This document shows, in pieces, positions 1 to 64,000 of a stretch of DNA of 64,000 nucleotides. Made by a program: the position numbers and the translations under genes. The notes below the pieces were generated by a model. It did no database searches and was not told where the DNA came from. It saw only the letters and a list, made by a program, of their open reading frames with translations. Position 1 is the first letter of the stretch. Every line of letters begins with the position of its first letter. The stretch is from Clostridiaceae bacterium (lineage in GTDB: Bacteria; Bacillota; Clostridia; Peptostreptococcales; Peptostreptococcaceae): positions 1-64,000 of the forward strand of contig CABIVQ010000004.1 of the NCBI GenBank assembly GCA_902362365.1. Reading direction: 5' to 3'.

Positions 1-120
1 CCTTTCATGTAAAGTAGTTTTGTGATTATTATTACTGTAACATGAACATAAACTTGTGAACTATTTTTTTACATATTTTTAGATGTTGCACTTAATATGA
101 TAATTTATCAATTAAATAAA

Positions 121-513
121 TTAACTTAATTTTTTAGATTTCTTACTTCTTTCTTTATGTCTTTTTTCCCAGAAATCTGCATTTTGAATACCTAAAGCTT
201 TAGGATCAAATACTAAATCTTCTCTAGTAATACCAGCTTTTCTCTGTGTTTCATAATTTTTAAGACAAGCCAGAGCAGGTTTTGTCATAAAGAATAAAGC
301 AATAATATTTATCCAAGCAGTTATTCCAACAACTATATCTCCCATTGTCCATGCAAGCACTGCTTTTTTTATGCATCCAAAGTATACAGTGGATATCATA
401 GCAACAAATGATTTACTAAATCTAGGTATAAAAGAATCTATAGCTAATTGCGTAAATGATGCATCATACTTAACACCTGGTAATAATAATCCCATTGCTA
501 TTAAAGTAGCAAA
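121..513 (-). pseudogene. Truncated sodium:alanine symporter (AgcS family), C-terminal fragment
   Basis: Only about the last 130 residues of an AgcS-type sodium:amino-acid symporter remain; intact members are usually 450-490 residues. The reading frame contains FATLIAMGLLLPG, then the last membrane segments (GDIVVGITAWINIIALFF) and a lysine-rich cytoplasmic tail. Reading upstream in the same frame, a TAG (514-516) comes just before FATLIA and the rest of the gene is absent; glpQ ends six bases further on. An internal ATG at 495 could start a 124-residue peptide, but it has no ribosome site. This is a deletion relic. Positions 1-120 after it hold no gene I can see. Confidence 0.85.
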
Positions 514-519
514 CTAAGA

Positions 520-1266
520 TTAAATCTGATGTTTTTCTTCATCTAAGATTTCTAACATTAATTCTGGATAATCACTAAATACGGCATCTACACCGCAGTT
601 AATCATTTTTCTCATTTGTGAAGGTGAATTAATTGTATAAACATAAACCTTTAAATTATTTTTATGAGCTAAGTTTACCATTTCTTTAGTCACTAACTCT
701 TTACTTATGTTTATACTATACACATTCAATTTTTTAGCATGGTCAACAACATTTTTTTCGGGTGCATAATCTTTTTCATATTCATAAAGAGCACCGTATT
801 TGTAATCAGAATCAATATTCTTAAATATATTTAAACATTTGTGATTAAAGCTAGAAATAAGAACATTATTTCTCAGATTATATTTGTCGACTAAATTAAG
901 TACATCTTGTTCTAAATCATAATGAATCTGATCTGTTTTGGCTTCTATGTTTAAAGTAATGTTTTTATCTTTAATAAGCTCAAAAACATCCTCTAAAGTA
1001 GGAACTTTGCATAAATCATTGTCAATAAATTCAAATTTTCTACATTTTAAGTTTTGTAACTCTTCTAAAGTATAGTCTTTAACTAGACCTTTTCCTTTAA
1101 AAGTACGTTGTACATCTTCATCATGTATAACGATTAGTTTACCATCTTTACTTTTGTGAACATCAAGCTCAATACCGTCAATAGGTAAGGTAAGTGCTTT
1201 TTCAAAAGATAAGATAGTATTTTCTGGGTAATCTCCACTTGCGCCCCTATGTGCAAATACTTTCAT
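520..1266 (-). CDS. glpQ: Glycerophosphodiester phosphodiesterase
   Basis: This 248-residue protein hydrolyses glycerophosphodiesters to glycerol-3-phosphate and an alcohol. The GDPD signature is complete: HRGASGDYPENT at residues 6-17, then ELDVHKSKDG with the metal-binding Glu/Asp and the second His, and a C-terminal VYVYTINSP...GVDAVFSDYP block typical of the TIM barrel end. It has no signal peptide, so it is probably cytoplasmic. The start has a good ribosome site (AAGAGGTG). It lies divergent to the glycerol-3-phosphate dehydrogenase operon about 0.8 kb away, and its product is that operon's substrate. Confidence 0.93.
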   Translation of the reverse strand: MKVFAHRGASGDYPENTILSFEKALTLPIDGIELDVHKSKDGKLIVIHDEDVQRTFKGKGLVKDYTLEELQNLKCRKFEFIDNDLCKVPTLEDVFELIKDKNITLNIEAKTDQIHYDLEQDVLNLVDKYNLRNNVLISSFNHKCLNIFKNIDSDYKYGALYEYEKDYAPEKNVVDHAKKLNVYSINISKELVTKEMVNLAHKNNLKVYVYTINSPSQMRKMINCGVDAVFSDYPELMLEILDEEKHQI

Positions 1267-1331
1267 ACAACACCTCTTATTTTAGTTTAGTTTTATAACA
1301 GAGACTTACAAAAAAATAAGAGAGGCAATAT

Positions 1332-1364
1332 AAATAAAGACTATATTTAAGATAGTCTTTATTT
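1332..1364. repeat. Perfect 13-bp inverted repeat upstream of glpQ
   Basis: AAATAAAGACTAT and its exact reverse complement are separated by 7 bases. It lies between the glpQ start and the mgtC relic. A T-rich run follows on the minus strand, so it may be a weak terminator or an operator; the sequence does not decide. Confidence 0.6.
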
Positions 1365-1506
1365 AAAAGCTCTCCCTTTATCTCCGCTATACATATAAAA
1401 TTCAACATATTTAGTATAAAATAAGAAATTTTTTCTGTCAATGGCGTATGAAATAATTTTACTCAGAATTTACATTAAGTATAAAAAGCATCAATAGGAG
1501 GAATTC

Positions 1507-1886
1507 ATGGGAGAAAGAGAAATTTTTTTAGATTACTACTAGCATTAATTGCTGGAGGAGTAACAGGTATAGAAAGAGAATGATTAAATAAGTTTGCAGG
1601 ATTTAGAACACATATATTAGTATCTTTAGGGGCTTGTATATCATCAATTATTTCTTTATAATTATTTTTGCAATATAATGGGGTCGCAAATTTAGATCCA
1701 GCAAAGTTATAGGCACAAGTATTATCAAGTATAGGTTTTTTAGGAACAGGTACGATTCTCAAGACATCTAGTGGAGTCAAGAGGTTAACTACTGCAGCTA
1801 GTATATGGTCAACTGTATGTATAGGTATTACAATTGGTTATGGATATTATTTTCTCGCTATTGTTTCATCTATAAAATCTATTTGA
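1507..1886 (+). pseudogene. MgtC/SapB family protein, degenerate
   Basis: Reading in frame after an early shift gives LLLALIAGGVTGIERE, then FAGFRTHILVSLGAC, SSIGFLGTGTIL and VKRLTTAASIWSTVCIGI, the conserved order of the MgtC/SapB membrane family (magnesium-related, virulence-associated). A good ribosome site (AGGAGG) and ATG remain at 1507. The T7 run near 1525 puts the start out of frame; adding one T restores EIFFRLLLA. Three nonsense codons follow: TGA at a position where the family has Trp (GIEREW), a TAA and a TAG. The gene is dead. The rest of 1267-2097 holds only the inverted repeat and the glp promoter and leader. Confidence 0.85.
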
Positions 1887-1917
1887 TAAGATTATTAGAA
1901 TATAAATAAAAATATTA

Positions 1918-1947
1918 TTGACAATTATAGAAGTTATTAAGTATAAT
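1918..1947 (+). promoter_or_regulatory. Sigma-A-type promoter of the glp operon
   Basis: TTGACA (1918-1923) and TATAAT (1942-1947) are both perfect consensus hexamers with an 18-bp spacer. The predicted start near 1954 gives a leader of about 145 bases before the first glp gene, which contains the terminator hairpin described next. Confidence 0.8.
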
Positions 1948-2006
1948 TTAAGGGAAAACGTTTAAAAACAAAATCTTAAAATAATAAATATTTAGGCTAA
2001 GAGTAA

Positions 2007-2064
2007 AGAGAGCCTCCTATATAATAAGCATTTTTATGCATATAGGGGGCTCTCTATATTTTTT
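2007..2064 (+). terminator. Leader intrinsic terminator (attenuator) before the glp operon
   Basis: AGAGAGCCTCCTATAT (2007-2022) pairs with ATATAGGGGGCTCTCT (2040-2055), 16 bp with a single G-U position, followed by a run of T. It lies between the strong promoter and the first glp start codon at 2098, so it must be read through for expression. In Bacillus subtilis the glpD and glpFK leaders carry such terminators, relieved by the RNA-binding antiterminator GlpP with glycerol-3-phosphate. The same control here is inference; no glpP gene is in the window. Confidence 0.75.
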
Positions 2065-2097
2065 TCCAAAATTAAGATAAATGTTGGAGGTAAAATT

Positions 2098-3558
2098 ATG
2101 TATGATATAGCAATAATAGGGGCAGGCATAACTGGAAGTTCAATTGCAAGAGAATTATCTAAATACAAGTTAAATACTGTAGTACTTGAAAAAGGTGTTG
2201 AAGTATGCCAAGGGACAACGAAGGCAAATAGTGCTATAGTACATGGGGGATTTGATGCAAAGATTGGAAGTTTAAAAGCAAAGCTAAATGTCAGAGGTAA
2301 TGAATTATATCCAAGTTTATGCGAGGATTTAAGTGTAGAGTTTAAGCAAATTGGCTCTTTAGTACTTGCATTTGATGAGGATGAAAAAAGACATATAGAA
2401 GACCTTTATAATAGAGGAGTAAAGAATCATGTAAATGGTCTTAGGTTATTAGATCATGAAGAAGTAATGAATATAGAACCAAATGTAAATAAAAACGTAG
2501 TAGGAGCATTACTTTGTGAAAGTGCTGGAATAGTATGTCCATTTAATTTAAATGTGGCTTTAATGGAAAATGCAATAAACAATGGAGTAGAGTTAAAGCT
2601 TCAATCTGAAGTTTTAGATATAAGGAAAGATAATGAACACTTTAATATAGAATTAGTAAATAACAGTAATATAAAAGCAAAGTATGTAATTAATGCTGCT
2701 GGAGTATACGCTGATAAAATAAATAACATGATAGGTGGAAATGAGTACTATATAACTGCAAGAAAAGGAGAGTACAAAATACTTGATAAGTCTGAAGGGA
2801 AAATAGCAAATCATGTATTATTCCAATGTCCAACTACAAAAGGAAAGGGAGTACTTGTTACACAAACAGTACATGGTAATTTATTAGTTGGACCTAATGC
2901 TAATGAAGTTGAAGATAAAGATGATAAGAGTACAAGTAAAGATGGAATAAATGAAATAGTAGAAGCATCTAGAAAAACAATAGAAAATATAAACTACAGA
3001 AAGACCATAACATCATTTGCAGGTCTTAGAGCAACAGCTTCTACAGGAGATTTTTGTATATTTGCTTCAAAAGTGGCTAAAAACTTTATAAATGCAGGTG
3101 GAATAGAATCTCCAGGATTAGCATCTGCACCAGCAATAGCAGAGTATGTAATAGAAATACTTAAAGAAGAAGGTTTAGAGTTAGAAGAAAATAAAAACTT
3201 TAACCCAATAAGAAAGAAACATAAGCCATTTTCACATATGACAACAGAAGAAAGAAATGAACTTATAAAAAGTGATGAAAGGTATAAGAAAATAATCTGT
3301 AGATGTGAAAGTGTAACAGAAGGTGAGATAGTAGATGCAATAAATAGACCTTGTGGTGCAAGGACTGTTGATGGAGTAAAAAGAAGAGTTAGACCAGGAA
3401 TGGGAATATGCCAAGGTGGTTTCTGTGGACCAAGAGTAATTGAAATAATAGCTAGAGAATTAAATATTCCTGTAGAAGAAGTGATAAAGGATTACGAAAA
3501 TTCGGAAGTAGTATTAGGGAAAGTAAAAGAATTAAGGGGTGAGTTAGTTGAAATATAA
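2098..3558 (+). CDS. FAD-dependent glycerol-3-phosphate dehydrogenase, GlpA/GlpO-like, with BFD-type Fe-S domain
   Basis: This 486-residue flavoprotein of the DAO family starts with a Rossmann FAD site (GAGITG, residues 8-13) and is predicted to oxidise glycerol-3-phosphate to dihydroxyacetone phosphate. The C-terminal ~90 residues form a BFD-like [2Fe-2S] domain with CRC at 401-403 and C-x4-C at 438/443. This architecture is that of clostridial GlpA-type subunits, which work with the next two gene products rather than with oxygen. It is the first gene of a three-gene operon behind an attenuated leader and overlaps the next gene by 11 bases, which suggests translational coupling. Confidence 0.88.
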   Translation: MYDIAIIGAGITGSSIARELSKYKLNTVVLEKGVEVCQGTTKANSAIVHGGFDAKIGSLKAKLNVRGNELYPSLCEDLSVEFKQIGSLVLAFDEDEKRHIEDLYNRGVKNHVNGLRLLDHEEVMNIEPNVNKNVVGALLCESAGIVCPFNLNVALMENAINNGVELKLQSEVLDIRKDNEHFNIELVNNSNIKAKYVINAAGVYADKINNMIGGNEYYITARKGEYKILDKSEGKIANHVLFQCPTTKGKGVLVTQTVHGNLLVGPNANEVEDKDDKSTSKDGINEIVEASRKTIENINYRKTITSFAGLRATASTGDFCIFASKVAKNFINAGGIESPGLASAPAIAEYVIEILKEEGLELEENKNFNPIRKKHKPFSHMTTEERNELIKSDERYKKIICRCESVTEGEIVDAINRPCGARTVDGVKRRVRPGMGICQGGFCGPRVIEIIARELNIPVEEVIKDYENSEVVLGKVKELRGELVEI

Positions 3559-4792
3559 TGTTGTAGTTATTGGTGGAGGACCTGCTGGTCTAGGTGCAGC
3601 GGTTGAAGCGAAAAGAAATGGTGCAGGAAATGTTCTTATAATAGAAAGAGATAGAGAACTTGGAGGAATACTTAACCAATGTATACATAACGGATTTGGG
3701 CTTCATGAATTTAAGGAAGAACTAACAGGTCCTGAATATGCAGGTAAATTTATAGAGATGGTTAAAGAAGAAAATATAGATTATATGTTAAATACTATGG
3801 TTTTAAATATAAATGAAGATAAAAGTATTGAAGCTCTTGGAGAAGAGGGGCTTATAAATATTCAGGCAGATGCAATAGTTTTAGCTATGGGATGTAGAGA
3901 GAGAACAAGAGGCGCCATAGATATACCAGGTTACAGACCAGCTGGAGTATACACAGCAGGTGCAGCACAAAGACTAAGTAACATGGATGGATACATGGTA
4001 GGTAAAGAAATAGTTATTTATGGTTCTGGAGATATAGGTTTAATAATGGCTAGACGTATGACTTTAGAAGGAGCTAAAGTAAAGGCTGTAGTAGAAATAA
4101 ATCCTCACTCAAGTGGCCTTACTAGAAATATAGTACAATGCTTAGATGACTTTGGAATACCATTAAAACTAAGTACTTCTATAAGTTATATACATGGGAA
4201 GAACAGAGTAAGTGGAGTAACTCTTAGTAAGTTAGATGAAAATAGAAACCCTATAAAAGGTGAAGACGAATTTATAGAATGTGATACAGTTTTATTATCA
4301 GTAGGTCTAATACCTGAAAATGAACTTAGTGTTGATGCTGGTGTTAACTTAGATATGAGAACTAGTGGACCAATAGTGAATAACTCTATGCTAACTAATA
4401 TAGATGGGGTATTTGCTTGTGGTAATGTTGTTCATGTTCATGATTTAGTTGACTTTGTTACTAAAGAAAGTAGAATAGCTGGTAAAAATGCAGCGAAGTA
4501 CTGCTTAAATAAGTTAGAAAATAATGAAACTATAAATACAGTTGCAGGAGAAGGGATAGGATATATAGTACCTCAAAATGTTGATAGAAATAGCAATGAA
4601 GACATTAACTTATTTATGAGAGTAAGAAATATTTATAAAAATAAAAAGCTAGTAGTAAGAAGCAATGATAAAGTTGTTTTAGAAAAGAAAAGATTACACA
4701 TGATACCATCAGAGATGGAAAGTATTAATATAAAAACTGATATATTGAAAAATATTACAGGTAATATAACCGTAAGTGTTGAGGAGGCTTAA
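3548..4792 (+). CDS. NAD(P)/FAD-dependent oxidoreductase, GlpB-like partner subunit
   Basis: The protein has 414 residues with an N-terminal FAD motif GGGPAG (residues 9-14), a redox-like CIHNGFG segment, and a second dinucleotide site (YGSGDIGL) characteristic of the pyridine nucleotide-disulfide reductase fold. It probably passes electrons from the dehydrogenase to an acceptor. The start is TTG at 3548, inside the upstream gene and preceded by AAGGGGTGAG; no better start exists before the Rossmann motif. Clostridia and Thermotogales commonly have this trio of dehydrogenase, reductase and DUF1667 genes. Confidence 0.87.
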   Translation: MKYNVVVIGGGPAGLGAAVEAKRNGAGNVLIIERDRELGGILNQCIHNGFGLHEFKEELTGPEYAGKFIEMVKEENIDYMLNTMVLNINEDKSIEALGEEGLINIQADAIVLAMGCRERTRGAIDIPGYRPAGVYTAGAAQRLSNMDGYMVGKEIVIYGSGDIGLIMARRMTLEGAKVKAVVEINPHSSGLTRNIVQCLDDFGIPLKLSTSISYIHGKNRVSGVTLSKLDENRNPIKGEDEFIECDTVLLSVGLIPENELSVDAGVNLDMRTSGPIVNNSMLTNIDGVFACGNVVHVHDLVDFVTKESRIAGKNAAKYCLNKLENNETINTVAGEGIGYIVPQNVDRNSNEDINLFMRVRNIYKNKKLVVRSNDKVVLEKKRLHMIPSEMESINIKTDILKNITGNITVSVEEA

Positions 4793-4794
4793 AG

Positions 4795-5175
4795 ATGAGC
4801 GCAGTAGATACTTTAATTAAAACAAAGCTAACTTGTATAGTTTGTCCTATGGGATGCCATTTAAATGTAGAACAATCAGAAGAAGGATTCAAAGTAGAAG
4901 GAAATACTTGTAAAAGGGGAGAAAAGTACGCTGTACAAGAACTTACTAATCCTACAAGAGTTATAACTACGACTGTAAAGCTTGAAAACTCATACTTACA
5001 GCTACTACCAGTTAAAACAGAAGACCCTATTCCAAAGGGAATGATATTTGATATTATGGAAGCGTTAGATAAGGTCAGAGTTAATGCTCCAGTTAAAGTG
5101 GGGGATGTAATAGTAGAAAATATTTTAGATACAGGTGTTAATGTAATAAGTGCAAAAACTATGGATGTAATGTAG
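4795..5175 (+). CDS. DUF1667 domain protein, third subunit of the glp oxidoreductase set
   Basis: This small 126-residue protein has C14-x2-C17-x3-C21 (CIVCPMGC) and C39 (NTCKRGE), the cysteine pattern of the DUF1667 family, which suggests a metal or Fe-S site. It starts 2 bases after the preceding stop with a strong GAGGAGG ribosome site. DUF1667 proteins accompany GlpA/GlpB-like flavoproteins and probably act as a small redox subunit; the precise role is not established. The transcript ends at the nested inverted repeat downstream. Confidence 0.85.
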   Translation: MSAVDTLIKTKLTCIVCPMGCHLNVEQSEEGFKVEGNTCKRGEKYAVQELTNPTRVITTTVKLENSYLQLLPVKTEDPIPKGMIFDIMEALDKVRVNAPVKVGDVIVENILDTGVNVISAKTMDVM

Positions 5176-5183
5176 TGTATGGG

Positions 5184-5333
5184 CGTATTTTAGAATAATT
5201 GTTTATTTGGTGAATGGGGTGAGGTGTGAGTATAAAGTTTCTTCCATGCAGTTGAGAAGATGCTGCAAATATCATCAACTTTATATTTCACACTTTCACC
5301 CTAGTAATTTGTAAGTGTTTATTCTAAGATACG
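5184..5333. repeat. 150-bp nested inverted repeat between convergent operons
   Basis: The outer arms CGTATTTTAGAATAA (5184-5198) and TTATTCTAAGATACG (5319-5333) differ at one position. Inside them a GGTGAGGTGTGAG-type arm followed by TATAAAGTT (to about 5239) pairs with AACTTTATA and a TTTCACACTTTCACC-type arm (5277-5300). At the tip, TGCAG and CTGCA can form a small hairpin. A T-rich run follows on the plus strand. It lies between the DUF1667 gene and the convergent NapH-like gene. It is far larger than the other terminators here. It may be a two-way terminator, a structured RNA or a MITE-like element; no clear target-site duplication is visible. Confidence 0.7.
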
Positions 5334-5367
5334 TTTTATTTTTTGTGTGTATAATTAGAAAATATGA

Positions 5368-5940
5368 TTAATTTTTAGATTTTGATATTAGTTGTGTCAT
5401 TGTTCCCATTGGACAATAGATGCACCATGATCTTGGTTTGTATAAAATCATTGTGATTATTCCAAGTAGTGTAGATGTAACCATCATACTATAAAAACCA
5501 AATGCAAATTGAGCGATCCAAGGACTAGTCATAGATGTATTTACCCAGTTCCATGGAAGTTTGAATGTCCAAAATAATGTTATTACTTCCTTTACATTTG
5601 AAGCCCCACTGAATACTAAATAAGTATTGAATAACATAACTATAAACATTGTCATAAAAAAGGTTAAAAATCCATACCTAAAGTGTTTGCTTACCAAAAA
5701 CCTAGGCATATCCTTATGTCTAGATAGTTTCAAATTATCACCTAGGATATTAAGTAGCTGACCTCTTCCGCAATAGGAGTGACAATATTTTTTACCACCA
5801 TTAGATGCAGATATTATCAATGGAACTAAGAAACATATAAGCCCTAGCCAAGCAAATAAGATATTAAACAATCCTAAAGTTAAATATAAAATACTCAAAA
5901 TCCATAGATGATTTTTAAAATTCGTTTTATTCTTTTTCAT
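5368..5940 (-). CDS. Membrane 4Fe-4S protein, NapH/NosR C-terminal-like
   Basis: The 190-residue protein has about five hydrophobic segments and two cysteine pairs on cytoplasmic-type loops: C53-x3-C57 (CHSYCGRG) and C173-x2-C176 (CIYCPMG). This twin arrangement is typical of the NapH/NosR/RdxA membrane ferredoxin family, which moves electrons between quinones or flavins and soluble ferredoxins. Its start is 2 bases from the stop of the upstream ferredoxin gene, so the two form an operon. The final acceptor cannot be read from the sequence. Confidence 0.8.
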   Translation of the reverse strand: MKKNKTNFKNHLWILSILYLTLGLFNILFAWLGLICFLVPLIISASNGGKKYCHSYCGRGQLLNILGDNLKLSRHKDMPRFLVSKHFRYGFLTFFMTMFIVMLFNTYLVFSGASNVKEVITLFWTFKLPWNWVNTSMTSPWIAQFAFGFYSMMVTSTLLGIITMILYKPRSWCIYCPMGTMTQLISKSKN

Positions 5941-5942
5941 AT

Positions 5943-6152
5943 CTAATCATTTACCTCCATTTGCTTAATTTCTATAATTGATGCTGGACATGCTTTAGCG
6001 CATTTTCCACATCCAACACATTTTTTAGTGTCTATTTCAGCAACGATATCTTTATTTATTTTTATTATTTGTAAAGGACATACCTTTAAACAAGTACCAC
6101 ATGCAACACATAATCTTGTGTCAATAAAAGCTTTTCTTTTTAATATTGCCAT
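5943..6152 (-). CDS. 2[4Fe-4S] ferredoxin
   Basis: The 69-residue protein has two complete C-x2-C-x2-C-x3-C motifs: C15, C18, C21, C25 and C45, C48, C51, C55. Each is followed by a proline (CPLQII, CPASII), as in clostridial-type dicluster ferredoxins. An N-terminal KRKAFIDTR extension resembles ferredoxin subunits of larger complexes. A strong ribosome site (GGAGG) precedes the start. It is the first gene of an operon with the NapH-like protein, its likely electron partner. Confidence 0.9.
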   Translation of the reverse strand: MAILKRKAFIDTRLCVACGTCLKVCPLQIIKINKDIVAEIDTKKCVGCGKCAKACPASIIEIKQMEVND

Positions 6153-6193
6153 GATATAACCTCCGAAATTTATATGATTTATGTTTAAAGGAT

Positions 6194-6229
6194 ATTATAT
6201 TTAGAGGCATTATTCAGTGATATTGTCAC
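6194..6229 (-). promoter_or_regulatory. Candidate promoter and GTGA-N5-TCAC dyad upstream of the ferredoxin operon
   Basis: On the minus strand a TATAAT (plus positions 6194-6199) lies about 40 bases before the ferredoxin start. Just upstream, GTGA (6217-6220) and TCAC (6226-6229) form a dyad with a 5-base spacer, like CRP/FNR-family half-sites but one base shorter than the E. coli CRP spacing. A redox or nutrient regulator could act here; this is inference. Confidence 0.35.
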
Positions 6230-6290
6230 ATAATGAATTGATTATAAATATTGGAAATTAGAAGAAGATATTTATACAGGAGGTGTTTAT

Positions 6291-6588
6291 ATGGAAATAA
6301 AGAATGATGGCATGATTGGTAATTTACTTAAAGATATTAATGAGGTAATTCCTAAGCCTGATGATTCAGCTCTTAAAATTTGTAAGTTAATTAAACGTTC
6401 TGGAGATGTCGTTGGATATGAATTGTCTAATTCTAAAAATTAGCAAATATTAAGGTATAAAGATGGCTAAGAACGGTAAAATTGTGGGAGTTACTGTAGC
6501 TACAAATAAAGGAAACGAGTATTTAAGAAGTTTGACTGATGATAGTGAGGGTAATAACCTAAGTAATCTTCCATCAATAACAGATTAG
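6291..6588 (+). pseudogene. DUF3892 domain protein, frameshifted
   Basis: A 50-codon ORF (6291-6443) with a very good ribosome site (AGGAGGTG) ends GDVVGYELSNSKN. A second frame from 6463 reads MAKNGKIVGVTVATNKG, then EYLRS and NNLSNLP, the conserved end of DUF3892 proteins. Shifting by one base in the A5 run near 6437 joins them as KISKY-stop-GIKMAKNG, where the stop (TAA) probably replaced GAA. One frameshift plus one nonsense codon therefore split the gene. The function of DUF3892 is unknown. The remaining sequence to 6782 shows only a ribosome site for the next gene. Confidence 0.75.
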
Positions 6589-6782
6589 TTAAAATCTATA
6601 AGATTTAATTGACTATAGTATTAGTCTGGTTAATAAATGTAGACTAAGGGTATCTATAGCTAGTATAATATTATCTAGATTAATAATAGATTCTAATTCT
6701 TTATTATGATGTCGAATTTTTACAATACAAGAAGATAATATGTGAGTATAATAGGTATAGATTATTTTTAGGAGGAAAAAAT

Positions 6783-7166
6783 ATGATAAATAAAATAGGT
6801 AAAATAACTATATATGTAAATAACCAGGAGGAAGCTAGAAAGTTTTGGACTGAAAAGTTAAATTTCGTGGTTAAGTTTGAACAACAAATGGGTCCTAATA
6901 TGACATGGTTAGAAGTTGGACCAAGTGAAAATGAGTTTACTACTTTTGTTTTATATGATAAGAAAATGATGCAGGCTCAAAACCCTTCTGCAAATGTAGG
7001 GCATCCATCTATATTATTAAGTACAGAAAATATAGAATCTGCTTATAATGAGATGAAAGATAATGGTGTTAAAGTTGGTGAATTAATGACAATGCCTTAT
7101 GGAAAGATGTTCTCATTTAAGGACCAAGATGGAAATGACTATTTACTTAGAGAAGATAAATTTTAA
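6783..7166 (+). CDS. VOC family (glyoxalase/bleomycin resistance-like) protein
   Basis: The 127-residue protein matches a single vicinal-oxygen-chelate module pair: an N-terminal IGKITIYVNNQEEARKFWTEKLNF strand-helix unit and a C-terminal GKMFSFKDQDGNDYLLRE unit. Members bind a metal in a beta-alpha-beta barrel and include lyases, dioxygenases and drug-binding proteins; the substrate cannot be predicted. The ribosome site TTAGGAGG is 8 bases before ATG. It is monocistronic and ends at a clear terminator. Confidence 0.85.
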   Translation: MINKIGKITIYVNNQEEARKFWTEKLNFVVKFEQQMGPNMTWLEVGPSENEFTTFVLYDKKMMQAQNPSANVGHPSILLSTENIESAYNEMKDNGVKVGELMTMPYGKMFSFKDQDGNDYLLREDKF

Positions 7167-7180
7167 TAATAATTTTTAAT

Positions 7181-7215
7181 AAAAATAACCTATTAGCGTA
7201 GGTTATTTTTTATTT
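7181..7215 (+). terminator. Intrinsic terminator after the VOC gene
   Basis: AAAAATAACCTA and TAGGTTATTTTT form a perfect 12-bp stem with a 6-base loop and a T-rich tail. Confidence 0.9.
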
Positions 7216-7330
7216 ACATTTATTTATTTTGAAATATTACTGTTTTGAAAATCATAACTTTAGCATTAGCATTGTATAAAATTATTTATTGTTTTACGAT
7301 AAAAAAATATTGTTTTTTAATATTAAATTA

Positions 7331-7359
7331 TTGACAAAGAATAAGAATGAGTTTAATAT
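7331..7359 (+). promoter_or_regulatory. Promoter of the DUF2975/HTH operon
   Basis: TTGACA (7331-7336) is followed after 17 bases by TAATAT (7354-7359), about 38 bases before the DUF2975 start codon. Confidence 0.6.
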
Positions 7360-7396
7360 TAGAAACATACTAAGATAATAAAGTGAGGTAATAAAG

Positions 7397-7891
7397 ATGA
7401 AAATAACTACAAATAGAAGTTCAAAGATTTTAAACAATATAGTGCTGGTGGGTATAGTTCTAACATTACTATTACTTATAGGAACTCCATTAGTATTAAC
7501 TGCATTTTTTAAAACTCAATCATTAATAGAAGATTCAAATATAGTTAGCATAATTACAGTTGCAATATATATTTGTGCAATACCATATGTGTATGCATTG
7601 GTTTTATTAAAGAAATTATGTGAATTAGTAGCAAATAAAAATCCTTTTTCACCAAGAGTACCAGTTATTTCAAAAAAGATAGCTATGTGTGCATTTAGCG
7701 AAGTAATATTATTCAATGGTGTAACAATATTTTTATGTTACTTCTATGATATGTATTTATATGCTTTAACTATATTCTCATGTATTATAGTTTCATTTGT
7801 TTCAATAGCAATAGGTTTTATGAGTCTAGTTTCTTCAAAGCTATTTGAGATGGCAATAGAGATTAAAGATGAAAATGATAAAACAATATAA
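7397..7891 (+). CDS. DUF2975 membrane protein
   Basis: The 164-residue protein has four predicted membrane helices (about residues 14-36, 50-72, 95-120, 122-148) and the DUF2975 loop KKLCELVANKNPFSPRVPVISKKIA between helices two and three. DUF2975 proteins are almost always encoded beside a small YozG-type helix-turn-helix regulator, as here, and may sense an envelope signal for it; that role is inference. It is separated from the regulator gene by 11 bases with a shared AAAGGAGG ribosome site. Confidence 0.85.
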   Translation: MKITTNRSSKILNNIVLVGIVLTLLLLIGTPLVLTAFFKTQSLIEDSNIVSIITVAIYICAIPYVYALVLLKKLCELVANKNPFSPRVPVISKKIAMCAFSEVILFNGVTIFLCYFYDMYLYALTIFSCIIVSFVSIAIGFMSLVSSKLFEMAIEIKDENDKTI

Positions 7892-7902
7892 AGGAGGTAG
7901 TT

Positions 7903-8115
7903 ATGGCAATTATAGTAAATTTAGGTGTAATGATGGCGAAGAGAAAAATGAGTGCGACAGAGTTATCTCAAAAACTTGGAATAACTTTAGCAAACCTATC
8001 AATATTAAAAAACAATAAGGCTAAAGCTGTTAGATTTACTACTTTAAACGAAATATGTAAAGCTCTAGATTGTCAGCCAGGTGATATTTTAGAGTATGTA
8101 GAAGATGAAGAGTAA
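7903..8115 (+). CDS. YozG-like Xre-family HTH regulator
   Basis: The 70-residue protein is a bare helix-turn-helix: MMAKRKMSATELSQKLGIT (helices 1-2), LANLSILKNNKAKAVRFTTL (recognition region) and NEICKALDCQPGDILEY, the conserved end of small Xre/Cro-type regulators. It has no effector domain. It is the second gene of the DUF2975 operon. It probably binds its own promoter and neighbouring genes; targets are not visible. Confidence 0.9.
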   Translation: MAIIVNLGVMMAKRKMSATELSQKLGITLANLSILKNNKAKAVRFTTLNEICKALDCQPGDILEYVEDEE

Positions 8116-8137
8116 AACAAGATAAATAGGGGGAAAA

Positions 8138-8608
8138 ATGGTTGGAATAGGAAATAGATTTAAAATTTTATCACTAGGGATAATAATACTTTGTACAAAA
8201 TTATTTGGTTGTGAGGATGTTTTTTTTAATAATTGTATAGATATTATTAAAGAGAATTGGGATATACAAATATCAGCACCTACAGAAGAGATATTTCATG
8301 AAAGTAGCTCTATTAGTTTTCACGGCGATGGAGAAAGGTACCATGTATTTGAATATGAGAATGAAGAAGATATAATAAATTCATCGATACAGTGGATTGA
8401 TTATAGAGATAATTCAATTAACGCTAAAGTTCAAGATATAATATATGATTTAGAAACATATTATGATGTAAAAATTCCTGAGGAATTTAGACCTAATATA
8501 AAAGATAAATATAAGTTTTATACTATAAGTAAAGATGATAACTCGAATCTATATCTAGTATATATACCAGGAACTAGTCGAATTTTTGTAGCAGAAGATA
8601 TATTTTAA
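8138..8608 (+). CDS. Putative exported protein of unknown function
   Basis: This 156-residue protein starts with a hydrophobic stretch (FKILSLGIIILCTKLFGC) that ends in a lipobox-like LFGC at about residue 25, so it may be a lipoprotein or be anchored. The rest is acidic and tyrosine-rich with no recognised domain. It begins 22 bases after the HTH gene with a GGGGG ribosome site and is probably co-transcribed with it. I do not recognise the family. Confidence 0.7.
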   Translation: MVGIGNRFKILSLGIIILCTKLFGCEDVFFNNCIDIIKENWDIQISAPTEEIFHESSSISFHGDGERYHVFEYENEEDIINSSIQWIDYRDNSINAKVQDIIYDLETYYDVKIPEEFRPNIKDKYKFYTISKDDNSNLYLVYIPGTSRIFVAEDIF

Positions 8609-8639
8609 TAAGTAAAGAAAAATTAAAGAAAGATTTATA

Positions 8640-9155
8640 ATGAAGAAAAAGATTATTGCTTCAATTTTAATAATGAGTACAGTGTTATTAGGAAGTTTTT
8701 ATTTTAAAGCAAACTTTTCTAGAAGTTATCATCATACTTTCGCTAAATCGACAGACTTGGGTAAAGAAAATATTGAAGGAATATATTTAAATGATGAGAT
8801 TGACAGCGGAAAAATAGTTTCTAAATATGGAAAAATATCAGATTTTAGTCATGATAATGTTCTATATAATTACTACTTTTTAAGAGAAGGCATTGAAGTG
8901 GCAACGAATAAAGATGAAAATAAAATAATAAGATTTATTGTTAATGATAAAAACTTAAAGACTGAAAAAGGAATAAAAGTTGGAGATAAAAAGGATAAAA
9001 TAATTGAACTGTATGGAGATAATTATTATAGTCGTTTAGAACAAGGAACTAATATTATTGGATATGTAGATAAAGAAAAAGATTATTCAATAGAGTTTTG
9101 GATTGGAGAAGAAGGTATTATTTTTTATAGATTTGATTACACACTTATGATGTGA
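8640..9155 (+). CDS. Putative exported protein of unknown function
   Basis: The 171-residue protein has a signal-anchor (KKKIIASILIMSTVLLGSFYF), then a mainly beta-strand acidic domain. The segment GIKVGDKKDKIIELYGDNYY resembles the G-x-s-K-e-e-V-x-x-x-l-G unit found in small BLIP/SmpA-like extracytoplasmic folds; this is a weak resemblance. It lies 31 bases after the preceding exported protein. The ribosome site is poor (AAAGAAAG), which is unusual in this window. Confidence 0.65.
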   Translation: MKKKIIASILIMSTVLLGSFYFKANFSRSYHHTFAKSTDLGKENIEGIYLNDEIDSGKIVSKYGKISDFSHDNVLYNYYFLREGIEVATNKDENKIIRFIVNDKNLKTEKGIKVGDKKDKIIELYGDNYYSRLEQGTNIIGYVDKEKDYSIEFWIGEEGIIFYRFDYTLMM

Positions 9156-9230
9156 ATAGTATAAATTTAGTAAATAAGCATTTAACATTTTATTTATAAA
9201 TTCTTATTTATATAAGTGGAGAGGTAAAAT

Positions 9231-9539
9231 ATGATTAAAATAGATAGTAAATTAGTACAAAGGTTAATATGTATCTTTCAAACTACTTATATTTTATTAT
9301 TCTTAACTAATGTAAGTGACATTATTACTAACTTTAATATTTATACTGGGTTTGCATTATGTGTATCAATTAATATGGTTACTGTAATTTTAAATATGTT
9401 CCATATCATAAAATTGCCTAAAGATAAAATAGGTATAAAACTTTTATTAATATTTATAACTTTGTTACAAATATTATTTACAGTATTTATTTACTTACTT
9501 CCAGAGGCAGGAATAGATCCTCGAATTAAGTTGTGGTAG
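9231..9539 (+). CDS. Small membrane protein of unknown function
   Basis: The 102-residue protein has three hydrophobic helices (residues about 12-32, 38-58, 68-90) and short loops. The ribosome site GGAGAGG is 6 bases before ATG. No family is recognised. It ends the cluster that starts with the DUF2975/HTH pair. After it, 9571-9740 carries scraps of a broken reading frame (for example NAGLGHHIRIYYYED at 9625-9669) that I cannot name. Confidence 0.6.
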   Translation: MIKIDSKLVQRLICIFQTTYILLFLTNVSDIITNFNIYTGFALCVSINMVTVILNMFHIIKLPKDKIGIKLLLIFITLLQILFTVFIYLLPEAGIDPRIKLW

Positions 9540-9763
9540 CGCATATTATATACAATTAACATATATGAGACAGAATAAAGAATGAATCATTCTATGAGGT
9601 GGATATATATCATGAGTAAATGCAGGATTAGGTCATCACATCAGAATATATTATTATGAAGATATTAATATATTTATTATGAAAAGAGCTGATAAAGAAT
9701 CTGAAATCTACGATGGTAGCTATTATAGATATGTTAAATAAATGTAAAATATCAGAAAATTAG

Positions 9764-9792
9764 TTGCATAAAATAAGCCATCTGTATATAAT
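9764..9792 (+). promoter_or_regulatory. Promoter of the riboswitch-controlled cation ATPase
   Basis: TTGCAT (9764-9769) and a perfect TATAAT (9787-9792) are 17 bases apart. The predicted start near 9799 is just before the riboswitch aptamer. Confidence 0.75.
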
Positions 9793-9808
9793 AAGAATAA
9801 ATAAAAGA

Positions 9809-9906
9809 ATTCCCTTGAAGGGGAGTAGCTTTCACATTAAATGTGATAATCAATCGTCAGATCGGAGTAAAATCCCGGTTGATTAGCGAGTACATAAACT
9901 TGTTAG
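9809..9906 (+). promoter_or_regulatory. yybP-ykoY family (Mn2+) riboswitch aptamer
   Basis: The conserved core GGGGAGTAGC (9820-9829) is followed by a short hairpin (CACATTAAATGTG), the cross-loop sequence around ATCGTCAGATCGGAGTAAAA, and CCCGGTTGATTAGCGAG. This order matches the Mn2+-sensing yybP-ykoY class, which is known upstream of P-type cation ATPases and other Mn2+ exporters. The aptamer is followed by a terminator, so ligand binding probably favours antitermination. Boundaries are approximate. Confidence 0.88.
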
Positions 9907-9907
9907 C

Positions 9908-9955
9908 AAGACCTTCAGAGTAGATTACAATTTCTACTTTGGCGGTCTTTTTTTA
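9908..9955 (+). terminator. Riboswitch expression-platform terminator
   Basis: AAGACC and AGAGTAGA (9908-9924) pair with TCTACTTT and GGTCTT (9933-9949), followed by seven T. It lies between the aptamer and the ATPase start codon, so it is the regulated element. Confidence 0.85.
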
Positions 9956-9986
9956 TTTGTAAAAATTAAGTTTTGGAGGGATATAT

Positions 9987-12608
9987 ATGTTTTACAAAAC
10001 AACAAGTGAGGAAGTAATAAGACATCTAAATAGTAAGATGGAAGGATTGGCTCAAGAAGATGCTAAAAAAAGATTATCTGAAAATGGGTATAATGAACTA
10101 GAAGAAAAATCAAAAACTCCAACATGGAAACTCTTTATAGAAAGTTTTAAAGATCCTTTAGTTATAATACTTTTAGTAGCTGCTTTAGTTCAAGTATTTT
10201 TAGGCGAAGTAGTCGAGTCAGTTATAATATTCTCTGTATTAATATTAAACTCTATATTAGGAGTTGTTCAAACTAAGAAAGCAGAAGGTTCTTTAGCAAG
10301 TTTAAAACAGCTATCAGTGCCGAATGCAAAAGTAATAAGGGATGATGTAAAAATAACAATACCATCGAGAGAGCTAGTGCCAGGAGATATAGTAATTCTT
10401 GAAGCTGGAGATTATGTACCTGCTGATGGTAGAATCATTGAAGCTCAAACCTTTAAAGTAGTAGAAGGAATGTTAACTGGTGAATCAGAGCCAGTACTAA
10501 AGCATGAAAATTCAATAGATGAAGAATGCGCATTAGGTGATCAAAAGAATATGGTATTTAGCGGTTCTATGGTTGTTTATGGTAGAGCAATGTATGTAGT
10601 GACTGGATGTGGTATGAATACGGAAGTTGGTAAAATAGCAAATTTACTAGATACAGCTGAAAGTAAAGAAACACCACTTCAAAAAAAGCTAGATGAATTT
10701 GGTAAAAAACTTGGAATAGGTATAGTTGGATTATCAGCTTTAATATTTGGAGTTCAAGTTTACAGAGGCGGAAATATAGTAGATTCATTTATGTTTGCCA
10801 TAGCGATAGCAGTTGCGGCAATACCAGAGGCTTTATCATCAATAGTGACAATTGTTTTAGCAATGGGAACAAATACTATGGCTAAAAAACAAGCTGTAAT
10901 AAGAAAATTACCAGCTGTTGAGACTTTAGGTTCAACAAGCGTTATATGTACTGATAAAACTGGAACACTTACTCAAAATAAAATGACTGTAGTAGACTCT
11001 TATATGTATGGAGTTAAAAAACTTGCTTTAGCAGATAATACACGAGGTCAAGAAATTGCATTAACTGATATAGAGTCAGGTCAAGAGTTTACACTAACAC
11101 TAGCAGCTACACTTTGTAATGATTCAGATATTACAAGTGAAGGTGTAGAAATAGGAGACCCGACAGAGGTAGCACTTATAAATTATGCAAGTAAAAATAA
11201 CATAAATTATAAAAATCTAAGAGAAAAATATAGCAGACTTAATGAACTACCATTCGATAGTGATAGAAAGCTTATGTCTACTGTAAATAAGGTTAATGAC
11301 GATATATTAATGTTTACAAAAGGTGCGCCAGATATTGTATTTAGTAGATGTAAATATGCCCTAAATGATGGGGAATTAGTACCAATAAGTGAAGAAATAA
11401 TTAATGAGTACAAAAATGCAAATGAAGGATTTTCTAAGAAAGCACTTAGAGTACTTGCTTTTGCTACTAAGAAAGTAAATGATGAAAACTTTGTTCCAAA
11501 AATAGAAGATGAGGATGAATTAACTTTAATAGGTTTAATTGCAATGATAGATCCTCCAAGAGAAGAGGTATATGATGCACTAAGAGAAGCTAAAGAATCC
11601 GGGATAAAAACTGTAATGATAACTGGGGATCATAAAACTACTGCAGCAGCAATAGCAAAAGATATAGGTATTATGGTTGATGGTGATTTAGCACTGACAG
11701 GTCAGGAATTAGATGCTCTAAGTGAAGAAGAGCTAGATAAAAACTTAGAGAATATATCTGTATATGCAAGAGTTTCTCCAGAGAATAAAATAAGAATAGT
11801 AAAGGCATGGCAAAGAAAAGGGAAAATAACTGCTATGACAGGTGATGGAGTTAATGATGCTCCAGCATTAAAACAAGCTGATATAGGAATTGGTATGGGG
11901 AGTGGTACAGAGGTTGCAAAAGATGCATCAGCTATGGTACTTCTTGATGACAATTTCTCTACAATAGTAAATGCAGTTGAAATAGGTAGAACAGTTTATA
12001 GTAACATTAAGAAGTCAATAACTTATTTATTCTCAGGAAACTTAGGAGGAATAATAGCAATACTATTTGCAGTAATGGCAGATTGGAGTAATCCATTTAC
12101 AACATTACAATTATTATTCATAAACCTAGTAACAGATTCATTACCAGCAATAGCGCTTGGTCTTGAAAAGCCTGAAAAAGGTGTAATGAAAAATCCTCCA
12201 AGAAATCCAAGTGAAAGTATATTAGCAGGTGGAACTTTAACAAGTGTATTAAAGAGAGGTACTATAATAGGTGTAGTTACAATACTTGCTCAGTATATAG
12301 GTATTCAGGAGTCTCCAGAGTTAGGTACAGCAATGGCATTTTCTACACTTACTTTATCAAGAATAATTCAAACATTTGCTTCAAGATCTAATACTGAAAC
12401 TATATTTAAATTAGGATTTACAAGCAACAAGTATGCTTTAGGTGCAGTAATAATTTGCTTAGGTATGTTTGGATTAACATTAGTTCCATTTATGAGAGAT
12501 ATATTTGCTATACCAGCATCTTATAGATTAAGTAGCTTTGTAACTTGTTTTGGATTGGCAATTTGTGCAATGCTAGCTATGGAAGTTAGTAAATTAATTA
12601 AAAGATAA
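9987..12608 (+). CDS. P-type cation-translocating ATPase (PMCA/SERCA-like), riboswitch controlled
   Basis: This 873-residue P2-type ATPase has all main parts: the actuator motif TGES (164-167), the phosphorylation site DKTGTLT with D323, the nucleotide domain (FTKGAP), MTGDGVNDAP in the hinge, and a membrane ion site with PEAL (280-283) in helix 4 and NLVTDSLPA in helix 6. The fold is that of Ca2+ pumps. Control by a Mn2+ riboswitch and the precedent of riboswitch-linked P-type exporters suggest that it exports Mn2+, perhaps with Ca2+. The ribosome site is GGAGGG. It is monocistronic. Confidence 0.92.
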   Translation: MFYKTTSEEVIRHLNSKMEGLAQEDAKKRLSENGYNELEEKSKTPTWKLFIESFKDPLVIILLVAALVQVFLGEVVESVIIFSVLILNSILGVVQTKKAEGSLASLKQLSVPNAKVIRDDVKITIPSRELVPGDIVILEAGDYVPADGRIIEAQTFKVVEGMLTGESEPVLKHENSIDEECALGDQKNMVFSGSMVVYGRAMYVVTGCGMNTEVGKIANLLDTAESKETPLQKKLDEFGKKLGIGIVGLSALIFGVQVYRGGNIVDSFMFAIAIAVAAIPEALSSIVTIVLAMGTNTMAKKQAVIRKLPAVETLGSTSVICTDKTGTLTQNKMTVVDSYMYGVKKLALADNTRGQEIALTDIESGQEFTLTLAATLCNDSDITSEGVEIGDPTEVALINYASKNNINYKNLREKYSRLNELPFDSDRKLMSTVNKVNDDILMFTKGAPDIVFSRCKYALNDGELVPISEEIINEYKNANEGFSKKALRVLAFATKKVNDENFVPKIEDEDELTLIGLIAMIDPPREEVYDALREAKESGIKTVMITGDHKTTAAAIAKDIGIMVDGDLALTGQELDALSEEELDKNLENISVYARVSPENKIRIVKAWQRKGKITAMTGDGVNDAPALKQADIGIGMGSGTEVAKDASAMVLLDDNFSTIVNAVEIGRTVYSNIKKSITYLFSGNLGGIIAILFAVMADWSNPFTTLQLLFINLVTDSLPAIALGLEKPEKGVMKNPPRNPSESILAGGTLTSVLKRGTIIGVVTILAQYIGIQESPELGTAMAFSTLTLSRIIQTFASRSNTETIFKLGFTSNKYALGAVIICLGMFGLTLVPFMRDIFAIPASYRLSSFVTCFGLAICAMLAMEVSKLIKR

Positions 12609-12696
12609 TTAATAAAAAATAATATTTAAAATATTAAAAAAGTCATGATTGATTTAAAATACAAAGTAAGTCATATATAAAAGATTGTAAGGATTA

Positions 12697-12740
12697 GGGC
12701 TATCTTAAAATAAATTTTATATTTTAAGATAGCCCTTTTA
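12697..12740 (+). terminator. Intrinsic terminator after the cation ATPase
   Basis: GGGCTATCTTAAAATA (12697-12712) and its perfect reverse complement (12720-12735) are followed by TTTT. Confidence 0.92.
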
Positions 12741-12881
12741 CTATTTTTATTATAAAAATAAAAATTTGAAACTTTTGAGTTAGATAAAACGTCTATATAT
12801 ATGAGAGGTAAATAGGGACAATGAAATTACTAAGTTTAGTAGAAGGAGACTATATAGTTAGTTATTATGAAATAAAATGAG

Positions 12882-12983
12882 ATGGGGGAAAATAAAGAAT
12901 TGAAGAAGTTTACAATTTTTATAGAAATAATATCTTGGATGGGACTTTTAGTTACAGTATATGGAATTATTAAAATGTTTTAG
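12882..12983 (+). CDS. Possible small one-helix membrane peptide
   Basis: A 33-codon ORF encodes a short charged start (MGENKELKKF) and one hydrophobic helix (about residues 11-31). A 19-codon ORF (12821-12880, MKLLSLVEGDYIVSYYEIK) with an AGAGGT ribosome site ends two bases before it. The second ORF has no clear ribosome site of its own. Both are small and may be relics. They are the only coding potential in 12609-13095 and are followed by a strong terminator. Confidence 0.3.
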   Translation: MGENKELKKFTIFIEIISWMGLLVTVYGIIKMF

Positions 12984-13043
12984 ATTATTTACAATATAAA
13001 TGTACCTACTATATGATATATTTTGTAGAAATAGACTTGTGAG

Positions 13044-13082
13044 AAATAAAGAATGACCTTTTATTAAGGTCATTCTTTATTT
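13044..13082. terminator. Two-way intrinsic terminator
   Basis: AAATAAAGAATGACCTT and its perfect reverse complement (17 bp, 5-base loop) lie just after the stop of the minus-strand gene ending at 13096. The stem has A and T runs at the two ends, so it can work in both directions. Confidence 0.88.
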
Positions 13083-13095
13083 TATAATCCGCATA

Positions 13096-13887
13096 TTAGG
13101 TATTACTTTTATAAATTAATGTCTTTTCATTACTATTAACATTGACCAAATAGATTTCTAGATTGTTAAAGTCAAGGTCTCCATCTTTATAAATCATAGG
13201 AACATAGAATGAATTACTTTCAGCAATAGGATTTATAAAAAAGATATCTTCAAAGCTATTTGACTTTATTTTTACAATATAATCATCTTGAATAAAGTAT
13301 TTATTTTCAGTAGTAAAGTTAAGTAAGCTATAATTATCTTTTATAAGTAAACTTTTAACATCTATATTTATGTTATCAATATTTACTATATTATTAAGAA
13401 CATGATATCCAGACTTAGTATTTGTAGATTTTTTTATCTTAGATTTATTATCTGGATAAAGCTTCTTTTGTTTTTTTGTGTCTTTAACTTTTACTTCATA
13501 AGTTAAATCAAACGAATAACCTTTTGTAATATCAAGAAAATTAATCGTTAGAATTTCTTTTTTGTAGTCAGAAATAAATGATTCTTTTATTATATAATTG
13601 CCTAAAGAGTTATAGCTAGAATTATTTGAAGATAAAAGAGTATCTAAAGTAACTGTCTCTTCTGGAATTGGTGATTTATCTAATGTCTCAACCGTATATT
13701 TAGTTAATATGTAATTTTCGTATAGTGTGGATTCAAGTATATTTACACTATAATTTTCAACTTCTATAGTATTAGATAGAGAAGTTAAAGTTGAGGCAGA
13801 AATAATTTTTTCCTCTATAATGTTATATCCTATAAGAAAAATACTTATAATTGCAAAAGTTAATAAAATTATATTTCTTTTTTTCAT
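13096..13887 (-). CDS. Putative membrane-anchored extracytoplasmic protein, unknown function
   Basis: The 263-residue protein has an N-terminal anchor (KKRNIILLTFAIISIFLIGYNII) and then a serine-, asparagine- and lysine-rich, beta-strand-dominated domain without cysteines. I recognise no catalytic motif. The ribosome site AGGAGGT precedes the start. It is a single gene that ends at the two-way terminator. It may belong to the diverse extracellular immunoglobulin-like proteins of Firmicutes, but this is a guess. Confidence 0.7.
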   Translation of the reverse strand: MKKRNIILLTFAIISIFLIGYNIIEEKIISASTLTSLSNTIEVENYSVNILESTLYENYILTKYTVETLDKSPIPEETVTLDTLLSSNNSSYNSLGNYIIKESFISDYKKEILTINFLDITKGYSFDLTYEVKVKDTKKQKKLYPDNKSKIKKSTNTKSGYHVLNNIVNIDNINIDVKSLLIKDNYSLLNFTTENKYFIQDDYIVKIKSNSFEDIFFINPIAESNSFYVPMIYKDGDLDFNNLEIYLVNVNSNEKTLIYKSNT

Positions 13888-14142
13888 TTTACCTCCTTAG
13901 ATTACATTTTATATAAGCATATTCTAAGTAACTATTTTTCTAAAAGTTCCATTTTCGTATGAATTGTAATTTATATTTAATGTATTTTTTATTATGGATG
14001 CTTAATTTAATTACCTATAAATATATTATATATTATAATAATAGAAAATTTACCATAAACATGTTTACATTTTATTACAAATAAACTTCAAAAAATGAAA
14101 AAAATAGGGAAAAATGATTTAACCCTATTTTTTTCATAAATG

Positions 14143-14601
14143 CTATAATTTTATATGTTCTTCTAACTTTTTAAGAGCTTCTTCAATTCTTTTTTCTCTT
14201 GTCTTAGCTTTCTTTGCACTAGAGATACATTGGTAATACTTTCTTTTTCCTGAATAAGATAAAGAATTATAGAAGTCTAATGCAGTTACATTATCTTCAA
14301 GTCTAGTTTTGAAGTCATTTGGAAGTTCGACTTCTCTTACTTCATTATCTTTTTCTACTTGTACAAAAATAGTATCGCCAGCTTCTTTACCTATATTTTT
14401 TCTTACCTCTTTAGTAACTCCAATCATATAACATGGAAGTCTCATTTTTACAATAGATCCTCTATAATCATATCCATCGAACTTTACTTTTACCTCAACT
14501 CTTTTAGAACCAAACTCTTTTTCTACATCGAATGGAATTTCTATATATGTAGCATCTTTTCCTTCGTGCTTTTTTAATATAGTTTCAAATTTATATGTCA
14601 T
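14143..14601 (-). CDS. DUF1905 / YdeI-OmpD-associated family protein
   Basis: This 152-residue protein carries an N-terminal DUF1905 beta-barrel (YKFETILKKHEG to YMIGVTKEVRKNIGKEAGD) and a C-terminal YdeI/OmpD-associated helical segment (FYNSLSYSGKRKYYQCISSAKKAKTREKRIEEAL). The family is linked to bacteriocin protection in some annotation, with a poorly known mechanism. An ATG five codons upstream (14616) is possible, but the GGAGG lies between the two with 8-base spacing to the ATG at 14601, so the shorter start is chosen. Confidence 0.85.
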   Translation of the reverse strand: MTYKFETILKKHEGKDATYIEIPFDVEKEFGSKRVEVKVKFDGYDYRGSIVKMRLPCYMIGVTKEVRKNIGKEAGDTIFVQVEKDNEVREVELPNDFKTRLEDNVTALDFYNSLSYSGKRKYYQCISSAKKAKTREKRIEEALKKLEEHIKL

Positions 14602-14729
14602 ATTAATTTCCTCCATGAAAACTATAGCTATATTATATATTTTTAAATTTATAATATATTATAACCTAGTATAAAATGTAAAACCTATGTTTTTTAATTA
14701 ATGAGAAATAATAAAATTAAATTTTTCTA

Positions 14730-14760
14730 TTGACATTAACGTTGCGTAAGCCTTTATTAT
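14730..14760 (+). promoter_or_regulatory. MerR-type promoter with 19-bp spacer
   Basis: TTGACA (14730-14735) and TATTAT (14755-14760) are 19 bases apart. The spacer holds TTAACGTTGCGTAA, an imperfect dyad. Long spacers with a dyad between the hexamers are the hallmark of MerR-family activation by DNA distortion. It lies 23 bases before the MerR-like gene, so it is probably autoregulated. Confidence 0.7.
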
Positions 14761-14782
14761 AAAATTGTCAGGAGGTTAATAT

Positions 14783-15541
14783 ATGGAATATACAATTAAG
14801 AATTTAGCACAACTGGCAGGTGTTAGTGTGAGGACACTAAGATACTATGATGAAATTGGACTGTTAAAGCCTTGTAGAGTTAATTTATCTGGTTATCGTA
14901 TTTATGGTGAAAAAGAAGTAGATTTATTGCAGCAAATTTTATTTTATAAATCAATAGATATGAAGCTAGAAGAAATTTCCCAGGTAATTTATCAGCCTGA
15001 TTTTAATATTTGCCAGGCTCTTGAAGAACATTATAAAGAACTGATTTCTAAAAAAAATCAGATAGAGCAATTAATTTTAACAGTTGAAAAAACATTAGCT
15101 TATAAAAAAGGAGAGATAAAAATGTCAAACAATGAAAAATTTGAAGGATTTAAAAAAGAGAAAATAGCTGAAAATGAAGCAAAATATGGTAAAGAGATAA
15201 GAGCAAAATATGGTAAAGAAACTGTAGAAAAGTCAAATGAAAAGTTTCTAAACTTAAGTGAAGAAGACTTCAATAATATGCAAACAATTGAAAATGAAAT
15301 GTTTAAATTATTAAGTGAAGTAATAAAAACGAAAGATTTAGATTCAGATGATGCTAAAAAAGTATATGAAAAACATAGAGAGTGGTTAAGTTTTTCATGG
15401 CCAAAGTATACTGCACAAGCGCATATAGGTTTAGCTATGATGTATGTAGCTGATGAGAGATTTGCAAAATATTATAATGATAGAGCTGGAGAGGAAGCTA
15501 CTCAAGTATTACATGATTGCATAGTCAAATATGCTAAATAA
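14783..15541 (+). CDS. MerR-family regulator with TipAS-type drug-binding domain
   Basis: The 252-residue protein has an N-terminal winged helix (IKNLAQLAGVSVRTLRYYDEIGLL, residues 4-27), a long dimerisation helix to about residue 115, and a C-terminal TipAS antibiotic-recognition domain (about 140-250, with WLSFSWPKYTAQAHIGLAMMYVAD). TipAL-type proteins activate transcription after binding thiopeptides or other drugs. No dedicated target gene is adjacent; the next gene is a broken AIM24. Ribosome site AGGAGG. Confidence 0.9.
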   Translation: MEYTIKNLAQLAGVSVRTLRYYDEIGLLKPCRVNLSGYRIYGEKEVDLLQQILFYKSIDMKLEEISQVIYQPDFNICQALEEHYKELISKKNQIEQLILTVEKTLAYKKGEIKMSNNEKFEGFKKEKIAENEAKYGKEIRAKYGKETVEKSNEKFLNLSEEDFNNMQTIENEMFKLLSEVIKTKDLDSDDAKKVYEKHREWLSFSWPKYTAQAHIGLAMMYVADERFAKYYNDRAGEEATQVLHDCIVKYAK

Positions 15542-15793
15542 ATAATTGGAAACGTATTGAATTATTGAATTTGAAATCACATGCGATTATTAAAGGTTAA
15601 TTTATAAACAAAATAAAAGTTGATGGAAGTTAAGATATCCAGGAACTTTTATTTTAATAGAGGTACTATTTATATTTTTATTGAGATTGCTAGATTTAAA
15701 AGTTTACAACATTGTAATTTAAAGGTTTTTTCGTTGATACAGCCAAATGAAACTGATATTATAAATTTATTACTTAACAATAAGGGGGATATT

Positions 15794-16428
15794 ATGAGTC
15801 TAAACGAAGAAAAATTTGAATTATTGTGTCAAGGAGATAGTAGATTATTGAAGATAAATGCAATTAGAGGAGAACTTTTTAGAGTAGAGGCAGGGTCAAT
15901 GGTAGCAATGACTCCAACATTTGAACATAAAGTTAAAGCAGGAAGTATAGGAAAGATGTTTGGTAGAGTAATGTCAGGAGAGTCTGCATTACTTCAAGAA
16001 TATAGAGCTACATCTGATGGAGAGATATTACTAAGGTGGAACTAGATGGAAGTAAGCAGTATAGAATAAGTAATGGTAATTTTTTAGCCTGTACTGAAGG
16101 AATTACTTTAGAAGCTAAGGCAAAGGTTAAAGGAATTTTTGGCAGTGGAGAAGGTATATTTGGCTTAAGAACTGTAGGAGCAGGGACTTTATTTGTAAAT
16201 TCTTGTGGTTCCATACATAAAATTAATCTTAATATAGGTGAAGAGTATATTGTAGATTCAAGTCATTTAGTTTTATGGGAAAATGAAATGGAATTTTCTA
16301 CAGAATTAGCTGGTGGAGGATTAGCATCATCGTTTTTAAGTGGTGAAGAATTTGTCGCTAGATTTAGGGGACCAGGTCAAATTTGGATTCAAACTAGAAA
16401 GCCTATAGTAGTAGCTTCTAATGGTTAA
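15794..16428 (+). pseudogene. AIM24 / TIGR00266 family protein, broken by an internal deletion
   Basis: The first frame (15794-16045, start MSLNEEKFELLCQGDSRLL) carries the N-terminal half of an AIM24-type beta-sandwich protein and runs into ATSDGEILLRWN-stop. The second frame resumes from about 16036 with VELDGSKQYRISNGNFLACTEGI and continues to the normal end (WIQTRKPIVVASNG). Homologues have about 8-10 residues between GEILL and the V/LELDG block, so a deletion of about 25 bases shifted the frame near 16033. The start has a GGGGG ribosome site. The family has no firmly known bacterial role. Confidence 0.85.
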
Positions 16429-16478
16429 ATTATATAATTAAACGGTGTTCTTATCATGATTACCGAGGAGCAAACTTT

Positions 16479-17234
16479 ATGAATATATTACAATCAATGT
16501 ATATAGATGCACATTCCCATTTAGATTTTTATGATGAAAATGTAGAAAAAGCTATAGTAGATATTAATAATAACCATATATTAACATTGGCTATGAGCAT
16601 GGATATAGAAAGTTATAATAAAAATAAAGTATATGCAAAAAAAAGTAGATATATAAAACCATGTTTTGGGATACATCCATGGAAGGCTCATGAATTTAAA
16701 TATAGCTTAACTACTTTAATACCGTATATAGAAGAAAGTGAAATAATAGGTGAAATAGGACTTGATTTTGTATGGTCTGAAGGTAGTCATACATATACAA
16801 AACAAAGAGAAATATTTTACTTTATATTAGAAGAGAGTGTAAAGCGAAATAAAGTTATAAATTTGCATACCAAAGGAGCGGAATATGAAATATATAATGC
16901 TCTTAAAAAGTACAATTATAGCAAAGCTATTATACATTGGTATAGTGGTGATTTAGAAACTTTGGATAAGTATATAAATCTTGGGTGCTATTTTACTATA
17001 AGTGTAGATTTAGGATATAGTGATATAGCAAATAAGATATTAGATAGAATCCCAATAGAAAGGCTATTAGTTGAAACTGATGGACCAGAAGCTTTAGAAT
17101 GGGTGAATGGAGAATATGGTTATCCATCTGTTATAAAAGATGTAGTCAAAAAAGTAAGTGATTACAGGAATTTAAGCTTACGAGAATTAAATAAAGTGAT
17201 AGAAGATAATTATAATAGGATAATGAGTTTGTAA
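16479..17234 (+). CDS. TatD family metal-dependent hydrolase
   Basis: This 251-residue TIM-barrel protein has the TatD metal signature: HSHLD near the N terminus, GEIGLD in the middle, INLHTKGAE with the catalytic His, IIHWYSG and a C-terminal LLVETDGPE. TatD proteins are Mg2+-dependent 3'-5' exonucleases and DNA-repair enzymes, although remote members act on other substrates. It is somewhat diverged (HTKGA instead of HxRxA). The GAGGAG ribosome site is 8 bases before ATG. It stands alone. Confidence 0.85.
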   Translation: MNILQSMYIDAHSHLDFYDENVEKAIVDINNNHILTLAMSMDIESYNKNKVYAKKSRYIKPCFGIHPWKAHEFKYSLTTLIPYIEESEIIGEIGLDFVWSEGSHTYTKQREIFYFILEESVKRNKVINLHTKGAEYEIYNALKKYNYSKAIIHWYSGDLETLDKYINLGCYFTISVDLGYSDIANKILDRIPIERLLVETDGPEALEWVNGEYGYPSVIKDVVKKVSDYRNLSLRELNKVIEDNYNRIMSL

Positions 17235-17301
17235 AATTTAAGATATACTTTATATAGATTATATTGGTATAATATTTACTATAGTTTAGTGGAGGTAAAT
17301 G

Positions 17302-17769
17302 ATGAAATTAAGTGAATTAGTAAACTATGCAGAAAACAATGCAGATAAAATTATAGTAAATGCTATTATAAAAGATGATAGTGAAACATTAAATAAATTT
17401 GTTATTAATATTATTGGAGATTTATTAAATGGAGTAAACTTAGATAATGAGTATAGAAAACAGGCTATAAATAATCTTAATAATTATGATGAAAAAGAAT
17501 TAGGAAATTTAGGTACATATATTTGCTTAATACCTTATGTTCAGTCTGTTTTAAGTAATCAAAAGAATTGGGAGTCTAAAGCTACTTCATTTATAGAGAA
17601 TTTAATAAGTTATATTATTGGTCTAATAAGAAAGGATGAGTTTCTTAATAATCTATTAGAAATGAGATGTATATTAAAAATATCAGATAATTTCTACAAT
17701 GGTTTAGTAAATCATTTTGCTTCATACAAAGAATACATAACTAAATCTGCAATAGAAAAAATAAAGTAG
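17302..17769 (+). CDS. Hypothetical helical protein
   Basis: The 155-residue, alpha-helical, acidic soluble protein has no signal peptide and no recognised motif. It is rich in Asn, Leu and Ile and resembles a helical-repeat adaptor only in composition. Tandem ATG codons follow GGAGG; the second (17302) has the better 7-base spacing. It ends in a terminator. Confidence 0.65.
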   Translation: MKLSELVNYAENNADKIIVNAIIKDDSETLNKFVINIIGDLLNGVNLDNEYRKQAINNLNNYDEKELGNLGTYICLIPYVQSVLSNQKNWESKATSFIENLISYIIGLIRKDEFLNNLLEMRCILKISDNFYNGLVNHFASYKEYITKSAIEKIK

Positions 17770-17796
17770 AAGATGAGGGCAATCCTCATCTTTTTT
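17770..17796 (+). terminator. Intrinsic terminator
   Basis: AAGATGAGG and CCTCATCTT flank a 5-base loop and are followed by TTTT. Confidence 0.88.
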
Positions 17797-17919
17797 AGTT
17801 GTAAATAAATTATATAAATATAATTATAAAAGATGAAGAAAATGATAATTAATATCACTTATAAAAGTGAATTTGAGTGCTATGATTATATTAAATTAAT
17901 ATTAAGGGGGAAATGATTT

Positions 17920-18359
17920 ATGAATAATAAAATAAACATAATATATTGGAGTGTTACAGGAAATACAGAACTTATGGCTCAATCAATTTATGAAGGAAGT
18001 TCAAAAAATGAAAATGTTAGATTAATCTCTGTTGATAAAGCAAATATAGATGATGTAAAAGAAGCTGATATATTATTCTTAGGTTGTCCATCTATGGGAA
18101 ATGAAGTATTAGAAGAAACTGAAATGGAACCTTTTATGAAAAGCATATCAAATAACATAAAAGACAAAAAGATAGTATTATTCGGATCTTACGGATGGGA
18201 GATGGAGAATGGATGCAAGATTGGGAAGAGAGAATAAGAAAATATGGAGGAGAACTAGTTGAAGATAGTATTATCTCTAATGAAACACAATCATCAGAAG
18301 AGATTGCACATCTTTCAAGTTTAGGAGAAAAGTACTCTTGTGCGTTACAAAATAACTAA
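17920..18359 (+). pseudogene. Flavodoxin with a one-base frameshift
   Basis: The frame starts normally (INIIYWSVTGNTELMA, the FMN phosphate-binding loop; then ILFLGCPSMGNE) and reaches LFGSYGW at about 18197. There a GGG run should probably be GGGG: adding one G restores GDGEWMQDWEERIRKYGGELVED and a normal end at 18359, while as written translation ends at 18237 after 105 residues. A full flavodoxin would have about 146 residues. It carries low-potential electrons, often in place of ferredoxin. A sequencing error in the homopolymer is possible. Ribosome site GGGGG. Confidence 0.85.
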
Positions 18360-18415
18360 AAAAATAAAGTTTATTATTTAAAATAAATATTATTATATCT
18401 ACTCTTTATTTTTTT
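18359..18415 (+). terminator. Probable AT-only terminator after the flavodoxin gene
   Basis: AAAAAATAAAG and CTTTATTTTTT can pair across a loop of about 35 bases, and the sequence ends in a T run. The stem is A/T rich and weak. The rest of 18360-18662 shows a 21-codon ORF (18536-18601) without a good ribosome site and nothing else recognisable. Confidence 0.45.
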
Positions 18416-18662
18416 ATAATTTCTTTAAAAGAATAATATTTTTATGGTAGTATAAAAGTAATAAATAGTTAAAAAATTAATATGTCTAAACTAAAAATGT
18501 AAGGCTTATTGTGAGAGATATCAAACAAATGAGTTATGAAAAATATGAAAGTTAAAGGATTAAAAGAAAAGTTAGTTATAAAAATAGATGGTGATATTTA
18601 ACTACGATTTTTAGCAAAAGAAATTATAACTTTTAAAATACAGATTATAATAGGGAGTAATA

Positions 18663-19439
18663 ATGATGAAGAAAAACATATATGGTCTTATAATATCCAT
18701 ACTTAGTAGTATTGGAATTTTATCAATTAATGGAGTTAATTTTTCAGCCTTATTTATAATAATTACTATATGGATAGTATACATATATATTATTTTAAGG
18801 AAAGTTGAGAAAATAACTACAAGCAAAATAGTAAAAATAATATCTAAAACATACAAAAGCTTAGTAGTTATATTATTTATATCTTTGATACTTATAGAAG
18901 GTATGATTGTAATAAATATGAATCAATTAAAAGAAGTTAAAGATATAGAAAAATTGAATAACGTGATAGTATTAGGTGCTGGACTTGATGGATATAATGT
19001 AGGTAAAACATTGAAATCTAGATTGGACAAAGCTATAGAGTATTATAAATTAAATGAAGATGCAAATATAATAGTATCTGGTGGTCAGGAAGAAGATGAG
19101 TTGATATCTGAAGCTGAAGCGATGTATAGATATTTAATAGAAAATGGTGTAGAGAAAGAAAAGATCATTAAAGAGGATAAAGCAACAACTACATTAGAAA
19201 ATATAATATATAGTAAAGAAGTATTAAAAAATTTAAATCATGAAGGTGAAAAAGTACTTATAGTAACAAATGAATTTCATATAACAAGAGCAATGATTAT
19301 AGCAAATCTTTTAGGGGTAAAAAATGAAGGATTATCATCAGAAACCCCATTAAAGATTAGAGTAAATTACCTAATAAGAGAATATCCAACTATGGTTATT
19401 GATATCGTAAGAGCTGGTTACTATTCAGTATTCCAATAA
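18663..19439 (+). CDS. DUF218 / YdcF-SanA family membrane protein
   Basis: The 258-residue protein has three membrane helices in the first ~85 residues, then a DUF218 domain with NVIVLGAG, a SRLDKAIEYYK helix, IIVSGGQ, the conserved acidic SEAEAMYRYLIENGV and VTNEFHITRAMIIA. YdcF/SanA/ElyC proteins act in envelope integrity and peptidoglycan precursor metabolism; the biochemical activity is unclear. It starts after GGGAG and stands alone. Confidence 0.87.
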   Translation: MMKKNIYGLIISILSSIGILSINGVNFSALFIIITIWIVYIYIILRKVEKITTSKIVKIISKTYKSLVVILFISLILIEGMIVINMNQLKEVKDIEKLNNVIVLGAGLDGYNVGKTLKSRLDKAIEYYKLNEDANIIVSGGQEEDELISEAEAMYRYLIENGVEKEKIIKEDKATTTLENIIYSKEVLKNLNHEGEKVLIVTNEFHITRAMIIANLLGVKNEGLSSETPLKIRVNYLIREYPTMVIDIVRAGYYSVFQ

Positions 19440-19563
19440 AGTAAAAACTTTCATTTAGGAATGGGAATAAATAACTAGCGAACAAAAGTTATTAACATAG
19501 ATGACATTTTGCATGACGTAGAAATTTAAAGTATAATAATATAAAGTATGACCAAGGAGTGTA

Positions 19564-20685
19564 TTGACAGTGAATTTATTTATAGAAAAAACTAATATAA
19601 AAAAATTTAATAATACAAAAGAATTTGTAGAAGAGTTTCAAATTGGAGAAGATGACTTTATCTTGATTAGTAAAAGTCTTTACGAAAAATATTTTAAACA
19701 ACTAAACTTAAAAGCAACTGTAATATATAAAAATAAATATGGTAATGGTGAACCAACAGATACAATGATGGATAACTTACTAGAGGACTTTAACAATAGC
19801 AACTGTACTAGAATTATTGCAATTGGTGGTGGAACTGTAATCGATATGGCTAAAATTCTTGTATTAAAAAATGGAAAATGTACAGAAGATATTTTTTATA
19901 AAAGAGTGCCTTTAGAAAAAGTAAGACCTTTAATTGCAATACCAACAACTTGTGGAACAGGTTCTGAAGTATCAAACATAAGTGTTACAGAAATGACAAA
20001 ACTTAATACTAAAATGGGATTAGCAATAGATGAGTTATATCCAGATTATGCGGTACTTATACCTGAGTTGTTAACAGATTTACCATATAAATTCTTCGCA
20101 GCAAGTGCTATAGATGCACTTATTCATGCAATTGAATCTTATATGTCACCAAAAGCAACTATATATACTGAGTTATATAGTAAAGAAGCAATGAATATGA
20201 TTCTAGAAGGTTTCCAAAAGATTGTGAAGGAAGGTCATGATGCAAGGTTATCTATGCTTGATCAATTTCTTAATGCAAGTAATTTGGCTGGAATAGCATT
20301 TAATAATGCTGGAAATGGAGCAGTACATGCTATGTCTTCTCCTTTAAGTGGAAAGTATCATGTGTCTCATGGAGAAGCAAATTATCAATTTTTTACAGCT
20401 GTATTTAAAGAATATACAGAAAAAAATCCGACTGGAAAAATTAATGCTTTAAATAAATATTTAAGTACAATATTAGACTGTGATATAAATGAGGTTTATA
20501 TTAAACTTGAAGAACTATTAGATAAAATTATGGTTCGAAAAAATCTTAAGGAATACGGGATGAAAGAGGAAGATATAGAAGTCTTTGCAGAGAGTGTAAT
20601 TAAAAATCAGCAAAGGTTACTTAGCCAAGCTTATATAGAATTTACAAAAGAAGAACTTGCAAATATTTATAGAGGATTATTTTAA
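19564..20685 (+). CDS. 4hbD: 4-hydroxybutyrate dehydrogenase (iron-containing alcohol dehydrogenase)
   Basis: This 373-residue group III ADH has the NAD site GGGTVIDMAK, the IPTTCGTGSEVSN block and metal ligands in AIDALIHAIE and HAMSSPLSGKYHVSHGEAN. The whole layout, including KYGxGEPxDxM and the end MKEEDIEVFAESV...QQRLL, recalls the C. kluyveri-type 4-hydroxybutyrate dehydrogenase, which interconverts succinate semialdehyde and 4-hydroxybutyrate. No other gene of the succinate/4-hydroxybutyrate pathway is adjacent. The start is TTG at 19564 after AAGGAG; a GTG two codons later is an alternative. Confidence 0.85.
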   Translation: MTVNLFIEKTNIKKFNNTKEFVEEFQIGEDDFILISKSLYEKYFKQLNLKATVIYKNKYGNGEPTDTMMDNLLEDFNNSNCTRIIAIGGGTVIDMAKILVLKNGKCTEDIFYKRVPLEKVRPLIAIPTTCGTGSEVSNISVTEMTKLNTKMGLAIDELYPDYAVLIPELLTDLPYKFFAASAIDALIHAIESYMSPKATIYTELYSKEAMNMILEGFQKIVKEGHDARLSMLDQFLNASNLAGIAFNNAGNGAVHAMSSPLSGKYHVSHGEANYQFFTAVFKEYTEKNPTGKINALNKYLSTILDCDINEVYIKLEELLDKIMVRKNLKEYGMKEEDIEVFAESVIKNQQRLLSQAYIEFTKEELANIYRGLF

Positions 20686-20741
20686 TGTAGATTTAAATAT
20701 TAGGACTAATAAAAAAATTTTTATAATTATAAAATGATTTT

Positions 20742-20777
20742 AAGATGATGGAACAATTTATTCCATCATCTTTTTAC
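20742..20777 (+). terminator. Intrinsic terminator after 4hbD
   Basis: AAGATGATGGAA (20742-20753) and its perfect reverse complement (20761-20772) are followed by TTTT. Confidence 0.9.
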
Positions 20778-20947
20778 ATATAAAAAGATATTCAATAGTA
20801 TATTAAATATCTTAATGAAATTGATAAAATTTGAATAAGCTTGGAGTAATTATATAATTTATGGTAGGATAAATATTAAGAAGCAATAAATAACTATATG
20901 AGGTTATATCATAAACATAATTAAAGTAGAGACAGGAGAAATGTTGT

Positions 20948-21473
20948 ATGAATATTAAATTAAGGAATTTGCAATTATCATATAACGAATATTTCTTGTC
21001 TTGGATAAAAGATGAATAAGTAATAAGATACTCTTTGTTAATATTTCAAAAAAATGAAAAGTAACGATGAAATATCACAATGGTTTGATAAGATATTAGT
21101 AGATAAATCATCTTTTAATAAGGCTACTGTAGATGGTTCTAATGATAAATTGGTTGATAGCTCAAATTAATGAAATAAATTTATCAAGAGAGTGCTTTAT
21201 ATTTATAGGTGATAAAATCTATCATGGAAAATGTGTTGTTACATGGGTAACAAAAGAAATAACTAAACTAGGTTTTTAAGAATTAGGAATTAATAGGATA
21301 ATTCTTACATCATCTGAAAAAACATCGGAGCAGTTAAGTCTTATACAAAATCAAATTATAAAATAGAAGGTATTATTAGACAAGCATTTCATAGAAATAT
21401 AAAATTCCATAATAATAATGGGAATTTTAAGAGAAGAGTGGATAAATTTATAATTAATATATTAATAGAATAA
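20948..21473 (+). pseudogene. GNAT acetyltransferase (RimJ/RimL type), degenerate
   Basis: Fragments in changing frames follow the order of a RimJ/RimL-like acetyltransferase: MNIKLRNLQLSYNEYFLSWI near the start, EISQWFDKILVDKSSFNKA, FIFIGDKIYHGK, then ELGINRIILTSSEKT and SYTKSNYKIEGIIRQAFHRN near the end, the typical neighbour-and-fatter-helix end of the fold. At least four stops or frameshifts are present (for example KDE-stop near 21018). No ORF over 60 codons remains. It fills the gap between 4hbD and the next gene. Confidence 0.78.
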
Positions 21474-21486
21474 AAGGAGGAATACT

Positions 21487-22365
21487 ATGAAGGTATTTTT
21501 AGGGGTAGCATTTATGGGATTAATGCTGATAGCAACTGGGAAGATAAATTTAAATAGTGAAAAAAAAGATAAAGCAGTTTTAAAAAATAAAGAACTAAAT
21601 TTGTGGTTAGGTTATATAGAATCTAGAATATTTGCAGATAATGATATGTTATTTGGTAAAATATTTCTTGCTTCTGGTATAGTTGGGATGATATGTTATG
21701 ATACATTAGGATTATTTATGGTGCTTGTGATTTGTATAACAGCTCTACTCTTCTTTGGAGTGAGCATGGCAAACTTTTACAAATATTATAAAGGTAAAGA
21801 GTATAAGTTTAAAGGCAGTAGCAAAAGTATAAATACTATAATATTAGTTGCCACTATAGTAGTAAGTACTATAGGAGTAATAACGCCTTTAAAATTAGGA
21901 AAAGGAAGTATAGTATTTTCTCAAATAGATTCTAATGAAGAAAATGGGCGAACATTTACTTATGAGATTAAAGGTTTACCTGAGATGAAGGAATATGAGT
22001 TAGGTTTTAATGTAAAACATTATGAATTAGATAAATTTGAGAAGCCTAAATATCAAGAAAATATAGGAACTTCTAAGGTGTATTATAATGAAAGAATGGA
22101 AAATCCAAAGGTTACATTTAGTATTGATGAGCATGACAACTGTACTATATTTGTAACGAGTTTTGATAAGAATTTAAATAAAATTGAAGATAAATATGAA
22201 TATAAGTTTAGAAGAGTTGATAATGAAACTAGTGACATGATAGCAGGAGAGTTTAGTGTACCAGTTGATTCAAATGGCAATATAATTGGAGAGGATAACG
22301 GAATGAACCTTTATTCATCAGAAAATAATAATGAAACCTCAGGAATTCGCATAACAATTAAATAG
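21487..22365 (+). CDS. Membrane protein with a C-terminal extracytoplasmic domain, unknown function
   Basis: The 292-residue protein has hydrophobic helices at about residues 3-18, 58-75, 77-98 and 115-135, followed by a beta-rich domain of about 150 residues (YEIKGLPEMKEYELGFNVKHYE onward). No family is recognised. It starts 8 bases after an AGGAGG and is 72 bases before the CPBP protease gene, with which it may be co-transcribed. Confidence 0.65.
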   Translation: MKVFLGVAFMGLMLIATGKINLNSEKKDKAVLKNKELNLWLGYIESRIFADNDMLFGKIFLASGIVGMICYDTLGLFMVLVICITALLFFGVSMANFYKYYKGKEYKFKGSSKSINTIILVATIVVSTIGVITPLKLGKGSIVFSQIDSNEENGRTFTYEIKGLPEMKEYELGFNVKHYELDKFEKPKYQENIGTSKVYYNERMENPKVTFSIDEHDNCTIFVTSFDKNLNKIEDKYEYKFRRVDNETSDMIAGEFSVPVDSNGNIIGEDNGMNLYSSENNNETSGIRITIK

Positions 22366-22437
22366 TAAATATCAAATACTATATTGAGTGTTAGCAGATA
22401 ATAAGATAACAATAAGTATTTATATGGGGAGTAGTAT

Positions 22438-23286
22438 ATGGGAAGATTAAGATCAATATATATAAATGAAATTGAAGTTAAAGAGATATCTATTTTTAAA
22501 GCACTTTTAATTATGGTTATATTTACAGTAATACCGGTCATAGCAAATTTAATATCTACAGTAATATTACTTCTTATAGATGAAGATATGTCTTTGGGTA
22601 GTATTATGATAGTAGGAACAATTGTAGTTATTGTATTTATGATACTGACGATAATGATAGTGGCAAGGCTATTTACTAATAAAAATAATATTATAAATAA
22701 CAACATTGAATTTAAGATTATTAAGAAAGATTTCATATGTGTATTTTTTATTATAATAGGATATATCTTAATAAGAGATGCTTTATTATTTGAAACTTTG
22801 TCAGCTTTTGAAGGTCCAATAACAGAAGAAGATATAAATTTTTTAATAGAAAATTCAACGGATATAGAAGCTGGGATAGTTATGATATTATTACAGCTCC
22901 AAGCTCTTATACAAGCGCCTATATTTGAGGAACTCCTTTTTAGGGGGATAATTCTTAATGGTTTATTAAATAGATACAAAGGAAATCAAAAGAAAGCAAT
23001 ATTATATTCGGCTATAATATTTGGTGTTGTTCATTTTAATATACCTCAGGGGATAAATGCTTTTATGATTGGTATTATATTAGGGGGAATATACTATTAT
23101 ACAGGATCTATGAAATTAGCTATTTTTGCCCATTTTATAAATAATTTATTTGTATTTATTCCCGTTCCAAGTAATATTATAATTAAAATTGCTTATGTAG
23201 CTTTAGGAATATTCCTAATAATAAAATCGATAAAGAATATAAGTATTAATACAAAAAATACTTTGAAAATAGAAAAAGAAATATAG
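22438..23286 (+). CDS. CPBP family intramembrane metalloprotease
   Basis: This 282-residue multi-helix protein has the three CPBP/Abi motifs: EELLFRG (EExxxR), FGVVHF (FxxxH) and HFINN (HxxxN). These bind the catalytic metal in the membrane. Bacterial members process prenylated or other membrane proteins, some in bacteriocin immunity. It has about seven or eight helices. The start follows GGGGAG. No bacteriocin gene is adjacent, so the substrate is unknown. Confidence 0.9.
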   Translation: MGRLRSIYINEIEVKEISIFKALLIMVIFTVIPVIANLISTVILLLIDEDMSLGSIMIVGTIVVIVFMILTIMIVARLFTNKNNIINNNIEFKIIKKDFICVFFIIIGYILIRDALLFETLSAFEGPITEEDINFLIENSTDIEAGIVMILLQLQALIQAPIFEELLFRGIILNGLLNRYKGNQKKAILYSAIIFGVVHFNIPQGINAFMIGIILGGIYYYTGSMKLAIFAHFINNLFVFIPVPSNIIIKIAYVALGIFLIIKSIKNISINTKNTLKIEKEI

Positions 23287-23319
23287 GATTGTAGTATGGA
23301 AATTTAATAAGTTAATGTA

Positions 23320-23348
23320 AAAAAGATAGCTAAGTAGCTATCTTTTTT
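23320..23348 (+). terminator. Intrinsic terminator after the CPBP gene
   Basis: AAAAAGATAGCTA and TAGCTATCTTTTT form a 13-bp stem with a 2-base centre and a T run. Confidence 0.9.
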
Positions 23349-23434
23349 TATTGTAAGTATTAATATAAACTATCGTAATATCCGATGACTTTATATACTG
23401 TGAAATTATGAAATATAGGTATATGCTTCGAAGT

Positions 23435-23593
23435 TTATATTTCTATATAGAGCTTTGTATATTTATTATTATGACAATAAAACTTAATTATATTAACTAT
23501 ACTATCAATTGTATATTTGAGAAATGGAGCTGATGATGTTGATATAATTGATAAAATTAAAGCTACTAAAAATTCATATAACGATAGTGTCAT
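23435..23593 (-). CDS. Small one-helix membrane peptide, candidate type I toxin
   Basis: The 52-codon ORF has a very strong ribosome site (AAGGTGGTGA, 6 bases before ATG). Its product starts MTLSLYEFLVALILSIIS, a single hydrophobic helix, and ends in a charged tail (CHNNKYTKLYIEI). Short hydrophobic peptides with basic tails and strong ribosome sites are typical of clostridial type I toxin-antitoxin systems. No antisense RNA promoter or matching family could be confirmed. It is isolated in an otherwise empty 23290-23840 stretch. Confidence 0.45.
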   Translation of the reverse strand: MTLSLYEFLVALILSIISTSSAPFLKYTIDSIVNIIKFYCHNNKYTKLYIEI

Positions 23594-23840
23594 ATAATTC
23601 ACCACCTTAATCTTATTTATATAATATATGAATTTATATGATAGTATAGAAAAAGATTTTGCAATAATTAGGATAAATTTAGGAATCATAAATTTTATAT
23701 AAAGGATGTGCTATAAATCGAGTGTATTTTTGCAATTATAAGTACTTTAAAAATTAAAATATTACTGTCAAAAATAAGGTTAAAGACTATAATTAATATT
23801 AAATACATGACTATTTTAAATACAGAAAAGAGGAGTTAAC

Positions 23841-24922
23841 ATACTTGAACTTAAAAACTTATCTTTTAAGGTTGAGAATGGAGAAGGAAGAATGGAAATG
23901 GTTGATGATATCAATTCTTCTATGGCTAATGGAGAGATCTTAGTAATTACAGGTTCAAATGGAGGAGGTAAATCAACGCTTGTTAAGTTAATAAAGGGAA
24001 TAGAGAAACTAATAAGTGGACAAATACTATTTGATGGAGTAGATATTACAGATATGAGCATTACCGAACGTGCAAAATTGGGAATCGGTTATGCATTTCA
24101 GCAACCACCTAGATTTAAAGGGGTAACTGTAAAGAAACTTTTGAATTTAGCAGCAGGAAGAAACGTAGATGAAGAAATATGCTGTAAGTATCTTTCATCA
24201 GTTGGATTATGTGCAAAAGAATATATGAATCGTGAGATAGATTCAATGATTTTGAGATATGAGCAAATTCAGATGTGCTTATAATTGCAGGATGCGGTAT
24301 TCACAATGATGGACATGGAAAAATTCAACATGATGGTATTCACTATTTTCATATATGTAAAGATGCTAGAGTTAAATATATCGAGAAACACTATGGAGAA
24401 GGTAGTGGAGATGGCGAAAGAGTTCTTAATCCAACAACTGTTGTAAGTATGGAAGAAAATTCTTATTGTGAAATGGAAATGATTCCAATTGAAGGAGTAA
24501 ATTCAACTATTAGAGAAACAACAGTATACCTTGCAAAAGGAGCAAAACTTGTAGTTATAGAAAAACTCATGACTCATGATAATCAAATAGCTAATTCAAA
24601 TATGATAGTATATTTAAATGGAGAAGATTCAACAGTTCAAGTTATATCTCGTTCTGTTGCAAAAAATAATTCAGAGCAAGTTTTCCAGCCCATTGTAGTT
24701 GGTAATAATAGATGTAATGCTCATGTCCAATGTGACTCTATAATAATGGACAATGAAAAAGTAAGATATGTTCCAGAGATAGCTGCTAATCACACCAATG
24801 CTCAGATGGTTCACGAAGCTGCAATAGCTAGAATAAATAATGAATAGTTAATAAAATTACAGACTTTTGGTATGGAGGAAGAAGAAGCTGAAGGTGTTAT
24901 AGTTTAAGCATTCTTAAATTAA
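23841..24922 (+). pseudogene. sufC-sufB pair fused and inactivated by a deletion
   Basis: The sufC half (LELKNLSFKVENGEG, Walker A GSNGGGKST, FQQPPRFKG) is cut after MNREIDS, losing the signature LSGGE, Walker B and the rest. It runs directly into the C-terminal part of SufB (ANSDVLIIAGCG... to AAIARINNE), which lacks its first third. The expected sufC start is ATA at 23841 after GAGGAG, so the ATG seems mutated. At the end the SufB frame continues past TAG (24845) as LIKLQTFGMEEEEAEGVIV, then TAA. This was the two-gene SufCB Fe-S assembly scaffold. The SufB-derived ORF 24275-24847 could still be translated but would not be functional. Confidence 0.88.
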
Positions 24923-24952
24923 AAAAATGTAATAGAATAAGTTATGAATAAT

Positions 24953-24992
24953 AAAATAACCTAACTACTATAAAATAGTTGGGTTATTTTAT
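24953..24992 (+). terminator. Intrinsic terminator of the former sufCB operon
   Basis: AAAATAACCTAACTA and TAGTTGGGTTATTTT pair over 15 bp with one G-U position, followed by A/T-rich sequence. Confidence 0.82.
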
Positions 24993-25064
24993 TGTAGATA
25001 TTTTTATAAAACTTATTTTCTAATAATAGGCAATTATATTTTGTTAAAAATTAATTATAATAAC

Positions 25065-25365
25065 ATGGGCATCTTCAAGTCAAAAATAGGATTAGCTTCA
25101 GGTTCATCTCTACTATTACCTTGAGCTGTATTCTTAGATGCTTCAGAACAATTGCGATCAGCTATAAATTATTTTAAACATGACAATATATTTGGAGCAA
25201 CTGCATTTGGAAGTTACTCATAAATTTGCTGGATATTCAGAATTATTAATATTGATTGTATCTTTTTATGGATCTGCGGCATCAGTGTTAAACAATCATT
25301 TTAATAGAATATTTTACCAGTAGGAAAACCATTTGGAATATTAAATAAATATATAGTTCATTAAT
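25065..25365 (+). pseudogene. GPR1/FUN34/YaaH (SatP-type) transporter, degenerate
   Basis: Shifting frames give LDASEQLRSAINYFKHDN, NIFGATAFGSYS, KFAGYSELLILIVSFYGSAAS, VLNNHFNRIF and VGKPFGILNKY. The segment with NIFGATAFGSYS matches the N-T-F-G-x-T-A-F-x-x-Y signature, and the end matches the V-G-K-P tail of this acetate/succinate channel family. Several stops and frameshifts occur and the N-terminal part is missing. Identification rests on motifs only, so it is less certain than the other relics. It explains most of the gap 24993-25435. Confidence 0.62.
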
Positions 25366-25435
25366 ATGTAAATATCATATTAGCTATATAAAATGGCAAT
25401 AATAATATAAAACGAAGAGAAGGGATGACTTTTGT

Positions 25436-25720
25436 ATGTTAAATAAATTAGCTAAAAATCAATATGTAAAATTAGTAAAAGAAAATGGCAAAAAGAAAGA
25501 AGTTGAATATGGAATAGTATTAAATGAAAATGGAGATCAATACGATATAATGAGTGTTGGTTTCGAAAATAAAGATGGACATTTTTTAGAATATCCACCA
25601 AATGTAGAAAATTTAGTTCAAACTTATACTACTCATGAAGGAACTATGTTTGATGAAGTAAAAGAAAATGAGGTAAGAAGAGCTATGAATGTTTGGGTAG
25701 AGAAAAATTATAAGCTTTAA
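25436..25720 (+). CDS. Small conserved-looking hypothetical protein
   Basis: The 94-residue, soluble, charged protein is predicted to be a small beta-barrel start (YVKLVKENGKKKEVEYGIVL) followed by an acidic helical end. No family is recognised. The ribosome site AAGGGATG is rather far (about 13 bases) from ATG. Codon use is like the neighbours and a terminator follows, which supports a real gene. Confidence 0.6.
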   Translation: MLNKLAKNQYVKLVKENGKKKEVEYGIVLNENGDQYDIMSVGFENKDGHFLEYPPNVENLVQTYTTHEGTMFDEVKENEVRRAMNVWVEKNYKL

Positions 25721-25727
25721 ATGCAAT

Positions 25728-25760
25728 GGGGGAGTAGACTTACTCTCCTTTTGTTTTATA
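25728..25760 (+). terminator. Intrinsic terminator
   Basis: GGGGAGTA and TACTCTCC form the stem, followed by TTTTGTTTT. Confidence 0.8.
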
Positions 25761-25878
25761 AAATATGATTTTTAACAATAAACTTCATAAAAAGACTAAA
25801 CCCAATTTTATCAATAAGCAATATAGCAAAATATAAATTAAAATGATATAATTATTATAAAATAAAGGGGGAATAAAT

Positions 25879-27657
25879 GTGAGCAAATACGTAAATATTA
25901 ACTCTCAATTAGATGCACTAAAGTTGAAAGAGATAGAACAAAACTTTTATTACAACATAAAAGATAATATTAATATAGTGCCCAAAGTTACTCCTTTTAA
26001 AGGGATTAATACAGATTTGCTTTATATTAAAGATAATAAAATCTTATTTATAAAGTTTATGGATACTACAGAGGATTTATTTTTTATTTTAGAAGAAGAA
26101 TTACTTGAAGTAATGAATGAAGAATATGAATCTATGAAATTAAAAATGACTCAACGTAATAAAGATATAAGTTTTAACTATGTTTTTATTATGCCTTATG
26201 TAGAAATTGAAGATACTTACGGTTTTGATGATTTCGTAAATAATAATATTATAGATAGAAATAAATTAGAAGAAATAAAATTAGATAGTAATTTAATTGA
26301 TACATATTTAAAAGAAGCAAATAATGAGATTGACTTAAATCTATTACTATTGGATATATGTCCAGAGTACTATATACTGAATAATAGACTTCATTTGAAT
26401 GATAAATTTAAGAAAATTTCTTTTTATAATGATGAGTATAAATACACTGCAACTATGCTGGAAAATAGTCAAATAGAAAACGCTATTTCAATAAACTATG
26501 GTAATACGTTGTTTAAAGGTGGCTCTGGAAGTGGAAAAACTTCCATTATGATTTCAAGGGCTATCAAATTAGCTAGGGTATATCCACACCATAGGTTTTT
26601 AATTTTTACTTATACAAAGCAACTTAGAAATGAGTTAAGAGAGCATTTAGATATACTTTATAAAGATAATACTAATTTAGAGGTTCATACATTTAGTTCT
26701 TTTATTTTTAAATTAGCTAAAAAATATAATTTAGTAATAGATTATAATATGTTAAAAAATGATTATGAAAAGACTTTTAGTAATCTTATAAAACAAGCTA
26801 AAAATATTATAAAAACTAAAAGTATGTTTAAAGGAATTTTTATTGATGAGGCAGAAAGCTTTTCAGCTAATGAAGTAGATTTTATTAGAGAATTTTTATA
26901 TAAATCAAAATACATATTTAATGTATTTTACTGTGAAAGTTTAAATATTTCTAATCACTTAAATATATTTAAACAAGCTTTTGAAAATATTGAATTTAAT
27001 GAATACGTTGTTCTAGATAAAAACTATAGACAGTCAAAAGAATTAATTAATTTCACAAATAAATTTATTAAAAATTCTAATGAATATATAAATACTTTAA
27101 GACCAAGCTTAAATAAAGAAATTTTCACAACTACTAAGCCAATTCTAAATGATGGTAAAGTAGTAGATATAGTTAAAGTAAGTGATTTAGACGAGCAGCT
27201 GAGTGCAATACTTTGGGAAATTGAATACTTTACAACTAAAAAAGGTCTGAACTATTCGGATATAGCAATAGTGTATCCATATAATAAGAAGAAACTAAAA
27301 AGTGGAAAGACAATTTATTTTCAATATTTAATAAGAAAAGCTTTAGAAGAAAGAGAAATTCCTTATATATATGCAGAGGATACACTTACTAATCTAAGTT
27401 CTAGAAATGGAGTTACAATATCAAATATTTACTCTATTAAAAATTTAGAATATAAAGCTTTAGTCTTCTGTGAACTAGAAATGTTATATAATCAGACAAT
27501 AAATGATAAAGAACAAGACTATCAAATAAATGATTTCGTTGGAGACTTAAATAAAATATACTTAGCAATAAATAGATCAACCGAGTACCTAAGTATAATA
27601 ACTACACTAAATGAAGAGGGGAGTGATTTAATAAGATTGTTAATGGATTCAAAATAA
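25879..27657 (+). CDS. UvrD/Rep-like superfamily 1 helicase with a NERD-like N terminus
   Basis: The 592-residue protein starts with about 110 residues resembling a nuclease-related (NERD) fold (NTDLLYIKDNKILFIKFMD), then a superfamily 1 ATPase: Walker A GGSGSGKTS (residues ~213-221), motif Ia FTYTKQLRNEL, Walker B FIDEAE, motif IV YRQSKELINFT and a short C-terminal 2A region (SIKNLEYKALVF). It is shorter than UvrD (about 700) and lacks typical 1B/2B insertions. NERD-helicases may act in DNA repair or defence; no partner gene is next to it. The start is GTG after GGGGG. Confidence 0.8.
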   Translation: MSKYVNINSQLDALKLKEIEQNFYYNIKDNINIVPKVTPFKGINTDLLYIKDNKILFIKFMDTTEDLFFILEEELLEVMNEEYESMKLKMTQRNKDISFNYVFIMPYVEIEDTYGFDDFVNNNIIDRNKLEEIKLDSNLIDTYLKEANNEIDLNLLLLDICPEYYILNNRLHLNDKFKKISFYNDEYKYTATMLENSQIENAISINYGNTLFKGGSGSGKTSIMISRAIKLARVYPHHRFLIFTYTKQLRNELREHLDILYKDNTNLEVHTFSSFIFKLAKKYNLVIDYNMLKNDYEKTFSNLIKQAKNIIKTKSMFKGIFIDEAESFSANEVDFIREFLYKSKYIFNVFYCESLNISNHLNIFKQAFENIEFNEYVVLDKNYRQSKELINFTNKFIKNSNEYINTLRPSLNKEIFTTTKPILNDGKVVDIVKVSDLDEQLSAILWEIEYFTTKKGLNYSDIAIVYPYNKKKLKSGKTIYFQYLIRKALEEREIPYIYAEDTLTNLSSRNGVTISNIYSIKNLEYKALVFCELEMLYNQTINDKEQDYQINDFVGDLNKIYLAINRSTEYLSIITTLNEEGSDLIRLLMDSK

Positions 27658-27694
27658 TATAAATAGTAATAATTTAAAATTTGCATTGAAGCAT

Positions 27695-27757
27695 AAAAAA
27701 TAGAAACTTATTTAGGGATTAATGCATATTGCAGCCTAAATTAAGTTTCTATTTTTA
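27695..27757. terminator. Two-way terminator between the helicase gene and uppP
   Basis: AAAAAATAGAAACTTATTTAGG and CCTAAATTAAGTTTCTATTTTT pair over about 21 bp with one bulged base; each end has an A or T run. The two genes converge here. Confidence 0.88.
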
Positions 27758-27766
27758 CTGAATATA

Positions 27767-28579
27767 TTATTTCATGAAATAGAAATATCCTAAAACTATT
27801 ATACCAAGAACAATTCTGTAGTAACCGAACACTTTAAAGTCATGTTTTTTGATATAGTCTAATAAGAACTTAATTGCAAATACAGAAACAATAAATGCAA
27901 CTAAAGAACCAGTAGCTAATAATAACCATTCAAATCCACTAAATGCAAATCCAACTTTTAAAAGTTTTAGTGCACTAGCACCAAGCATAGTAGGAACTGC
28001 TAAGAAGAATGAAAATTCAGTAGCTACATATCTTGAAGTACCAAGTAAAACGGCACCGATTATAGTAGAACCTGACCTAGATGTACCAGGTATAAGAGCT
28101 AAGCATTGGAATAAACCAATACCAAGAGCTAGTTTATATGTAAGTTGGCTAAAATCAGATACCTTAGGTTTTTTATTTCTGTTTTCTAGCATTATCATTA
28201 TAACCCCATAAACTATAAGTGCAGTAGCAACTGTAGTTGAATTGAAGAATAATTCATCTATCTTATCTTCAAATAAAACACCTATTAAACCAGATGGGAT
28301 TATTGCGATTATTACCTTTACCCATAAGCTTAATGTATCATTTTTTTGAACCGTAGTTTTTGAGGGATCAAAGGGGTTTAATTTTTTTAAGAATATCATA
28401 AGTACAGCAAGGATTGAACCGAACTGGATTACAACAAAGAAAGTACTCCTAAATGCTTGCGATTGATTTAATTGAAGAAATTCATCAACTAATATCATAT
28501 GACCTGTACTACTTACTGGTAACCATTCAGTTATACCTTGGACAATACCTAAAATAATGACTTTTAACATTTCAATCAT
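27767..28579 (-). CDS. uppP: Undecaprenyl-diphosphate phosphatase
   Basis: The 270-residue integral membrane enzyme recycles undecaprenyl pyrophosphate to the monophosphate for cell-wall synthesis and gives bacitracin tolerance. The conserved EWLPVSSTGHM (residues 18-28) and PGTSRSGSTI motifs carry the catalytic Glu, Ser and Arg residues. Length is normal. A GGAGGT ribosome site precedes ATG. It is a single gene ending at the shared terminator. Confidence 0.95.
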   Translation of the reverse strand: MIEMLKVIILGIVQGITEWLPVSSTGHMILVDEFLQLNQSQAFRSTFFVVIQFGSILAVLMIFLKKLNPFDPSKTTVQKNDTLSLWVKVIIAIIPSGLIGVLFEDKIDELFFNSTTVATALIVYGVIMIMLENRNKKPKVSDFSQLTYKLALGIGLFQCLALIPGTSRSGSTIIGAVLLGTSRYVATEFSFFLAVPTMLGASALKLLKVGFAFSGFEWLLLATGSLVAFIVSVFAIKFLLDYIKKHDFKVFGYYRIVLGIIVLGYFYFMK

Positions 28580-28725
28580 ATTTTATTACCTCCAAATAAA
28601 AAATACATAATTTACACTTTAATTTGTAAAAACACTAAATAAAAGTATATCAACAATAAGAAATATATTCAAGTCAAAAGAAAAAATGTTATATTTATAT
28701 TAATAGATAATAATAAGGAGGCTCT

Positions 28726-29634
28726 ATGGAAAATACTACAATTTTAACAGATAAAGAATTTGAGATATTTAATCAGTTTTCACAAAAGCTTAATCCAAAT
28801 ACAAAACATGATTATTTATCAAAAATAGTATTAATGAAGGCATTTTTAGAAGAGAAAGATTTATTAGAAGTAACAAAGTATGAGTGTAACGAATTTATAG
28901 ATTATGTAAAGGATAAATATGCAAAATCAACATGTGAGAAGATTTATAGTTATTTACATAGTTTTTATAACTTCATGAATAAAAAAAAATATATTGAAAT
29001 AAATCCATTTACATATGTAAAAAAACCAGAAGTTAGTAGGATAAAAACTAAGGATGATGTCTTAAGTGTTCAAGAAATAAATAAACTTGTTGAAATCCTT
29101 CCTAAGTTAAACATAAGAGATAGAGTAATAATGATATTCTTGGCAACTACAGGATGTTTATTAAATGAACTTGTAAATTTAAAATGGAAAGACATTATTA
29201 TGGATGAAAAAAATAATACTTATGTAAGGTTAGGAAAGAACAAGAAAGAAAGAGTAGTAAAGCTACATCCATATTGCTTTAAATTAATAGAAGACTATAG
29301 GGACTACTCGGGTCTTTCAGAGGTAATACTTCCAACTAATGACTTTGTATTTACAACTCAAAAAAGCAATTCTATAACAGATAGAAATGTCAGACTAATT
29401 GTAAAGAAAGCCTTAGATTATGCAGGATTATCTCAGTATTCTGCTAAAGATTTTAGACATTCTTTTGCAGCAATAAGCCTAAGACTTGGAGCAGATGAAG
29501 AAGATATTAAGAAGCAACTAGGGTGGAGTGATAAGTATTATGCTATTAGATATAAATATGTATTAAATTTTGTAGATAGTGAAAGTGTTGATTATATTAT
29601 GAATAATGATCATTTAAGTATTAATAATAAATAA
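28726..29634 (+). CDS. Tyrosine recombinase-like protein with altered active site
   Basis: The 302-residue protein has an N-terminal SAM-like domain (residues 13-95) and a tyrosine recombinase catalytic domain. Aligned by motif, Arg I is Leu145 (TGCLLNEL instead of TGLRxxEL) and His II is Lys241 (KDFRH), while Arg II (R244), Trp267 (as in Cre) and Tyr276 remain with normal spacing of 23 and 9 residues. Loss of Arg I normally abolishes cleavage, so it may be a non-catalytic DNA-binding protein. No att sites or mobile element genes are adjacent. Ribosome site AGGAGG. Confidence 0.82.
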   Translation: MENTTILTDKEFEIFNQFSQKLNPNTKHDYLSKIVLMKAFLEEKDLLEVTKYECNEFIDYVKDKYAKSTCEKIYSYLHSFYNFMNKKKYIEINPFTYVKKPEVSRIKTKDDVLSVQEINKLVEILPKLNIRDRVIMIFLATTGCLLNELVNLKWKDIIMDEKNNTYVRLGKNKKERVVKLHPYCFKLIEDYRDYSGLSEVILPTNDFVFTTQKSNSITDRNVRLIVKKALDYAGLSQYSAKDFRHSFAAISLRLGADEEDIKKQLGWSDKYYAIRYKYVLNFVDSESVDYIMNNDHLSINNK

Positions 29635-29704
29635 ATTACTCATATCAGTTAGTGAATATTATTAGTAGTAGAGACAATAAATTAATTATGATATACATTG
29701 AGCG

Positions 29705-29756
29705 AAAGCCTAAATATGGTCCTATTAAATATTACAGGACAGATTTAGGCTTTTTG
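29705..29756 (+). terminator. Intrinsic terminator after the recombinase-like gene
   Basis: AAAGCCTAAAT and ATTTAGGCTTT pair, with an inner GGTCCT/AGGAC stem, then TTTTTG. Confidence 0.88.
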
Positions 29757-29778
29757 TTTTCGGAATAAATAGGAAAAA

Positions 29779-29892
29779 ATGGTTAGAAAACAAAATAGCA
29801 GGGTATTAAAAGAATATCACAATAAATTAAACTTTAGTAGAAAAAAAGTTGAGTTGAAGAGTGGGTTTATAAAAAGGATATTTAAAAAATAG
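29779..29892 (+). CDS. Small, strongly basic peptide ORF
   Basis: The 37-codon ORF starts with ATG 4 bases after AGGA and encodes about 13 Lys/Arg residues (MVRKQNSRVLKEYHNKLNF...). It lies after a terminator and 51 bases before the ArsD-like gene. Its 3' end carries AAAATAGAGATATATGAA, which is repeated exactly at the start of the ArsD-like gene, so a small duplication may have created it. Expression is not certain. Confidence 0.3.
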   Translation: MVRKQNSRVLKEYHNKLNFSRKKVELKSGFIKRIFKK

Positions 29893-29943
29893 AGATATAT
29901 GAAGGTTAAAGCAGTTTTAAAATAAAATTCAGGAGGGGTAAAT

Positions 29944-30342
29944 ATGAAAATAGAGATATATGAAAAAAATATGTATGGTGTAAAAGGTTTGGTTAATTCA
30001 ATAATGGATGAAGAGTCTTTAAGAATTGGGGATGACTTAAAACAACTTAAAAATGAATTTAAAGAATTAGAAATAGCAAGATATGAAATGGTTGTAAAGC
30101 CAAGATATATAAGTTCACTAGTAAATATAAGTGAAAATGATAAGGAATATAAGTCAAGAAACAAGTCAATAGATCAACTGATGAAAATAAATATGAAAGA
30201 TGTAGGTCTAATAAGCAATGAAAATTTACCAATAGTTTTAATAAATGGTGAAATTATCAAATTAGGAAAATATCCTAATATTAATGAGCTTAGAAAAAGT
30301 ATTGAATTAGAAAAAATAATATCAATTGTATATAATAACTAA
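29944..30342 (+). CDS. ArsD-like protein without cysteines
   Basis: The 132-residue protein follows the ArsD layout: MKIEIYEKNMYG at the start, EESLRIGDDLKQLKNEF, IARYEM in the middle and the C-terminal LPIVLINGEIIKLGKYPNINELRK. ArsD is an arsenic chaperone and weak repressor that binds As(III) through an N-terminal Cys-Cys pair; here the equivalent position reads MYG and the protein has no cysteine at all. No arsA, arsB or arsR accompanies it. It may have a different function within the thioredoxin-like fold. Ribosome site AGGAGGG. Confidence 0.72.
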   Translation: MKIEIYEKNMYGVKGLVNSIMDEESLRIGDDLKQLKNEFKELEIARYEMVVKPRYISSLVNISENDKEYKSRNKSIDQLMKINMKDVGLISNENLPIVLINGEIIKLGKYPNINELRKSIELEKIISIVYNN

Positions 30343-30375
30343 TAATATTAGTATTTAAGTTGATAATATTGATAA

Positions 30376-30425
30376 AATAAAAATAGGGCAAATCTCGGTT
30401 ATGAGGTTGCCCATTTTTATTTATA
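30376..30425 (+). terminator. Intrinsic terminator after the ArsD-like gene
   Basis: AATAAAAATAGGGCAA and TTGCCCATTTTTATT pair with an inner CTC/GAG step and a U-rich end. Confidence 0.85.
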
Positions 30426-30566
30426 ATCTTAGATTATATTTAGGGAATAGGCCTATAGGACATCTTTTTTATCTAGTTTTGTCGAAAAGTACCATTTAAA
30501 ATATACTTAATTTATGGTATAAATAGTTAATAAGTTTAATTTAAGAAAAAAGATAAGGAGAATAAT

Positions 30567-31997
30567 ATGCAATATAAATTAGAAAATAACGCGAATAGTA
30601 AAACTCAAAAAAAGAAAAAGTTCAAACTACCAACAGCATATACGATATTATTTTCTATAATAGTTATAATTGCGGTTATTAGTAAGTTTATACCAGGGGT
30701 TAAGGCTGCAACAGTAGCAGACGTTGTAATGTCTCCTATGAATGGACTAAAGGATGCAATAGATATATGTTTATATGTCCTTTTAATGGGAGGATTTTTA
30801 AATGTTGTTACAAAAACTGGAGCACTTGATGCAGGTATAGGTTCAATAGTAAAGAAGCTTAATGGTAAAGAACTTTTACTAATACCTATATTGATGTTTG
30901 TATTTTCATTAGGTGGAACAAGTTACGGAATGGCAGAAGAAACTTTAGCTTTTTATGCTTTAGTTACTGCTACTATGATGGCTGCAGGATTTGATGCTCT
31001 TACGGCAGTTGCCACTATATTACTTGGAGCTGGTGTTGGGGTTTTAGGTTCGACTGTAAATCCATTTTTAGTGGCAACAAGTATAGATTCATTAAAGGGA
31101 GTAGGGGTTGAAGTAAATCAAGCAACAGTTATGGGAATAGGTGTTGCTTTATGGTTAACAGCTCTATTAATATCTATATATTTTGTTATGAAATACGCAA
31201 AAAAAGTAAAAGAAGATAATAATAATTCTTTATTATCAAAAGAAGAATTACAAAACTCTAAAGAAGCTTTCTTAGATGGAAAAGAAGAAACTTTAGAGTT
31301 TACTACTAAGAGAAAGATCGTTATGTGTTTATTTGGACTATCATTTGTAGTTATGATATTAGGTGTTATACCTTGGGAAAGGTTCGGTATAACTATGTTT
31401 GAACACACAGATTTTTTAACAGGAATTTCTCTTGGTAATTGGTGGTTCTCAGAATTAGCAATGTGGTTTGTATTAATGTCTATAATAATAGGTATTGTTT
31501 ACGGATTTAAGGAAAAAGAAATAGTTTCTTATATAATAGAAGGTGCAGCGGAAATGGTAGGTGTAGCACTTATAATAGGTATATCAAGAGGTGTATCAGT
31601 TATAATGTCTAGTACAGGTTTAGATGCTTATGTATTACAAAATGCATCAACTGCTTTAAGTGGAATGTCACCAATATTATTTACTAATGTTACATTCTTG
31701 ATTTATATTGGTTTATCATTCTTAATACCTTCAACATCAGGATTAGCAAGTGTATCTATACCTATATTTGGTGCATTAGCACATACTTTAGGATTCTCAC
31801 CAGAACTAGTAATATCTATACTTGGTGCAGGATGCGGACTAGTAAACTTAATAACACCTACATCAGGTGTAGTTATGGGCGGACTTGCAATATCAAAAGT
31901 AGAATATGGAACATGGATTAAATTTACTACAAAGGTAATTGTATGTATATTTATATCATCTGCTGTAATATTATCAGTAGGTATGATGTTACTTTAA
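30567..31997 (+). CDS. YfcC family transporter
   Basis: This 476-residue transporter has about 12 helices and a basic N terminus (KTQKKKKFKLP) then TAYTILF. Motifs GGTSYGMAEETLAFY and PSTSGLASVSIPIFGALA are typical of the YfcC/DcuC-like ion transporter group, which carries carboxylates or basic amino acids; the substrate is unknown. It starts after AAGGAG and ends at a clear terminator. No catabolic gene is adjacent to suggest the substrate. Confidence 0.87.
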   Translation: MQYKLENNANSKTQKKKKFKLPTAYTILFSIIVIIAVISKFIPGVKAATVADVVMSPMNGLKDAIDICLYVLLMGGFLNVVTKTGALDAGIGSIVKKLNGKELLLIPILMFVFSLGGTSYGMAEETLAFYALVTATMMAAGFDALTAVATILLGAGVGVLGSTVNPFLVATSIDSLKGVGVEVNQATVMGIGVALWLTALLISIYFVMKYAKKVKEDNNNSLLSKEELQNSKEAFLDGKEETLEFTTKRKIVMCLFGLSFVVMILGVIPWERFGITMFEHTDFLTGISLGNWWFSELAMWFVLMSIIIGIVYGFKEKEIVSYIIEGAAEMVGVALIIGISRGVSVIMSSTGLDAYVLQNASTALSGMSPILFTNVTFLIYIGLSFLIPSTSGLASVSIPIFGALAHTLGFSPELVISILGAGCGLVNLITPTSGVVMGGLAISKVEYGTWIKFTTKVIVCIFISSAVILSVGMMLL

Positions 31998-32010
31998 GAT
32001 AAAATAAATA

Positions 32011-32060
32011 GGCTATTGTAATATAAGGACTTTTTAAGTTTAATATTACAATAGCCTTTT
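32011..32060 (+). terminator. Intrinsic terminator after the YfcC gene
   Basis: GGCTATTGTAATAT (32011-32024) and ATATTACAATAGCC (32043-32056) are perfectly complementary and followed by TTTT. Confidence 0.92.
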
Positions 32061-32086
32061 ATAGTTAGAAAAAAGATATTTTTATA

Positions 32087-32117
32087 TTGACACTCCACCT
32101 AGAGGAGGCTTTATTCT
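32087..32117 (+). promoter_or_regulatory. MerR-type promoter with 19-bp spacer before the MATE gene
   Basis: TTGACA (32087-32092) and TATTCT (32112-32117) are separated by 19 bases. The spacer contains CTCCACCTAGAGGAG, a dyad with CTCC/GGAG arms, the form of operators bound by BmrR-like MerR drug sensors. This suggests drug-induced expression of the exporter 38 bases downstream. No MerR gene is adjacent; the TipA-like regulator at 14783 has a different spacer dyad. Confidence 0.72.
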
Positions 32118-32155
32118 AATATATAGTAGAAATAATAAGAAAGGAGTGGAAATTT

Positions 32156-33499
32156 ATGAGTCAAGAAAATATATTAGGAACAGAAAAGATATCAAAACTG
32201 TTTGTCAAGTATTCGTTGCCAGCAATAGTTGCTATGGTTATAAACGGAGTACAAACTATTATAGATGGAATATTTTTAGGTAACTTTGTAGGTCCAAATG
32301 CAATGGCAAGTGTAAACTTAGTACAACCATTCAATCAGCTAATAATAGGAACGAGTATGATAATAAGTATTGGTTGTATAAGTTTTATAGGAAGAACCTT
32401 AGGAGAAGGTAAAAAAAAGGAAGCACAAAATATTTTTAAGACATCACTAATAGTTATGTTTTTAGTATCATTAATAATAACTTTTGTAGGAATAATATTT
32501 AATAAAAATATAGCAATGATACTAGGCGCAAATGAAGTATTATTAGAAAGTGTATCAATATATATAAAAACATTAGCTATATTCTCTATACCTATGTCAT
32601 TAATGTTTTTATTTGGATTCGTTGATAGGGTAATAGAAAAACCAGAGCTTTATTTAAAGGGTAGTATAATAAGTGTAATGACAAATATAATACTAAACTA
32701 TATACTTATAAAAAAACTACAACTGGGTATAAGAGGAGCAGCTATCGCTACCGGAATGTCTTTTTCGATGGCACTTATAATAACAATATTACCTTTATTA
32801 AATAAAAATTCGGTAATAAATATATTTAAAGGAAAATTTGATAAGTCTACAATATGGCCGGTTGTCTATAATGGTTCATCAGAAGGAGTCACAGCTATTG
32901 CTATAGCTACAACTGCTTTTGTATTTAATATGGCATTTATGCAGATTGCAAGAGAAATAGGTATTGCAGCATTTACAAGTATAAGTTATATATCTCAATT
33001 TGGAACACTAATAATGTTTGGAATATCAGATGGGATCGGACCAATAATAAGTTATAATTATGGATATCAAAAACATGATAGGGTAGATGATGTATTAAAA
33101 ATATCTTATAAAGTGACTTTATTAGTTGGTATAACTTTATTTGCAATATTATTTTTATTTGGAAGAAGTTTAGTAGGAATATTTGCAGGTAGCAATAAAG
33201 ATGTATTAGAAATGGCTGTTAATGGATCTAAGCTATATGCTTTTGCATTCTTTTTTAATGGTTTTAATATAGTATATTCAGGATATTTCACAGCTATAGG
33301 AAAGGCAAAGGAATCTATAATCATATCTGCTTGTAGAGGAATAGTTTTTATAATAATAGGAATATTAGTTTTGCCGACAATTGTAAATTTAAAAGGAGTC
33401 TGGCTTACAGTTCCTTTTGCTGAGCTAATGACATTTATAATTGGAATTAGACTAATGAATAAAAATAGTTTTGTAAAAGATAGTAAAGTAGCAGCTTAA
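32156..33499 (+). CDS. MATE family multidrug efflux transporter
   Basis: The 447-residue protein has 12 predicted helices and the MATE start (KLFVKYSLPAIVAMVINGVQTIIDGIFLGNFVG) with the internal repeat at residues ~240-280. It exchanges Na+ or H+ for cationic drugs. The length is normal. The promoter is MerR-type, which fits drug-responsive control. Ribosome site AAAGGAGTG. It is monocistronic. Confidence 0.92.
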   Translation: MSQENILGTEKISKLFVKYSLPAIVAMVINGVQTIIDGIFLGNFVGPNAMASVNLVQPFNQLIIGTSMIISIGCISFIGRTLGEGKKKEAQNIFKTSLIVMFLVSLIITFVGIIFNKNIAMILGANEVLLESVSIYIKTLAIFSIPMSLMFLFGFVDRVIEKPELYLKGSIISVMTNIILNYILIKKLQLGIRGAAIATGMSFSMALIITILPLLNKNSVINIFKGKFDKSTIWPVVYNGSSEGVTAIAIATTAFVFNMAFMQIAREIGIAAFTSISYISQFGTLIMFGISDGIGPIISYNYGYQKHDRVDDVLKISYKVTLLVGITLFAILFLFGRSLVGIFAGSNKDVLEMAVNGSKLYAFAFFFNGFNIVYSGYFTAIGKAKESIIISACRGIVFIIIGILVLPTIVNLKGVWLTVPFAELMTFIIGIRLMNKNSFVKDSKVAA

Positions 33500-33577
33500 A
33501 GTTATGGTTTATAAAAAAGTATTCGAAGATAATAAATTTAGATATATAAGTAAATAATAAAGTAATGAATATATGGT

Positions 33578-33613
33578 AAAAAAGATGAGCTAATTATAGG
33601 TCATCTTTTTTAT
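33578..33613 (+). terminator. Intrinsic terminator after the MATE gene
   Basis: AAAAAAGATGA and TCATCTTTTTT pair, with an extra CT/AG step inside the loop, ending in T. Confidence 0.82.
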
Positions 33614-33647
33614 TATACATTATAGATGAACTAAAACTAAAAAAAAG

Positions 33648-33676
33648 TTGTTATCGTTCGGATTATCTTGTATAAT
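33648..33676 (+). promoter_or_regulatory. purB promoter with a PurBox-like core in the spacer
   Basis: TTGTTA (33648-33653) and perfect TATAAT (33671-33676) have a 17-base spacer. The spacer contains CGTTCGG, whose reverse complement CCGAACG holds the CCGAAC core of the Bacillus PurR operator. Purine repression is plausible; only one copy is visible. Confidence 0.5.
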
Positions 33677-33716
33677 TAGAATGTAAAAAAAAGACTTAAG
33701 GACGGTGCTAATAATT

Positions 33717-35159
33717 ATGATAGATAACAAATATACTACATATACAAATCCATTAACAGACAGATATTGTAGCAAGGATATGAGTTATATATTTTCTCCA
33801 CAATTTAAATTCTCAACATGGAGAAAGTTATGGGTTGCTCTTGCAGAAGGTGAGCATGAATTAGGGATAAATATAACAGAAGAGCAATTAGAAGAATTAA
33901 GAGCAAACGTAGATAATATAAATTTTGAAGAAGCGAGAAAGATAGAAAAAGAAGTAAGACATGACGTAATGAGTCACGTTAAAGCATATGGAATGCAATG
34001 CGAGAAAGCTAAAGGAATAATACATTTAGGTGCAACATCAGCTTATGTAGGAGATAATACAGATGTAATTCAGATGACAGAAGCTTTAAAACTAATAAGA
34101 ATTAAGCTTGTAAATTTAATAAATAACTTAAAAGAATTTTCATTAAAATATAAAGATATGCCTGCACTTGGATTTACTCACTTCCAAGCAGCACAACTTA
34201 CAACAGTAGGTAAAAGAGCTACTTTATGGGCACAAGATTTATTAATAGATTTAGAAGATTTAAACTTCAGAATAGAAAACATGAAGCTTAGAGGTGTAAA
34301 AGGAACTACAGGTACACAAGCTAGTTTCTTAAGTTTATTTGAAGGTGATCATGAGAAGGTTAAAGAGTTAGATAAACTTATTTGCAAGAAGATGGGATAC
34401 CAAGCTTCATATGCAGTAAGTGGACAAACTTACACTAGAAAATTAGACTATCAAGTGATAAGCATATTAAGTGGAATAGCTCAAAGTATGCACAAAATGA
34501 CTAATGACATAAGACTTTTACAAAGCTTAAAAGAGTTAGAAGAGCCATTTGAAAAAAATCAAATAGGTTCATCAGCAATGGCTTATAAGAGAAATCCAAT
34601 GAGAAGCGAAAGAATAGCTTCATTATCAAAATATATAATAAGTGAAAGTTTAAGTCCAGCTTTAGTAGAAGCTACTCAATGGTTAGAAAGAACTTTAGAT
34701 GATTCTGCAAATAAAAGATTAGCAATACCACAAGCATTTATGGCTGCAGATGCAATACTTGAAATAGGAATAAATGTAACTGATGGATTAGTTGTTTATG
34801 AAAATATGATATCTAAGCGTATAAATGAAGAACTTCCTTTTATGGCTACAGAAAATATACTTATGGAAGCTGTAAAAAGAGGTGGAGATAGACAGGAACT
34901 ACATGAAGTAATAAGAGAATTATCTATGAAAGCAGCTTATAGAGTTAAGCACGAAGGAAAAGATAACAATCTTATAGAGCTTATAATAGAAAGCGATGCA
35001 TTTAATATGGATAAAGAAGAAATACTATCTATAATGGATCCCAAAAACTTCGTAGGAAGAGCTCCAGAGCAAGTTGTAGACTTTGTTAATGAATTTTTAG
35101 ATCCTGCTATAGAACCATTTAAAGATAGTATAGGAATAGATGTAGATCTACACGTATAA
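33717..35159 (+). CDS. purB: Adenylosuccinate lyase
   Basis: The 480-residue enzyme cleaves adenylosuccinate and SAICAR in purine synthesis. The fumarase/aspartase signature GSSAMAYKRNP is present, with HLGATSAYVGDNTD and TLDDSANKRLAIPQAF elsewhere in the active site. The long N-terminal start (SPQFKFSTWRKLWVALAEGE) is of the eukaryote-like clostridial type. ATG at 33717 (MIDNKY) is chosen; a GTG at 33705 lies too close to AAGGA. No other pur gene is nearby. Confidence 0.95.
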   Translation: MIDNKYTTYTNPLTDRYCSKDMSYIFSPQFKFSTWRKLWVALAEGEHELGINITEEQLEELRANVDNINFEEARKIEKEVRHDVMSHVKAYGMQCEKAKGIIHLGATSAYVGDNTDVIQMTEALKLIRIKLVNLINNLKEFSLKYKDMPALGFTHFQAAQLTTVGKRATLWAQDLLIDLEDLNFRIENMKLRGVKGTTGTQASFLSLFEGDHEKVKELDKLICKKMGYQASYAVSGQTYTRKLDYQVISILSGIAQSMHKMTNDIRLLQSLKELEEPFEKNQIGSSAMAYKRNPMRSERIASLSKYIISESLSPALVEATQWLERTLDDSANKRLAIPQAFMAADAILEIGINVTDGLVVYENMISKRINEELPFMATENILMEAVKRGGDRQELHEVIRELSMKAAYRVKHEGKDNNLIELIIESDAFNMDKEEILSIMDPKNFVGRAPEQVVDFVNEFLDPAIEPFKDSIGIDVDLHV

Positions 35160-35172
35160 AATAATATTTAAT

Positions 35173-35208
35173 AAAAAGATGCCTAGAAAAATAGGCATCT
35201 TTTTTATT
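35173..35208 (+). terminator. Intrinsic terminator after purB
   Basis: AAAAAGATGCCTA and TAGGCATCTTTTT are perfectly paired (13 bp, 6-base loop), followed by T. Confidence 0.92.
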
Positions 35209-35312
35209 CTTAAAGACACAACGATGTTGTGGCGGTTTTTATATTAAATGTATAATTATATAAATACAGTAAGTATGAAATTTTATAATAAAAAACAAAA
35301 TGTACCTATTAT

Positions 35313-35366
35313 GACACAGAAATGACACAATAAAGACACAATTAGCACTAATTTAGTTCATATAAT
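35313..35366 (+). promoter_or_regulatory. Three helically phased GACACA repeats before the btuF-like promoter
   Basis: GACACA occurs at 35313, 35324 and 35335, each exactly 11 bases apart (TGACACA in the first two). A TATAAT lies at 35361-35366 with no recognisable -35 box; the last repeat occupies roughly that position. This layout suggests an activator bound on one face of the helix. A fourth GACACA starts a CACAACGATGTTGTG dyad at 35215. No B12 riboswitch core was found in the leader. Confidence 0.5.
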
Positions 35367-35456
35367 GTAATTAGATAAAAATGTAGTATAAAACATAGCA
35401 AAATATGTATTAAAGTTCTGACTAAACATAGTAAGAATGAAAATAGGAGGTATCAA

Positions 35457-36362
35457 ATGAAGAAATTATTAATATTATTAACTACTTTATCGATGTTCAT
35501 TTTATCTGGATGCAGTAATGAAAGTGATAGAACTGTAACGGATAGAGAGGGATCTAAGGTAAATATACCAACAAAGATAGAAAAAATAATATCAACTGCA
35601 CCATCTAATACAGAGGTTATAATGGAGCTTGGATTAGGTAATAAATTAGTAGCAATAGACAAATATTCTACTGATATACAAGGGGTAAATCAAGAAATAC
35701 CTCAAATAGACTTCTCAAACCCAGATGCAGAAACAATAATCGGGTTAGAGCCAGATATAGTTATAGCATCTGGACATAATAAAACAGGTTCAGCAGAAGA
35801 TCCATTTAAGGCAATCAGTGAAGCTGGAATACCAGTAGTTTACATACCAAGTAGTGAGAGTATAGAAGGTATATATGAAGATATTAACTTTATTGCTGAC
35901 GTAGTAAATGAAAAAGAAAAAGGGCAAAAAATAATAGATGATATGAAATCTAAAGTAAATGAAATAAAAGCGATAGGTGATAAAATAGAAGAAGAAAAAA
36001 CTGTGTATTTTGAAATATCACCTGCTCCATATCTTTATAGTTTCGGGAATTCTACTTTCTTGAATGAAATGATAGAAATAATAGGTGCTAAAAATATATT
36101 TGCAGGAGAAGAAGGATGGTTATCTCCAACAGAGGAATCTGTAATAAATGCAAATCCAGATGTAATAATAACTAATGCATCGTACCTTGAAAATCCAACT
36201 GAAGAAATAAAATCTCGTGAGGCATGGGATAATATAACTGCAATAAAAGAAAATGCAGTATATTTAGTAGATAAAAATGCATCTTCTCGTCCATCTCAAA
36301 ATGCAATAAAAGCTTTAACTGAAATGGCTAAAGCTATATACCCAGAGCATTATGGACAATAA
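35457..36362 (+). CDS. btuF: ABC transporter substrate-binding lipoprotein, BtuF-like
   Basis: This 301-residue lipoprotein has a signal ending LSGC (C19) and a single BtuF/FhuD-type periplasmic-binding domain (TVTDREGSKVNIP, IISTAPSNTEVIMELGLG, GLEPDIVIASG). The Glu residues that dock to the permease are at ELG and in the C lobe. Corrinoid is the likeliest ligand by resemblance, but iron-siderophore cannot be excluded. It is the first gene of a three-gene ABC operon, overlaps the permease gene by 11 bases and has an AGGAGG ribosome site. Confidence 0.82.
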   Translation: MKKLLILLTTLSMFILSGCSNESDRTVTDREGSKVNIPTKIEKIISTAPSNTEVIMELGLGNKLVAIDKYSTDIQGVNQEIPQIDFSNPDAETIIGLEPDIVIASGHNKTGSAEDPFKAISEAGIPVVYIPSSESIEGIYEDINFIADVVNEKEKGQKIIDDMKSKVNEIKAIGDKIEEEKTVYFEISPAPYLYSFGNSTFLNEMIEIIGAKNIFAGEEGWLSPTEESVINANPDVIITNASYLENPTEEIKSREAWDNITAIKENAVYLVDKNASSRPSQNAIKALTEMAKAIYPEHYGQ

Positions 36363-37368
36363 AAAAAAGGCAGCATTAAGTATTTTACTAGCATTAATAA
36401 TTATTGGTATTGGAACTTCCGCAGGGAGTTCCAATATTAATTTAATCGAAACTATATCAATACTAGTAAATAAAATATTTTTTATCCCTCTTAAAGAGGG
36501 AATAGACCCCAAAAATATAGGCATTGTTTGGAAGTTAAGATTACCTAGAGTGTTGCTTGCATTTTTAGTTGGAGGATGCTTAGCAACTAGTGGGGCGATA
36601 GTACAGTCTGTATTGAAAAATCAGCTTGCATCACCTTATACATTAGGAGTGTCTTCTGGTGCATCGTTAGGTGCGGGCTTAATAATTATAAGTGATATTG
36701 TTATTCCTATAGTTGGGAGTTTTACGCTTCCTTTAGTTGGATTTTTATTTGGATTAGGAACAGTGTATATTGTAATAACTTTTTCTGCTAAAATAGATAG
36801 AACTATGTCTAACAATACAATTATATTATCGGGAATGGTATTTTCATTATTTGTAAATGCATTGCTTACGACATTGACAGCATTATTTTCAGAGGATATG
36901 AAAAGTATAGCTCTTTGGCAGATGGGTAGTTTCGCTATGAAAGGTTGGACCTATGTTAAGCTAATTATTCCATTTGCAATAATAGGAGTGATTGGAGTCA
37001 TGAGATTTACTAGAGAAATGGACATAATAACCTTTGGAGAAGAACAAGCAAAAGCAGTAGGCGTTGAAACTTCAAGGGTAAAAACAAAGCTTTTTGTTTA
37101 TGCGGCAGTGCTTACAGGTGGTGCAATATCGTTAAGCGGAACTATTGGATTTATAGATTTAATTGCGCCGCATGCAGTAAGAAAAGTATTTGGTTCAAAG
37201 CATAAATATGTTATACCAATGTCATTTATTTTTGGAGGTTGTTTAATGGTTATATCTGATTTAATAGCTAGAACTATAATTGTACCTTCAGAACTTCCAG
37301 TAGGGGCTGTAACCGCGTTAATAGGAGCACCATTCTTTGCATATGTATATTTTAGAAAGAAAAGGTGA
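36352..37368 (+). CDS. btuC: FecCD/BtuC family ABC permease
   Basis: The 338-residue protein has about ten helices and FecCD motifs: KLRLPRVLLAFLVGGCLATSGAIVQ, LGVSSGASLGAGL, LSGTIGFIDLIAPHAVR (the coupling loop to the ATPase) and the final LPVGAVTALIGAPFFAYV. It imports corrinoid or an iron chelate with its neighbours. The start overlaps the binding-protein gene and the stop overlaps the alternative start of the ATPase gene, consistent with translational coupling. Confidence 0.87.
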   Translation: MDNKKKAALSILLALIIIGIGTSAGSSNINLIETISILVNKIFFIPLKEGIDPKNIGIVWKLRLPRVLLAFLVGGCLATSGAIVQSVLKNQLASPYTLGVSSGASLGAGLIIISDIVIPIVGSFTLPLVGFLFGLGTVYIVITFSAKIDRTMSNNTIILSGMVFSLFVNALLTTLTALFSEDMKSIALWQMGSFAMKGWTYVKLIIPFAIIGVIGVMRFTREMDIITFGEEQAKAVGVETSRVKTKLFVYAAVLTGGAISLSGTIGFIDLIAPHAVRKVFGSKHKYVIPMSFIFGGCLMVISDLIARTIIVPSELPVGAVTALIGAPFFAYVYFRKKR

Positions 37369-37373
37369 TATAT

Positions 37374-38138
37374 ATGTTAGAAATAAAAAATCTTTCTAGT
37401 GGCTATGATGGAGTAGATATAATAAAGAATATAAGTTTAAGTATAAGAAGTGGTGAAAATTTATTTGTAATAGGGCCTAATGGCTGTGGTAAAAGTACGC
37501 TATTAAAAACTATAGCAAATATTATTGAATACAAAGGTAGCATAAAGATCGATGATAAGGAAATTTCATCTCTAAATAGAAAAGAATTAGCTAAGAAAGT
37601 TGGCTTAATGAGCCAAGTTTCAGAAATATATTTTCCATATACAGTATATGAAACAGTGTCACTAGGAAGGTATCCATATTCAAAAGGAATTTTTGATACT
37701 TTATCTAAAGAGGATAAAAATATTATTTTAGAAAATATATCAAAGGTGGGATTGACGGAATTTAAGGATAAGATGATAACTGAGTTGTCAGGTGGTCAAG
37801 TACAAAGAGTTTTTCTAGCAAAATTATTTGCCCAAAATCCAGATATAATACTTTTAGATGAACCTACTAATCATCTTGATCTTAAATATCAAATTGAATT
37901 GTTAGAGTATGTAAGCCATTGGGCTAAATCAAAGAATAAGATTGTAATAGGAGTATTACATGATTTAAACTTAGTTCACCATTTTGCTGATTCTGTGATA
38001 ATGTTACAAAATGGAGAAATAATTTCTAGTGGAAATCCTAAGAATGTACTAAATGGAGAAAAACTAAAAGAAGTTTATGATATTGATATAAAAAGTTTTA
38101 TGGTAAATGTATTAAATAAATGGGAAGACGTTATTTAG
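37374..38138 (+). CDS. btuD: ABC transporter ATPase, BtuD/FecE-like
   Basis: The 254-residue ATPase has Walker A GPNGCGKST, Q-loop (MSQVSEI), signature LSGGQVQR, Walker B IILLDEPTNHLD and the switch His (VLHDLN). ATG at 37374 has AAAGGTGAT at proper distance, so it is preferred to a GTG at 37365. It is the third gene of the BtuFCD-like operon. After it, 38139-38323 holds no terminator I would call with confidence. Confidence 0.9.
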   Translation: MLEIKNLSSGYDGVDIIKNISLSIRSGENLFVIGPNGCGKSTLLKTIANIIEYKGSIKIDDKEISSLNRKELAKKVGLMSQVSEIYFPYTVYETVSLGRYPYSKGIFDTLSKEDKNIILENISKVGLTEFKDKMITELSGGQVQRVFLAKLFAQNPDIILLDEPTNHLDLKYQIELLEYVSHWAKSKNKIVIGVLHDLNLVHHFADSVIMLQNGEIISSGNPKNVLNGEKLKEVYDIDIKSFMVNVLNKWEDVI

Positions 38139-38323
38139 TAGATTGTAAAGATTTCGTATAATTATTATCTAAATAGTTTGAAGCTATATAATTTATAAGT
38201 GTAAAGATATGGATATTTAGAATAAAACACTTTAAAAGTGATTAGAATATTAAAATTAAAAAATATGAATCAAAAGGTTATTTCCTGCAAATAGTAAGCC
38301 TATAAAACTAAGGAGGGAGACTA

Positions 38324-39838
38324 ATGTCAGGAAATAACAGTAATACTAAGAAATTAACATTACTATCGTTAATCTTAATGATATTTACTTCAGTTTTTGG
38401 ATTTGCTAATATACCAAGAGCATTTTATTTAATGGGATATGCAGCAATACCATGGTATCTATTAAGTGCAATTTTGTTTTTTATTCCTTATGCGTTTATG
38501 ATGGCGGAGTATGGAGCTTCATATCAAAATGAAACTGGTGGAATATATTCATGGATGGAAAAATCAGTAGGTGCGAAGTATGCTTTTATAACTACTTTTA
38601 TGTGGTATGCATCTTATATTGTTTGGATGGTAAATGTATCTTCTTCTATATGGATACCTTTATCTAATGCTATATTTGGATATGATAAAACCGCAGAATG
38701 GTCAATATTAGGATTAAACTCAACGCAAAGTTTAGGGATACTAGCTGTAATTTGGATTATAATTGTAACATATATATCAACAAAAGGAGTAGAGCAAATT
38801 ACTAAGATAACATCAGTTGGTGGTTCTGCTATAGCCTTACTAAATATAGTTTTATTAATAGGAGGAATAACTGTATTAGCTTTAAATAAAGGAAGTCTTG
38901 CACAGCCAATAAAAGATATGGCTAAAAGCTTTACGAATTCACCAAATCCAGCATACCAAACAACCATAAGTATATTTTCCTTTTTAACTTTTGCAATTTT
39001 TGCTTATGGTGGACTTGAAGCTTTAGGTGGTCTTGTTGATCAAACTGAAAATGCTGAAAAGACTTTTCCAAAAGGTTTAAGTATAGCTGCTATAGTTATA
39101 GCAGTTGGATATTCTATAGGAATATTTGCTTGTGGATTATTTACAAATTGGAATACAGTTTTATCGATAGAAGGTGTTCATATGGGCAATGTGGCGTATA
39201 TTTTAATGCAAAATTTAGGTTTTGAACTAGGTATAGCATTTGGTATATCACCACAAAATGCACTAACAGTAGGATTATGGGTGGCAAGATTTACAGGATT
39301 ATCAATGTTTCTTGCATTAAGTGGAGCTTTCTTTACATTAACATATTCTCCTTTAAAAACTTTAATACAAGGTTCACCAAAGGAAGTATGGCCAGGTAAT
39401 CTTGCTAAAATTGATGATGGAATTCCTTTAACAGCTATGAAAGTACAAGCAATTATAGTTATTGTATTAATATTACTTATTTCATTTGGTGGAAAAGGTG
39501 CTGCAGAGTTTTTCTCGCTTTTAGTAGCAATGACTAATGTAGCAATGACTATACCATATGTATTTTTAGCGGCAGCATTCCCTGCATTCAAGAAAAAACA
39601 ATTAAAAGGACAAGTTTCACAACCTTTTGTAGTTTATAAAACGTATACAGTTTCATTAGTAGCTACTATTATCGTAAGCTCGGTTGTTACTTTTGCAAAT
39701 ATATTTTCAATAATAGAACCAGCTTTATCTGGGCAAACAATAGATACAGTAATGATGATAGGAGGACCGTTGATTTTCTCATTAATAGCATTTTTACTTT
39801 ATAATAGTTATGAAAAAACTATAAATATAGATAAATAA
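38324..39838 (+). CDS. yjeM: APC-family amino acid permease, YjeM-like
   Basis: This 504-residue, 12-helix permease resembles E. coli YjeM and the GadC group throughout, notably LILMIFTSVFGFANIPRAFYLMGYAAIPWY, MMAEYGASYQNETGGIYSWM and FAYGGLEALGGLVDQTENAEKTFPKG. The substrate is probably an amino acid or GABA-type antiport pair, not established. No decarboxylase is adjacent. AGGAGGG ribosome site. A MarR gene follows, after a terminator. Confidence 0.87.
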   Translation: MSGNNSNTKKLTLLSLILMIFTSVFGFANIPRAFYLMGYAAIPWYLLSAILFFIPYAFMMAEYGASYQNETGGIYSWMEKSVGAKYAFITTFMWYASYIVWMVNVSSSIWIPLSNAIFGYDKTAEWSILGLNSTQSLGILAVIWIIIVTYISTKGVEQITKITSVGGSAIALLNIVLLIGGITVLALNKGSLAQPIKDMAKSFTNSPNPAYQTTISIFSFLTFAIFAYGGLEALGGLVDQTENAEKTFPKGLSIAAIVIAVGYSIGIFACGLFTNWNTVLSIEGVHMGNVAYILMQNLGFELGIAFGISPQNALTVGLWVARFTGLSMFLALSGAFFTLTYSPLKTLIQGSPKEVWPGNLAKIDDGIPLTAMKVQAIIVIVLILLISFGGKGAAEFFSLLVAMTNVAMTIPYVFLAAAFPAFKKKQLKGQVSQPFVVYKTYTVSLVATIIVSSVVTFANIFSIIEPALSGQTIDTVMMIGGPLIFSLIAFLLYNSYEKTINIDK

Positions 39839-39854
39839 ATATCAAAAATAGCGT

Positions 39855-39905
39855 AAAATAAAGAACTTATTAGAATTGAATTTTTATGAGTTCTTTATTT
39901 TTGTG
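39855..39905 (+). terminator. Intrinsic terminator after yjeM
   Basis: AAAATAAAGAACT and AGTTCTTTATTTT pair perfectly over 13 bp with a 21-base loop and a T run. Confidence 0.85.
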
Positions 39906-40031
39906 TAAAAATGTACAATATAAACGAACATTAGGAATAATTTCCTCAAAAACTATTGTATTTTAAATAATTTTAATGTAAACTATTAAATGTTAAAAAG
40001 TTAATAAACTAAACATCTGGGGTGATATATT

Positions 40032-40484
40032 ATGAAAGGTATAGTATCAAACACAATAGGATTTATCTCGAAAACGTTTCCGGCGCTTTATTCTAGTTTT
40101 TATTTAGACTATTTAAAGCAATATTCTAGTGCTTATGATGTAAATAAAACGCAGCTTAGAGCATTAGTTTTTGTTAGCAACAATGGTCCAATAAGTATGA
40201 CAGATTTATGCGCTAAGTTAAACATCGAAAAGGGGAGCTTAACAAGTATGGTAGACGATTTAACTGACAAGGGATATGTTGTTAGAGAAAAGGATACTGC
40301 TGATAGAAGGAAATATTTAATAACTATAACTGAAAGTGGTAGCAATGTTGCTGCTGACTTCATGGGGAAATTAAGTAACAGTCTTGAGGAAAAGCTTTTT
40401 AAGTTGAGTGAAGAAGAACAAGATAAGTATATGGAAGCAATAGGAACATTACAAGCAATTCTAAATAAAGAAGAATTAAGCTAA
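40032..40484 (+). CDS. MarR family transcriptional regulator
   Basis: The 150-residue winged-helix protein has the recognition helix region PISMTDLCAKLNIEKGSLTSMVDDLTDKGYV and the wing REKDTADRRKYLITIT with the usual D-x-R-D/A-RR pattern. The flanking helices provide the dimer interface. It lies between the yjeM-like permease and a convergent aminotransferase gene, so it may control the permease; there is no direct evidence. Start after GGGGTGATA. Confidence 0.9.
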   Translation: MKGIVSNTIGFISKTFPALYSSFYLDYLKQYSSAYDVNKTQLRALVFVSNNGPISMTDLCAKLNIEKGSLTSMVDDLTDKGYVVREKDTADRRKYLITITESGSNVAADFMGKLSNSLEEKLFKLSEEEQDKYMEAIGTLQAILNKEELS

Positions 40485-40668
40485 AAATTAAAAAGTGAAA
40501 TTTAGCAATTAAAGAGCTGAAGTATAAATATAATTTTGATTTAATATTGTTAAGAAAATACTTAGAATATGAATAACTTTATGTTTATACTTTTCGCTCC
40601 TTAATTACCAAAACTTAAATATTTTAGGGATTCTTTTTTATTTGTAGTATATATACCTTTTTATTTTA

Positions 40669-41904
40669 TTAACTTAGTGGTAATTCATCATTTTTGTAGT
40701 TAAAACTTTTTATTTTTAATGATAGGTATTCTTTTAATCCTTCTTTTAAAAGTTTAGCTGCTGTTGTCAGATCTTTTTCATTTAGTATGTAGGCAAGTCG
40801 AATTTCGTTTTTACCTAGTTTTTCTGATGAATAGAATCCTTGGGCTGGGCATATCATGACGGTTTCTTTGTTTTTATTAAATTCTTTTAGCATCCAAATA
40901 GCAAAGTCTTCTGCATCGTCAACAGGCAATTTAGCTAATATATAAAATGCTCCAGACGGTTTTTCGCATACTACTCCATCGACTTTCATTAATTCGTAAT
41001 ATAATACATTTCTTCTTTTTTCATATTCTTCTATTATTTCTTTAAAGTAGGATATTGGAGTTTCATATAATTTTGCTGCTCCAACTTGGTCCAAAGTTGA
41101 AACACATAATCTACCTTGACATAATTTTAATATTTGATCAATTAATCCTTTATTTTTAGAAGCAATCGATCCAATCCTAGCTCCGCATGCACTGTATCTT
41201 TTAGATATGCTATCAATTATTATAACTCTATCTTCTATTTCTGGAATATTTCCAAAGCTAGTATACTCTTGATTATCATATACAAACTCCCTATATACTT
41301 CATCCGATATTATCCATAAGTTATATTCTAAAGCAATTTCGGACAACATTCTTATTTCATTGTATGAATAGACTGTGCCAGTTGGATTACTAGGATTAGA
41401 AATCATTATTGCTTTAGTTTTAGGATTTATTTTAGAGATTATATCTTCCTTACTTGGAAGATGAAATCCATTCTCTGCTTTAGTTGTTATAGGATTTATT
41501 TTAACGTTTACAGATTGACCAAATCCGAAATAGTTAGTGTAAAATGGCTCGGGAACTAGCACATTATCATCAGGGTCACACACAGCCATTAAAGCAAATA
41601 ATAAGGCTTCGCTACCACCGTTAGTTACTAATAACTCATCTTTACTAAACTTCATTTTATAAGAACTGTAATATTTTTGCATGGAATTGATCAAATCTTC
41701 CGTCCCATTAGATGGACAATACTCTAATACTTTCTTATCAAAATTTTTAACTGCCCTAAAAAATTCTTCAGGTGTTTTTATATCCGGCTGTCCTATGTTT
41801 AAATGATATACTTTAATCCCTCTTTTTTTTGCTGACTCTTCAAAAGGTGCAAGTTTCCTTATAGGAGATGACTGAATAGAGTTTACCCTTTGTGAATACT
41901 TCAT
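40669..41904 (-). CDS. PLP-dependent class I/II aminotransferase
   Basis: This 411-residue fold-type I enzyme has the PLP lysine in SISKRYSACGARIGS, a cofactor-binding NPSNPTGT, SDEVYREFVY and a final NEIRLAYIL for the substrate carboxylate Arg. It resembles aspartate or aromatic aminotransferases of Clostridia; the substrate cannot be fixed. GGGGG ribosome site on the minus strand. It stands alone, convergent with the MarR gene and divergent to the galT-like gene. Confidence 0.9.
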   Translation of the reverse strand: MKYSQRVNSIQSSPIRKLAPFEESAKKRGIKVYHLNIGQPDIKTPEEFFRAVKNFDKKVLEYCPSNGTEDLINSMQKYYSSYKMKFSKDELLVTNGGSEALLFALMAVCDPDDNVLVPEPFYTNYFGFGQSVNVKINPITTKAENGFHLPSKEDIISKINPKTKAIMISNPSNPTGTVYSYNEIRMLSEIALEYNLWIISDEVYREFVYDNQEYTSFGNIPEIEDRVIIIDSISKRYSACGARIGSIASKNKGLIDQILKLCQGRLCVSTLDQVGAAKLYETPISYFKEIIEEYEKRRNVLYYELMKVDGVVCEKPSGAFYILAKLPVDDAEDFAIWMLKEFNKNKETVMICPAQGFYSSEKLGKNEIRLAYILNEKDLTTAAKLLKEGLKEYLSLKIKSFNYKNDELPLS

Positions 41905-42146
41905 TGTAAATCCCCCTTTAATTAAATAAATTTATACTTAAGACTAATAGTATCAGAAATAACTAGGGAAATCATTAGAAAGTAGTTATATACTATATAT
42001 AGTTATAAGTGAGGAATTTATAACATTCATCATAAACTACTATGTATATATAAATATTTCAATGAAAATCAATTATGATATTTATGATAGAATAAAAATC
42101 ACTTATAATAAAGTAATAAGCTATTATAATCTAAGAGGTGTTAATT

Positions 42147-43103
42147 ATGAGAGAACTAAGGAGAGATCCTATTACTAATGATATAGTTGTGCTTGCAAAA
42201 AATAGATCGAAGAGGCCTATGGATAAAGTTAGATTTCAATGTGATAAAGAGGTAAAAGAAGAGTATAAAGAAGACTGCCCATTTTGTAGAGGAAATGAAA
42301 AACATACGGAGAGTCCTACTTTTGAAATTAAAGGTAAAGATGGATGGTTAGTTAGATCTGTATATAATAAATATCCAATAGTGGATTCTTTATCGGAAGA
42401 AATTTATGGGGAACATGAGGTTATGATTGATACTAATAGACATGATGGAAGTTTTTATAATATGAGTGAGAATGAATTCTTGTATTTACTAAAAATGTAT
42501 AAACATAGGTATGAGCATATGTCAAAAAATGAAAAAGTAAAATATATTAGTATTTTTAAAAACTTTTTAAGAGGAGCTGGAGCATCACTACTTCATCCTC
42601 ATTCACAAATAATTTCTTTATCTATAGTTCCTCCAGAAATTGAAAATGAAATTAACATTTCTGAAAAATATTATAATAAATATAAAAAATCATTATATGA
42701 AGCTATTATAGAAGATGAGGTAAAGTATGGGCATAGAATTATACATAATCATAGAGATTACTTAGTAATAGTTCCGGAAATTACAAAGTATGGAGGTGAA
42801 ATTAGAGTTTTATTCAAAAGTAATAAAAGGTTTGAAGAACTAAAAGAAAGAGATTTAGAAGAATTAGCTAAGATATTTAGAAATTTATTTAAAAAAATTT
42901 ATAATGTACAAGGTTATAATCCATTTAATATATGCATACATACTCATCCCTTAAATACTCCTAAGAGTAAAAATTCTCATTTTCATACTCACATACATAT
43001 AATACCTAGAAAATACAGTTTTGGAGGATTTGAGCTCGGAACAGATGTATATGTATCATCTATAAATGCTGATAAGTTAGCTAAAAGATTAAGATTTGAT
43101 TAA
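42147..43103 (+). CDS. galT: Galactose-1-phosphate uridylyltransferase-like (HIT superfamily)
   Basis: The 318-residue protein has the GalT start MRELRRDPITNDIVVLA, a zinc-type CPFCRGNE, LLHPHSQI (residues ~150) and a second HIT block SHFHTHIHIIPRK. Canonical GalT uses an HPH nucleophile, seen here as HPHSQ. It is slightly shorter than E. coli GalT (348) and has no galK or galE beside it, so a related nucleotidyl transfer is possible. ATG at 42147 after AGAGGTG is preferred to a GTG at 42138. Confidence 0.8.
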   Translation: MRELRRDPITNDIVVLAKNRSKRPMDKVRFQCDKEVKEEYKEDCPFCRGNEKHTESPTFEIKGKDGWLVRSVYNKYPIVDSLSEEIYGEHEVMIDTNRHDGSFYNMSENEFLYLLKMYKHRYEHMSKNEKVKYISIFKNFLRGAGASLLHPHSQIISLSIVPPEIENEINISEKYYNKYKKSLYEAIIEDEVKYGHRIIHNHRDYLVIVPEITKYGGEIRVLFKSNKRFEELKERDLEELAKIFRNLFKKIYNVQGYNPFNICIHTHPLNTPKSKNSHFHTHIHIIPRKYSFGGFELGTDVYVSSINADKLAKRLRFD

Positions 43104-43111
43104 AATAAACG

Positions 43112-43152
43112 AAACCTAGAGTGTATAATACTGTTACGTTATAGGTTTTTAT
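43112..43152 (+). terminator. Probable terminator after the galT-like gene
   Basis: AAACCTA and TAGGTTT flank a 23-base loop and are followed by TTATT. The stem is short. Confidence 0.55.
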
Positions 43153-43322
43153 TATATTATAGGTATTTATTGAAATTGAAAAAAGAATTGATTATAAGCT
43201 TAATAATGAGGGTATTTTAAATAATATAAAGTAAAAATAAAAGCTATTTTACATAAATTTATATTATTTAGAATTCATTATGATAAAATAAAAAAACATG
43301 CAGAAAAACTTAGGAGGTACAA

Positions 43323-44075
43323 ATGAAATTTATATCTTGGAATGTTAACGGACTTAGAGCTTGTGTAACCAAAGGATTTTTAGACTTTTTTAAAGAAGTC
43401 GATGCGGATATTTTCTGTTTACAAGAAACTAAACTTCAAGAAGGTCAAATAGATTTAGAATTAGAAGGATACCATCAATATTGGAATTATGCTCAAAAAA
43501 AGGGATATTCAGGTACTGCAATATTTACAAAAATAGAGCCTATAAGTTCAACTTACGGTATTGGAATTGAAGAACATGATAATGAGGGGAGAGTTATAAC
43601 TTTAGAATTTGAAGATTTTTATTTTGTAACAGTTTACACTCCAAACTCTCAAAGTGAATTAAAGAGATTAGAGTATAGAATGAAATGGGAAGATGATTTT
43701 AGAGAATACTTATTAAAGTTAGATAGTAAAAAGCCTGTTATAATGTGTGGTGACTTAAATGTTGCACATAAGGAAATAGATTTAAAAAATTCAAAAACTA
43801 ATAGAAAAAATGCTGGATTTACTGATGAAGAAAGAGGTAAATTTACTGATTTCTTAGCTTCTGGTTTCATTGATACTTACAGATTCTTTAATCCAGATAA
43901 AACAGATATTTATTCTTGGTGGTCATATAGATTTAAGGCTAGGGAAAAGAATGCAGGTTGGAGAATTGACTACTTCTGTGCATCTAAAAAAATAGAGGAT
44001 AGATTAATTAGTGCTGATATACATACGGAAATACTGGGATCAGATCACTGTCCAGTAGAGCTAGTTATAAAATAA
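43323..44075 (+). CDS. exoA: Exodeoxyribonuclease III / AP endonuclease
   Basis: The 250-residue EEP-fold nuclease carries all motifs of the ExoA/APE1 type: [14 protein letters not shown] with the metal Glu, [27 protein letters not shown] and the catalytic GSDHCPV. It cleaves at abasic sites in base-excision repair. Length is normal. TTAGGAGG ribosome site. It is monocistronic. Confidence 0.95.
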
Positions 44076-44102
44076 CTAAGAATTATAATGATATAAATTC
44101 AA

Positions 44103-44135
44103 AGAAGGATTCCTTAAAAAGGAGTCTTTTTTTGT
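44103..44135 (+). terminator. Intrinsic terminator after exoA
   Basis: AAGGATTCCTT and AAGGAGTCTTT pair with two wobble or mismatch positions, followed by seven T. Confidence 0.82.
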
Positions 44136-44249
44136 ATTATTAATATATTAGATAATTATATTAATATGTAATAAATATAAATTTATAATCATAAAATTTA
44201 TTGAGACCAAACTATGTAAATAATTATATATTTTTAGGAGGATAGATAA

Positions 44250-44576
44250 ATGAATTTATTAGACTTAAAAAGTAAATTGGAAAAAGGTAAGCTTTTAGAG
44301 GGAGAAGTAGTATACATAAAAGAAGATAATATTATATCTGGAATAGATTCTGTATATAAAAATCAAGAAGATAAAAGTATTGTTTTGTTAAAATCAAAGG
44401 AAGAAACTATAAAGGTAGATAATCTTTTAGGAATATTAAATGAAATATATGCTACTGTTGGAGATATAGAAGTTTTTATTTCTGAAAACTCTACAAATAG
44501 AAGTTGCACTAAGAATATAGAATCAGTGGAATTTGCACAGTATGAACTTGTGAAAATGATTTTTATAAATATATAA
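44250..44576 (+). CDS. Hypothetical soluble protein
   Basis: The 108-residue protein (MNLLDLKSKLEKGKLLEGEVVYIKED...) has a mixed alpha/beta prediction, two cysteines or fewer and no signal. No family is recognised. It has a strong TTTAGGAGG ribosome site and a perfect terminator follows, so it is a genuine gene. Confidence 0.68.
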   Translation: MNLLDLKSKLEKGKLLEGEVVYIKEDNIISGIDSVYKNQEDKSIVLLKSKEETIKVDNLLGILNEIYATVGDIEVFISENSTNRSCTKNIESVEFAQYELVKMIFINI

Positions 44577-44591
44577 AATTATATGTTTAGT

Positions 44592-44640
44592 AAAGAAACT
44601 ATTTTTAAATAAATATTATATTTAAAGATAGTTTCTTTTT
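44592..44640 (+). terminator. Intrinsic terminator
   Basis: AAAGAAACTATTTTTAAATA (44592-44611) pairs with TATTTAAAGATAGTTTCTTT (44619-44638) with one mismatch, then T. Confidence 0.88.
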
Positions 44641-44667
44641 ATCTAATAAATACTTACTATAGATATA

Positions 44668-44976
44668 TTATTTACAGCAGAATGTTTCACAGCTGGCATT
44701 ACCAGAATTTATTTTTACACTTGGTGCAGTACAACTTTCATTTTCGTTATATTTGCAGTTGCCAGCTTTACAATCTATATTTGATGTTTTTACACAATCA
44801 CATTCATCTGCAGAATTTGTGAATCCACAAGTACTTTGATCTCTAAATGTAGAACAACAAGTATTTGAAGTTGTAGTAGCTTGTCTTCCATCGACCTTTA
44901 TACTTCCAGAATAACACTCACCTGAAGTATTGTATACACAGTTTGTAGCTGAACAACCTAAATTAGTATTAGCCAT
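44668..44976 (-). CDS. DUF1540 cysteine-rich protein (two modules)
   Basis: The 102-residue protein has two copies of the DUF1540 pattern: C8-x4-C (LGCSATNCVYN) with CYSGSIKV and a CCSTF end, and then IDCKAGNCKYNENESCTAPSVKI with CETFCCK. The cysteines probably bind a metal or form disulfides. DUF1540 proteins are common in spore-formers and of unknown function. An AGGAGGTA ribosome site just before ATG at 44976 decides the start; an ORF extension upstream is not used. Confidence 0.88.
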   Translation of the reverse strand: MANTNLGCSATNCVYNTSGECYSGSIKVDGRQATTTSNTCCSTFRDQSTCGFTNSADECDCVKTSNIDCKAGNCKYNENESCTAPSVKINSGNASCETFCCK

Positions 44977-45200
44977 AAAATACCTCCTAAACATAATATA
45001 CAATTAGTATGTGAAAGAAAAAGAAACTTATTCATGTAAAGATTGTAGCTTAGCATAAAAGATATATTTTATAAAACTATATCATTATATTTACTAATAT
45101 GTTAAAATTAGCTAGTACTAACAAATGAGATAAATAAAATAATAAAAAGTCTTTAAAAGATTTTCAATATATTTTAAATATGTGATATATAAATTATAAT

Positions 45201-45226
45201 AAAAAAGACCTTATGGTCTTTTTTTA
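45201..45226 (+). terminator. Orphan intrinsic terminator upstream of the VanY-like gene
   Basis: AAAAAAGACC and GGTCTTTTTTT form a clean stem-loop with T tail. The only ORF upstream on this strand ends before 44668. It may close a small RNA in 45030-45200 or be a leader attenuator for the gene starting at 45272. No other signal is visible in this stretch. Confidence 0.75.
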
Positions 45227-45271
45227 GGTATAAAGTGACAACTTAACATAACAACTTAATTGGGGGAAAAT

Positions 45272-45973
45272 ATGAAGAAAAGAATTATAGTTTTAGCTAT
45301 TTCGAGTTTATTTATTATTGGATCAGCATTTATTGTAACTAAAAAAGATAATATTAAAGCACAGAACAATACTTCTAATATGAGCAAAAATAATTACAAA
45401 AATGATGGTAATCTTTCTGCTAGTAAAGAATACATAGAAGGAGTACAACCATTGTATATAGATGGTATAGTAGTAGTGAATAAAAAATATGGACTACCAC
45501 AAGATTATAGAGCACCAGAAGAGTTAGAAAAAGATGCAATAGATGCTGCTAAAAGAATGATGAAATCTGCCGAAGAAGATGGAGTAGTAATAAAAATAAG
45601 AAGTGGATATAGATCTTACAGTATTCAGTCTACTTTATATAATAATTATGTTAGACGAGATGGAAAAGAAGCAGCTGATAAATATTCAGCAGTGCCGGGT
45701 TACAGTGAACATCAAACTGGTTTAGCATTTGATTTTACAACAAGCGATACGATAACATCTATAGGAGATTGGTTCACAGATACAATACAAGCTAAATGGT
45801 TATATGAAAATGCCTATAAGTACGGCTTTATTATTAGATATCCAGAGGGGAAAGAAGATATTACTGGATACCAATACGAGTCTTGGCATTATAGATATAT
45901 AGGTGAAGAACATAGCATACATTTCGCAATGAATAATTTAACATTAGAAGAATATTTAGGTTTAGATAAATAA
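45272..45973 (+). CDS. VanY-like D-alanyl-D-alanine carboxypeptidase (peptidase M15B)
   Basis: This 233-residue protein has a signal-anchor (KKRIIVLAISSLFIIGSAFIV) and a zinc peptidase domain with SGYRSYSIQ, SEHQTGLAFDF (zinc His and Asp) and a catalytic Glu/His in ESWHYRYIG. It trims the terminal D-Ala of peptidoglycan stem peptides. The GGGGG ribosome site fits ATG at 45272 rather than a TTG at 45260. No van cluster is present, so it is a housekeeping type. Confidence 0.9.
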   Translation: MKKRIIVLAISSLFIIGSAFIVTKKDNIKAQNNTSNMSKNNYKNDGNLSASKEYIEGVQPLYIDGIVVVNKKYGLPQDYRAPEELEKDAIDAAKRMMKSAEEDGVVIKIRSGYRSYSIQSTLYNNYVRRDGKEAADKYSAVPGYSEHQTGLAFDFTTSDTITSIGDWFTDTIQAKWLYENAYKYGFIIRYPEGKEDITGYQYESWHYRYIGEEHSIHFAMNNLTLEEYLGLDK

Positions 45974-45983
45974 TGAGAAACTA

Positions 45984-46228
45984 TTAAAAGGAACTATCAA
46001 GAGCTTTTTGATAGTTTTTTTGAGTTATTAGCTTATTTATTGCTTCTTTAGTTAAAATTAATTTTAAAATATCTTTATTAATAGAATAAAAATTCCATTT
46101 TCCTTTAGGAATTTTAATAATTAAATAAGCAGAAAGAAGCAATTTTAAATGATACGATAGTTTTGATTGAGTTAAATTAAAGATTTCGGTAAGTTCATAG
46201 ACACATATACTTTCTGTTTGGTAAACTA
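45984..46228 (-). pseudogene. ArsR-family regulator, C-terminal fragment
   Basis: The minus strand reads ESICVYELTEIFNLTQSKLSYHLKLL, then LIIKIPKGKWNFYSINKDIL: the recognition helix and wing of an ArsR/SmtB regulator. There is no start codon; a TAA lies just upstream in frame at about 46229, and the first ~25 residues are missing. The 3' end overlaps the terminator of the VanY-like gene. It is a relic that lies divergent from the scrR relic. Confidence 0.75.
45992..46021 (+). terminator. Intrinsic terminator after the VanY-like gene
   Basis: AACTATCAA and TTGATAGTT are perfectly paired with a 7-base loop, followed by T. Confidence 0.87.
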
Positions 46229-46279
46229 TTTATGTTATAATAAATAAAGGTAATAAGAAGCAATTATGAAGTGGTATTT

Positions 46280-47174
46280 ATGAATATTATTGATATAGCT
46301 AAGCTTGCAGGAGTATCTAAATCAACTGTATCTATATATTTAAACGAGCTTATGCAAGCGAGTAAAGTAGAAAAAATACAAGATGTAATTGATAAAACAA
46401 GTTTTGTTCCATCTAATCATGGTAAAAGTTTACACACAAAAAACTAATCTAATTAGGTACAATACTTCCAAAGATAAGCCCAGAAACAATTAGTAAAATT
46501 GTAGATGGGATAAGTCAGGAAATTTCAAAAGAAAATTATAATATTATTCTTAGTAATACTGATCTAAGTATAGAAAAAAATAGAATATTTAAAAATATTT
46601 AGAAATAAAAATGTTGATGGTGTAATTTTTGTAGCTACTATAATAACTGATAAACACTTAGAAATAATTAAACAAATGAAAGTACCTATTGTTATTGTAG
46701 GACAAAAGGTAGAAGGGTATCCTTTTGTATATCATAGTGATTATGAAGCTGACTATGAAATGACAAACTTTTTAATAAGCAATAATCATAAAAATATAGC
46801 ATATATAGGTACTAATGCTGAAGATATATCTGGAGGTATTAATAGGAAAAAAGGGTTTATTAGATGTTTGCAAGATAAGAATTTAAAATTTAATAAAAAT
46901 TTAATAAAAGATGCTAACTTTTCACAAAAAGGTGGATATGAGAGAAAATAATATAAAAATACCAGAGGATATAAGTTTATGTGCTATAGGTGATTCTAAG
47001 TTTTCTAGCCTAATAAATCCAAAACTTACAACTATTCAATATTACTACAAAGAAAGTGGAATAAAAAGTAGTCGTATATTAATTGATATTTTAAGAGGCA
47101 ATTGTAATAAGGAAGATTTGAAATCTATAAAATTAGGATATAACTTTTCAACAAGAGAAAGTGTAAAAGTATAA
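46280..47174 (+). pseudogene. scrR: LacI-family sucrose operon repressor relic (ScrR-like)
   Basis: The start is intact (MNIIDIAKLAGVSKSTVSIYLN, the LacI helix-turn-helix and hinge), then a stop follows KSLHTKN (46446). Later pieces continue in other frames: TILPKISPETISKIVDGISQEI, VDGVIFVATIITDKHLE, ADYEMTNFLISNNHKNIAYIG, and finally IPEDISLCAIGDSKFSSLINP. About 40 residues are missing near 46930. Three or more disabling changes are present. The position before scrB and scrK relics marks it as the sucrose regulator. 47175-47420 holds nothing recognisable. Confidence 0.82.
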
Positions 47175-47421
47175 TAAAAAATATATACCATTATTGAAAA
47201 GGTTTGCAGGATCGAGTATATAATATATAATTTAATTATAGAACCATGTTAAATAATTTAGTTTTTATTTGTAGACTTTCATATTTTAATAACTTAAAAT
47301 GAAAAATTATTTGAATTTAATGTAGTTCATATATAGAATTATTATTATTTAACGGGTCTTTTTAATTATATAAGCAGTAAGTTAGTATTCAGGTTATTAA
47401 AATTATATTTTTAATATATAA

Positions 47422-48220
47422 TGGGGGAATGCCTAGACTTAATAAAATTAAAAGACATAGAAATACAAAAGTTAAATATATTCTTTCAATATCATAACAA
47501 GGTATAAAAGAAGATGATTATAGATATAACAATATATCAAAGTGGATATTTCTTAGGGTATATGGATTTTAAAAAGGGAGAATTTATATTTGACGAATTT
47601 ATAGAACTTGGAAGAGATTTTGATTTTTATACACTTTAAAGTTTTGTTGATAAAAAAGAAGGACTATACTGATAAGATGGATGGGGATTCCAGATATTGA
47701 AAAAGATTACTATGTAAATCCTACGTACAAAAGTGGGTGGATGCATTGACTATACCTAGATAGTTAATACTTGCAAATAATAAATTACATTAACTACCAA
47801 TAAGGGAAATTGAAAACTGAGAAAGAATAAATTAACTAATTATTTAAAAAATATTATAGAATATGATGAGTTAAAAGGTTGTATTTATGGACTAGAAATA
47901 AAGTTTTATTGTGAAGTAGATAATTTTGAATTAAGTTTAAAGCCAGACTGTATTATTAATTATTGTAAAGAATCTAAAGTATTAAGATTAAATCTTGGGA
48001 AAAGTGGGTATGGAAGATATGAAAGAGCTACAAAAATTGAAAAGTTAGAAGATCTACTAATATTTGTAGATACATCAAGTATAGAAGTATTTGTAAACTA
48101 TGGAGAAGAGGTATTTACAAGTTGTATGTACTGTGCTGACTTTGATGATAAGATAAGTATGAAAGGGAATTTAGATGATGTAAAAATAAATTTATATGAG
48201 CTAGGAGAATATAAATATGT
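47422..48220 (+). pseudogene. scrB: Sucrose-6-phosphate hydrolase relic (GH32)
   Basis: The frames contain ECLDLIKLKDIE (the GH32 acid/base ECPD motif), SGYFLGYMDFKKGEFIFDEF, ELGRDFDFYTL, RWMGIPDIEKDYY and NPTYKSGWMH, then the C-terminal beta-sandwich with LLIFVDTSSIEVFVNYGEEVF. The N-terminal part with the WMNDPNG nucleophile and RDP motifs is missing. Stops occur after FYTL, after WMH and elsewhere. It ends directly against the scrK start, as in intact scrB-scrK operons. Confidence 0.87.
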
Positions 48221-49074
48221 ATAAGGTAATCACAATTGGGGAAGCATTAATAGATTTTATTCCAAATAAAAAAGGATGTATGTTAAAAGACGTTATAGGA
48301 TTTGAAAGAGTTGCAGGAGGAGCACCAGCTAATGTTGCAGCATCAGTTGCTAAACTATCGGGCAATGCTTATTTTATTTCTCAATTAGGAGAAGATGCTT
48401 TTGGAGACCACATCATTGATGTATTAAGAGATGCTAATGTCAATACAGATTATATAATGAGAACTAATAAAGCAAATACAGGATTAGCATTTGTTTCATT
48501 AAAAGAAGATGGAAATAGAGATTTTTCTTTTTATAGGAATCCGAGTGCAGATTTATTACTTGAAGATAATATGCTTGAAGAAAATTGGTTTGAAAATTGT
48601 GGAATATTACACTTTTGTTCTGTAGATCTAGTTGAATCACCAATGAAGTATACACAAAAAAAAGCTATTGAGTATGCAAGTAAAAATAAATCAATAATAA
48701 GTTTTGATCCAAATGTTAGATTACCACTATGGAAACATGAAAATGATGCTTTAAAAAGTTTATTCAAGGGCAATGTAAAAGTAGTAATTTATACAAAAGG
48801 TGAAGATGGAGCAATATTTATAACAAAGAATAAAGAGTTTATAGAAAGTAAAGGTTTAAGAGTAAATGCCGTAGATACTACGGGAGCTGGAGATTCTTTT
48901 ATAGGATCATTTTTATATCAATTAAGTCAAAAAAATATAACAATAGAAGACTTAGATAATCTAGATTATAATTTAGTAAAAGAAATGCTAGATTTTAGTA
49001 ATAGATATGCTGCAGATACAACAACTAAAAAGGGTGCAATCGCAGCAATGTGTACAATAGATGAAATAAAATAA
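48217..49074 (+). CDS. scrK: Fructokinase with an internal in-frame deletion
   Basis: The PfkB-family sugar kinase has the start ITIGEALIDFIP, substrate loop GGAPANVAASVAKL, SFDPNVRLPLW and the catalytic DTTGAGDSFIGSF. It has 285 residues versus about 315-320 in homologues. The block between WKHENDAL and KSLFKGNVKVVIYTKG (about residue 178) lacks about 35 residues that usually hold the K-x-S-x-x-E nucleotide-domain strand. The frame stays open, but activity is doubtful. It follows the scrB relic in the decayed sucrose operon. Ribosome site TAGGAG. Confidence 0.85.
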   Translation: MYKVITIGEALIDFIPNKKGCMLKDVIGFERVAGGAPANVAASVAKLSGNAYFISQLGEDAFGDHIIDVLRDANVNTDYIMRTNKANTGLAFVSLKEDGNRDFSFYRNPSADLLLEDNMLEENWFENCGILHFCSVDLVESPMKYTQKKAIEYASKNKSIISFDPNVRLPLWKHENDALKSLFKGNVKVVIYTKGEDGAIFITKNKEFIESKGLRVNAVDTTGAGDSFIGSFLYQLSQKNITIEDLDNLDYNLVKEMLDFSNRYAADTTTKKGAIAAMCTIDEIK

Positions 49075-49097
49075 TATATTATATAGGAGAGAAAATT

Positions 49098-49610
49098 ATG
49101 GGATTATTCGATTTTTTTAAAAAGAAAAAAGAAACAGTAGAAGAAAGTAATAAAGTAGAGTTAAAAGGAATAGTATGTCCAACAAATGGAGAAATTTTAG
49201 AGTTATCAGAAGTACCAGATGAAGTGTTCTCTCAAAAAATGATGGGAGATGGTTTTGCTGTAAAGAGTGATGATGGTATATTTGTATCACCAGTAAGTGG
49301 AACAGTAGAGATGATATTCGATACAAAACATGCAATAGGATTAAGAAGTAATGATAATATAGAGATACTAGTACATATGGGCATAGATACTGTAAATTTA
49401 AATGGCAAAGGTTTTGATGTATTTGTGAATGTTGGAGATAAAGTTAAAGCAGGAGATAGATTAGCTAAGATGAATGTTGAATATGTAAAAGAAAATGCTA
49501 AGTCTGATATAACGCCAGTTATATTTACATCGCTAGAAGATGGAAAATCTGTAAAATTATTTACAGGTCAAGCAAAAGTAAAAGAAGAAAATAGAATAGA
49601 ATTAGTTTAA
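49098..49610 (+). CDS. PTS EIIA component, glucose/sucrose type
   Basis: This intact 170-residue EIIA-Glc domain has the phosphorylated His93 (ILVHMGIDTVNL) and the supporting His78 (DTKHAIGL), with GDGFAVKSDDG and PVSGTVEMIF. It passes phosphate from HPr to an EIIBC sugar permease. It lies 23 bases after scrK; in intact loci it serves the sucrose EIIBC, absent here. It may be kept because it serves other PTS permeases. GGAGAG ribosome site and a strong terminator. Confidence 0.92.
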   Translation: MGLFDFFKKKKETVEESNKVELKGIVCPTNGEILELSEVPDEVFSQKMMGDGFAVKSDDGIFVSPVSGTVEMIFDTKHAIGLRSNDNIEILVHMGIDTVNLNGKGFDVFVNVGDKVKAGDRLAKMNVEYVKENAKSDITPVIFTSLEDGKSVKLFTGQAKVKEENRIELV

Positions 49611-49627
49611 TTTTAACTTAAACATAT

Positions 49628-49704
49628 AGCGTAAAATATTAAATTCTTTTATAACAGATACTACAATACTGTAAATTTTAGAGGTTTAATATTTTACGCT
49701 TTTC
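49628..49704 (+). terminator. Intrinsic terminator after the EIIA gene
   Basis: AGCGTAAAATATTAAA (49628-49643) and its perfect reverse complement (49685-49700) are 16 bp long with a 41-base loop, then TTTC. Confidence 0.85.
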
Positions 49705-49750
49705 TTTATATAAATTATATAAGAAGTAGAAAAACATACAAAACTTTTCT

Positions 49751-50536
49751 TTATCTTTTTTTATAATTTATTTTATTATCTTTTGTTTCTATTACAAATT
49801 GATTAGTTTTGCCCATTTTATAGGCTAAATCAATTATTTTTTTTTCTTCTTTTGTTAATTGGCGTTCTAGTATTTTCTCGAATTCTTTAAATAATTTCTC
49901 ATAATCAATTTCTTTTTTTATTTTACGCTTTGATTGTGCAGGCTTCACTGGTGTATAAATATATACATCAGGAACAATATCTGGACTATTTATTTTTATA
50001 AAAACTTGTGCTGTGTAATAAGCATCATTTAATGCATCATGATAGGATTTATTTTGCTCTACACCTAGTATTGAAATTGCATTTTGAAGTCCAATACTTT
50101 TACCAGTAGGATTTTTAAAATACTTAGAAGCATATTCTTGAATGTTAATATAAGATTTGGGTAAAGTTTTTGATGGTAGATTATAATAATTTACATTTCT
50201 ATATAATTCCTTCAAGTCACTTGTTCCCCATACGCATAATACAGACTTTTTTGAGGATATAAACTTTTTAAATTCTTTATAAACTTGAGTAAAGTTTGAG
50301 GCATCTTTAACATCACTTTTAGTAATACCTGTCATCTTTTGTATAAAAGGATGAATATCCTTATATATTTCAGGTTTTACATATGCATTAAAAGTATCTA
50401 TCATATTAAAGTTAGAATCTAATTTAATTGCTCCAATTTGAATAATTTCAAAAGGGCATCGTTCATTAGATACAGTTTTATTAAGAGTTTTATCAAATCC
50501 CTGATTAAACTCTAAATCAAAGACTATATATTCCAT
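49751..50536 (-). CDS. DEDDh-type 3'-5' exonuclease
   Basis: The 261-residue protein begins with YIVFDLEFNQG, the first acidic pair of the DnaQ/RNase T fold, followed by FIQKMTGIT, VWGTSDLKELYR and the closing SYHDALNDAYYTAQ (H and D of DEDDh). A basic C-terminal tail of about 70 residues is extra. It is related to KapD/ERI-1-like exonucleases; whether it acts on RNA or DNA is unknown. GGAGAG ribosome site. Single gene. 50537-50840 holds only the glnA leader. Confidence 0.87.
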   Translation of the reverse strand: MEYIVFDLEFNQGFDKTLNKTVSNERCPFEIIQIGAIKLDSNFNMIDTFNAYVKPEIYKDIHPFIQKMTGITKSDVKDASNFTQVYKEFKKFISSKKSVLCVWGTSDLKELYRNVNYYNLPSKTLPKSYINIQEYASKYFKNPTGKSIGLQNAISILGVEQNKSYHDALNDAYYTAQVFIKINSPDIVPDVYIYTPVKPAQSKRKIKKEIDYEKLFKEFEKILERQLTKEEKKIIDLAYKMGKTNQFVIETKDNKINYKKR

Positions 50537-50840
50537 GTTTTTCTCTCCTAAAATTTCTTGGAATTTTTTATTATAAAATTCTTTATATAATTTTTAAATT
50601 AAGACTATTACAATAAAAAGTTTCTTATAATTAGTATACCCTATATTGATAAAAAGTTAAAATATTACTGTAAAAAGAATATAATTTATTATGAAAAAGT
50701 TTGTTTTACACTATAAGGAAATAAAAGAATATTAAATATTGCGAACTTTCAAATCATAAGATATAATAATATAAAGATTAAAACGAATAAAAATGATATA
50801 ATACAAAAAATATAGGGGTTTAACATCGTAAGGAGGAGCT

Positions 50841-52739
50841 ATGAGTAATTTATTGCATGTCATTGAAAAAGAAAGATATAATGCAAATGAGTTAAAATCA
50901 TTATTAGGAGAACATAAACACATAAAATTCGTTTCGTTAGTAGGTGTAGACTTAGGTGGAAATGCAACTGATGAAAAAATACCAATGGAATTATTTTTAG
51001 ATGATATAGAAAGTTTTTTATCTTCAGCAGTTCAAACTGATGGTTCAAGTGTTGAACTTTATGAAATAGCCACATTGAATAACGCAAAGGTCGATTTAAT
51101 GCCAGATGAAAGTAGTCGATGGTATATAGACTATAATTTAGAACACATAGATGCAGAAACTAATTTGCCAATAGGCACATTAAAAATACCGGCATTTTTA
51201 ATACATGATAATAAAAAGGTATGTTCTAGAGGGGTACTTCAAAAAGCAGAGAGTTACTTTAAGAAATCTTTACTAGAAGTATTTGAACAATATCCACATA
51301 TGATAAATAATATAGGAATAAATAATATAAATGAAATAGATGATATACTATTAACTTCAGCAACAGAATTAGAGTTTTGGGTAAATACTCCGGAAGATAA
51401 AGCCGATTTAGAGAAGTTATTTGTATCTCAAAGTTTAAAAGAGCAATATTGGAAGAGAACTCATGGTCTAATAAGAACTTGTTTAGAAAAAACATTAATA
51501 ACTCTTCAAGCTAAAGGTATATGTCCTGAAATGGCCCATAAAGAGGTTGGTGGTATACAAAGTACTATAAGTATAGAAGGTAAAACTAATCATGCAATGG
51601 AGCAATTAGAAGTATCTTGGAAGTTCTCATCTCCTCTTCAAGCTGCAGATAATGAATTAGTAGTAAGAGAAGTAATTGAAGATATATTTACAACTAATGG
51701 TCTAGAAGTTACATTTAAAGCTAAACCGATACATGGAGTTGCAGGTAGTGGAAAGCATACACATGTAGGTGTAAGTGCAAAATTAAAAGATGGAAGTATA
51801 AAGAACTTATTTGCACCAAGGGATATGAAAGATGATTACTTAAGTGAAATTGGGTATGGTGCTTTAATGGGATTACTTAATAACTATGAAGTATTAAATC
51901 CATTTGTAACATCTACAAATGATGCGTTTAACAGATTAGTACCAGGATTCGAAGCACCAGTTTGTATAGTTACTTCACTAGGTCATACTTATGAAACTCC
52001 TTCAAGAAATAGATCAGTGCTTGTTGGATTAGTAAGAGATGCAAAAAATCCAAAAACATTAAGATTTGAATTAAGATCTCCAAATCCATTATCGAATGCT
52101 TACTTAGTTATAGCTGGGTGCTATCAAACTATGTTACATGGAATAAAAGCAGTAGCAGAAAGTAAGCTTTCTACAAAAGGACTAGAAAAAGAACTTTCTA
52201 AGGATGTAGGAGAAGATAGTTTCTACTTGAATAAAAATAGAGCATATAGAGATGAAAATGATGTATTTGAGCACTATACATTAGAAGAAAGAAATAAAAG
52301 ATTCTCAGCACCACCAGCTACTGTTTATGAAAATGTAAGAAGCTTAGATATTGAGAAAGATAAATTAGAAGCGTTGAAACAAGGAGGAGTATTTAATGAT
52401 AAAATTATAAACTCTTTCAAAGTTGGTTCAATAGATAAGTGGAAGAAAGAATTAGGAAATAGAATAATACAAGACTATTCAGATAGAATAAGAAGCTATG
52501 TAAAATTACATACAAAAGAAAATATGGATGCATTAGATGAAGTTAATTGGAATGCAATTTCGGATATTAAGTTTAATGTAATGAAGGATACACTGACTAG
52601 GAGTTCAATATTTACTCAAATAAGAGATGCAATAGAAAGTGATGATTACCAAATAGCTTCAAATTTACAATTAGAGTTAGAAAGAAATATGGAAGATGTA
52701 GAAAAACTATATATGCAATATAAAAAGAATATATATTAA
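50841..52739 (+). CDS. glnA: Glutamine synthetase, large clostridial form
   Basis: The 632-residue enzyme forms glutamine from glutamate and ammonia with ATP. Visible motifs: TDGSSVELYEIA, the metal Glu in TELEFWV, KPIHGVAGSGKHTHVGVS (ATP site), RLVPGFEAPVCI and RNRSVLVGL. A C-terminal extension of about 190 residues after the catalytic domain distinguishes it from GSI-alpha (about 445 residues) and matches the longer clostridial form. AAGGAGGAG ribosome site. No glnR is adjacent. Confidence 0.9.
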   Translation: MSNLLHVIEKERYNANELKSLLGEHKHIKFVSLVGVDLGGNATDEKIPMELFLDDIESFLSSAVQTDGSSVELYEIATLNNAKVDLMPDESSRWYIDYNLEHIDAETNLPIGTLKIPAFLIHDNKKVCSRGVLQKAESYFKKSLLEVFEQYPHMINNIGINNINEIDDILLTSATELEFWVNTPEDKADLEKLFVSQSLKEQYWKRTHGLIRTCLEKTLITLQAKGICPEMAHKEVGGIQSTISIEGKTNHAMEQLEVSWKFSSPLQAADNELVVREVIEDIFTTNGLEVTFKAKPIHGVAGSGKHTHVGVSAKLKDGSIKNLFAPRDMKDDYLSEIGYGALMGLLNNYEVLNPFVTSTNDAFNRLVPGFEAPVCIVTSLGHTYETPSRNRSVLVGLVRDAKNPKTLRFELRSPNPLSNAYLVIAGCYQTMLHGIKAVAESKLSTKGLEKELSKDVGEDSFYLNKNRAYRDENDVFEHYTLEERNKRFSAPPATVYENVRSLDIEKDKLEALKQGGVFNDKIINSFKVGSIDKWKKELGNRIIQDYSDRIRSYVKLHTKENMDALDEVNWNAISDIKFNVMKDTLTRSSIFTQIRDAIESDDYQIASNLQLELERNMEDVEKLYMQYKKNIY

Positions 52740-52745
52740 TAAGAA

Positions 52746-52783
52746 AAAGAGATTTCTCAATTATGAGGAATCTCTTTATTTTT
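52746..52783 (+). terminator. Intrinsic terminator after glnA
   Basis: AAAGAGATTTCTC and GAGGAATCTCTTT pair with one mismatch and a 6-base loop, then ATTTTT. Confidence 0.87.
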
Positions 52784-52850
52784 GATAAAATTGTATAAAT
52801 ATTTTAAGATTAGTCAATATTAATTTGTAGCTGTAAAAGGAGGATAAAAA

Positions 52851-53696
52851 ATGAATAAAGATTTAAATAAAGTGGTATTAAGATTAACTATATCACTTGC
52901 ATTATTAATTTCCTTAAACTTATATAATACTTCTTGTGCATTTGGGGAAGTAGGTAAGTTAGATCTGCTAATACAAAATCAAGAGAAGCAAGAGGAATTA
53001 AAAGAGAAAATAAATGAATTAGATAATATATTAGAAAGTAAAAATAACCAATTGAAAATTGAAAATGACCAATATGTATCATCAGAAGATAAAAAAGAAT
53101 TAGAAGTAGTAACTGTTAGTTTTGTTCCTCAAGAGTATGAAACTAGCGAAAAAGATGAAATAAGTTCGGAGATTCTCGCTTTAGAAGAAAATAAAAATAT
53201 ACTAGATAAAGAATTGCAAGATGCAATAATAGAAGGTGTTCAATTAGAAAAAACAATTGAAGAAGAGGTTAAATCAAAATTAAAATCAGAAGATATTGAA
53301 TTTATAACTGGAATATGGCCACTAAATGATTATAAAAATATAAGTTCTGGATATGGATATAGAATACATCCAATAACAAATGTAAAAAGTTTTCATAAGG
53401 GAATAGATATTCCTGCTCCACAGGATACTGATGTATTAGCTACTGATGATGGAATAGTTAGTTTTTCTGGTTATCAAAATGGATATGGAAATGTTGTTAA
53501 GATAAAACATTTTGATGGGAAGACTACTGTATATGCACATAATAACTCAAATGTAGTTAAAGAAGGAGATATAGTAAAGCAAGGAGATATTATTTCTAAA
53601 GTCGGAACAACTGGTAATTCCACTGGAAATCATGTTCACTTTGAAATAATAGTAAATGGAAAAAATATTAATCCTATAGAGGGTGTAATAAAATAA
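52851..53696 (+). CDS. Secreted M23 family peptidase with coiled-coil linker
   Basis: The 281-residue protein has a signal sequence (VVLRLTISLALLISLNLY), a glutamate/lysine-rich coiled coil (about residues 40-145) and a C-terminal LytM/M23 zinc peptidase domain: SGYGYRIHPITNVKSFHKGIDIPA with the zinc His and Asp, and GNHVHFE with the final HxH. All zinc ligands are present, so it is probably an active peptidoglycan endopeptidase. AGGAGG ribosome site. Confidence 0.9.
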   Translation: MNKDLNKVVLRLTISLALLISLNLYNTSCAFGEVGKLDLLIQNQEKQEELKEKINELDNILESKNNQLKIENDQYVSSEDKKELEVVTVSFVPQEYETSEKDEISSEILALEENKNILDKELQDAIIEGVQLEKTIEEEVKSKLKSEDIEFITGIWPLNDYKNISSGYGYRIHPITNVKSFHKGIDIPAPQDTDVLATDDGIVSFSGYQNGYGNVVKIKHFDGKTTVYAHNNSNVVKEGDIVKQGDIISKVGTTGNSTGNHVHFEIIVNGKNINPIEGVIK

Positions 53697-53702
53697 AAGT
53701 TT

Positions 53703-53751
53703 AAAATAAGGCATAAAATAACTTTAATGTTATCTTATGCCTTATTTTTAG
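53703..53751 (+). terminator. Intrinsic terminator after the M23 gene
   Basis: AAAATAAGGCATAAAATAAC and GTTATCTTATGCCTTATTTT pair over 20 bp with one mismatch, followed by T. Confidence 0.9.
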
Positions 53752-53931
53752 TTGAAATGAGAGATATAATTAAAAAAAGTACTATGTAAATGAAATTTTT
53801 AATAGTGTAAATCATATAGATAAATATAAGAAGTGTTTATAGAGGGATTAGAAATATGAAATAGAACTTTTATTCTTAAGATAAAATTTATATAGTGTTT
53901 ATAATATATATAAAATTAAGGTTAGGGGGAA

Positions 53932-54624
53932 GTGGTTAAAATAAAGCGTAAAATATTAATGGATTCAATTATTTATATTGTATCGCCAATAATATTATAC
54001 AGACTAAGTAGCTTAGGCATTTCCAATTCCTATGTATTCTATTTAATATTAGGCGGTATTTGTTATACTCTTTATACTAAATATAAGCAAAATAGGACTA
54101 GTATATCGGGCTTAGGTATTATGACATTACTGACGTTGTATATTTACTTTTCAAGGAATCAAAAAAATAGTTTTGATTTATATCTTTATATAACTTATTT
54201 AATAGGAATAAGTTTTTCTATTATATTAATACTTAATTTATTTGATAGAAATATTTGCAGCCAGATATATATGGATATATTAAATACAAAATTTAATAGC
54301 GGTATATCAATAAATAACCTTATAAGAAAAAGAAAGTTAGAGAATGAATTTAGTTTTCTTACAACACTAATAACTTTGCATCTATTAATTTCTATAATGA
54401 TAAGATTTTATGGAATTTCATACTATGGATCAAGTAGATATATGGAAGCTTATAGTTTAGAGATACTAAATCTTGTAATATTTACGGGAATAGAGTTATA
54501 TATTATATATAAAATTATTGCAAAGACAATGGAGGATAAAGCTTTTTCAAATAAAAAAAGTGATAAAAATATTAATGATGGAAGAGTTATAGATTTAAGT
54601 CAATATAAACGTGTAAATAAATAG
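53932..54624 (+). CDS. Multi-helix membrane protein, unknown function
   Basis: The 230-residue protein has about seven hydrophobic segments and a charged C-terminal tail ending GRVIDLSQYKRVNK. I recognise no family. The start is GTG, 6 bases after AGGGGGAAG. It is convergent with the glycosyltransferase gene and shares its terminator. Confidence 0.65.
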   Translation: MVKIKRKILMDSIIYIVSPIILYRLSSLGISNSYVFYLILGGICYTLYTKYKQNRTSISGLGIMTLLTLYIYFSRNQKNSFDLYLYITYLIGISFSIILILNLFDRNICSQIYMDILNTKFNSGISINNLIRKRKLENEFSFLTTLITLHLLISIMIRFYGISYYGSSRYMEAYSLEILNLVIFTGIELYIIYKIIAKTMEDKAFSNKKSDKNINDGRVIDLSQYKRVNK

Positions 54625-54647
54625 ACATATATTAGAGTGTATAGTTA

Positions 54648-54682
54648 TTAAATATAAGGGGATTGATACCCCTTATATTTAA
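54648..54682. terminator. Two-way terminator between convergent genes
   Basis: TTAAATATAAGGGG (54648-54661) and CCCCTTATATTTAA (54669-54682) are perfectly complementary with a 7-base loop. Confidence 0.88.
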
Positions 54683-54686
54683 TGCT

Positions 54687-55820
54687 TTATTCAGAAATAG
54701 AAGTATTTAGTAATTCATGTACATAGTCATATATTTTTTTAGGATGTATAGTTTTCTTAAATTCAGATATGTTGTCTAACATGAATTTAATTAAGGAATT
54801 AAATTTACTTGAAACAATAGATTCAAATATTTCTTTAAGATCTTCATCGTCATTATAGATGATACCGATGCCTTTATCTACAATAAATTTAGCATTTTCT
54901 ATTTCTTGCCCGACCTTTGGTAATTTAACTATTATAGGCGTTTGTGAGTGTATGGCTTCAAATAATGTGGCACCGCCAGGTTTGGTAAGCATTAAGTCAT
55001 ACTCTTTTATTAAATCTTGCATATTATTTACAAATCCTAGAACCTTTATATTTAGTAAAGGTTTTTTTTCAGTTAAATTATCATAAAGTTTTTTGTTTTT
55101 ACCCGTTACTATTGTAACCTCTAAAATATCTTTATATATTCCTACAAAGTTATCAATCCAGTGCATAAAGTTTTCATCAAAGTCAAATAATCCACGTCCC
55201 CCACCTAGAAGTAGAAGCCTATATTTTCCTTGGATATAATTTTTTTCTTCTATATGGAAATTTTTATTAATTGGTACCCCTGTAACTTTTATAGAATTAG
55301 GAGATATACCTTTATGAACTAATCTATTTTTTATTTCGGTACTTGGTACAAAATACATATCAGTATTAGGATAAATCCATTCTAAGCTATCTACAACATC
55401 AGTTATGACAGTTACACAAGGTATTGGCTTATGAGTATGCTTTAAATTAAAATTATATACACAAGAAGCCGCAAGTGGGAATGTAGATATAATTAAATCA
55501 GGCTGAACATCTAAGATATACTCAGATAATTTAGGTGTATATATTAGATGAGAGATATCATATATAGGATTAAATGATTTCTTCAAATAATAGTAATAGT
55601 TATATAGTTCAGGCATGTATTTTGTATTATTTTCATACATCTTTACCATTGGTTTATTTATTCTAGGAACACTTGCACTTATAAAATTTTGTATTACTAT
55701 ATTGTAACTATCATCATTTTCATTTATGTAATCTTTAATAGCATTTGCAGCACTTATATGTCCAGCACCAAACTGGGCTGTTAAAATTAAAATTGTTTTT
55801 TTACTTTTTTCTGTATCCAA
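54687..55820 (-). CDS. MGDG synthase/UgtP-like glycosyltransferase
   Basis: This 377-residue GT28 enzyme has the MGDG synthase start TILILTAQFGAGHISAANAI and the C-terminal UDP-sugar site PGGATLFEAIHSQTPIIV with GQEIENAKFIVDKGIG. It is predicted to add glucose or galactose to diacylglycerol on the inner membrane face to make glycolipids or lipoteichoic acid anchors. Length fits UgtP. AGGTGATA ribosome site on the minus strand. Confidence 0.9.
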   Translation of the reverse strand: MDTEKSKKTILILTAQFGAGHISAANAIKDYINENDDSYNIVIQNFISASVPRINKPMVKMYENNTKYMPELYNYYYYLKKSFNPIYDISHLIYTPKLSEYILDVQPDLIISTFPLAASCVYNFNLKHTHKPIPCVTVITDVVDSLEWIYPNTDMYFVPSTEIKNRLVHKGISPNSIKVTGVPINKNFHIEEKNYIQGKYRLLLLGGGRGLFDFDENFMHWIDNFVGIYKDILEVTIVTGKNKKLYDNLTEKKPLLNIKVLGFVNNMQDLIKEYDLMLTKPGGATLFEAIHSQTPIIVKLPKVGQEIENAKFIVDKGIGIIYNDDEDLKEIFESIVSSKFNSLIKFMLDNISEFKKTIHPKKIYDYVHELLNTSISE

Positions 55821-55965
55821 AATATCACCTCTAGAAAAACTGTATAGTATTTATAGCATTTACAGTATTATACATTATGATATCTAGTATAATCAATGCT
55901 ATAAAATTTATTATTAAAGAAGGATATATATAGTTTAGGTTGAAAAATTATACAGAGGTGAGGAT

Positions 55966-57285
55966 ATGGAGGGAATAAATAATAAGAAAAATTATGAAGA
56001 AAACAGTGATAGCGACTCTATATACATACTAAAGATGATAATTTACTCTGTAATAGGCATAGGGACTTTTTTTATACCTATAAATATAAATAATCAGAAT
56101 CAAACTATTTTATATCATATAGTTGATAAAATTCAATTAAGCTATAATAATTTTTTACAAATATGTATAGTTGTATTTATTTCTTTAGGAAGTCTAAAGT
56201 TATTTATTGATAAAGAAAGAAGTAAAACATTTTTATTTTTTAGATTTTTAAGTGTTTTAATAATACTTAATATATTTTATGGGAAAAATTATATATTTTT
56301 CAAAAATGATAATACTATTTTAATTATAAAGGAAATAATTTTAAATCTAGTTACTGTTCTGCCAATAAGTTCTATATTTATGCCATTCCTGCTTGAATAT
56401 GGATTATTAGATATTTTAGAATCTTATTTTCATCCAATTACAAAAAAACTATTCAAAGTAAGTGGGAAGACTGTGATTAATATACTGATATTTATTTTTA
56501 CAGATTGTTTTTGCGGATACTATATGGCAAATATATTGTATTCTAAGGGGAAACTTAGGTTAAATGAATTATATATGTTATTATTAAATTTTTCTATAAT
56601 GTCCTTTCCTATGATTAAATATATATGTAATGAGTTAAACCTAAATAGTGGTATTTTTATTTTTATAAATTTGCTAATACTAATAACTAGCAATATGATT
56701 TTGTGTAGAGTATATCCAATGAGTAAAATTAAAAAGTCATATTCTGTAAAGACTAACTATAAAGAAAGTATACATAGAAAAGACAAGTTAAAGAAGGGTA
56801 TAAATAAGCATTTACAGAGTAGAGATAATAAAAAAGTATTTGTACATATCCTGGATAATCTAGAGTATGCTATAAATTTAATTATGAATTTAATACCAAA
56901 TATTGTATTAATTTTTTTCTTTGGAGACTTACTATTCAATAATGAATATATAGTAGATCTTTTGAGTAAATTATTTTATCCTATAATTAATTTGCTAAAA
57001 CTTTCTGATGTATCTTTAATTAGTAAGTCAATTATTGGTGGATTTTATAATGAAATAGTAACTATAGATTTAATAAATAAAAGTGTAGAATACAATATTA
57101 AATTTATAATAGGAATATTATTAGTTTTAAAATGCACATCTCTGACTACTAATATAGCTTATATAAGTAGCTCATCAATAGAAATAGATAAAAAATGTTT
57201 TATTATAATATTCTTAGAAAGAATATTACTTATATTACTTCTATATTCAATAATATATTATTTTTATATAGGTTACATAATGTAG
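55966..57285 (+). CDS. YjiH-like membrane protein (nucleoside recognition/Gate domain)
   Basis: The 439-residue protein has about ten helices and two Gate-like halves: LLDILESYFHPITKKLFKVSGKTVINILIFIFTDCFCGYYMAN in the first, and LVDLLSKLFYPIINLLKLSDVSLISKSIIGGFYNEIV in the second. This layout matches YjiH and sporulation YlbJ-type proteins. The substrate is unknown. The charged linker at residues 255-290 is cytoplasmic. GAGGTGAGG ribosome site. An M42 peptidase gene follows at 56 bases. Confidence 0.78.
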   Translation: MEGINNKKNYEENSDSDSIYILKMIIYSVIGIGTFFIPININNQNQTILYHIVDKIQLSYNNFLQICIVVFISLGSLKLFIDKERSKTFLFFRFLSVLIILNIFYGKNYIFFKNDNTILIIKEIILNLVTVLPISSIFMPFLLEYGLLDILESYFHPITKKLFKVSGKTVINILIFIFTDCFCGYYMANILYSKGKLRLNELYMLLLNFSIMSFPMIKYICNELNLNSGIFIFINLLILITSNMILCRVYPMSKIKKSYSVKTNYKESIHRKDKLKKGINKHLQSRDNKKVFVHILDNLEYAINLIMNLIPNIVLIFFFGDLLFNNEYIVDLLSKLFYPIINLLKLSDVSLISKSIIGGFYNEIVTIDLINKSVEYNIKFIIGILLVLKCTSLTTNIAYISSSSIEIDKKCFIIIFLERILLILLLYSIIYYFYIGYIM

Positions 57286-57341
57286 AATTATTGAATATAA
57301 TACTTTAGGGGAAGGGAAAACTTGTAATTTAAGGAGGTTCT

Positions 57342-58373
57342 ATGAATTATAACTTATTGTATAAATATATTAAGGAACTTTTAAGTATTCCAAGCCCCAC
57401 AGGATATACAGAAGAAGTTGAAAAGTATATAGTAAATTTTCTTAAATCTCGAAATATTAACTATAAAATTGCAAATAAAGGCAGTGTAATAGCTACTATA
57501 GAAGGAAAAGATAAAATGAATGTTACTACATTTTCAACTCATGTAGATACTTTAGGAGCTATGATTAAAGAAATAAAAGGAAATGGAAGGTTATCAGTAA
57601 GCCTAATTGGTGATTATGTAATTAGCTCTGTAGAAGGTGAATGCTGTACAATACACACTAAAAATAATAAAAAATATGAAGGAACTTTGCAAAATATTAA
57701 ACCATCTATTCATGTATATGCTGAGGAGGCAAAACAAATAGAGAGATCCTTAGAAAATTATGAAATAGTAATAGATGAAGAGGTATTTTGTAAAGAAGAT
57801 ATAAATAATTTAGGTATAGATGTAGGAGATATAGTATCATTTGATACAAGGACAAAAATAACTAGTTCAGGATTTATCAAATCAAGATACTTAGATGATA
57901 AAGCAGCTGTAGGTGTAATGTTATATGTTATAGATTATATAATATTAAATGAAATAAGCTTAAATCACACTATAAACTTCTTATTTACTAATTATGAAGA
58001 AGTAGGACATGGTGCATCTGCATTTATACCTAAGGATACAATTAATTTTATTGCTATAGATTTAGGGTGCCTCGGAGAAAAACAAAACTCAACGGAGTAT
58101 GATGTCAGTATATGTACAAAAGATTCTAACGGGCCATATGATTACAAACTTATTAATCACTTTATTGATTTATGTAAAGAAAATAGTATCAACTATAAAT
58201 TAGATATATATGATAATTATGGATCAGATGCTATAGCAGCTATAAAATCAGGATTAGATGCAAAGTTTGCTTTATTTGGACCTGGAATATATGCTTCTCA
58301 TGGTTATGAGAGAACTCATATAAAGTCTTTAGAAGAAACTATAAAATTGATTTTAAAGTATGTTACAAACTAA
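57342..58373 (+). CDS. M42 family metallopeptidase (glutamyl aminopeptidase-like)
   Basis: The 343-residue peptidase has the co-catalytic metal motifs THVDTLGA (H, D), RYLDDKAAVGV (bridging Asp), NYEEVGHGAS (catalytic Glu pair), IDLG and a final SHGYERTH. M42 enzymes form dodecameric tetrahedral complexes that trim peptides. The AAGGAGG ribosome site is strong. It may be co-transcribed with the YjiH-like gene. Confidence 0.92.
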   Translation: MNYNLLYKYIKELLSIPSPTGYTEEVEKYIVNFLKSRNINYKIANKGSVIATIEGKDKMNVTTFSTHVDTLGAMIKEIKGNGRLSVSLIGDYVISSVEGECCTIHTKNNKKYEGTLQNIKPSIHVYAEEAKQIERSLENYEIVIDEEVFCKEDINNLGIDVGDIVSFDTRTKITSSGFIKSRYLDDKAAVGVMLYVIDYIILNEISLNHTINFLFTNYEEVGHGASAFIPKDTINFIAIDLGCLGEKQNSTEYDVSICTKDSNGPYDYKLINHFIDLCKENSINYKLDIYDNYGSDAIAAIKSGLDAKFALFGPGIYASHGYERTHIKSLEETIKLILKYVTN

Positions 58374-58402
58374 ATATATAAAGTATACTTGATCGGATTA
58401 AA

Positions 58403-58450
58403 AAACGAATTCTTTGGTGATGATAAACATCACAAAGAGTTTGTTTTTTT
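58403..58450 (+). terminator. Intrinsic terminator after the M42 peptidase gene
   Basis: AAACGAATTCTTTGGTGATG and CATCACAAAGAGTTTGTTT pair over about 18 bp with two mismatches, then seven T. Confidence 0.9.
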
Positions 58451-58461
58451 ATTTGTATCAA

Positions 58462-58539
58462 AACACAGTATTGTGTAACGCACAATACTGTGTTAATATA
58501 TGTGTATAAAATACTATTGTGTAATACAAAATACTGTGT
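58462..58539 (+). promoter_or_regulatory. Two tandem PadR-type operator dyads
   Basis: AACACAGTATTGTG, spacer TAACG and CACAATACTGTGTT (58462-58494) form a perfect inverted repeat. A second, imperfect copy, ATACTATTGTG to CAAAATACTGTGT, spans 58511-58539. TATAAA (58505-58510) lies between them. PadR-family proteins bind ACAT/TGT-type dyads over their own promoters, so autorepression of the following operon is strongly suggested. Confidence 0.82.
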
Positions 58540-58559
58540 AAAAAGAAGGGAGGAATTAA

Positions 58560-58871
58560 ATGAATACCCAATTTCGAAAAGGCGTTTTAGAAATATGCGT
58601 TCTAGCGTTGATATCTAAAAAAGATATGTATGGATATGAAATAGTTCAAAATATTTCTAAGGTTATAGATGTTAACGAGGGAACTATATATCCAATACTG
58701 AGAAGGCTTACAAAGGATGAATACTTTGAAACTTATATATTAGAATCTAATGAAGGTCCGGCAAGAAAGTACTATAAAATAACTGCAGAGGGAATTAAAA
58801 ATTTAAATAAGCTGGTAAGGGAATGGAAAGATTTTGTAGGTGCAGTTAACATTATTTTAAATGAATACTAG
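58560..58871 (+). CDS. PadR family transcriptional regulator
   Basis: The 103-residue PadR winged-helix protein has the typical LEICVLALISKKDMYGYEIVQNI start, EGTIYPILRRLTKDEY recognition helix region and GPARKYYKIT wing, ending in a short dimerisation helix. It belongs to the short PadR-s2-like type. It is first in a three- or four-gene operon with DUF1700 and DUF4097-like genes, a known combination for envelope-stress sensing. GGGAGG ribosome site. Confidence 0.93.
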   Translation: MNTQFRKGVLEICVLALISKKDMYGYEIVQNISKVIDVNEGTIYPILRRLTKDEYFETYILESNEGPARKYYKITAEGIKNLNKLVREWKDFVGAVNIILNEY

Positions 58872-58886
58872 AAGGAGGTAACTATC

Positions 58887-59639
58887 TTGAATAAAAGTGA
58901 ATTTTTAGAGATATTAAAAGATTATCTTGGAAAAGATTTTTCAGAATATGAAGTTAATGATATATTAAGAGATTATGAAGAATATTTTGTGGATGGAATA
59001 ATAGAAGGAAAGAGTGATATGGAAATAATATCAGCTCTGGGTTCTCCGAAATCAATAGCAAAAGATTTAGTGTCTCAAATGAAGGAAAAGGATGAAAATA
59101 AACAATTTAAAAATAGTAAATTTACTGATAATATTAGTGATAAATATGAACAGTCAAAAATAAAAGCAAGAGATATATTTAGAAAAGGAAAGAACTATGT
59201 GAGTGAAAAGCTTACACCTAATTTATATAGTGAAAGTTCTAGGTTATCCACAAAACTTATAAAGATAATATTAAAAATATTATCACTAGTACTTTTAATG
59301 CCAGCATTTATGTTTATTGTTGTAATGATACCAATAGGAATATCGTTAATTATGTCTTTAGTAGCTTTTATAGTGGCTATACCTTTAGTAGTTAATTTTG
59401 TTTGGTCTGTACCAGAAATAACTGCAGTTGTTATATTTGCATCTATATTATTTATAGGATGTGAAATAATTGCATGGCAGATTTTTATATTCTTTATAAG
59501 ATTATTTATTAAGTTAAGTAAAAGATATATGAATTGGATAAAAACAAGGAATATTTATATAAATGCTAGTGAGAAAAAAGATAGATTAGAAAAGGATAGC
59601 TATGAAGAAGATGGAAAAGGAGATGATGATTATGAATAA
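58887..59639 (+). CDS. DUF1700 (HAAS) membrane protein
   Basis: The 250-residue protein starts with the HAAS domain MNKSEFLEILKDYLG, DILRDYEEYFVDG and IISALGSPKSIAKDL, and ends with two or three membrane helices (about residues 130-215) and an acidic tail. Proteins of this type pair with PadR regulators and DUF4097 proteins and are thought to form an inhibitor/sensor complex at the membrane. The start is TTG after GGAGGT. It overlaps the next gene by 8 bases. Confidence 0.88.
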   Translation: MNKSEFLEILKDYLGKDFSEYEVNDILRDYEEYFVDGIIEGKSDMEIISALGSPKSIAKDLVSQMKEKDENKQFKNSKFTDNISDKYEQSKIKARDIFRKGKNYVSEKLTPNLYSESSRLSTKLIKIILKILSLVLLMPAFMFIVVMIPIGISLIMSLVAFIVAIPLVVNFVWSVPEITAVVIFASILFIGCEIIAWQIFIFFIRLFIKLSKRYMNWIKTRNIYINASEKKDRLEKDSYEEDGKGDDDYE

Positions 59640-60654
59640 GAAACTTTCCATATTTGCAATAATCTTAATAATAATTGGATTAGTGGGAACTATTTGGTCA
59701 GGTATTAATACAATGCCTTACTTCATGAGTGAAATATCAAAAGCAGAACAAGAAGCTATGAAAGAAGAAACAGTATATAATGAAGATCTTCTTGATGCTA
59801 AGAAGGTTACTATTTATACAGCACATAGTAATGTGACAATAAAAAGAAATAATGAGAATAAAGTAAGAGTAAATAGAATAGGTAATCTAGATTACGCAAG
59901 ATATGATGTTAATAACAATAAAAGTATATTAACAATAAAAGAAATTGAAACTAATAAAAACTATTATATTAAGCAGCTAGATTTCAAGAAGTTATTTAAC
60001 GATGTAATTGAATCATTAGTTTCAATACAAAATGAAGGTATTATAGTTTACTTACCAAATAATGTAGATTTAGAAGTAATTACAGTCAGTGGTAATTTAA
60101 AAGTAGAAGGTGATATTGAATCAAAAAAAATAGTGTTTAAAACATCTGGTGGAAGAATATCTTTACCTAAAGAAGTAAAAAATATCGAAAATTTACAAAT
60201 ATTAAGTTCGAGTAGCATATATTTAGATGTAGTGGAGCTTTTAGGAGTTCGAGATGTAAATGTTGAATGTAACGATTTAACTATATACTCTAATGAAAAT
60301 TATATGTTTATAGATAATATTGAAAATTATATACCATTAAATTTAGATATAAGCCAATATAATAGTGAGAATTATGGTTCTAGTGTGCATGTACAAAGTA
60401 ATATACCTGTTTCAAAAAATCTTAATATAAAAGGGAATGATAACTCTGTGTATTTACAAATTCCTATAGAAAAATATAAGATGAATTTTGATGTGAGCGT
60501 ATCTGAAAATATATATTTAAATAATAATATATTTACTGAAAATGCTATAGTGGGCAATGTAAAGCAGATAAAAGGAGTCCTAAATAAAGACTTAGAAGAT
60601 TTAGATGAACAGTATAATGTAAATGTAAAATCAGCTAATCTTGAAATAAACTAA
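59632..60654 (+). CDS. DUF4097-like beta-strand repeat membrane protein
   Basis: The 340-residue protein has an N-terminal anchor (KKLSIFAIILIIIGLVGTIWSG) and then a right-handed beta-helix-like extracytoplasmic domain of the DUF4097 type (VTIYTAHSNVTIKRN, GIIVYLPNNVDLEVITVSGNLKVEG). It is predicted to be a membrane-anchored sensor or scaffold. ATG at 59632 is chosen with GGAGATGATG ahead; a start at 59602 would lie inside the preceding gene. It is translationally coupled to DUF1700. Confidence 0.85.
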   Translation: MNKKLSIFAIILIIIGLVGTIWSGINTMPYFMSEISKAEQEAMKEETVYNEDLLDAKKVTIYTAHSNVTIKRNNENKVRVNRIGNLDYARYDVNNNKSILTIKEIETNKNYYIKQLDFKKLFNDVIESLVSIQNEGIIVYLPNNVDLEVITVSGNLKVEGDIESKKIVFKTSGGRISLPKEVKNIENLQILSSSSIYLDVVELLGVRDVNVECNDLTIYSNENYMFIDNIENYIPLNLDISQYNSENYGSSVHVQSNIPVSKNLNIKGNDNSVYLQIPIEKYKMNFDVSVSENIYLNNNIFTENAIVGNVKQIKGVLNKDLEDLDEQYNVNVKSANLEIN

Positions 60655-60746
60655 ACTGTATTTTCAATTTATTTATATTGTAAAAAAATAGAAAAAAATA
60701 AGTCCCTATGATATAATAGAAAAAAACATAGTAATGAGGGATGCTT

Positions 60747-61256
60747 ATGAATAAATTAACCGCAGCAATATTTTTAAGCACAACTATTTTATTTAATGCA
60801 GCATGTGCAAATGTTAATAATGTAGAAAGCGCTAGATCTTTAGAAAATGTAGATGTGTCTAAGACAAGTGAAGTTACCGATGATAGCTTAGAAACTATAA
60901 CTATTCAGACAGATTCAAAGGATCCATCTAAAGTAATAGAAATAGAATTAGATGTAAACAGTAGTGCAAAAGAAAAGATAAACAGAATACTAGATAATAT
61001 ATCAGAAGAATGTTTTAATGGTTTACCAATTGAGGCAACTATTGTTAATAATAATGTGGTAGAGATAGAGTTAACTGAATATAATGATGAAAAAAAGAGC
61101 GTTTCTTGGCAGAATGATTATTTAAATAAATATACCAAGAAAAACACTATTAATCTTATAGTAAAAAATATAATAGAAGATAAATTTAAATCTGAAGTTT
61201 CTTCTATTAAAGATGTAAGAATATATCATAATGATAAATTAGTTACATTAGATTAA
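60747..61256 (+). CDS. Probable lipoprotein, GerMN-like fold
   Basis: The 169-residue protein has a signal sequence ending in FNAAC (Cys at about residue 20, an imperfect lipobox) and a domain with AKEKINRILDNISEECFNGLP and NNVVEIELTEYND. This helix followed by a beta-hairpin recalls the GerMN module of spore and germination lipoproteins; the resemblance is weak. GAGGG ribosome site, ATG at 60747. It may close the PadR operon or be separate (92-base gap). Confidence 0.65.
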   Translation: MNKLTAAIFLSTTILFNAACANVNNVESARSLENVDVSKTSEVTDDSLETITIQTDSKDPSKVIEIELDVNSSAKEKINRILDNISEECFNGLPIEATIVNNNVVEIELTEYNDEKKSVSWQNDYLNKYTKKNTINLIVKNIIEDKFKSEVSSIKDVRIYHNDKLVTLD

Positions 61257-61346
61257 AAGGGCTATAATCAAAATATAGTTTGCATAATATTAAATTTAAA
61301 ATTAGGTATTATGCAAAGTTATTTTGAAATAAGCCCTTTTTTTATT
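61255..61346. terminator. Terminator with nested stem between convergent genes
   Basis: AAAAGGGCT and AGCCCTTTT form the outer stem (61255-61263, 61332-61340). TGCATAATA and TATTATGCA (61281-61289, 61307-61315) form an inner one. T and A runs at the ends allow use on both strands. Confidence 0.78.
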
Positions 61347-61680
61347 TCATATAATTATTTAAGATTATTTCATCGTCTTCATTATTATCAAACTCATCAT
61401 CTAAATGTACGCTTTCGTTTACCATATATGTTGCGATAGATAAAATACCTATACCAGCAAATAATTTTAGCTGTTGCTTTCCTATATATTTAATGGCAGG
61501 GAATAAAACTTTTCTTGCTTTTGAACTAAATAAAGTAGTTGCAGATATTACTGCTCCAGAAGCGATTAGTGCGCTTAAAGCTGGGTAATCTTTTATAAAG
61601 TTTGAAGCACAATTACAACTAGATTCACTATAATATCTATGAAAATCATTTTTCATATCATCTAATTCATTAGAAGTCAT
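61342..61680 (-). CDS. Hypothetical protein with two hydrophobic helices
   Basis: The 112-residue protein has a Cys-containing start (SSCNCASNF), two hydrophobic helices (about residues 32-50 and 72-88) and an acidic tail (DDEFDNNEDDEIIL). The layout resembles small spore or membrane proteins of Clostridia, but no family is recognised. No strong GGAGG is seen; GAGTGATT precedes ATG. It converges with the preceding lipoprotein gene. Confidence 0.6.
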   Translation of the reverse strand: MTSNELDDMKNDFHRYYSESSCNCASNFIKDYPALSALIASGAVISATTLFSSKARKVLFPAIKYIGKQQLKLFAGIGILSIATYMVNESVHLDDEFDNNEDDEIILNNYMK

Positions 61681-61934
61681 ATAATCACTCCAGTATTATA
61701 AATTTAGAAAATCCTTGTTTATAGATTATCCAATAAAGATAAAATTATAATTAATAAAATATGTTAAAAGTATAGAGTTAAAATTTCAAAGCAAAAAATA
61801 CTATAATCTACCATACATTACATAATAGATAAATAATTAGTAACCAGTTTAAATTGCTATCATATAATTATAGTAAAGAACATAAGTCATGCTTATGAAA
61901 CTTAAAATATACAGCAAAGGGGTTTTGACATATT

Positions 61935-63215
61935 ATGAGAAAGAAAAAGAAACAATCTTATTCATGCGCTCCTCAGTATGATGCTTGCAATCCATGTGAA
62001 GAAAAAATAAATACATGTAAACCAGTTAAACAAACAAAAATTGCTAATACATGTACATGCAACACAAATAATACATGTAATACCTGTAAAAAACCAGTAA
62101 AAAAATATGTAGACGATTTATGTGGTGATTATGAAATAACATGCGTAGATAAATGTGTAAATTTAGCGAAGAAGGCAGAAGAATTATTTACTAAAGCATG
62201 TGAATGTGACGCTCAGGCGGTAGAAACTTATAATCAAGCTAAAGAGTGTGAAAAGTCTGCGAAATTATTAGAACAAAAAGCTAATAATTTATTACAAAAT
62301 GCATGCTGTACTGAAAAAGAAGCTAAAGCAGCAGAGTGTAAAGCTAAGCAATTACTAGAAAAAGCTGAGGAACTTTCTGCCAAAGCTAAATGTTTATATC
62401 AAGAGGGGAAACAAATACAAAAAGAAGCAGAAGCTAACTGTGAAAGTGCAAAATGTTTATTTGAAAAAGCACAATGCTTAAATGAAAAAGCTAAAGAATT
62501 ATATGCTCAAGCGATGAAATGTGATGAAAAAGCATTAGAATGTTATCAAAGTGCAGGAGAAAAAATGAAAGAGTATGAAATGAAGTCTAAGAAATGTGAA
62601 GATATGATTTCTAAATGTGGAACTGCATTAGATAAATGTTCAAATAAGGTTACTTGTAAAAAAGAAATACCTTGTGAATATGTAAAACCTACAGATATGT
62701 GTAATGCTACAAATATGTGTAACACTACAAAACCAAGCAGTACTTGTAAATATGAAGAGTACGATTATTCATGCAACCCTCCAAAGAAAAAATCTTGCGG
62801 ATGTAATAAACCAGTTTCTAAAAATCCATGCAAAATGAATACTTGCAATCAAGACTATGAAAATAAAATAGATTCATGCTATTCAGATAATAAGTATCAG
62901 ATGAACCCTTGCTATGAAATGGATAACTATAAAATGAATCCTTGTAAGAAATCTGTTAAATCTGAAGATATAGTATATATTGAAGACTGTGATCTTTGTA
63001 AAGGTAATTTATGTTCAACTTATGTAAGTCCTATGTATGATATGACACCTATGCAATGTACAGGAGGAATGTCAAGTAAATATCCATCTTTAGATAAACC
63101 ATATATGAATGCTTATATGGATCAATATCAAGATATAAATGATATGTGGATGAATTATTATATGTATATGCAAAATATGTATATGCAAAACATGATGCCT
63201 TTTGATGAAATGTAA
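61935..63215 (+). CDS. Cysteine-rich coiled-coil protein, probable spore coat or exosporium component
   Basis: The 426-residue protein has about 43 Cys (10%). The N-terminal 70 residues carry Cys-Asn-Thr motifs (NTCTCNTNNTCNTCKK). Residues ~75-230 are an alanine/lysine/glutamate coiled coil with a repeated pattern of AxxLxxKAxxL plus a Cys every 10-14 residues. The C-terminal third is Cys-Asn-Pro rich (NPCKMNTCN, YQMNPCYEM) and ends in Met/Tyr-rich MYMQNMYMQNMM. No signal peptide. The composition resembles crosslinked coat or exosporium proteins such as C. difficile CdeC in style only. GGGG ribosome-site region and a terminator follow. Confidence 0.72.
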   Translation: MRKKKKQSYSCAPQYDACNPCEEKINTCKPVKQTKIANTCTCNTNNTCNTCKKPVKKYVDDLCGDYEITCVDKCVNLAKKAEELFTKACECDAQAVETYNQAKECEKSAKLLEQKANNLLQNACCTEKEAKAAECKAKQLLEKAEELSAKAKCLYQEGKQIQKEAEANCESAKCLFEKAQCLNEKAKELYAQAMKCDEKALECYQSAGEKMKEYEMKSKKCEDMISKCGTALDKCSNKVTCKKEIPCEYVKPTDMCNATNMCNTTKPSSTCKYEEYDYSCNPPKKKSCGCNKPVSKNPCKMNTCNQDYENKIDSCYSDNKYQMNPCYEMDNYKMNPCKKSVKSEDIVYIEDCDLCKGNLCSTYVSPMYDMTPMQCTGGMSSKYPSLDKPYMNAYMDQYQDINDMWMNYYMYMQNMYMQNMMPFDEM

Positions 63216-63231
63216 TAATTTAAAGTTAGGG

Positions 63232-63258
63232 GAAGAGCCTATTTATGAGGCTCTTTTT
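63232..63258 (+). terminator. Intrinsic terminator after the Cys-rich gene
   Basis: AAGAGCCT and AGGCTCTT pair with a 7-base loop and are followed by TTTT. Confidence 0.9.
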
Positions 63259-63411
63259 TACATATTAAATATTTTATAAAAATTGAATATATTAATAAAA
63301 ATTAAAACAAACTAAATTAATATTAAATTTTACTATTATATAATTATGTGGTATATTAAATAATAGATTTTATATAGAGAACAAAAGATATATTAGGTGG
63401 TGATTAATAAA

Positions 63412-63819
63412 GTGGATATAAAAAAGCATAAAGAAAGTATACTTTATTTAATATTTGGTGGATTAACTTTTCTTGTAAATATGATTACATATGTACTTTT
63501 TACTAGAGTAGTTAAAGCTGATGTTTTAGTTTCAAATTGTATTGCATGGATTGTAGCAGTTTTATTTGCTTATATTACAAATAAATTTTTTGTTTTTGAA
63601 AGTAAAGAAACTGATTTTAAATATATATTAAAAGAATTTAGAGCATTTGTTGGTTGTAGACTATTTTCTGGAGTTGTTGAATTAGGGATAATATTTGTGA
63701 TGGCAACTTTAATGGGAATAAATGACTTATTTGTAAAGATAGTAACTAATATAGTTGTCATTGTTTTAAACTTTATATTTAGTAAATTAATTATATTTAA
63801 AAAAGAGATACAAGTATAA
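63412..63819 (+). CDS. GtrA family membrane protein
   Basis: The 135-residue, four-helix protein has the GtrA signature ILYLIFGGLTFLVNMITYVLF and AYITNKFFVFES. GtrA proteins are thought to flip lipid-linked sugars (undecaprenyl-phosphate glucose) across the membrane, partnered by a family-2 glycosyltransferase, whose end lies convergent to it at the window edge. The AGGTGGTGA ribosome site fits GTG at 63412; in-frame GTG codons at 63397 and 63400 lie inside the site. Confidence 0.88.
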   Translation: MDIKKHKESILYLIFGGLTFLVNMITYVLFTRVVKADVLVSNCIAWIVAVLFAYITNKFFVFESKETDFKYILKEFRAFVGCRLFSGVVELGIIFVMATLMGINDLFVKIVTNIVVIVLNFIFSKLIIFKKEIQV

Positions 63820-63856
63820 ATAATAGAGATATTTTTAATTGCGATCAAATATAAAT

Positions 63857-63893
63857 AAAAAAGATGTCCAAGCTAAGGACATCTTTTTTTCTA
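63857..63893. terminator. Terminator between GtrA and the glycosyltransferase gene
   Basis: AAAAAAGATGTCC (63857-63869) and GGACATCTTTTTT (63877-63889) are perfectly paired, with A and T runs at the ends. It serves both convergent genes. Confidence 0.9.
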
Positions 63894-64000
63894 TTCTATA
63901 GATCCTGAATACTCTTCAACAAAGTATAATGGTCTACCTTTTACTTCTATGAAAATTCTTCCTAAGTATTCACCTATAATACCTAATGATATTAGTTGAA
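63891..64000 (-). CDS. Family-2 glycosyltransferase, C-terminal end (cut by window edge)
   Basis: The last 36 codons are visible: [28 protein letters not shown], ending SGSIE-stop. This is the conserved end of membrane GT2 enzymes of the GtrB/YkcC (bactoprenol or polyisoprenyl-phosphate glycosyltransferase) type, after their two C-terminal helices. It makes a lipid-linked sugar, the expected substrate of GtrA. The catalytic part lies outside the window. Confidence 0.85.

What the first reader, a model, noticed from the sequence alone, without database searches (positions are those of the whole stretch)
121..48220. High density of broken genes in one 48-kb stretch
At least eleven recognisable genes are inactivated: agcS fragment, mgtC, DUF3892, AIM24, flavodoxin, GNAT, sufCB, yaaH-like, arsR fragment, scrR and scrB; scrK also has a deletion. 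Damage types differ: one-base homopolymer indels (mgtC T7, DUF3892 A5, flavodoxin GGG), nonsense codons and deletions from ~25 bases to about 1 kb. No insertion sequences are present. This fits a lineage adapting to a narrow niche or passing a bottleneck. Single-base cases could partly be read errors.
Basis: partly seen in the sequence, partly recalled or inferred. Interest (0 to 1): 0.7.

Follow-up and report, generated by a model that had tools for sequence, protein, structure and literature searches.

The report
Decaying accessory genes in a Romboutsia
This stretch of a Romboutsia-like bacterium's chromosome holds about thirteen truly damaged genes, all in variable segments between intact core blocks, so it looks like ordinary step-by-step loss of unneeded genes and not sequencing error.

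Summary
The damage is real. The sucrose PTS permease gene of the operon is missing. Details needed correction: mgtC has three nonsense codons and a lost 3' end, not a homopolymer indel; DUF3892 needs at least two lesions; an IS30-type element end fills bases 1-123, so insertion sequences are not absent.

Damage is not spread evenly over 48 kb. Of 38 genes syntenic with the nearest held genome, 0 are broken; of 31 in non-syntenic segments, 13 are (Fisher p about 5e-6).

Read error is excluded where it mattered: the flavodoxin frameshift and the scrK deletions recur in independent database entries 98-99% identical, while intact flavodoxins exist at 94-98% identity.

Best reading: dispensable genes decaying in place while the core stays under selection, with slow clearance. 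Niche shift or bottleneck is unproven, since the window's own genome is not held. Ordinary in kind. The most useful piece is a sufCB remnant: the four genomes I could name as Romboutsia lack that family.

The parts
1..123 (.). End of an IS30-type insertion sequence; the rest lies left of the window. It abuts the stop of the agcS remnant.
   Evidence: 94% identity over 123 bases to L104 (G058) and L107 (G053); the neighbouring ORFs in L104 carry HTH_38 and rve domains. The name IS30 is recalled from that domain pair.
121..495 (-). agcS remnant: only residues 330-492 of 494, with a 45-residue internal gap
   Evidence: tblastn of the R. weinsteinii-type gene L085:1968-3452; Pfam Na_Ala_symp
1509..1886 (+). 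mgtC remnant: residues 2-123 of 217 with three in-frame stops, C-terminus lost
   Evidence: Pfam MgtC on a stop-free piece
6291..6588 (+). DUF3892 gene, two frames, at least two lesions
   Evidence: reference is DUF3892
15800..16428 (+). AIM24 (TIGR00266) gene, frame broken by a deletion of about 28 bases
17920..18338 (+). Flavodoxin gene, one frameshift after residue 93 of 141
20948..21413 (+). GNAT acetyltransferase remnant in several frames with stops
   Evidence: reference is GNAT
23820..24284 (+). sufC remnant: N-terminal part; similarity falls away after about residue 140 of 255
24263..24919 (+). sufB remnant: first 80-odd of 306 residues lost in the junction with sufC, two further in-frame stops
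25083..25349 (+). yaaH (GPR1/FUN34) remnant: two ends of the gene, middle missing, frames mixed
   Evidence: reference family
45987..46229 (-). arsR-type regulator lacking about its first 27 of 95 residues
46280..47168 (+). scrR remnant: seven in-frame stops, then a frame change with about 31 residues missing
47190..47498 (+). Place where the relatives have scrA (PTS EIIBC) and the front of scrB: about 2.5 kb there, 0.3 kb here
47532..48221 (+). scrB remnant: residues 260-491 of 491, seven or more stops
48217..49074 (+). scrK, open frame of 285 aa with in-frame losses of 33 and 3 residues
15542..25345 (.). Largest non-syntenic segment (the nearest held genome has 2.1 kb of other sequence here)
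44581..49751 (.). Non-syntenic segment with the scr remnants; its flanks lie next to each other in G058, G059 and G052
25345..44581 (.). Backbone block syntenic with G058, no broken gene found
49751..64000 (.). Backbone block syntenic with G058, no broken gene found

Best explanation
The window comes from a Romboutsia-type chromosome in which dispensable genes, lying in segments that vary between species, are being lost one by one. Deletions, nonsense changes and frameshifts pile up in place and the remains are cleared slowly, while the core blocks between them stay intact under selection. Shown: the damage, its confinement to segments without synteny to the nearest held genome, and the presence of some lesions in independent sequences. 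Inferred: relaxed selection on functions no longer needed (a sucrose PTS route, SUF-type Fe-S assembly, a flavodoxin and others). Not shown: what made them dispensable.
For: 13 of 31 genes in non-syntenic segments are damaged against 0 of 38 syntenic genes (counts entered by me; without scrK 12 of 31, p about 2e-5). Independent entries share the flavodoxin frameshift (P0164, P0165) and the scrK losses (P0001), while close intact alleles exist: flavodoxin at 94-98% over the first 89% (P0166-P0171), scrK with 321 aa at about 95% outside the gaps (P0002-P0004), AIM24 at 91% (P0122). Stages differ: AIM24, flavodoxin, arsR and sufC show one lesion, nine genes two or more. pN/pS is like that of intact genes for agcS, mgtC, AIM24 and scrK (0.16-0.25) and highest for scrB (0.57).
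Against: The backbone is defined by conservation in G058, so some association with being intact is built in. Of the 18 other genes in the segments only 7 were matched near full length to a relative; the rest are open frames, some checked by Pfam domain only. pN/pS is a weak clock here: dS is near saturation, and intact VanY, DUF218 and EIIA score 0.38-0.45.
Confidence: 0.68

Rival explanations
1. Genome-wide reductive evolution after a bottleneck or a move into a narrow host niche; the window samples a genome full of pseudogenes.
For: Density well above the 12 pseudogenes annotated in R. ilealis; 9 of 13 damaged genes with two or more lesions against 32 of 378 in Salmonella, where highly degraded pseudogenes were found only in the strains with high genome-wide Ka/Ks.
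Against: 0 of 38 syntenic genes broken; backbone coding density normal. One window cannot stand for a genome.
Confidence: 0.25
2. Recently imported foreign DNA that never became useful and is decaying in insertion hotspots.
For: The segments lack synteny with G058, G059 and G052; the best DNA matches of their genes come from different genomes and places; the same gap in G058 holds a Mutator-type transposase.
Against: Close intact alleles of AIM24, flavodoxin and scrK (91-98%) suggest working genes in near relatives, not junk from afar; agcS-GDPD-mgtC has the same order in G055. No gene showed a much closer match to a distant genus than its neighbours in the searches made.
Confidence: 0.2
3. 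Sequencing or assembly errors in homopolymers.
For: Flavodoxin has a single one-base shift.
Against: The same shifted tail is in P0164 and P0165; scrK losses in P0001; most genes have large deletions or several stops; none of 38 backbone genes is shifted.
Confidence: 0.02
4. The split frames are functional or switchable (phase variation or programmed frameshifting).
For: Flavodoxin exists in broken and intact forms in close sequences.
Against: The tract there is short; the other genes have deletions and several stops that cannot be switched.
Confidence: 0.03

Closest known systems
Pseudogene accumulation as described for Salmonella (Kuo and Ochman 2010, PMC2916853)
   Same: Mix of short deletions, nonsense codons and frameshifts, hitting individual genes between conserved neighbours
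   Different: There 346 of 378 pseudogenes have one lesion and young ones vanish fast; here 9 of 13 have two or more
Romboutsia ilealis CRIB genome (PMC5598433)
   Same: Same genus by inference; low G+C; a sucrose gene cluster with PTS EIIBC, beta-fructofuranosidase and fructokinase is described as upregulated on fructo-oligosaccharides (passages)
   Different: Its cluster works by expression data and only 12 pseudogenes are annotated; here the cluster is in ruins
IS30-type insertion sequences
   Same: Window 1-123 matches the end of such an element in G058 and G053
   Different: Only one end is inside the window; its link to the damage is not shown

Membership tests
Bacterial pseudogenes | Coding region disrupted relative to intact homologues | tested here: met
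   13 of 13 genes compared with a relative; scrK is shortened but open
Bacterial pseudogenes | Disruption is in the organism, not in the reads | tested here: met
   Shown for flavodoxin and scrK, likely for AIM24; not looked up for the other 10
Bacterial pseudogenes | No functional product | not testable with these tools
   No expression or enzyme data
Genome-wide reductive evolution | Raised pseudogene fraction across the genome | not testable with these tools
   No genome held for the window
Genome-wide reductive evolution | Loss reaches conserved core genes | tested here: not met
   0 of 38 syntenic genes broken
IS30-type insertion sequence | HTH_38 plus rve transposase | tested here: met
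   On the G058 copy L104; the transposase itself lies outside the window
IS30-type insertion sequence | Terminal inverted repeats | tested here: met
   Window 84-120 pairs with the other end of the L104 element at 81% over 37 bases

The most novel reading that the evidence does not exclude
The window catches the loss of whole functional modules half-way. The SUF pair sufCB, absent as a family from the four genomes nameable as Romboutsia and from G058, survives here only as a fused ruin, together with a freshly broken flavodoxin and a ruined sucrose operon. Loss would then be module by module and still segregating between strains, so the order of events could be read directly from sister strains.
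Probability: 0.2. Interest if true: 0.5.

Novelty: new member of a known kind. Interest (0 to 1): 0.3.

Why it matters
It gives a well-documented case in a gut-associated genus where gene death is caught at several stages at once, with broken and intact alleles of one gene in nearly identical sequences. That makes the speed and order of loss testable by sequencing sister strains. It also shows how comparing syntenic with non-syntenic genes separates true decay from read error. For the general question of genome reduction it adds an example, not a new principle.

Tried and rejected
Tried without gain: Rfam on the whole window and on 1-600 found nothing, so my first idea that bases 1-123 were rRNA was dropped once the transposase ORFs appeared. 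ARAGORN found no tRNA. DNA search for the GNAT stretch and its neighbour gave only one useful relative. Whole-family DNA searches score only four candidates per genome, so I draw no absence from them. Absence of SufB/D rests on a family search.

Considered and rejected: single-base read errors; programmed frameshifts; T7 indel in mgtC. Considered and left open: whether the remnants are ancestral or old imports (no gene trees were built). Literature: four searches; of the 8 papers I looked into one (PMC5598433, passages by term search); of PMC2916853 I saw the abstract and the Results section. All other titles were seen in listings only. My earlier attempt to file had damaged fields and a count of 10 multi-lesion genes; sufC has one lesion, so the count is 9 of 13.

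L004 and L005 name R. sedimentorum (G004) and R. lituseburensis (G005). G055 as R. weinsteinii, G051 as R. ilealis and G066 as Terrisporobacter glycolicus are inferred from equal contig lengths (170,011, 2,581,778 and 4,039,277).

Full report
Where it comes from. No genome is held for the window. Protein and DNA matches place it in Peptostreptococcaceae, closest to G058 (type III glutamine synthetase 88% identical; next best 78%, including R. lituseburensis). G058 is syntenic through most of the window, at about 76-84% DNA identity in the main blocks and 64% in one. I call it Romboutsia-like.

Is the damage real? I fetched intact homologues from relatives and aligned them to the window. agcS keeps residues 330-492 of 494 with a 45-residue gap. 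mgtC keeps 2-123 of 217 with three in-frame stops. DUF3892 has a frame change and a stop. AIM24 has a deletion of about 28 bases that shifts the frame. Flavodoxin has one frameshift. The GNAT gene is in pieces. sufC and sufB share one junction deletion, and sufB has two further stops. yaaH keeps its two ends. arsR lacks its front. scrR has seven stops and a frame change. scrB keeps its back half with seven or more stops. scrK is open but lacks 33 and 3 residues. In the G055 operon the gene between scrR and scrB is a PTS EIIBC permease; it gave no match in the window. In all, 13 damaged genes and one missing.

mgtC and DUF3892 are not single-base homopolymer cases. Insertion sequences are not absent: bases 1-123 are the end of an element whose G058 copy encodes HTH_38 and rve proteins. 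A BLAST of that element against the window gave no other convincing copy.

Where the damage lies. I split the window by synteny with G058. All 38 complete genes in the syntenic blocks match a relative in a single frame over at least 83% of its length, nearly all over 95% or more. In the remaining segments I counted 31 genes, 13 damaged and 18 not. Fisher's test gives p about 5e-6, or 2e-5 without scrK. Of the 18, seven matched a relative near full length, some others show complete Pfam domains, and the rest are only open frames. Even against those seven alone the contrast with 0 of 38 is plain. A caution: conservation in G058 and being needed go together, so part of this contrast is expected for any genome. 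Coding density tells the same story: 66% in the segments, 87% in the backbone, 82-91% in twenty stretches of relatives. For the largest segment none of 430 overlapping 9.8-kb windows of relatives was as sparse with ORFs of 70 aa or more, and 4 of 430 were with 100 aa or more.

Are they read errors? Three protein searches were allowed. The flavodoxin fragment found P0164 (99%, 105 aa, 15 members) and P0165 (98%), both with the same out-of-frame tail, and intact 146-aa forms P0166-P0171 at 94-98% over the first 89%; I aligned three of these six. ScrK found P0001 (99%, 285 aa) with the same two losses, and 321-aa forms P0002-P0004 about 95% identical outside the gaps. The AIM24 back part found P0121 (98%, 130 aa) starting at the same place, on a contig of only 522 bp, so suggestive, and an intact P0122 at 91% in unclassified Romboutsia. 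The lesions are therefore inherited, and the flavodoxin one is still polymorphic among close sequences. The other ten genes were not looked up this way.

How old? Four genes show one lesion (AIM24, flavodoxin, arsR, sufC), nine show two or more. In Salmonella 32 of 378 had more than one (PMC2916853 Results); the contrast is strong (p about 3e-7), but my method is homology-based and theirs is synteny-based. pN/pS against one relative is like that of intact genes for agcS, mgtC, AIM24 and scrK and highest for scrB, but dS is near saturation and intact VanY, DUF218 and EIIA also score high. So decay is at several stages, the sucrose regulator and hydrolase furthest gone.

The SUF remnant. The window's sufCB is thus a fossil of a pair that its relatives no longer have. 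Whether it is ancestral or an old import was not resolved.

Mechanism and verdict. The most likely process is relaxed selection on unneeded accessory genes, with lesions accumulating in place and slow clearance, while the core remains under selection. Niche change and bottleneck are possible causes but not shown. The R. ilealis chromosome, with 12 annotated pseudogenes, suggests that this density is unusual in the genus, though annotation methods differ. In kind this is ordinary bacterial gene decay; what is uncommon is the clean contrast and the coexistence of broken and intact alleles.

Noticed in passing
window 1-123; L104 895-2029; L107: The same IS30-type element lies next to the tmRNA gene in G058 (tmRNA at L104 501-852); L107 (G053) holds the element with the same neighbouring ORFs.
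   Followed up: partly
L020:684-1940 (G058 1820684-1821940): Where the window has the DUF3892 remnant, G058 has a Mutator-type transposase: the same gap takes different cargo in different species.
   Followed up: partly
L085 versus window 1-5000 and 38500-40500: In G055 the amino-acid permease and MarR genes stand beside agcS-GDPD-mgtC; in the window those two groups are about 37 kb apart, so the order has been rearranged.
   Followed up: no
window 12625-13095: About 470 bases without a recognisable gene where G058 has only about 65 bases between the same neighbours; possibly one more remnant.
   Followed up: no
window 8138-8608, 17299-17769, 21487-22365: Open frames without Pfam match; the last matches a 221-aa protein of G056 at 39%.
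   Followed up: no
G058 1816872-1819697: G058 has a long ORF of P-type-ATPase appearance beside the one it shares with the window; the window lacks it.
   Followed up: no
window 48217-49074: scrK has two in-frame losses and no frameshift, and P0001 shares them; the short protein might still be made.
   Followed up: partly
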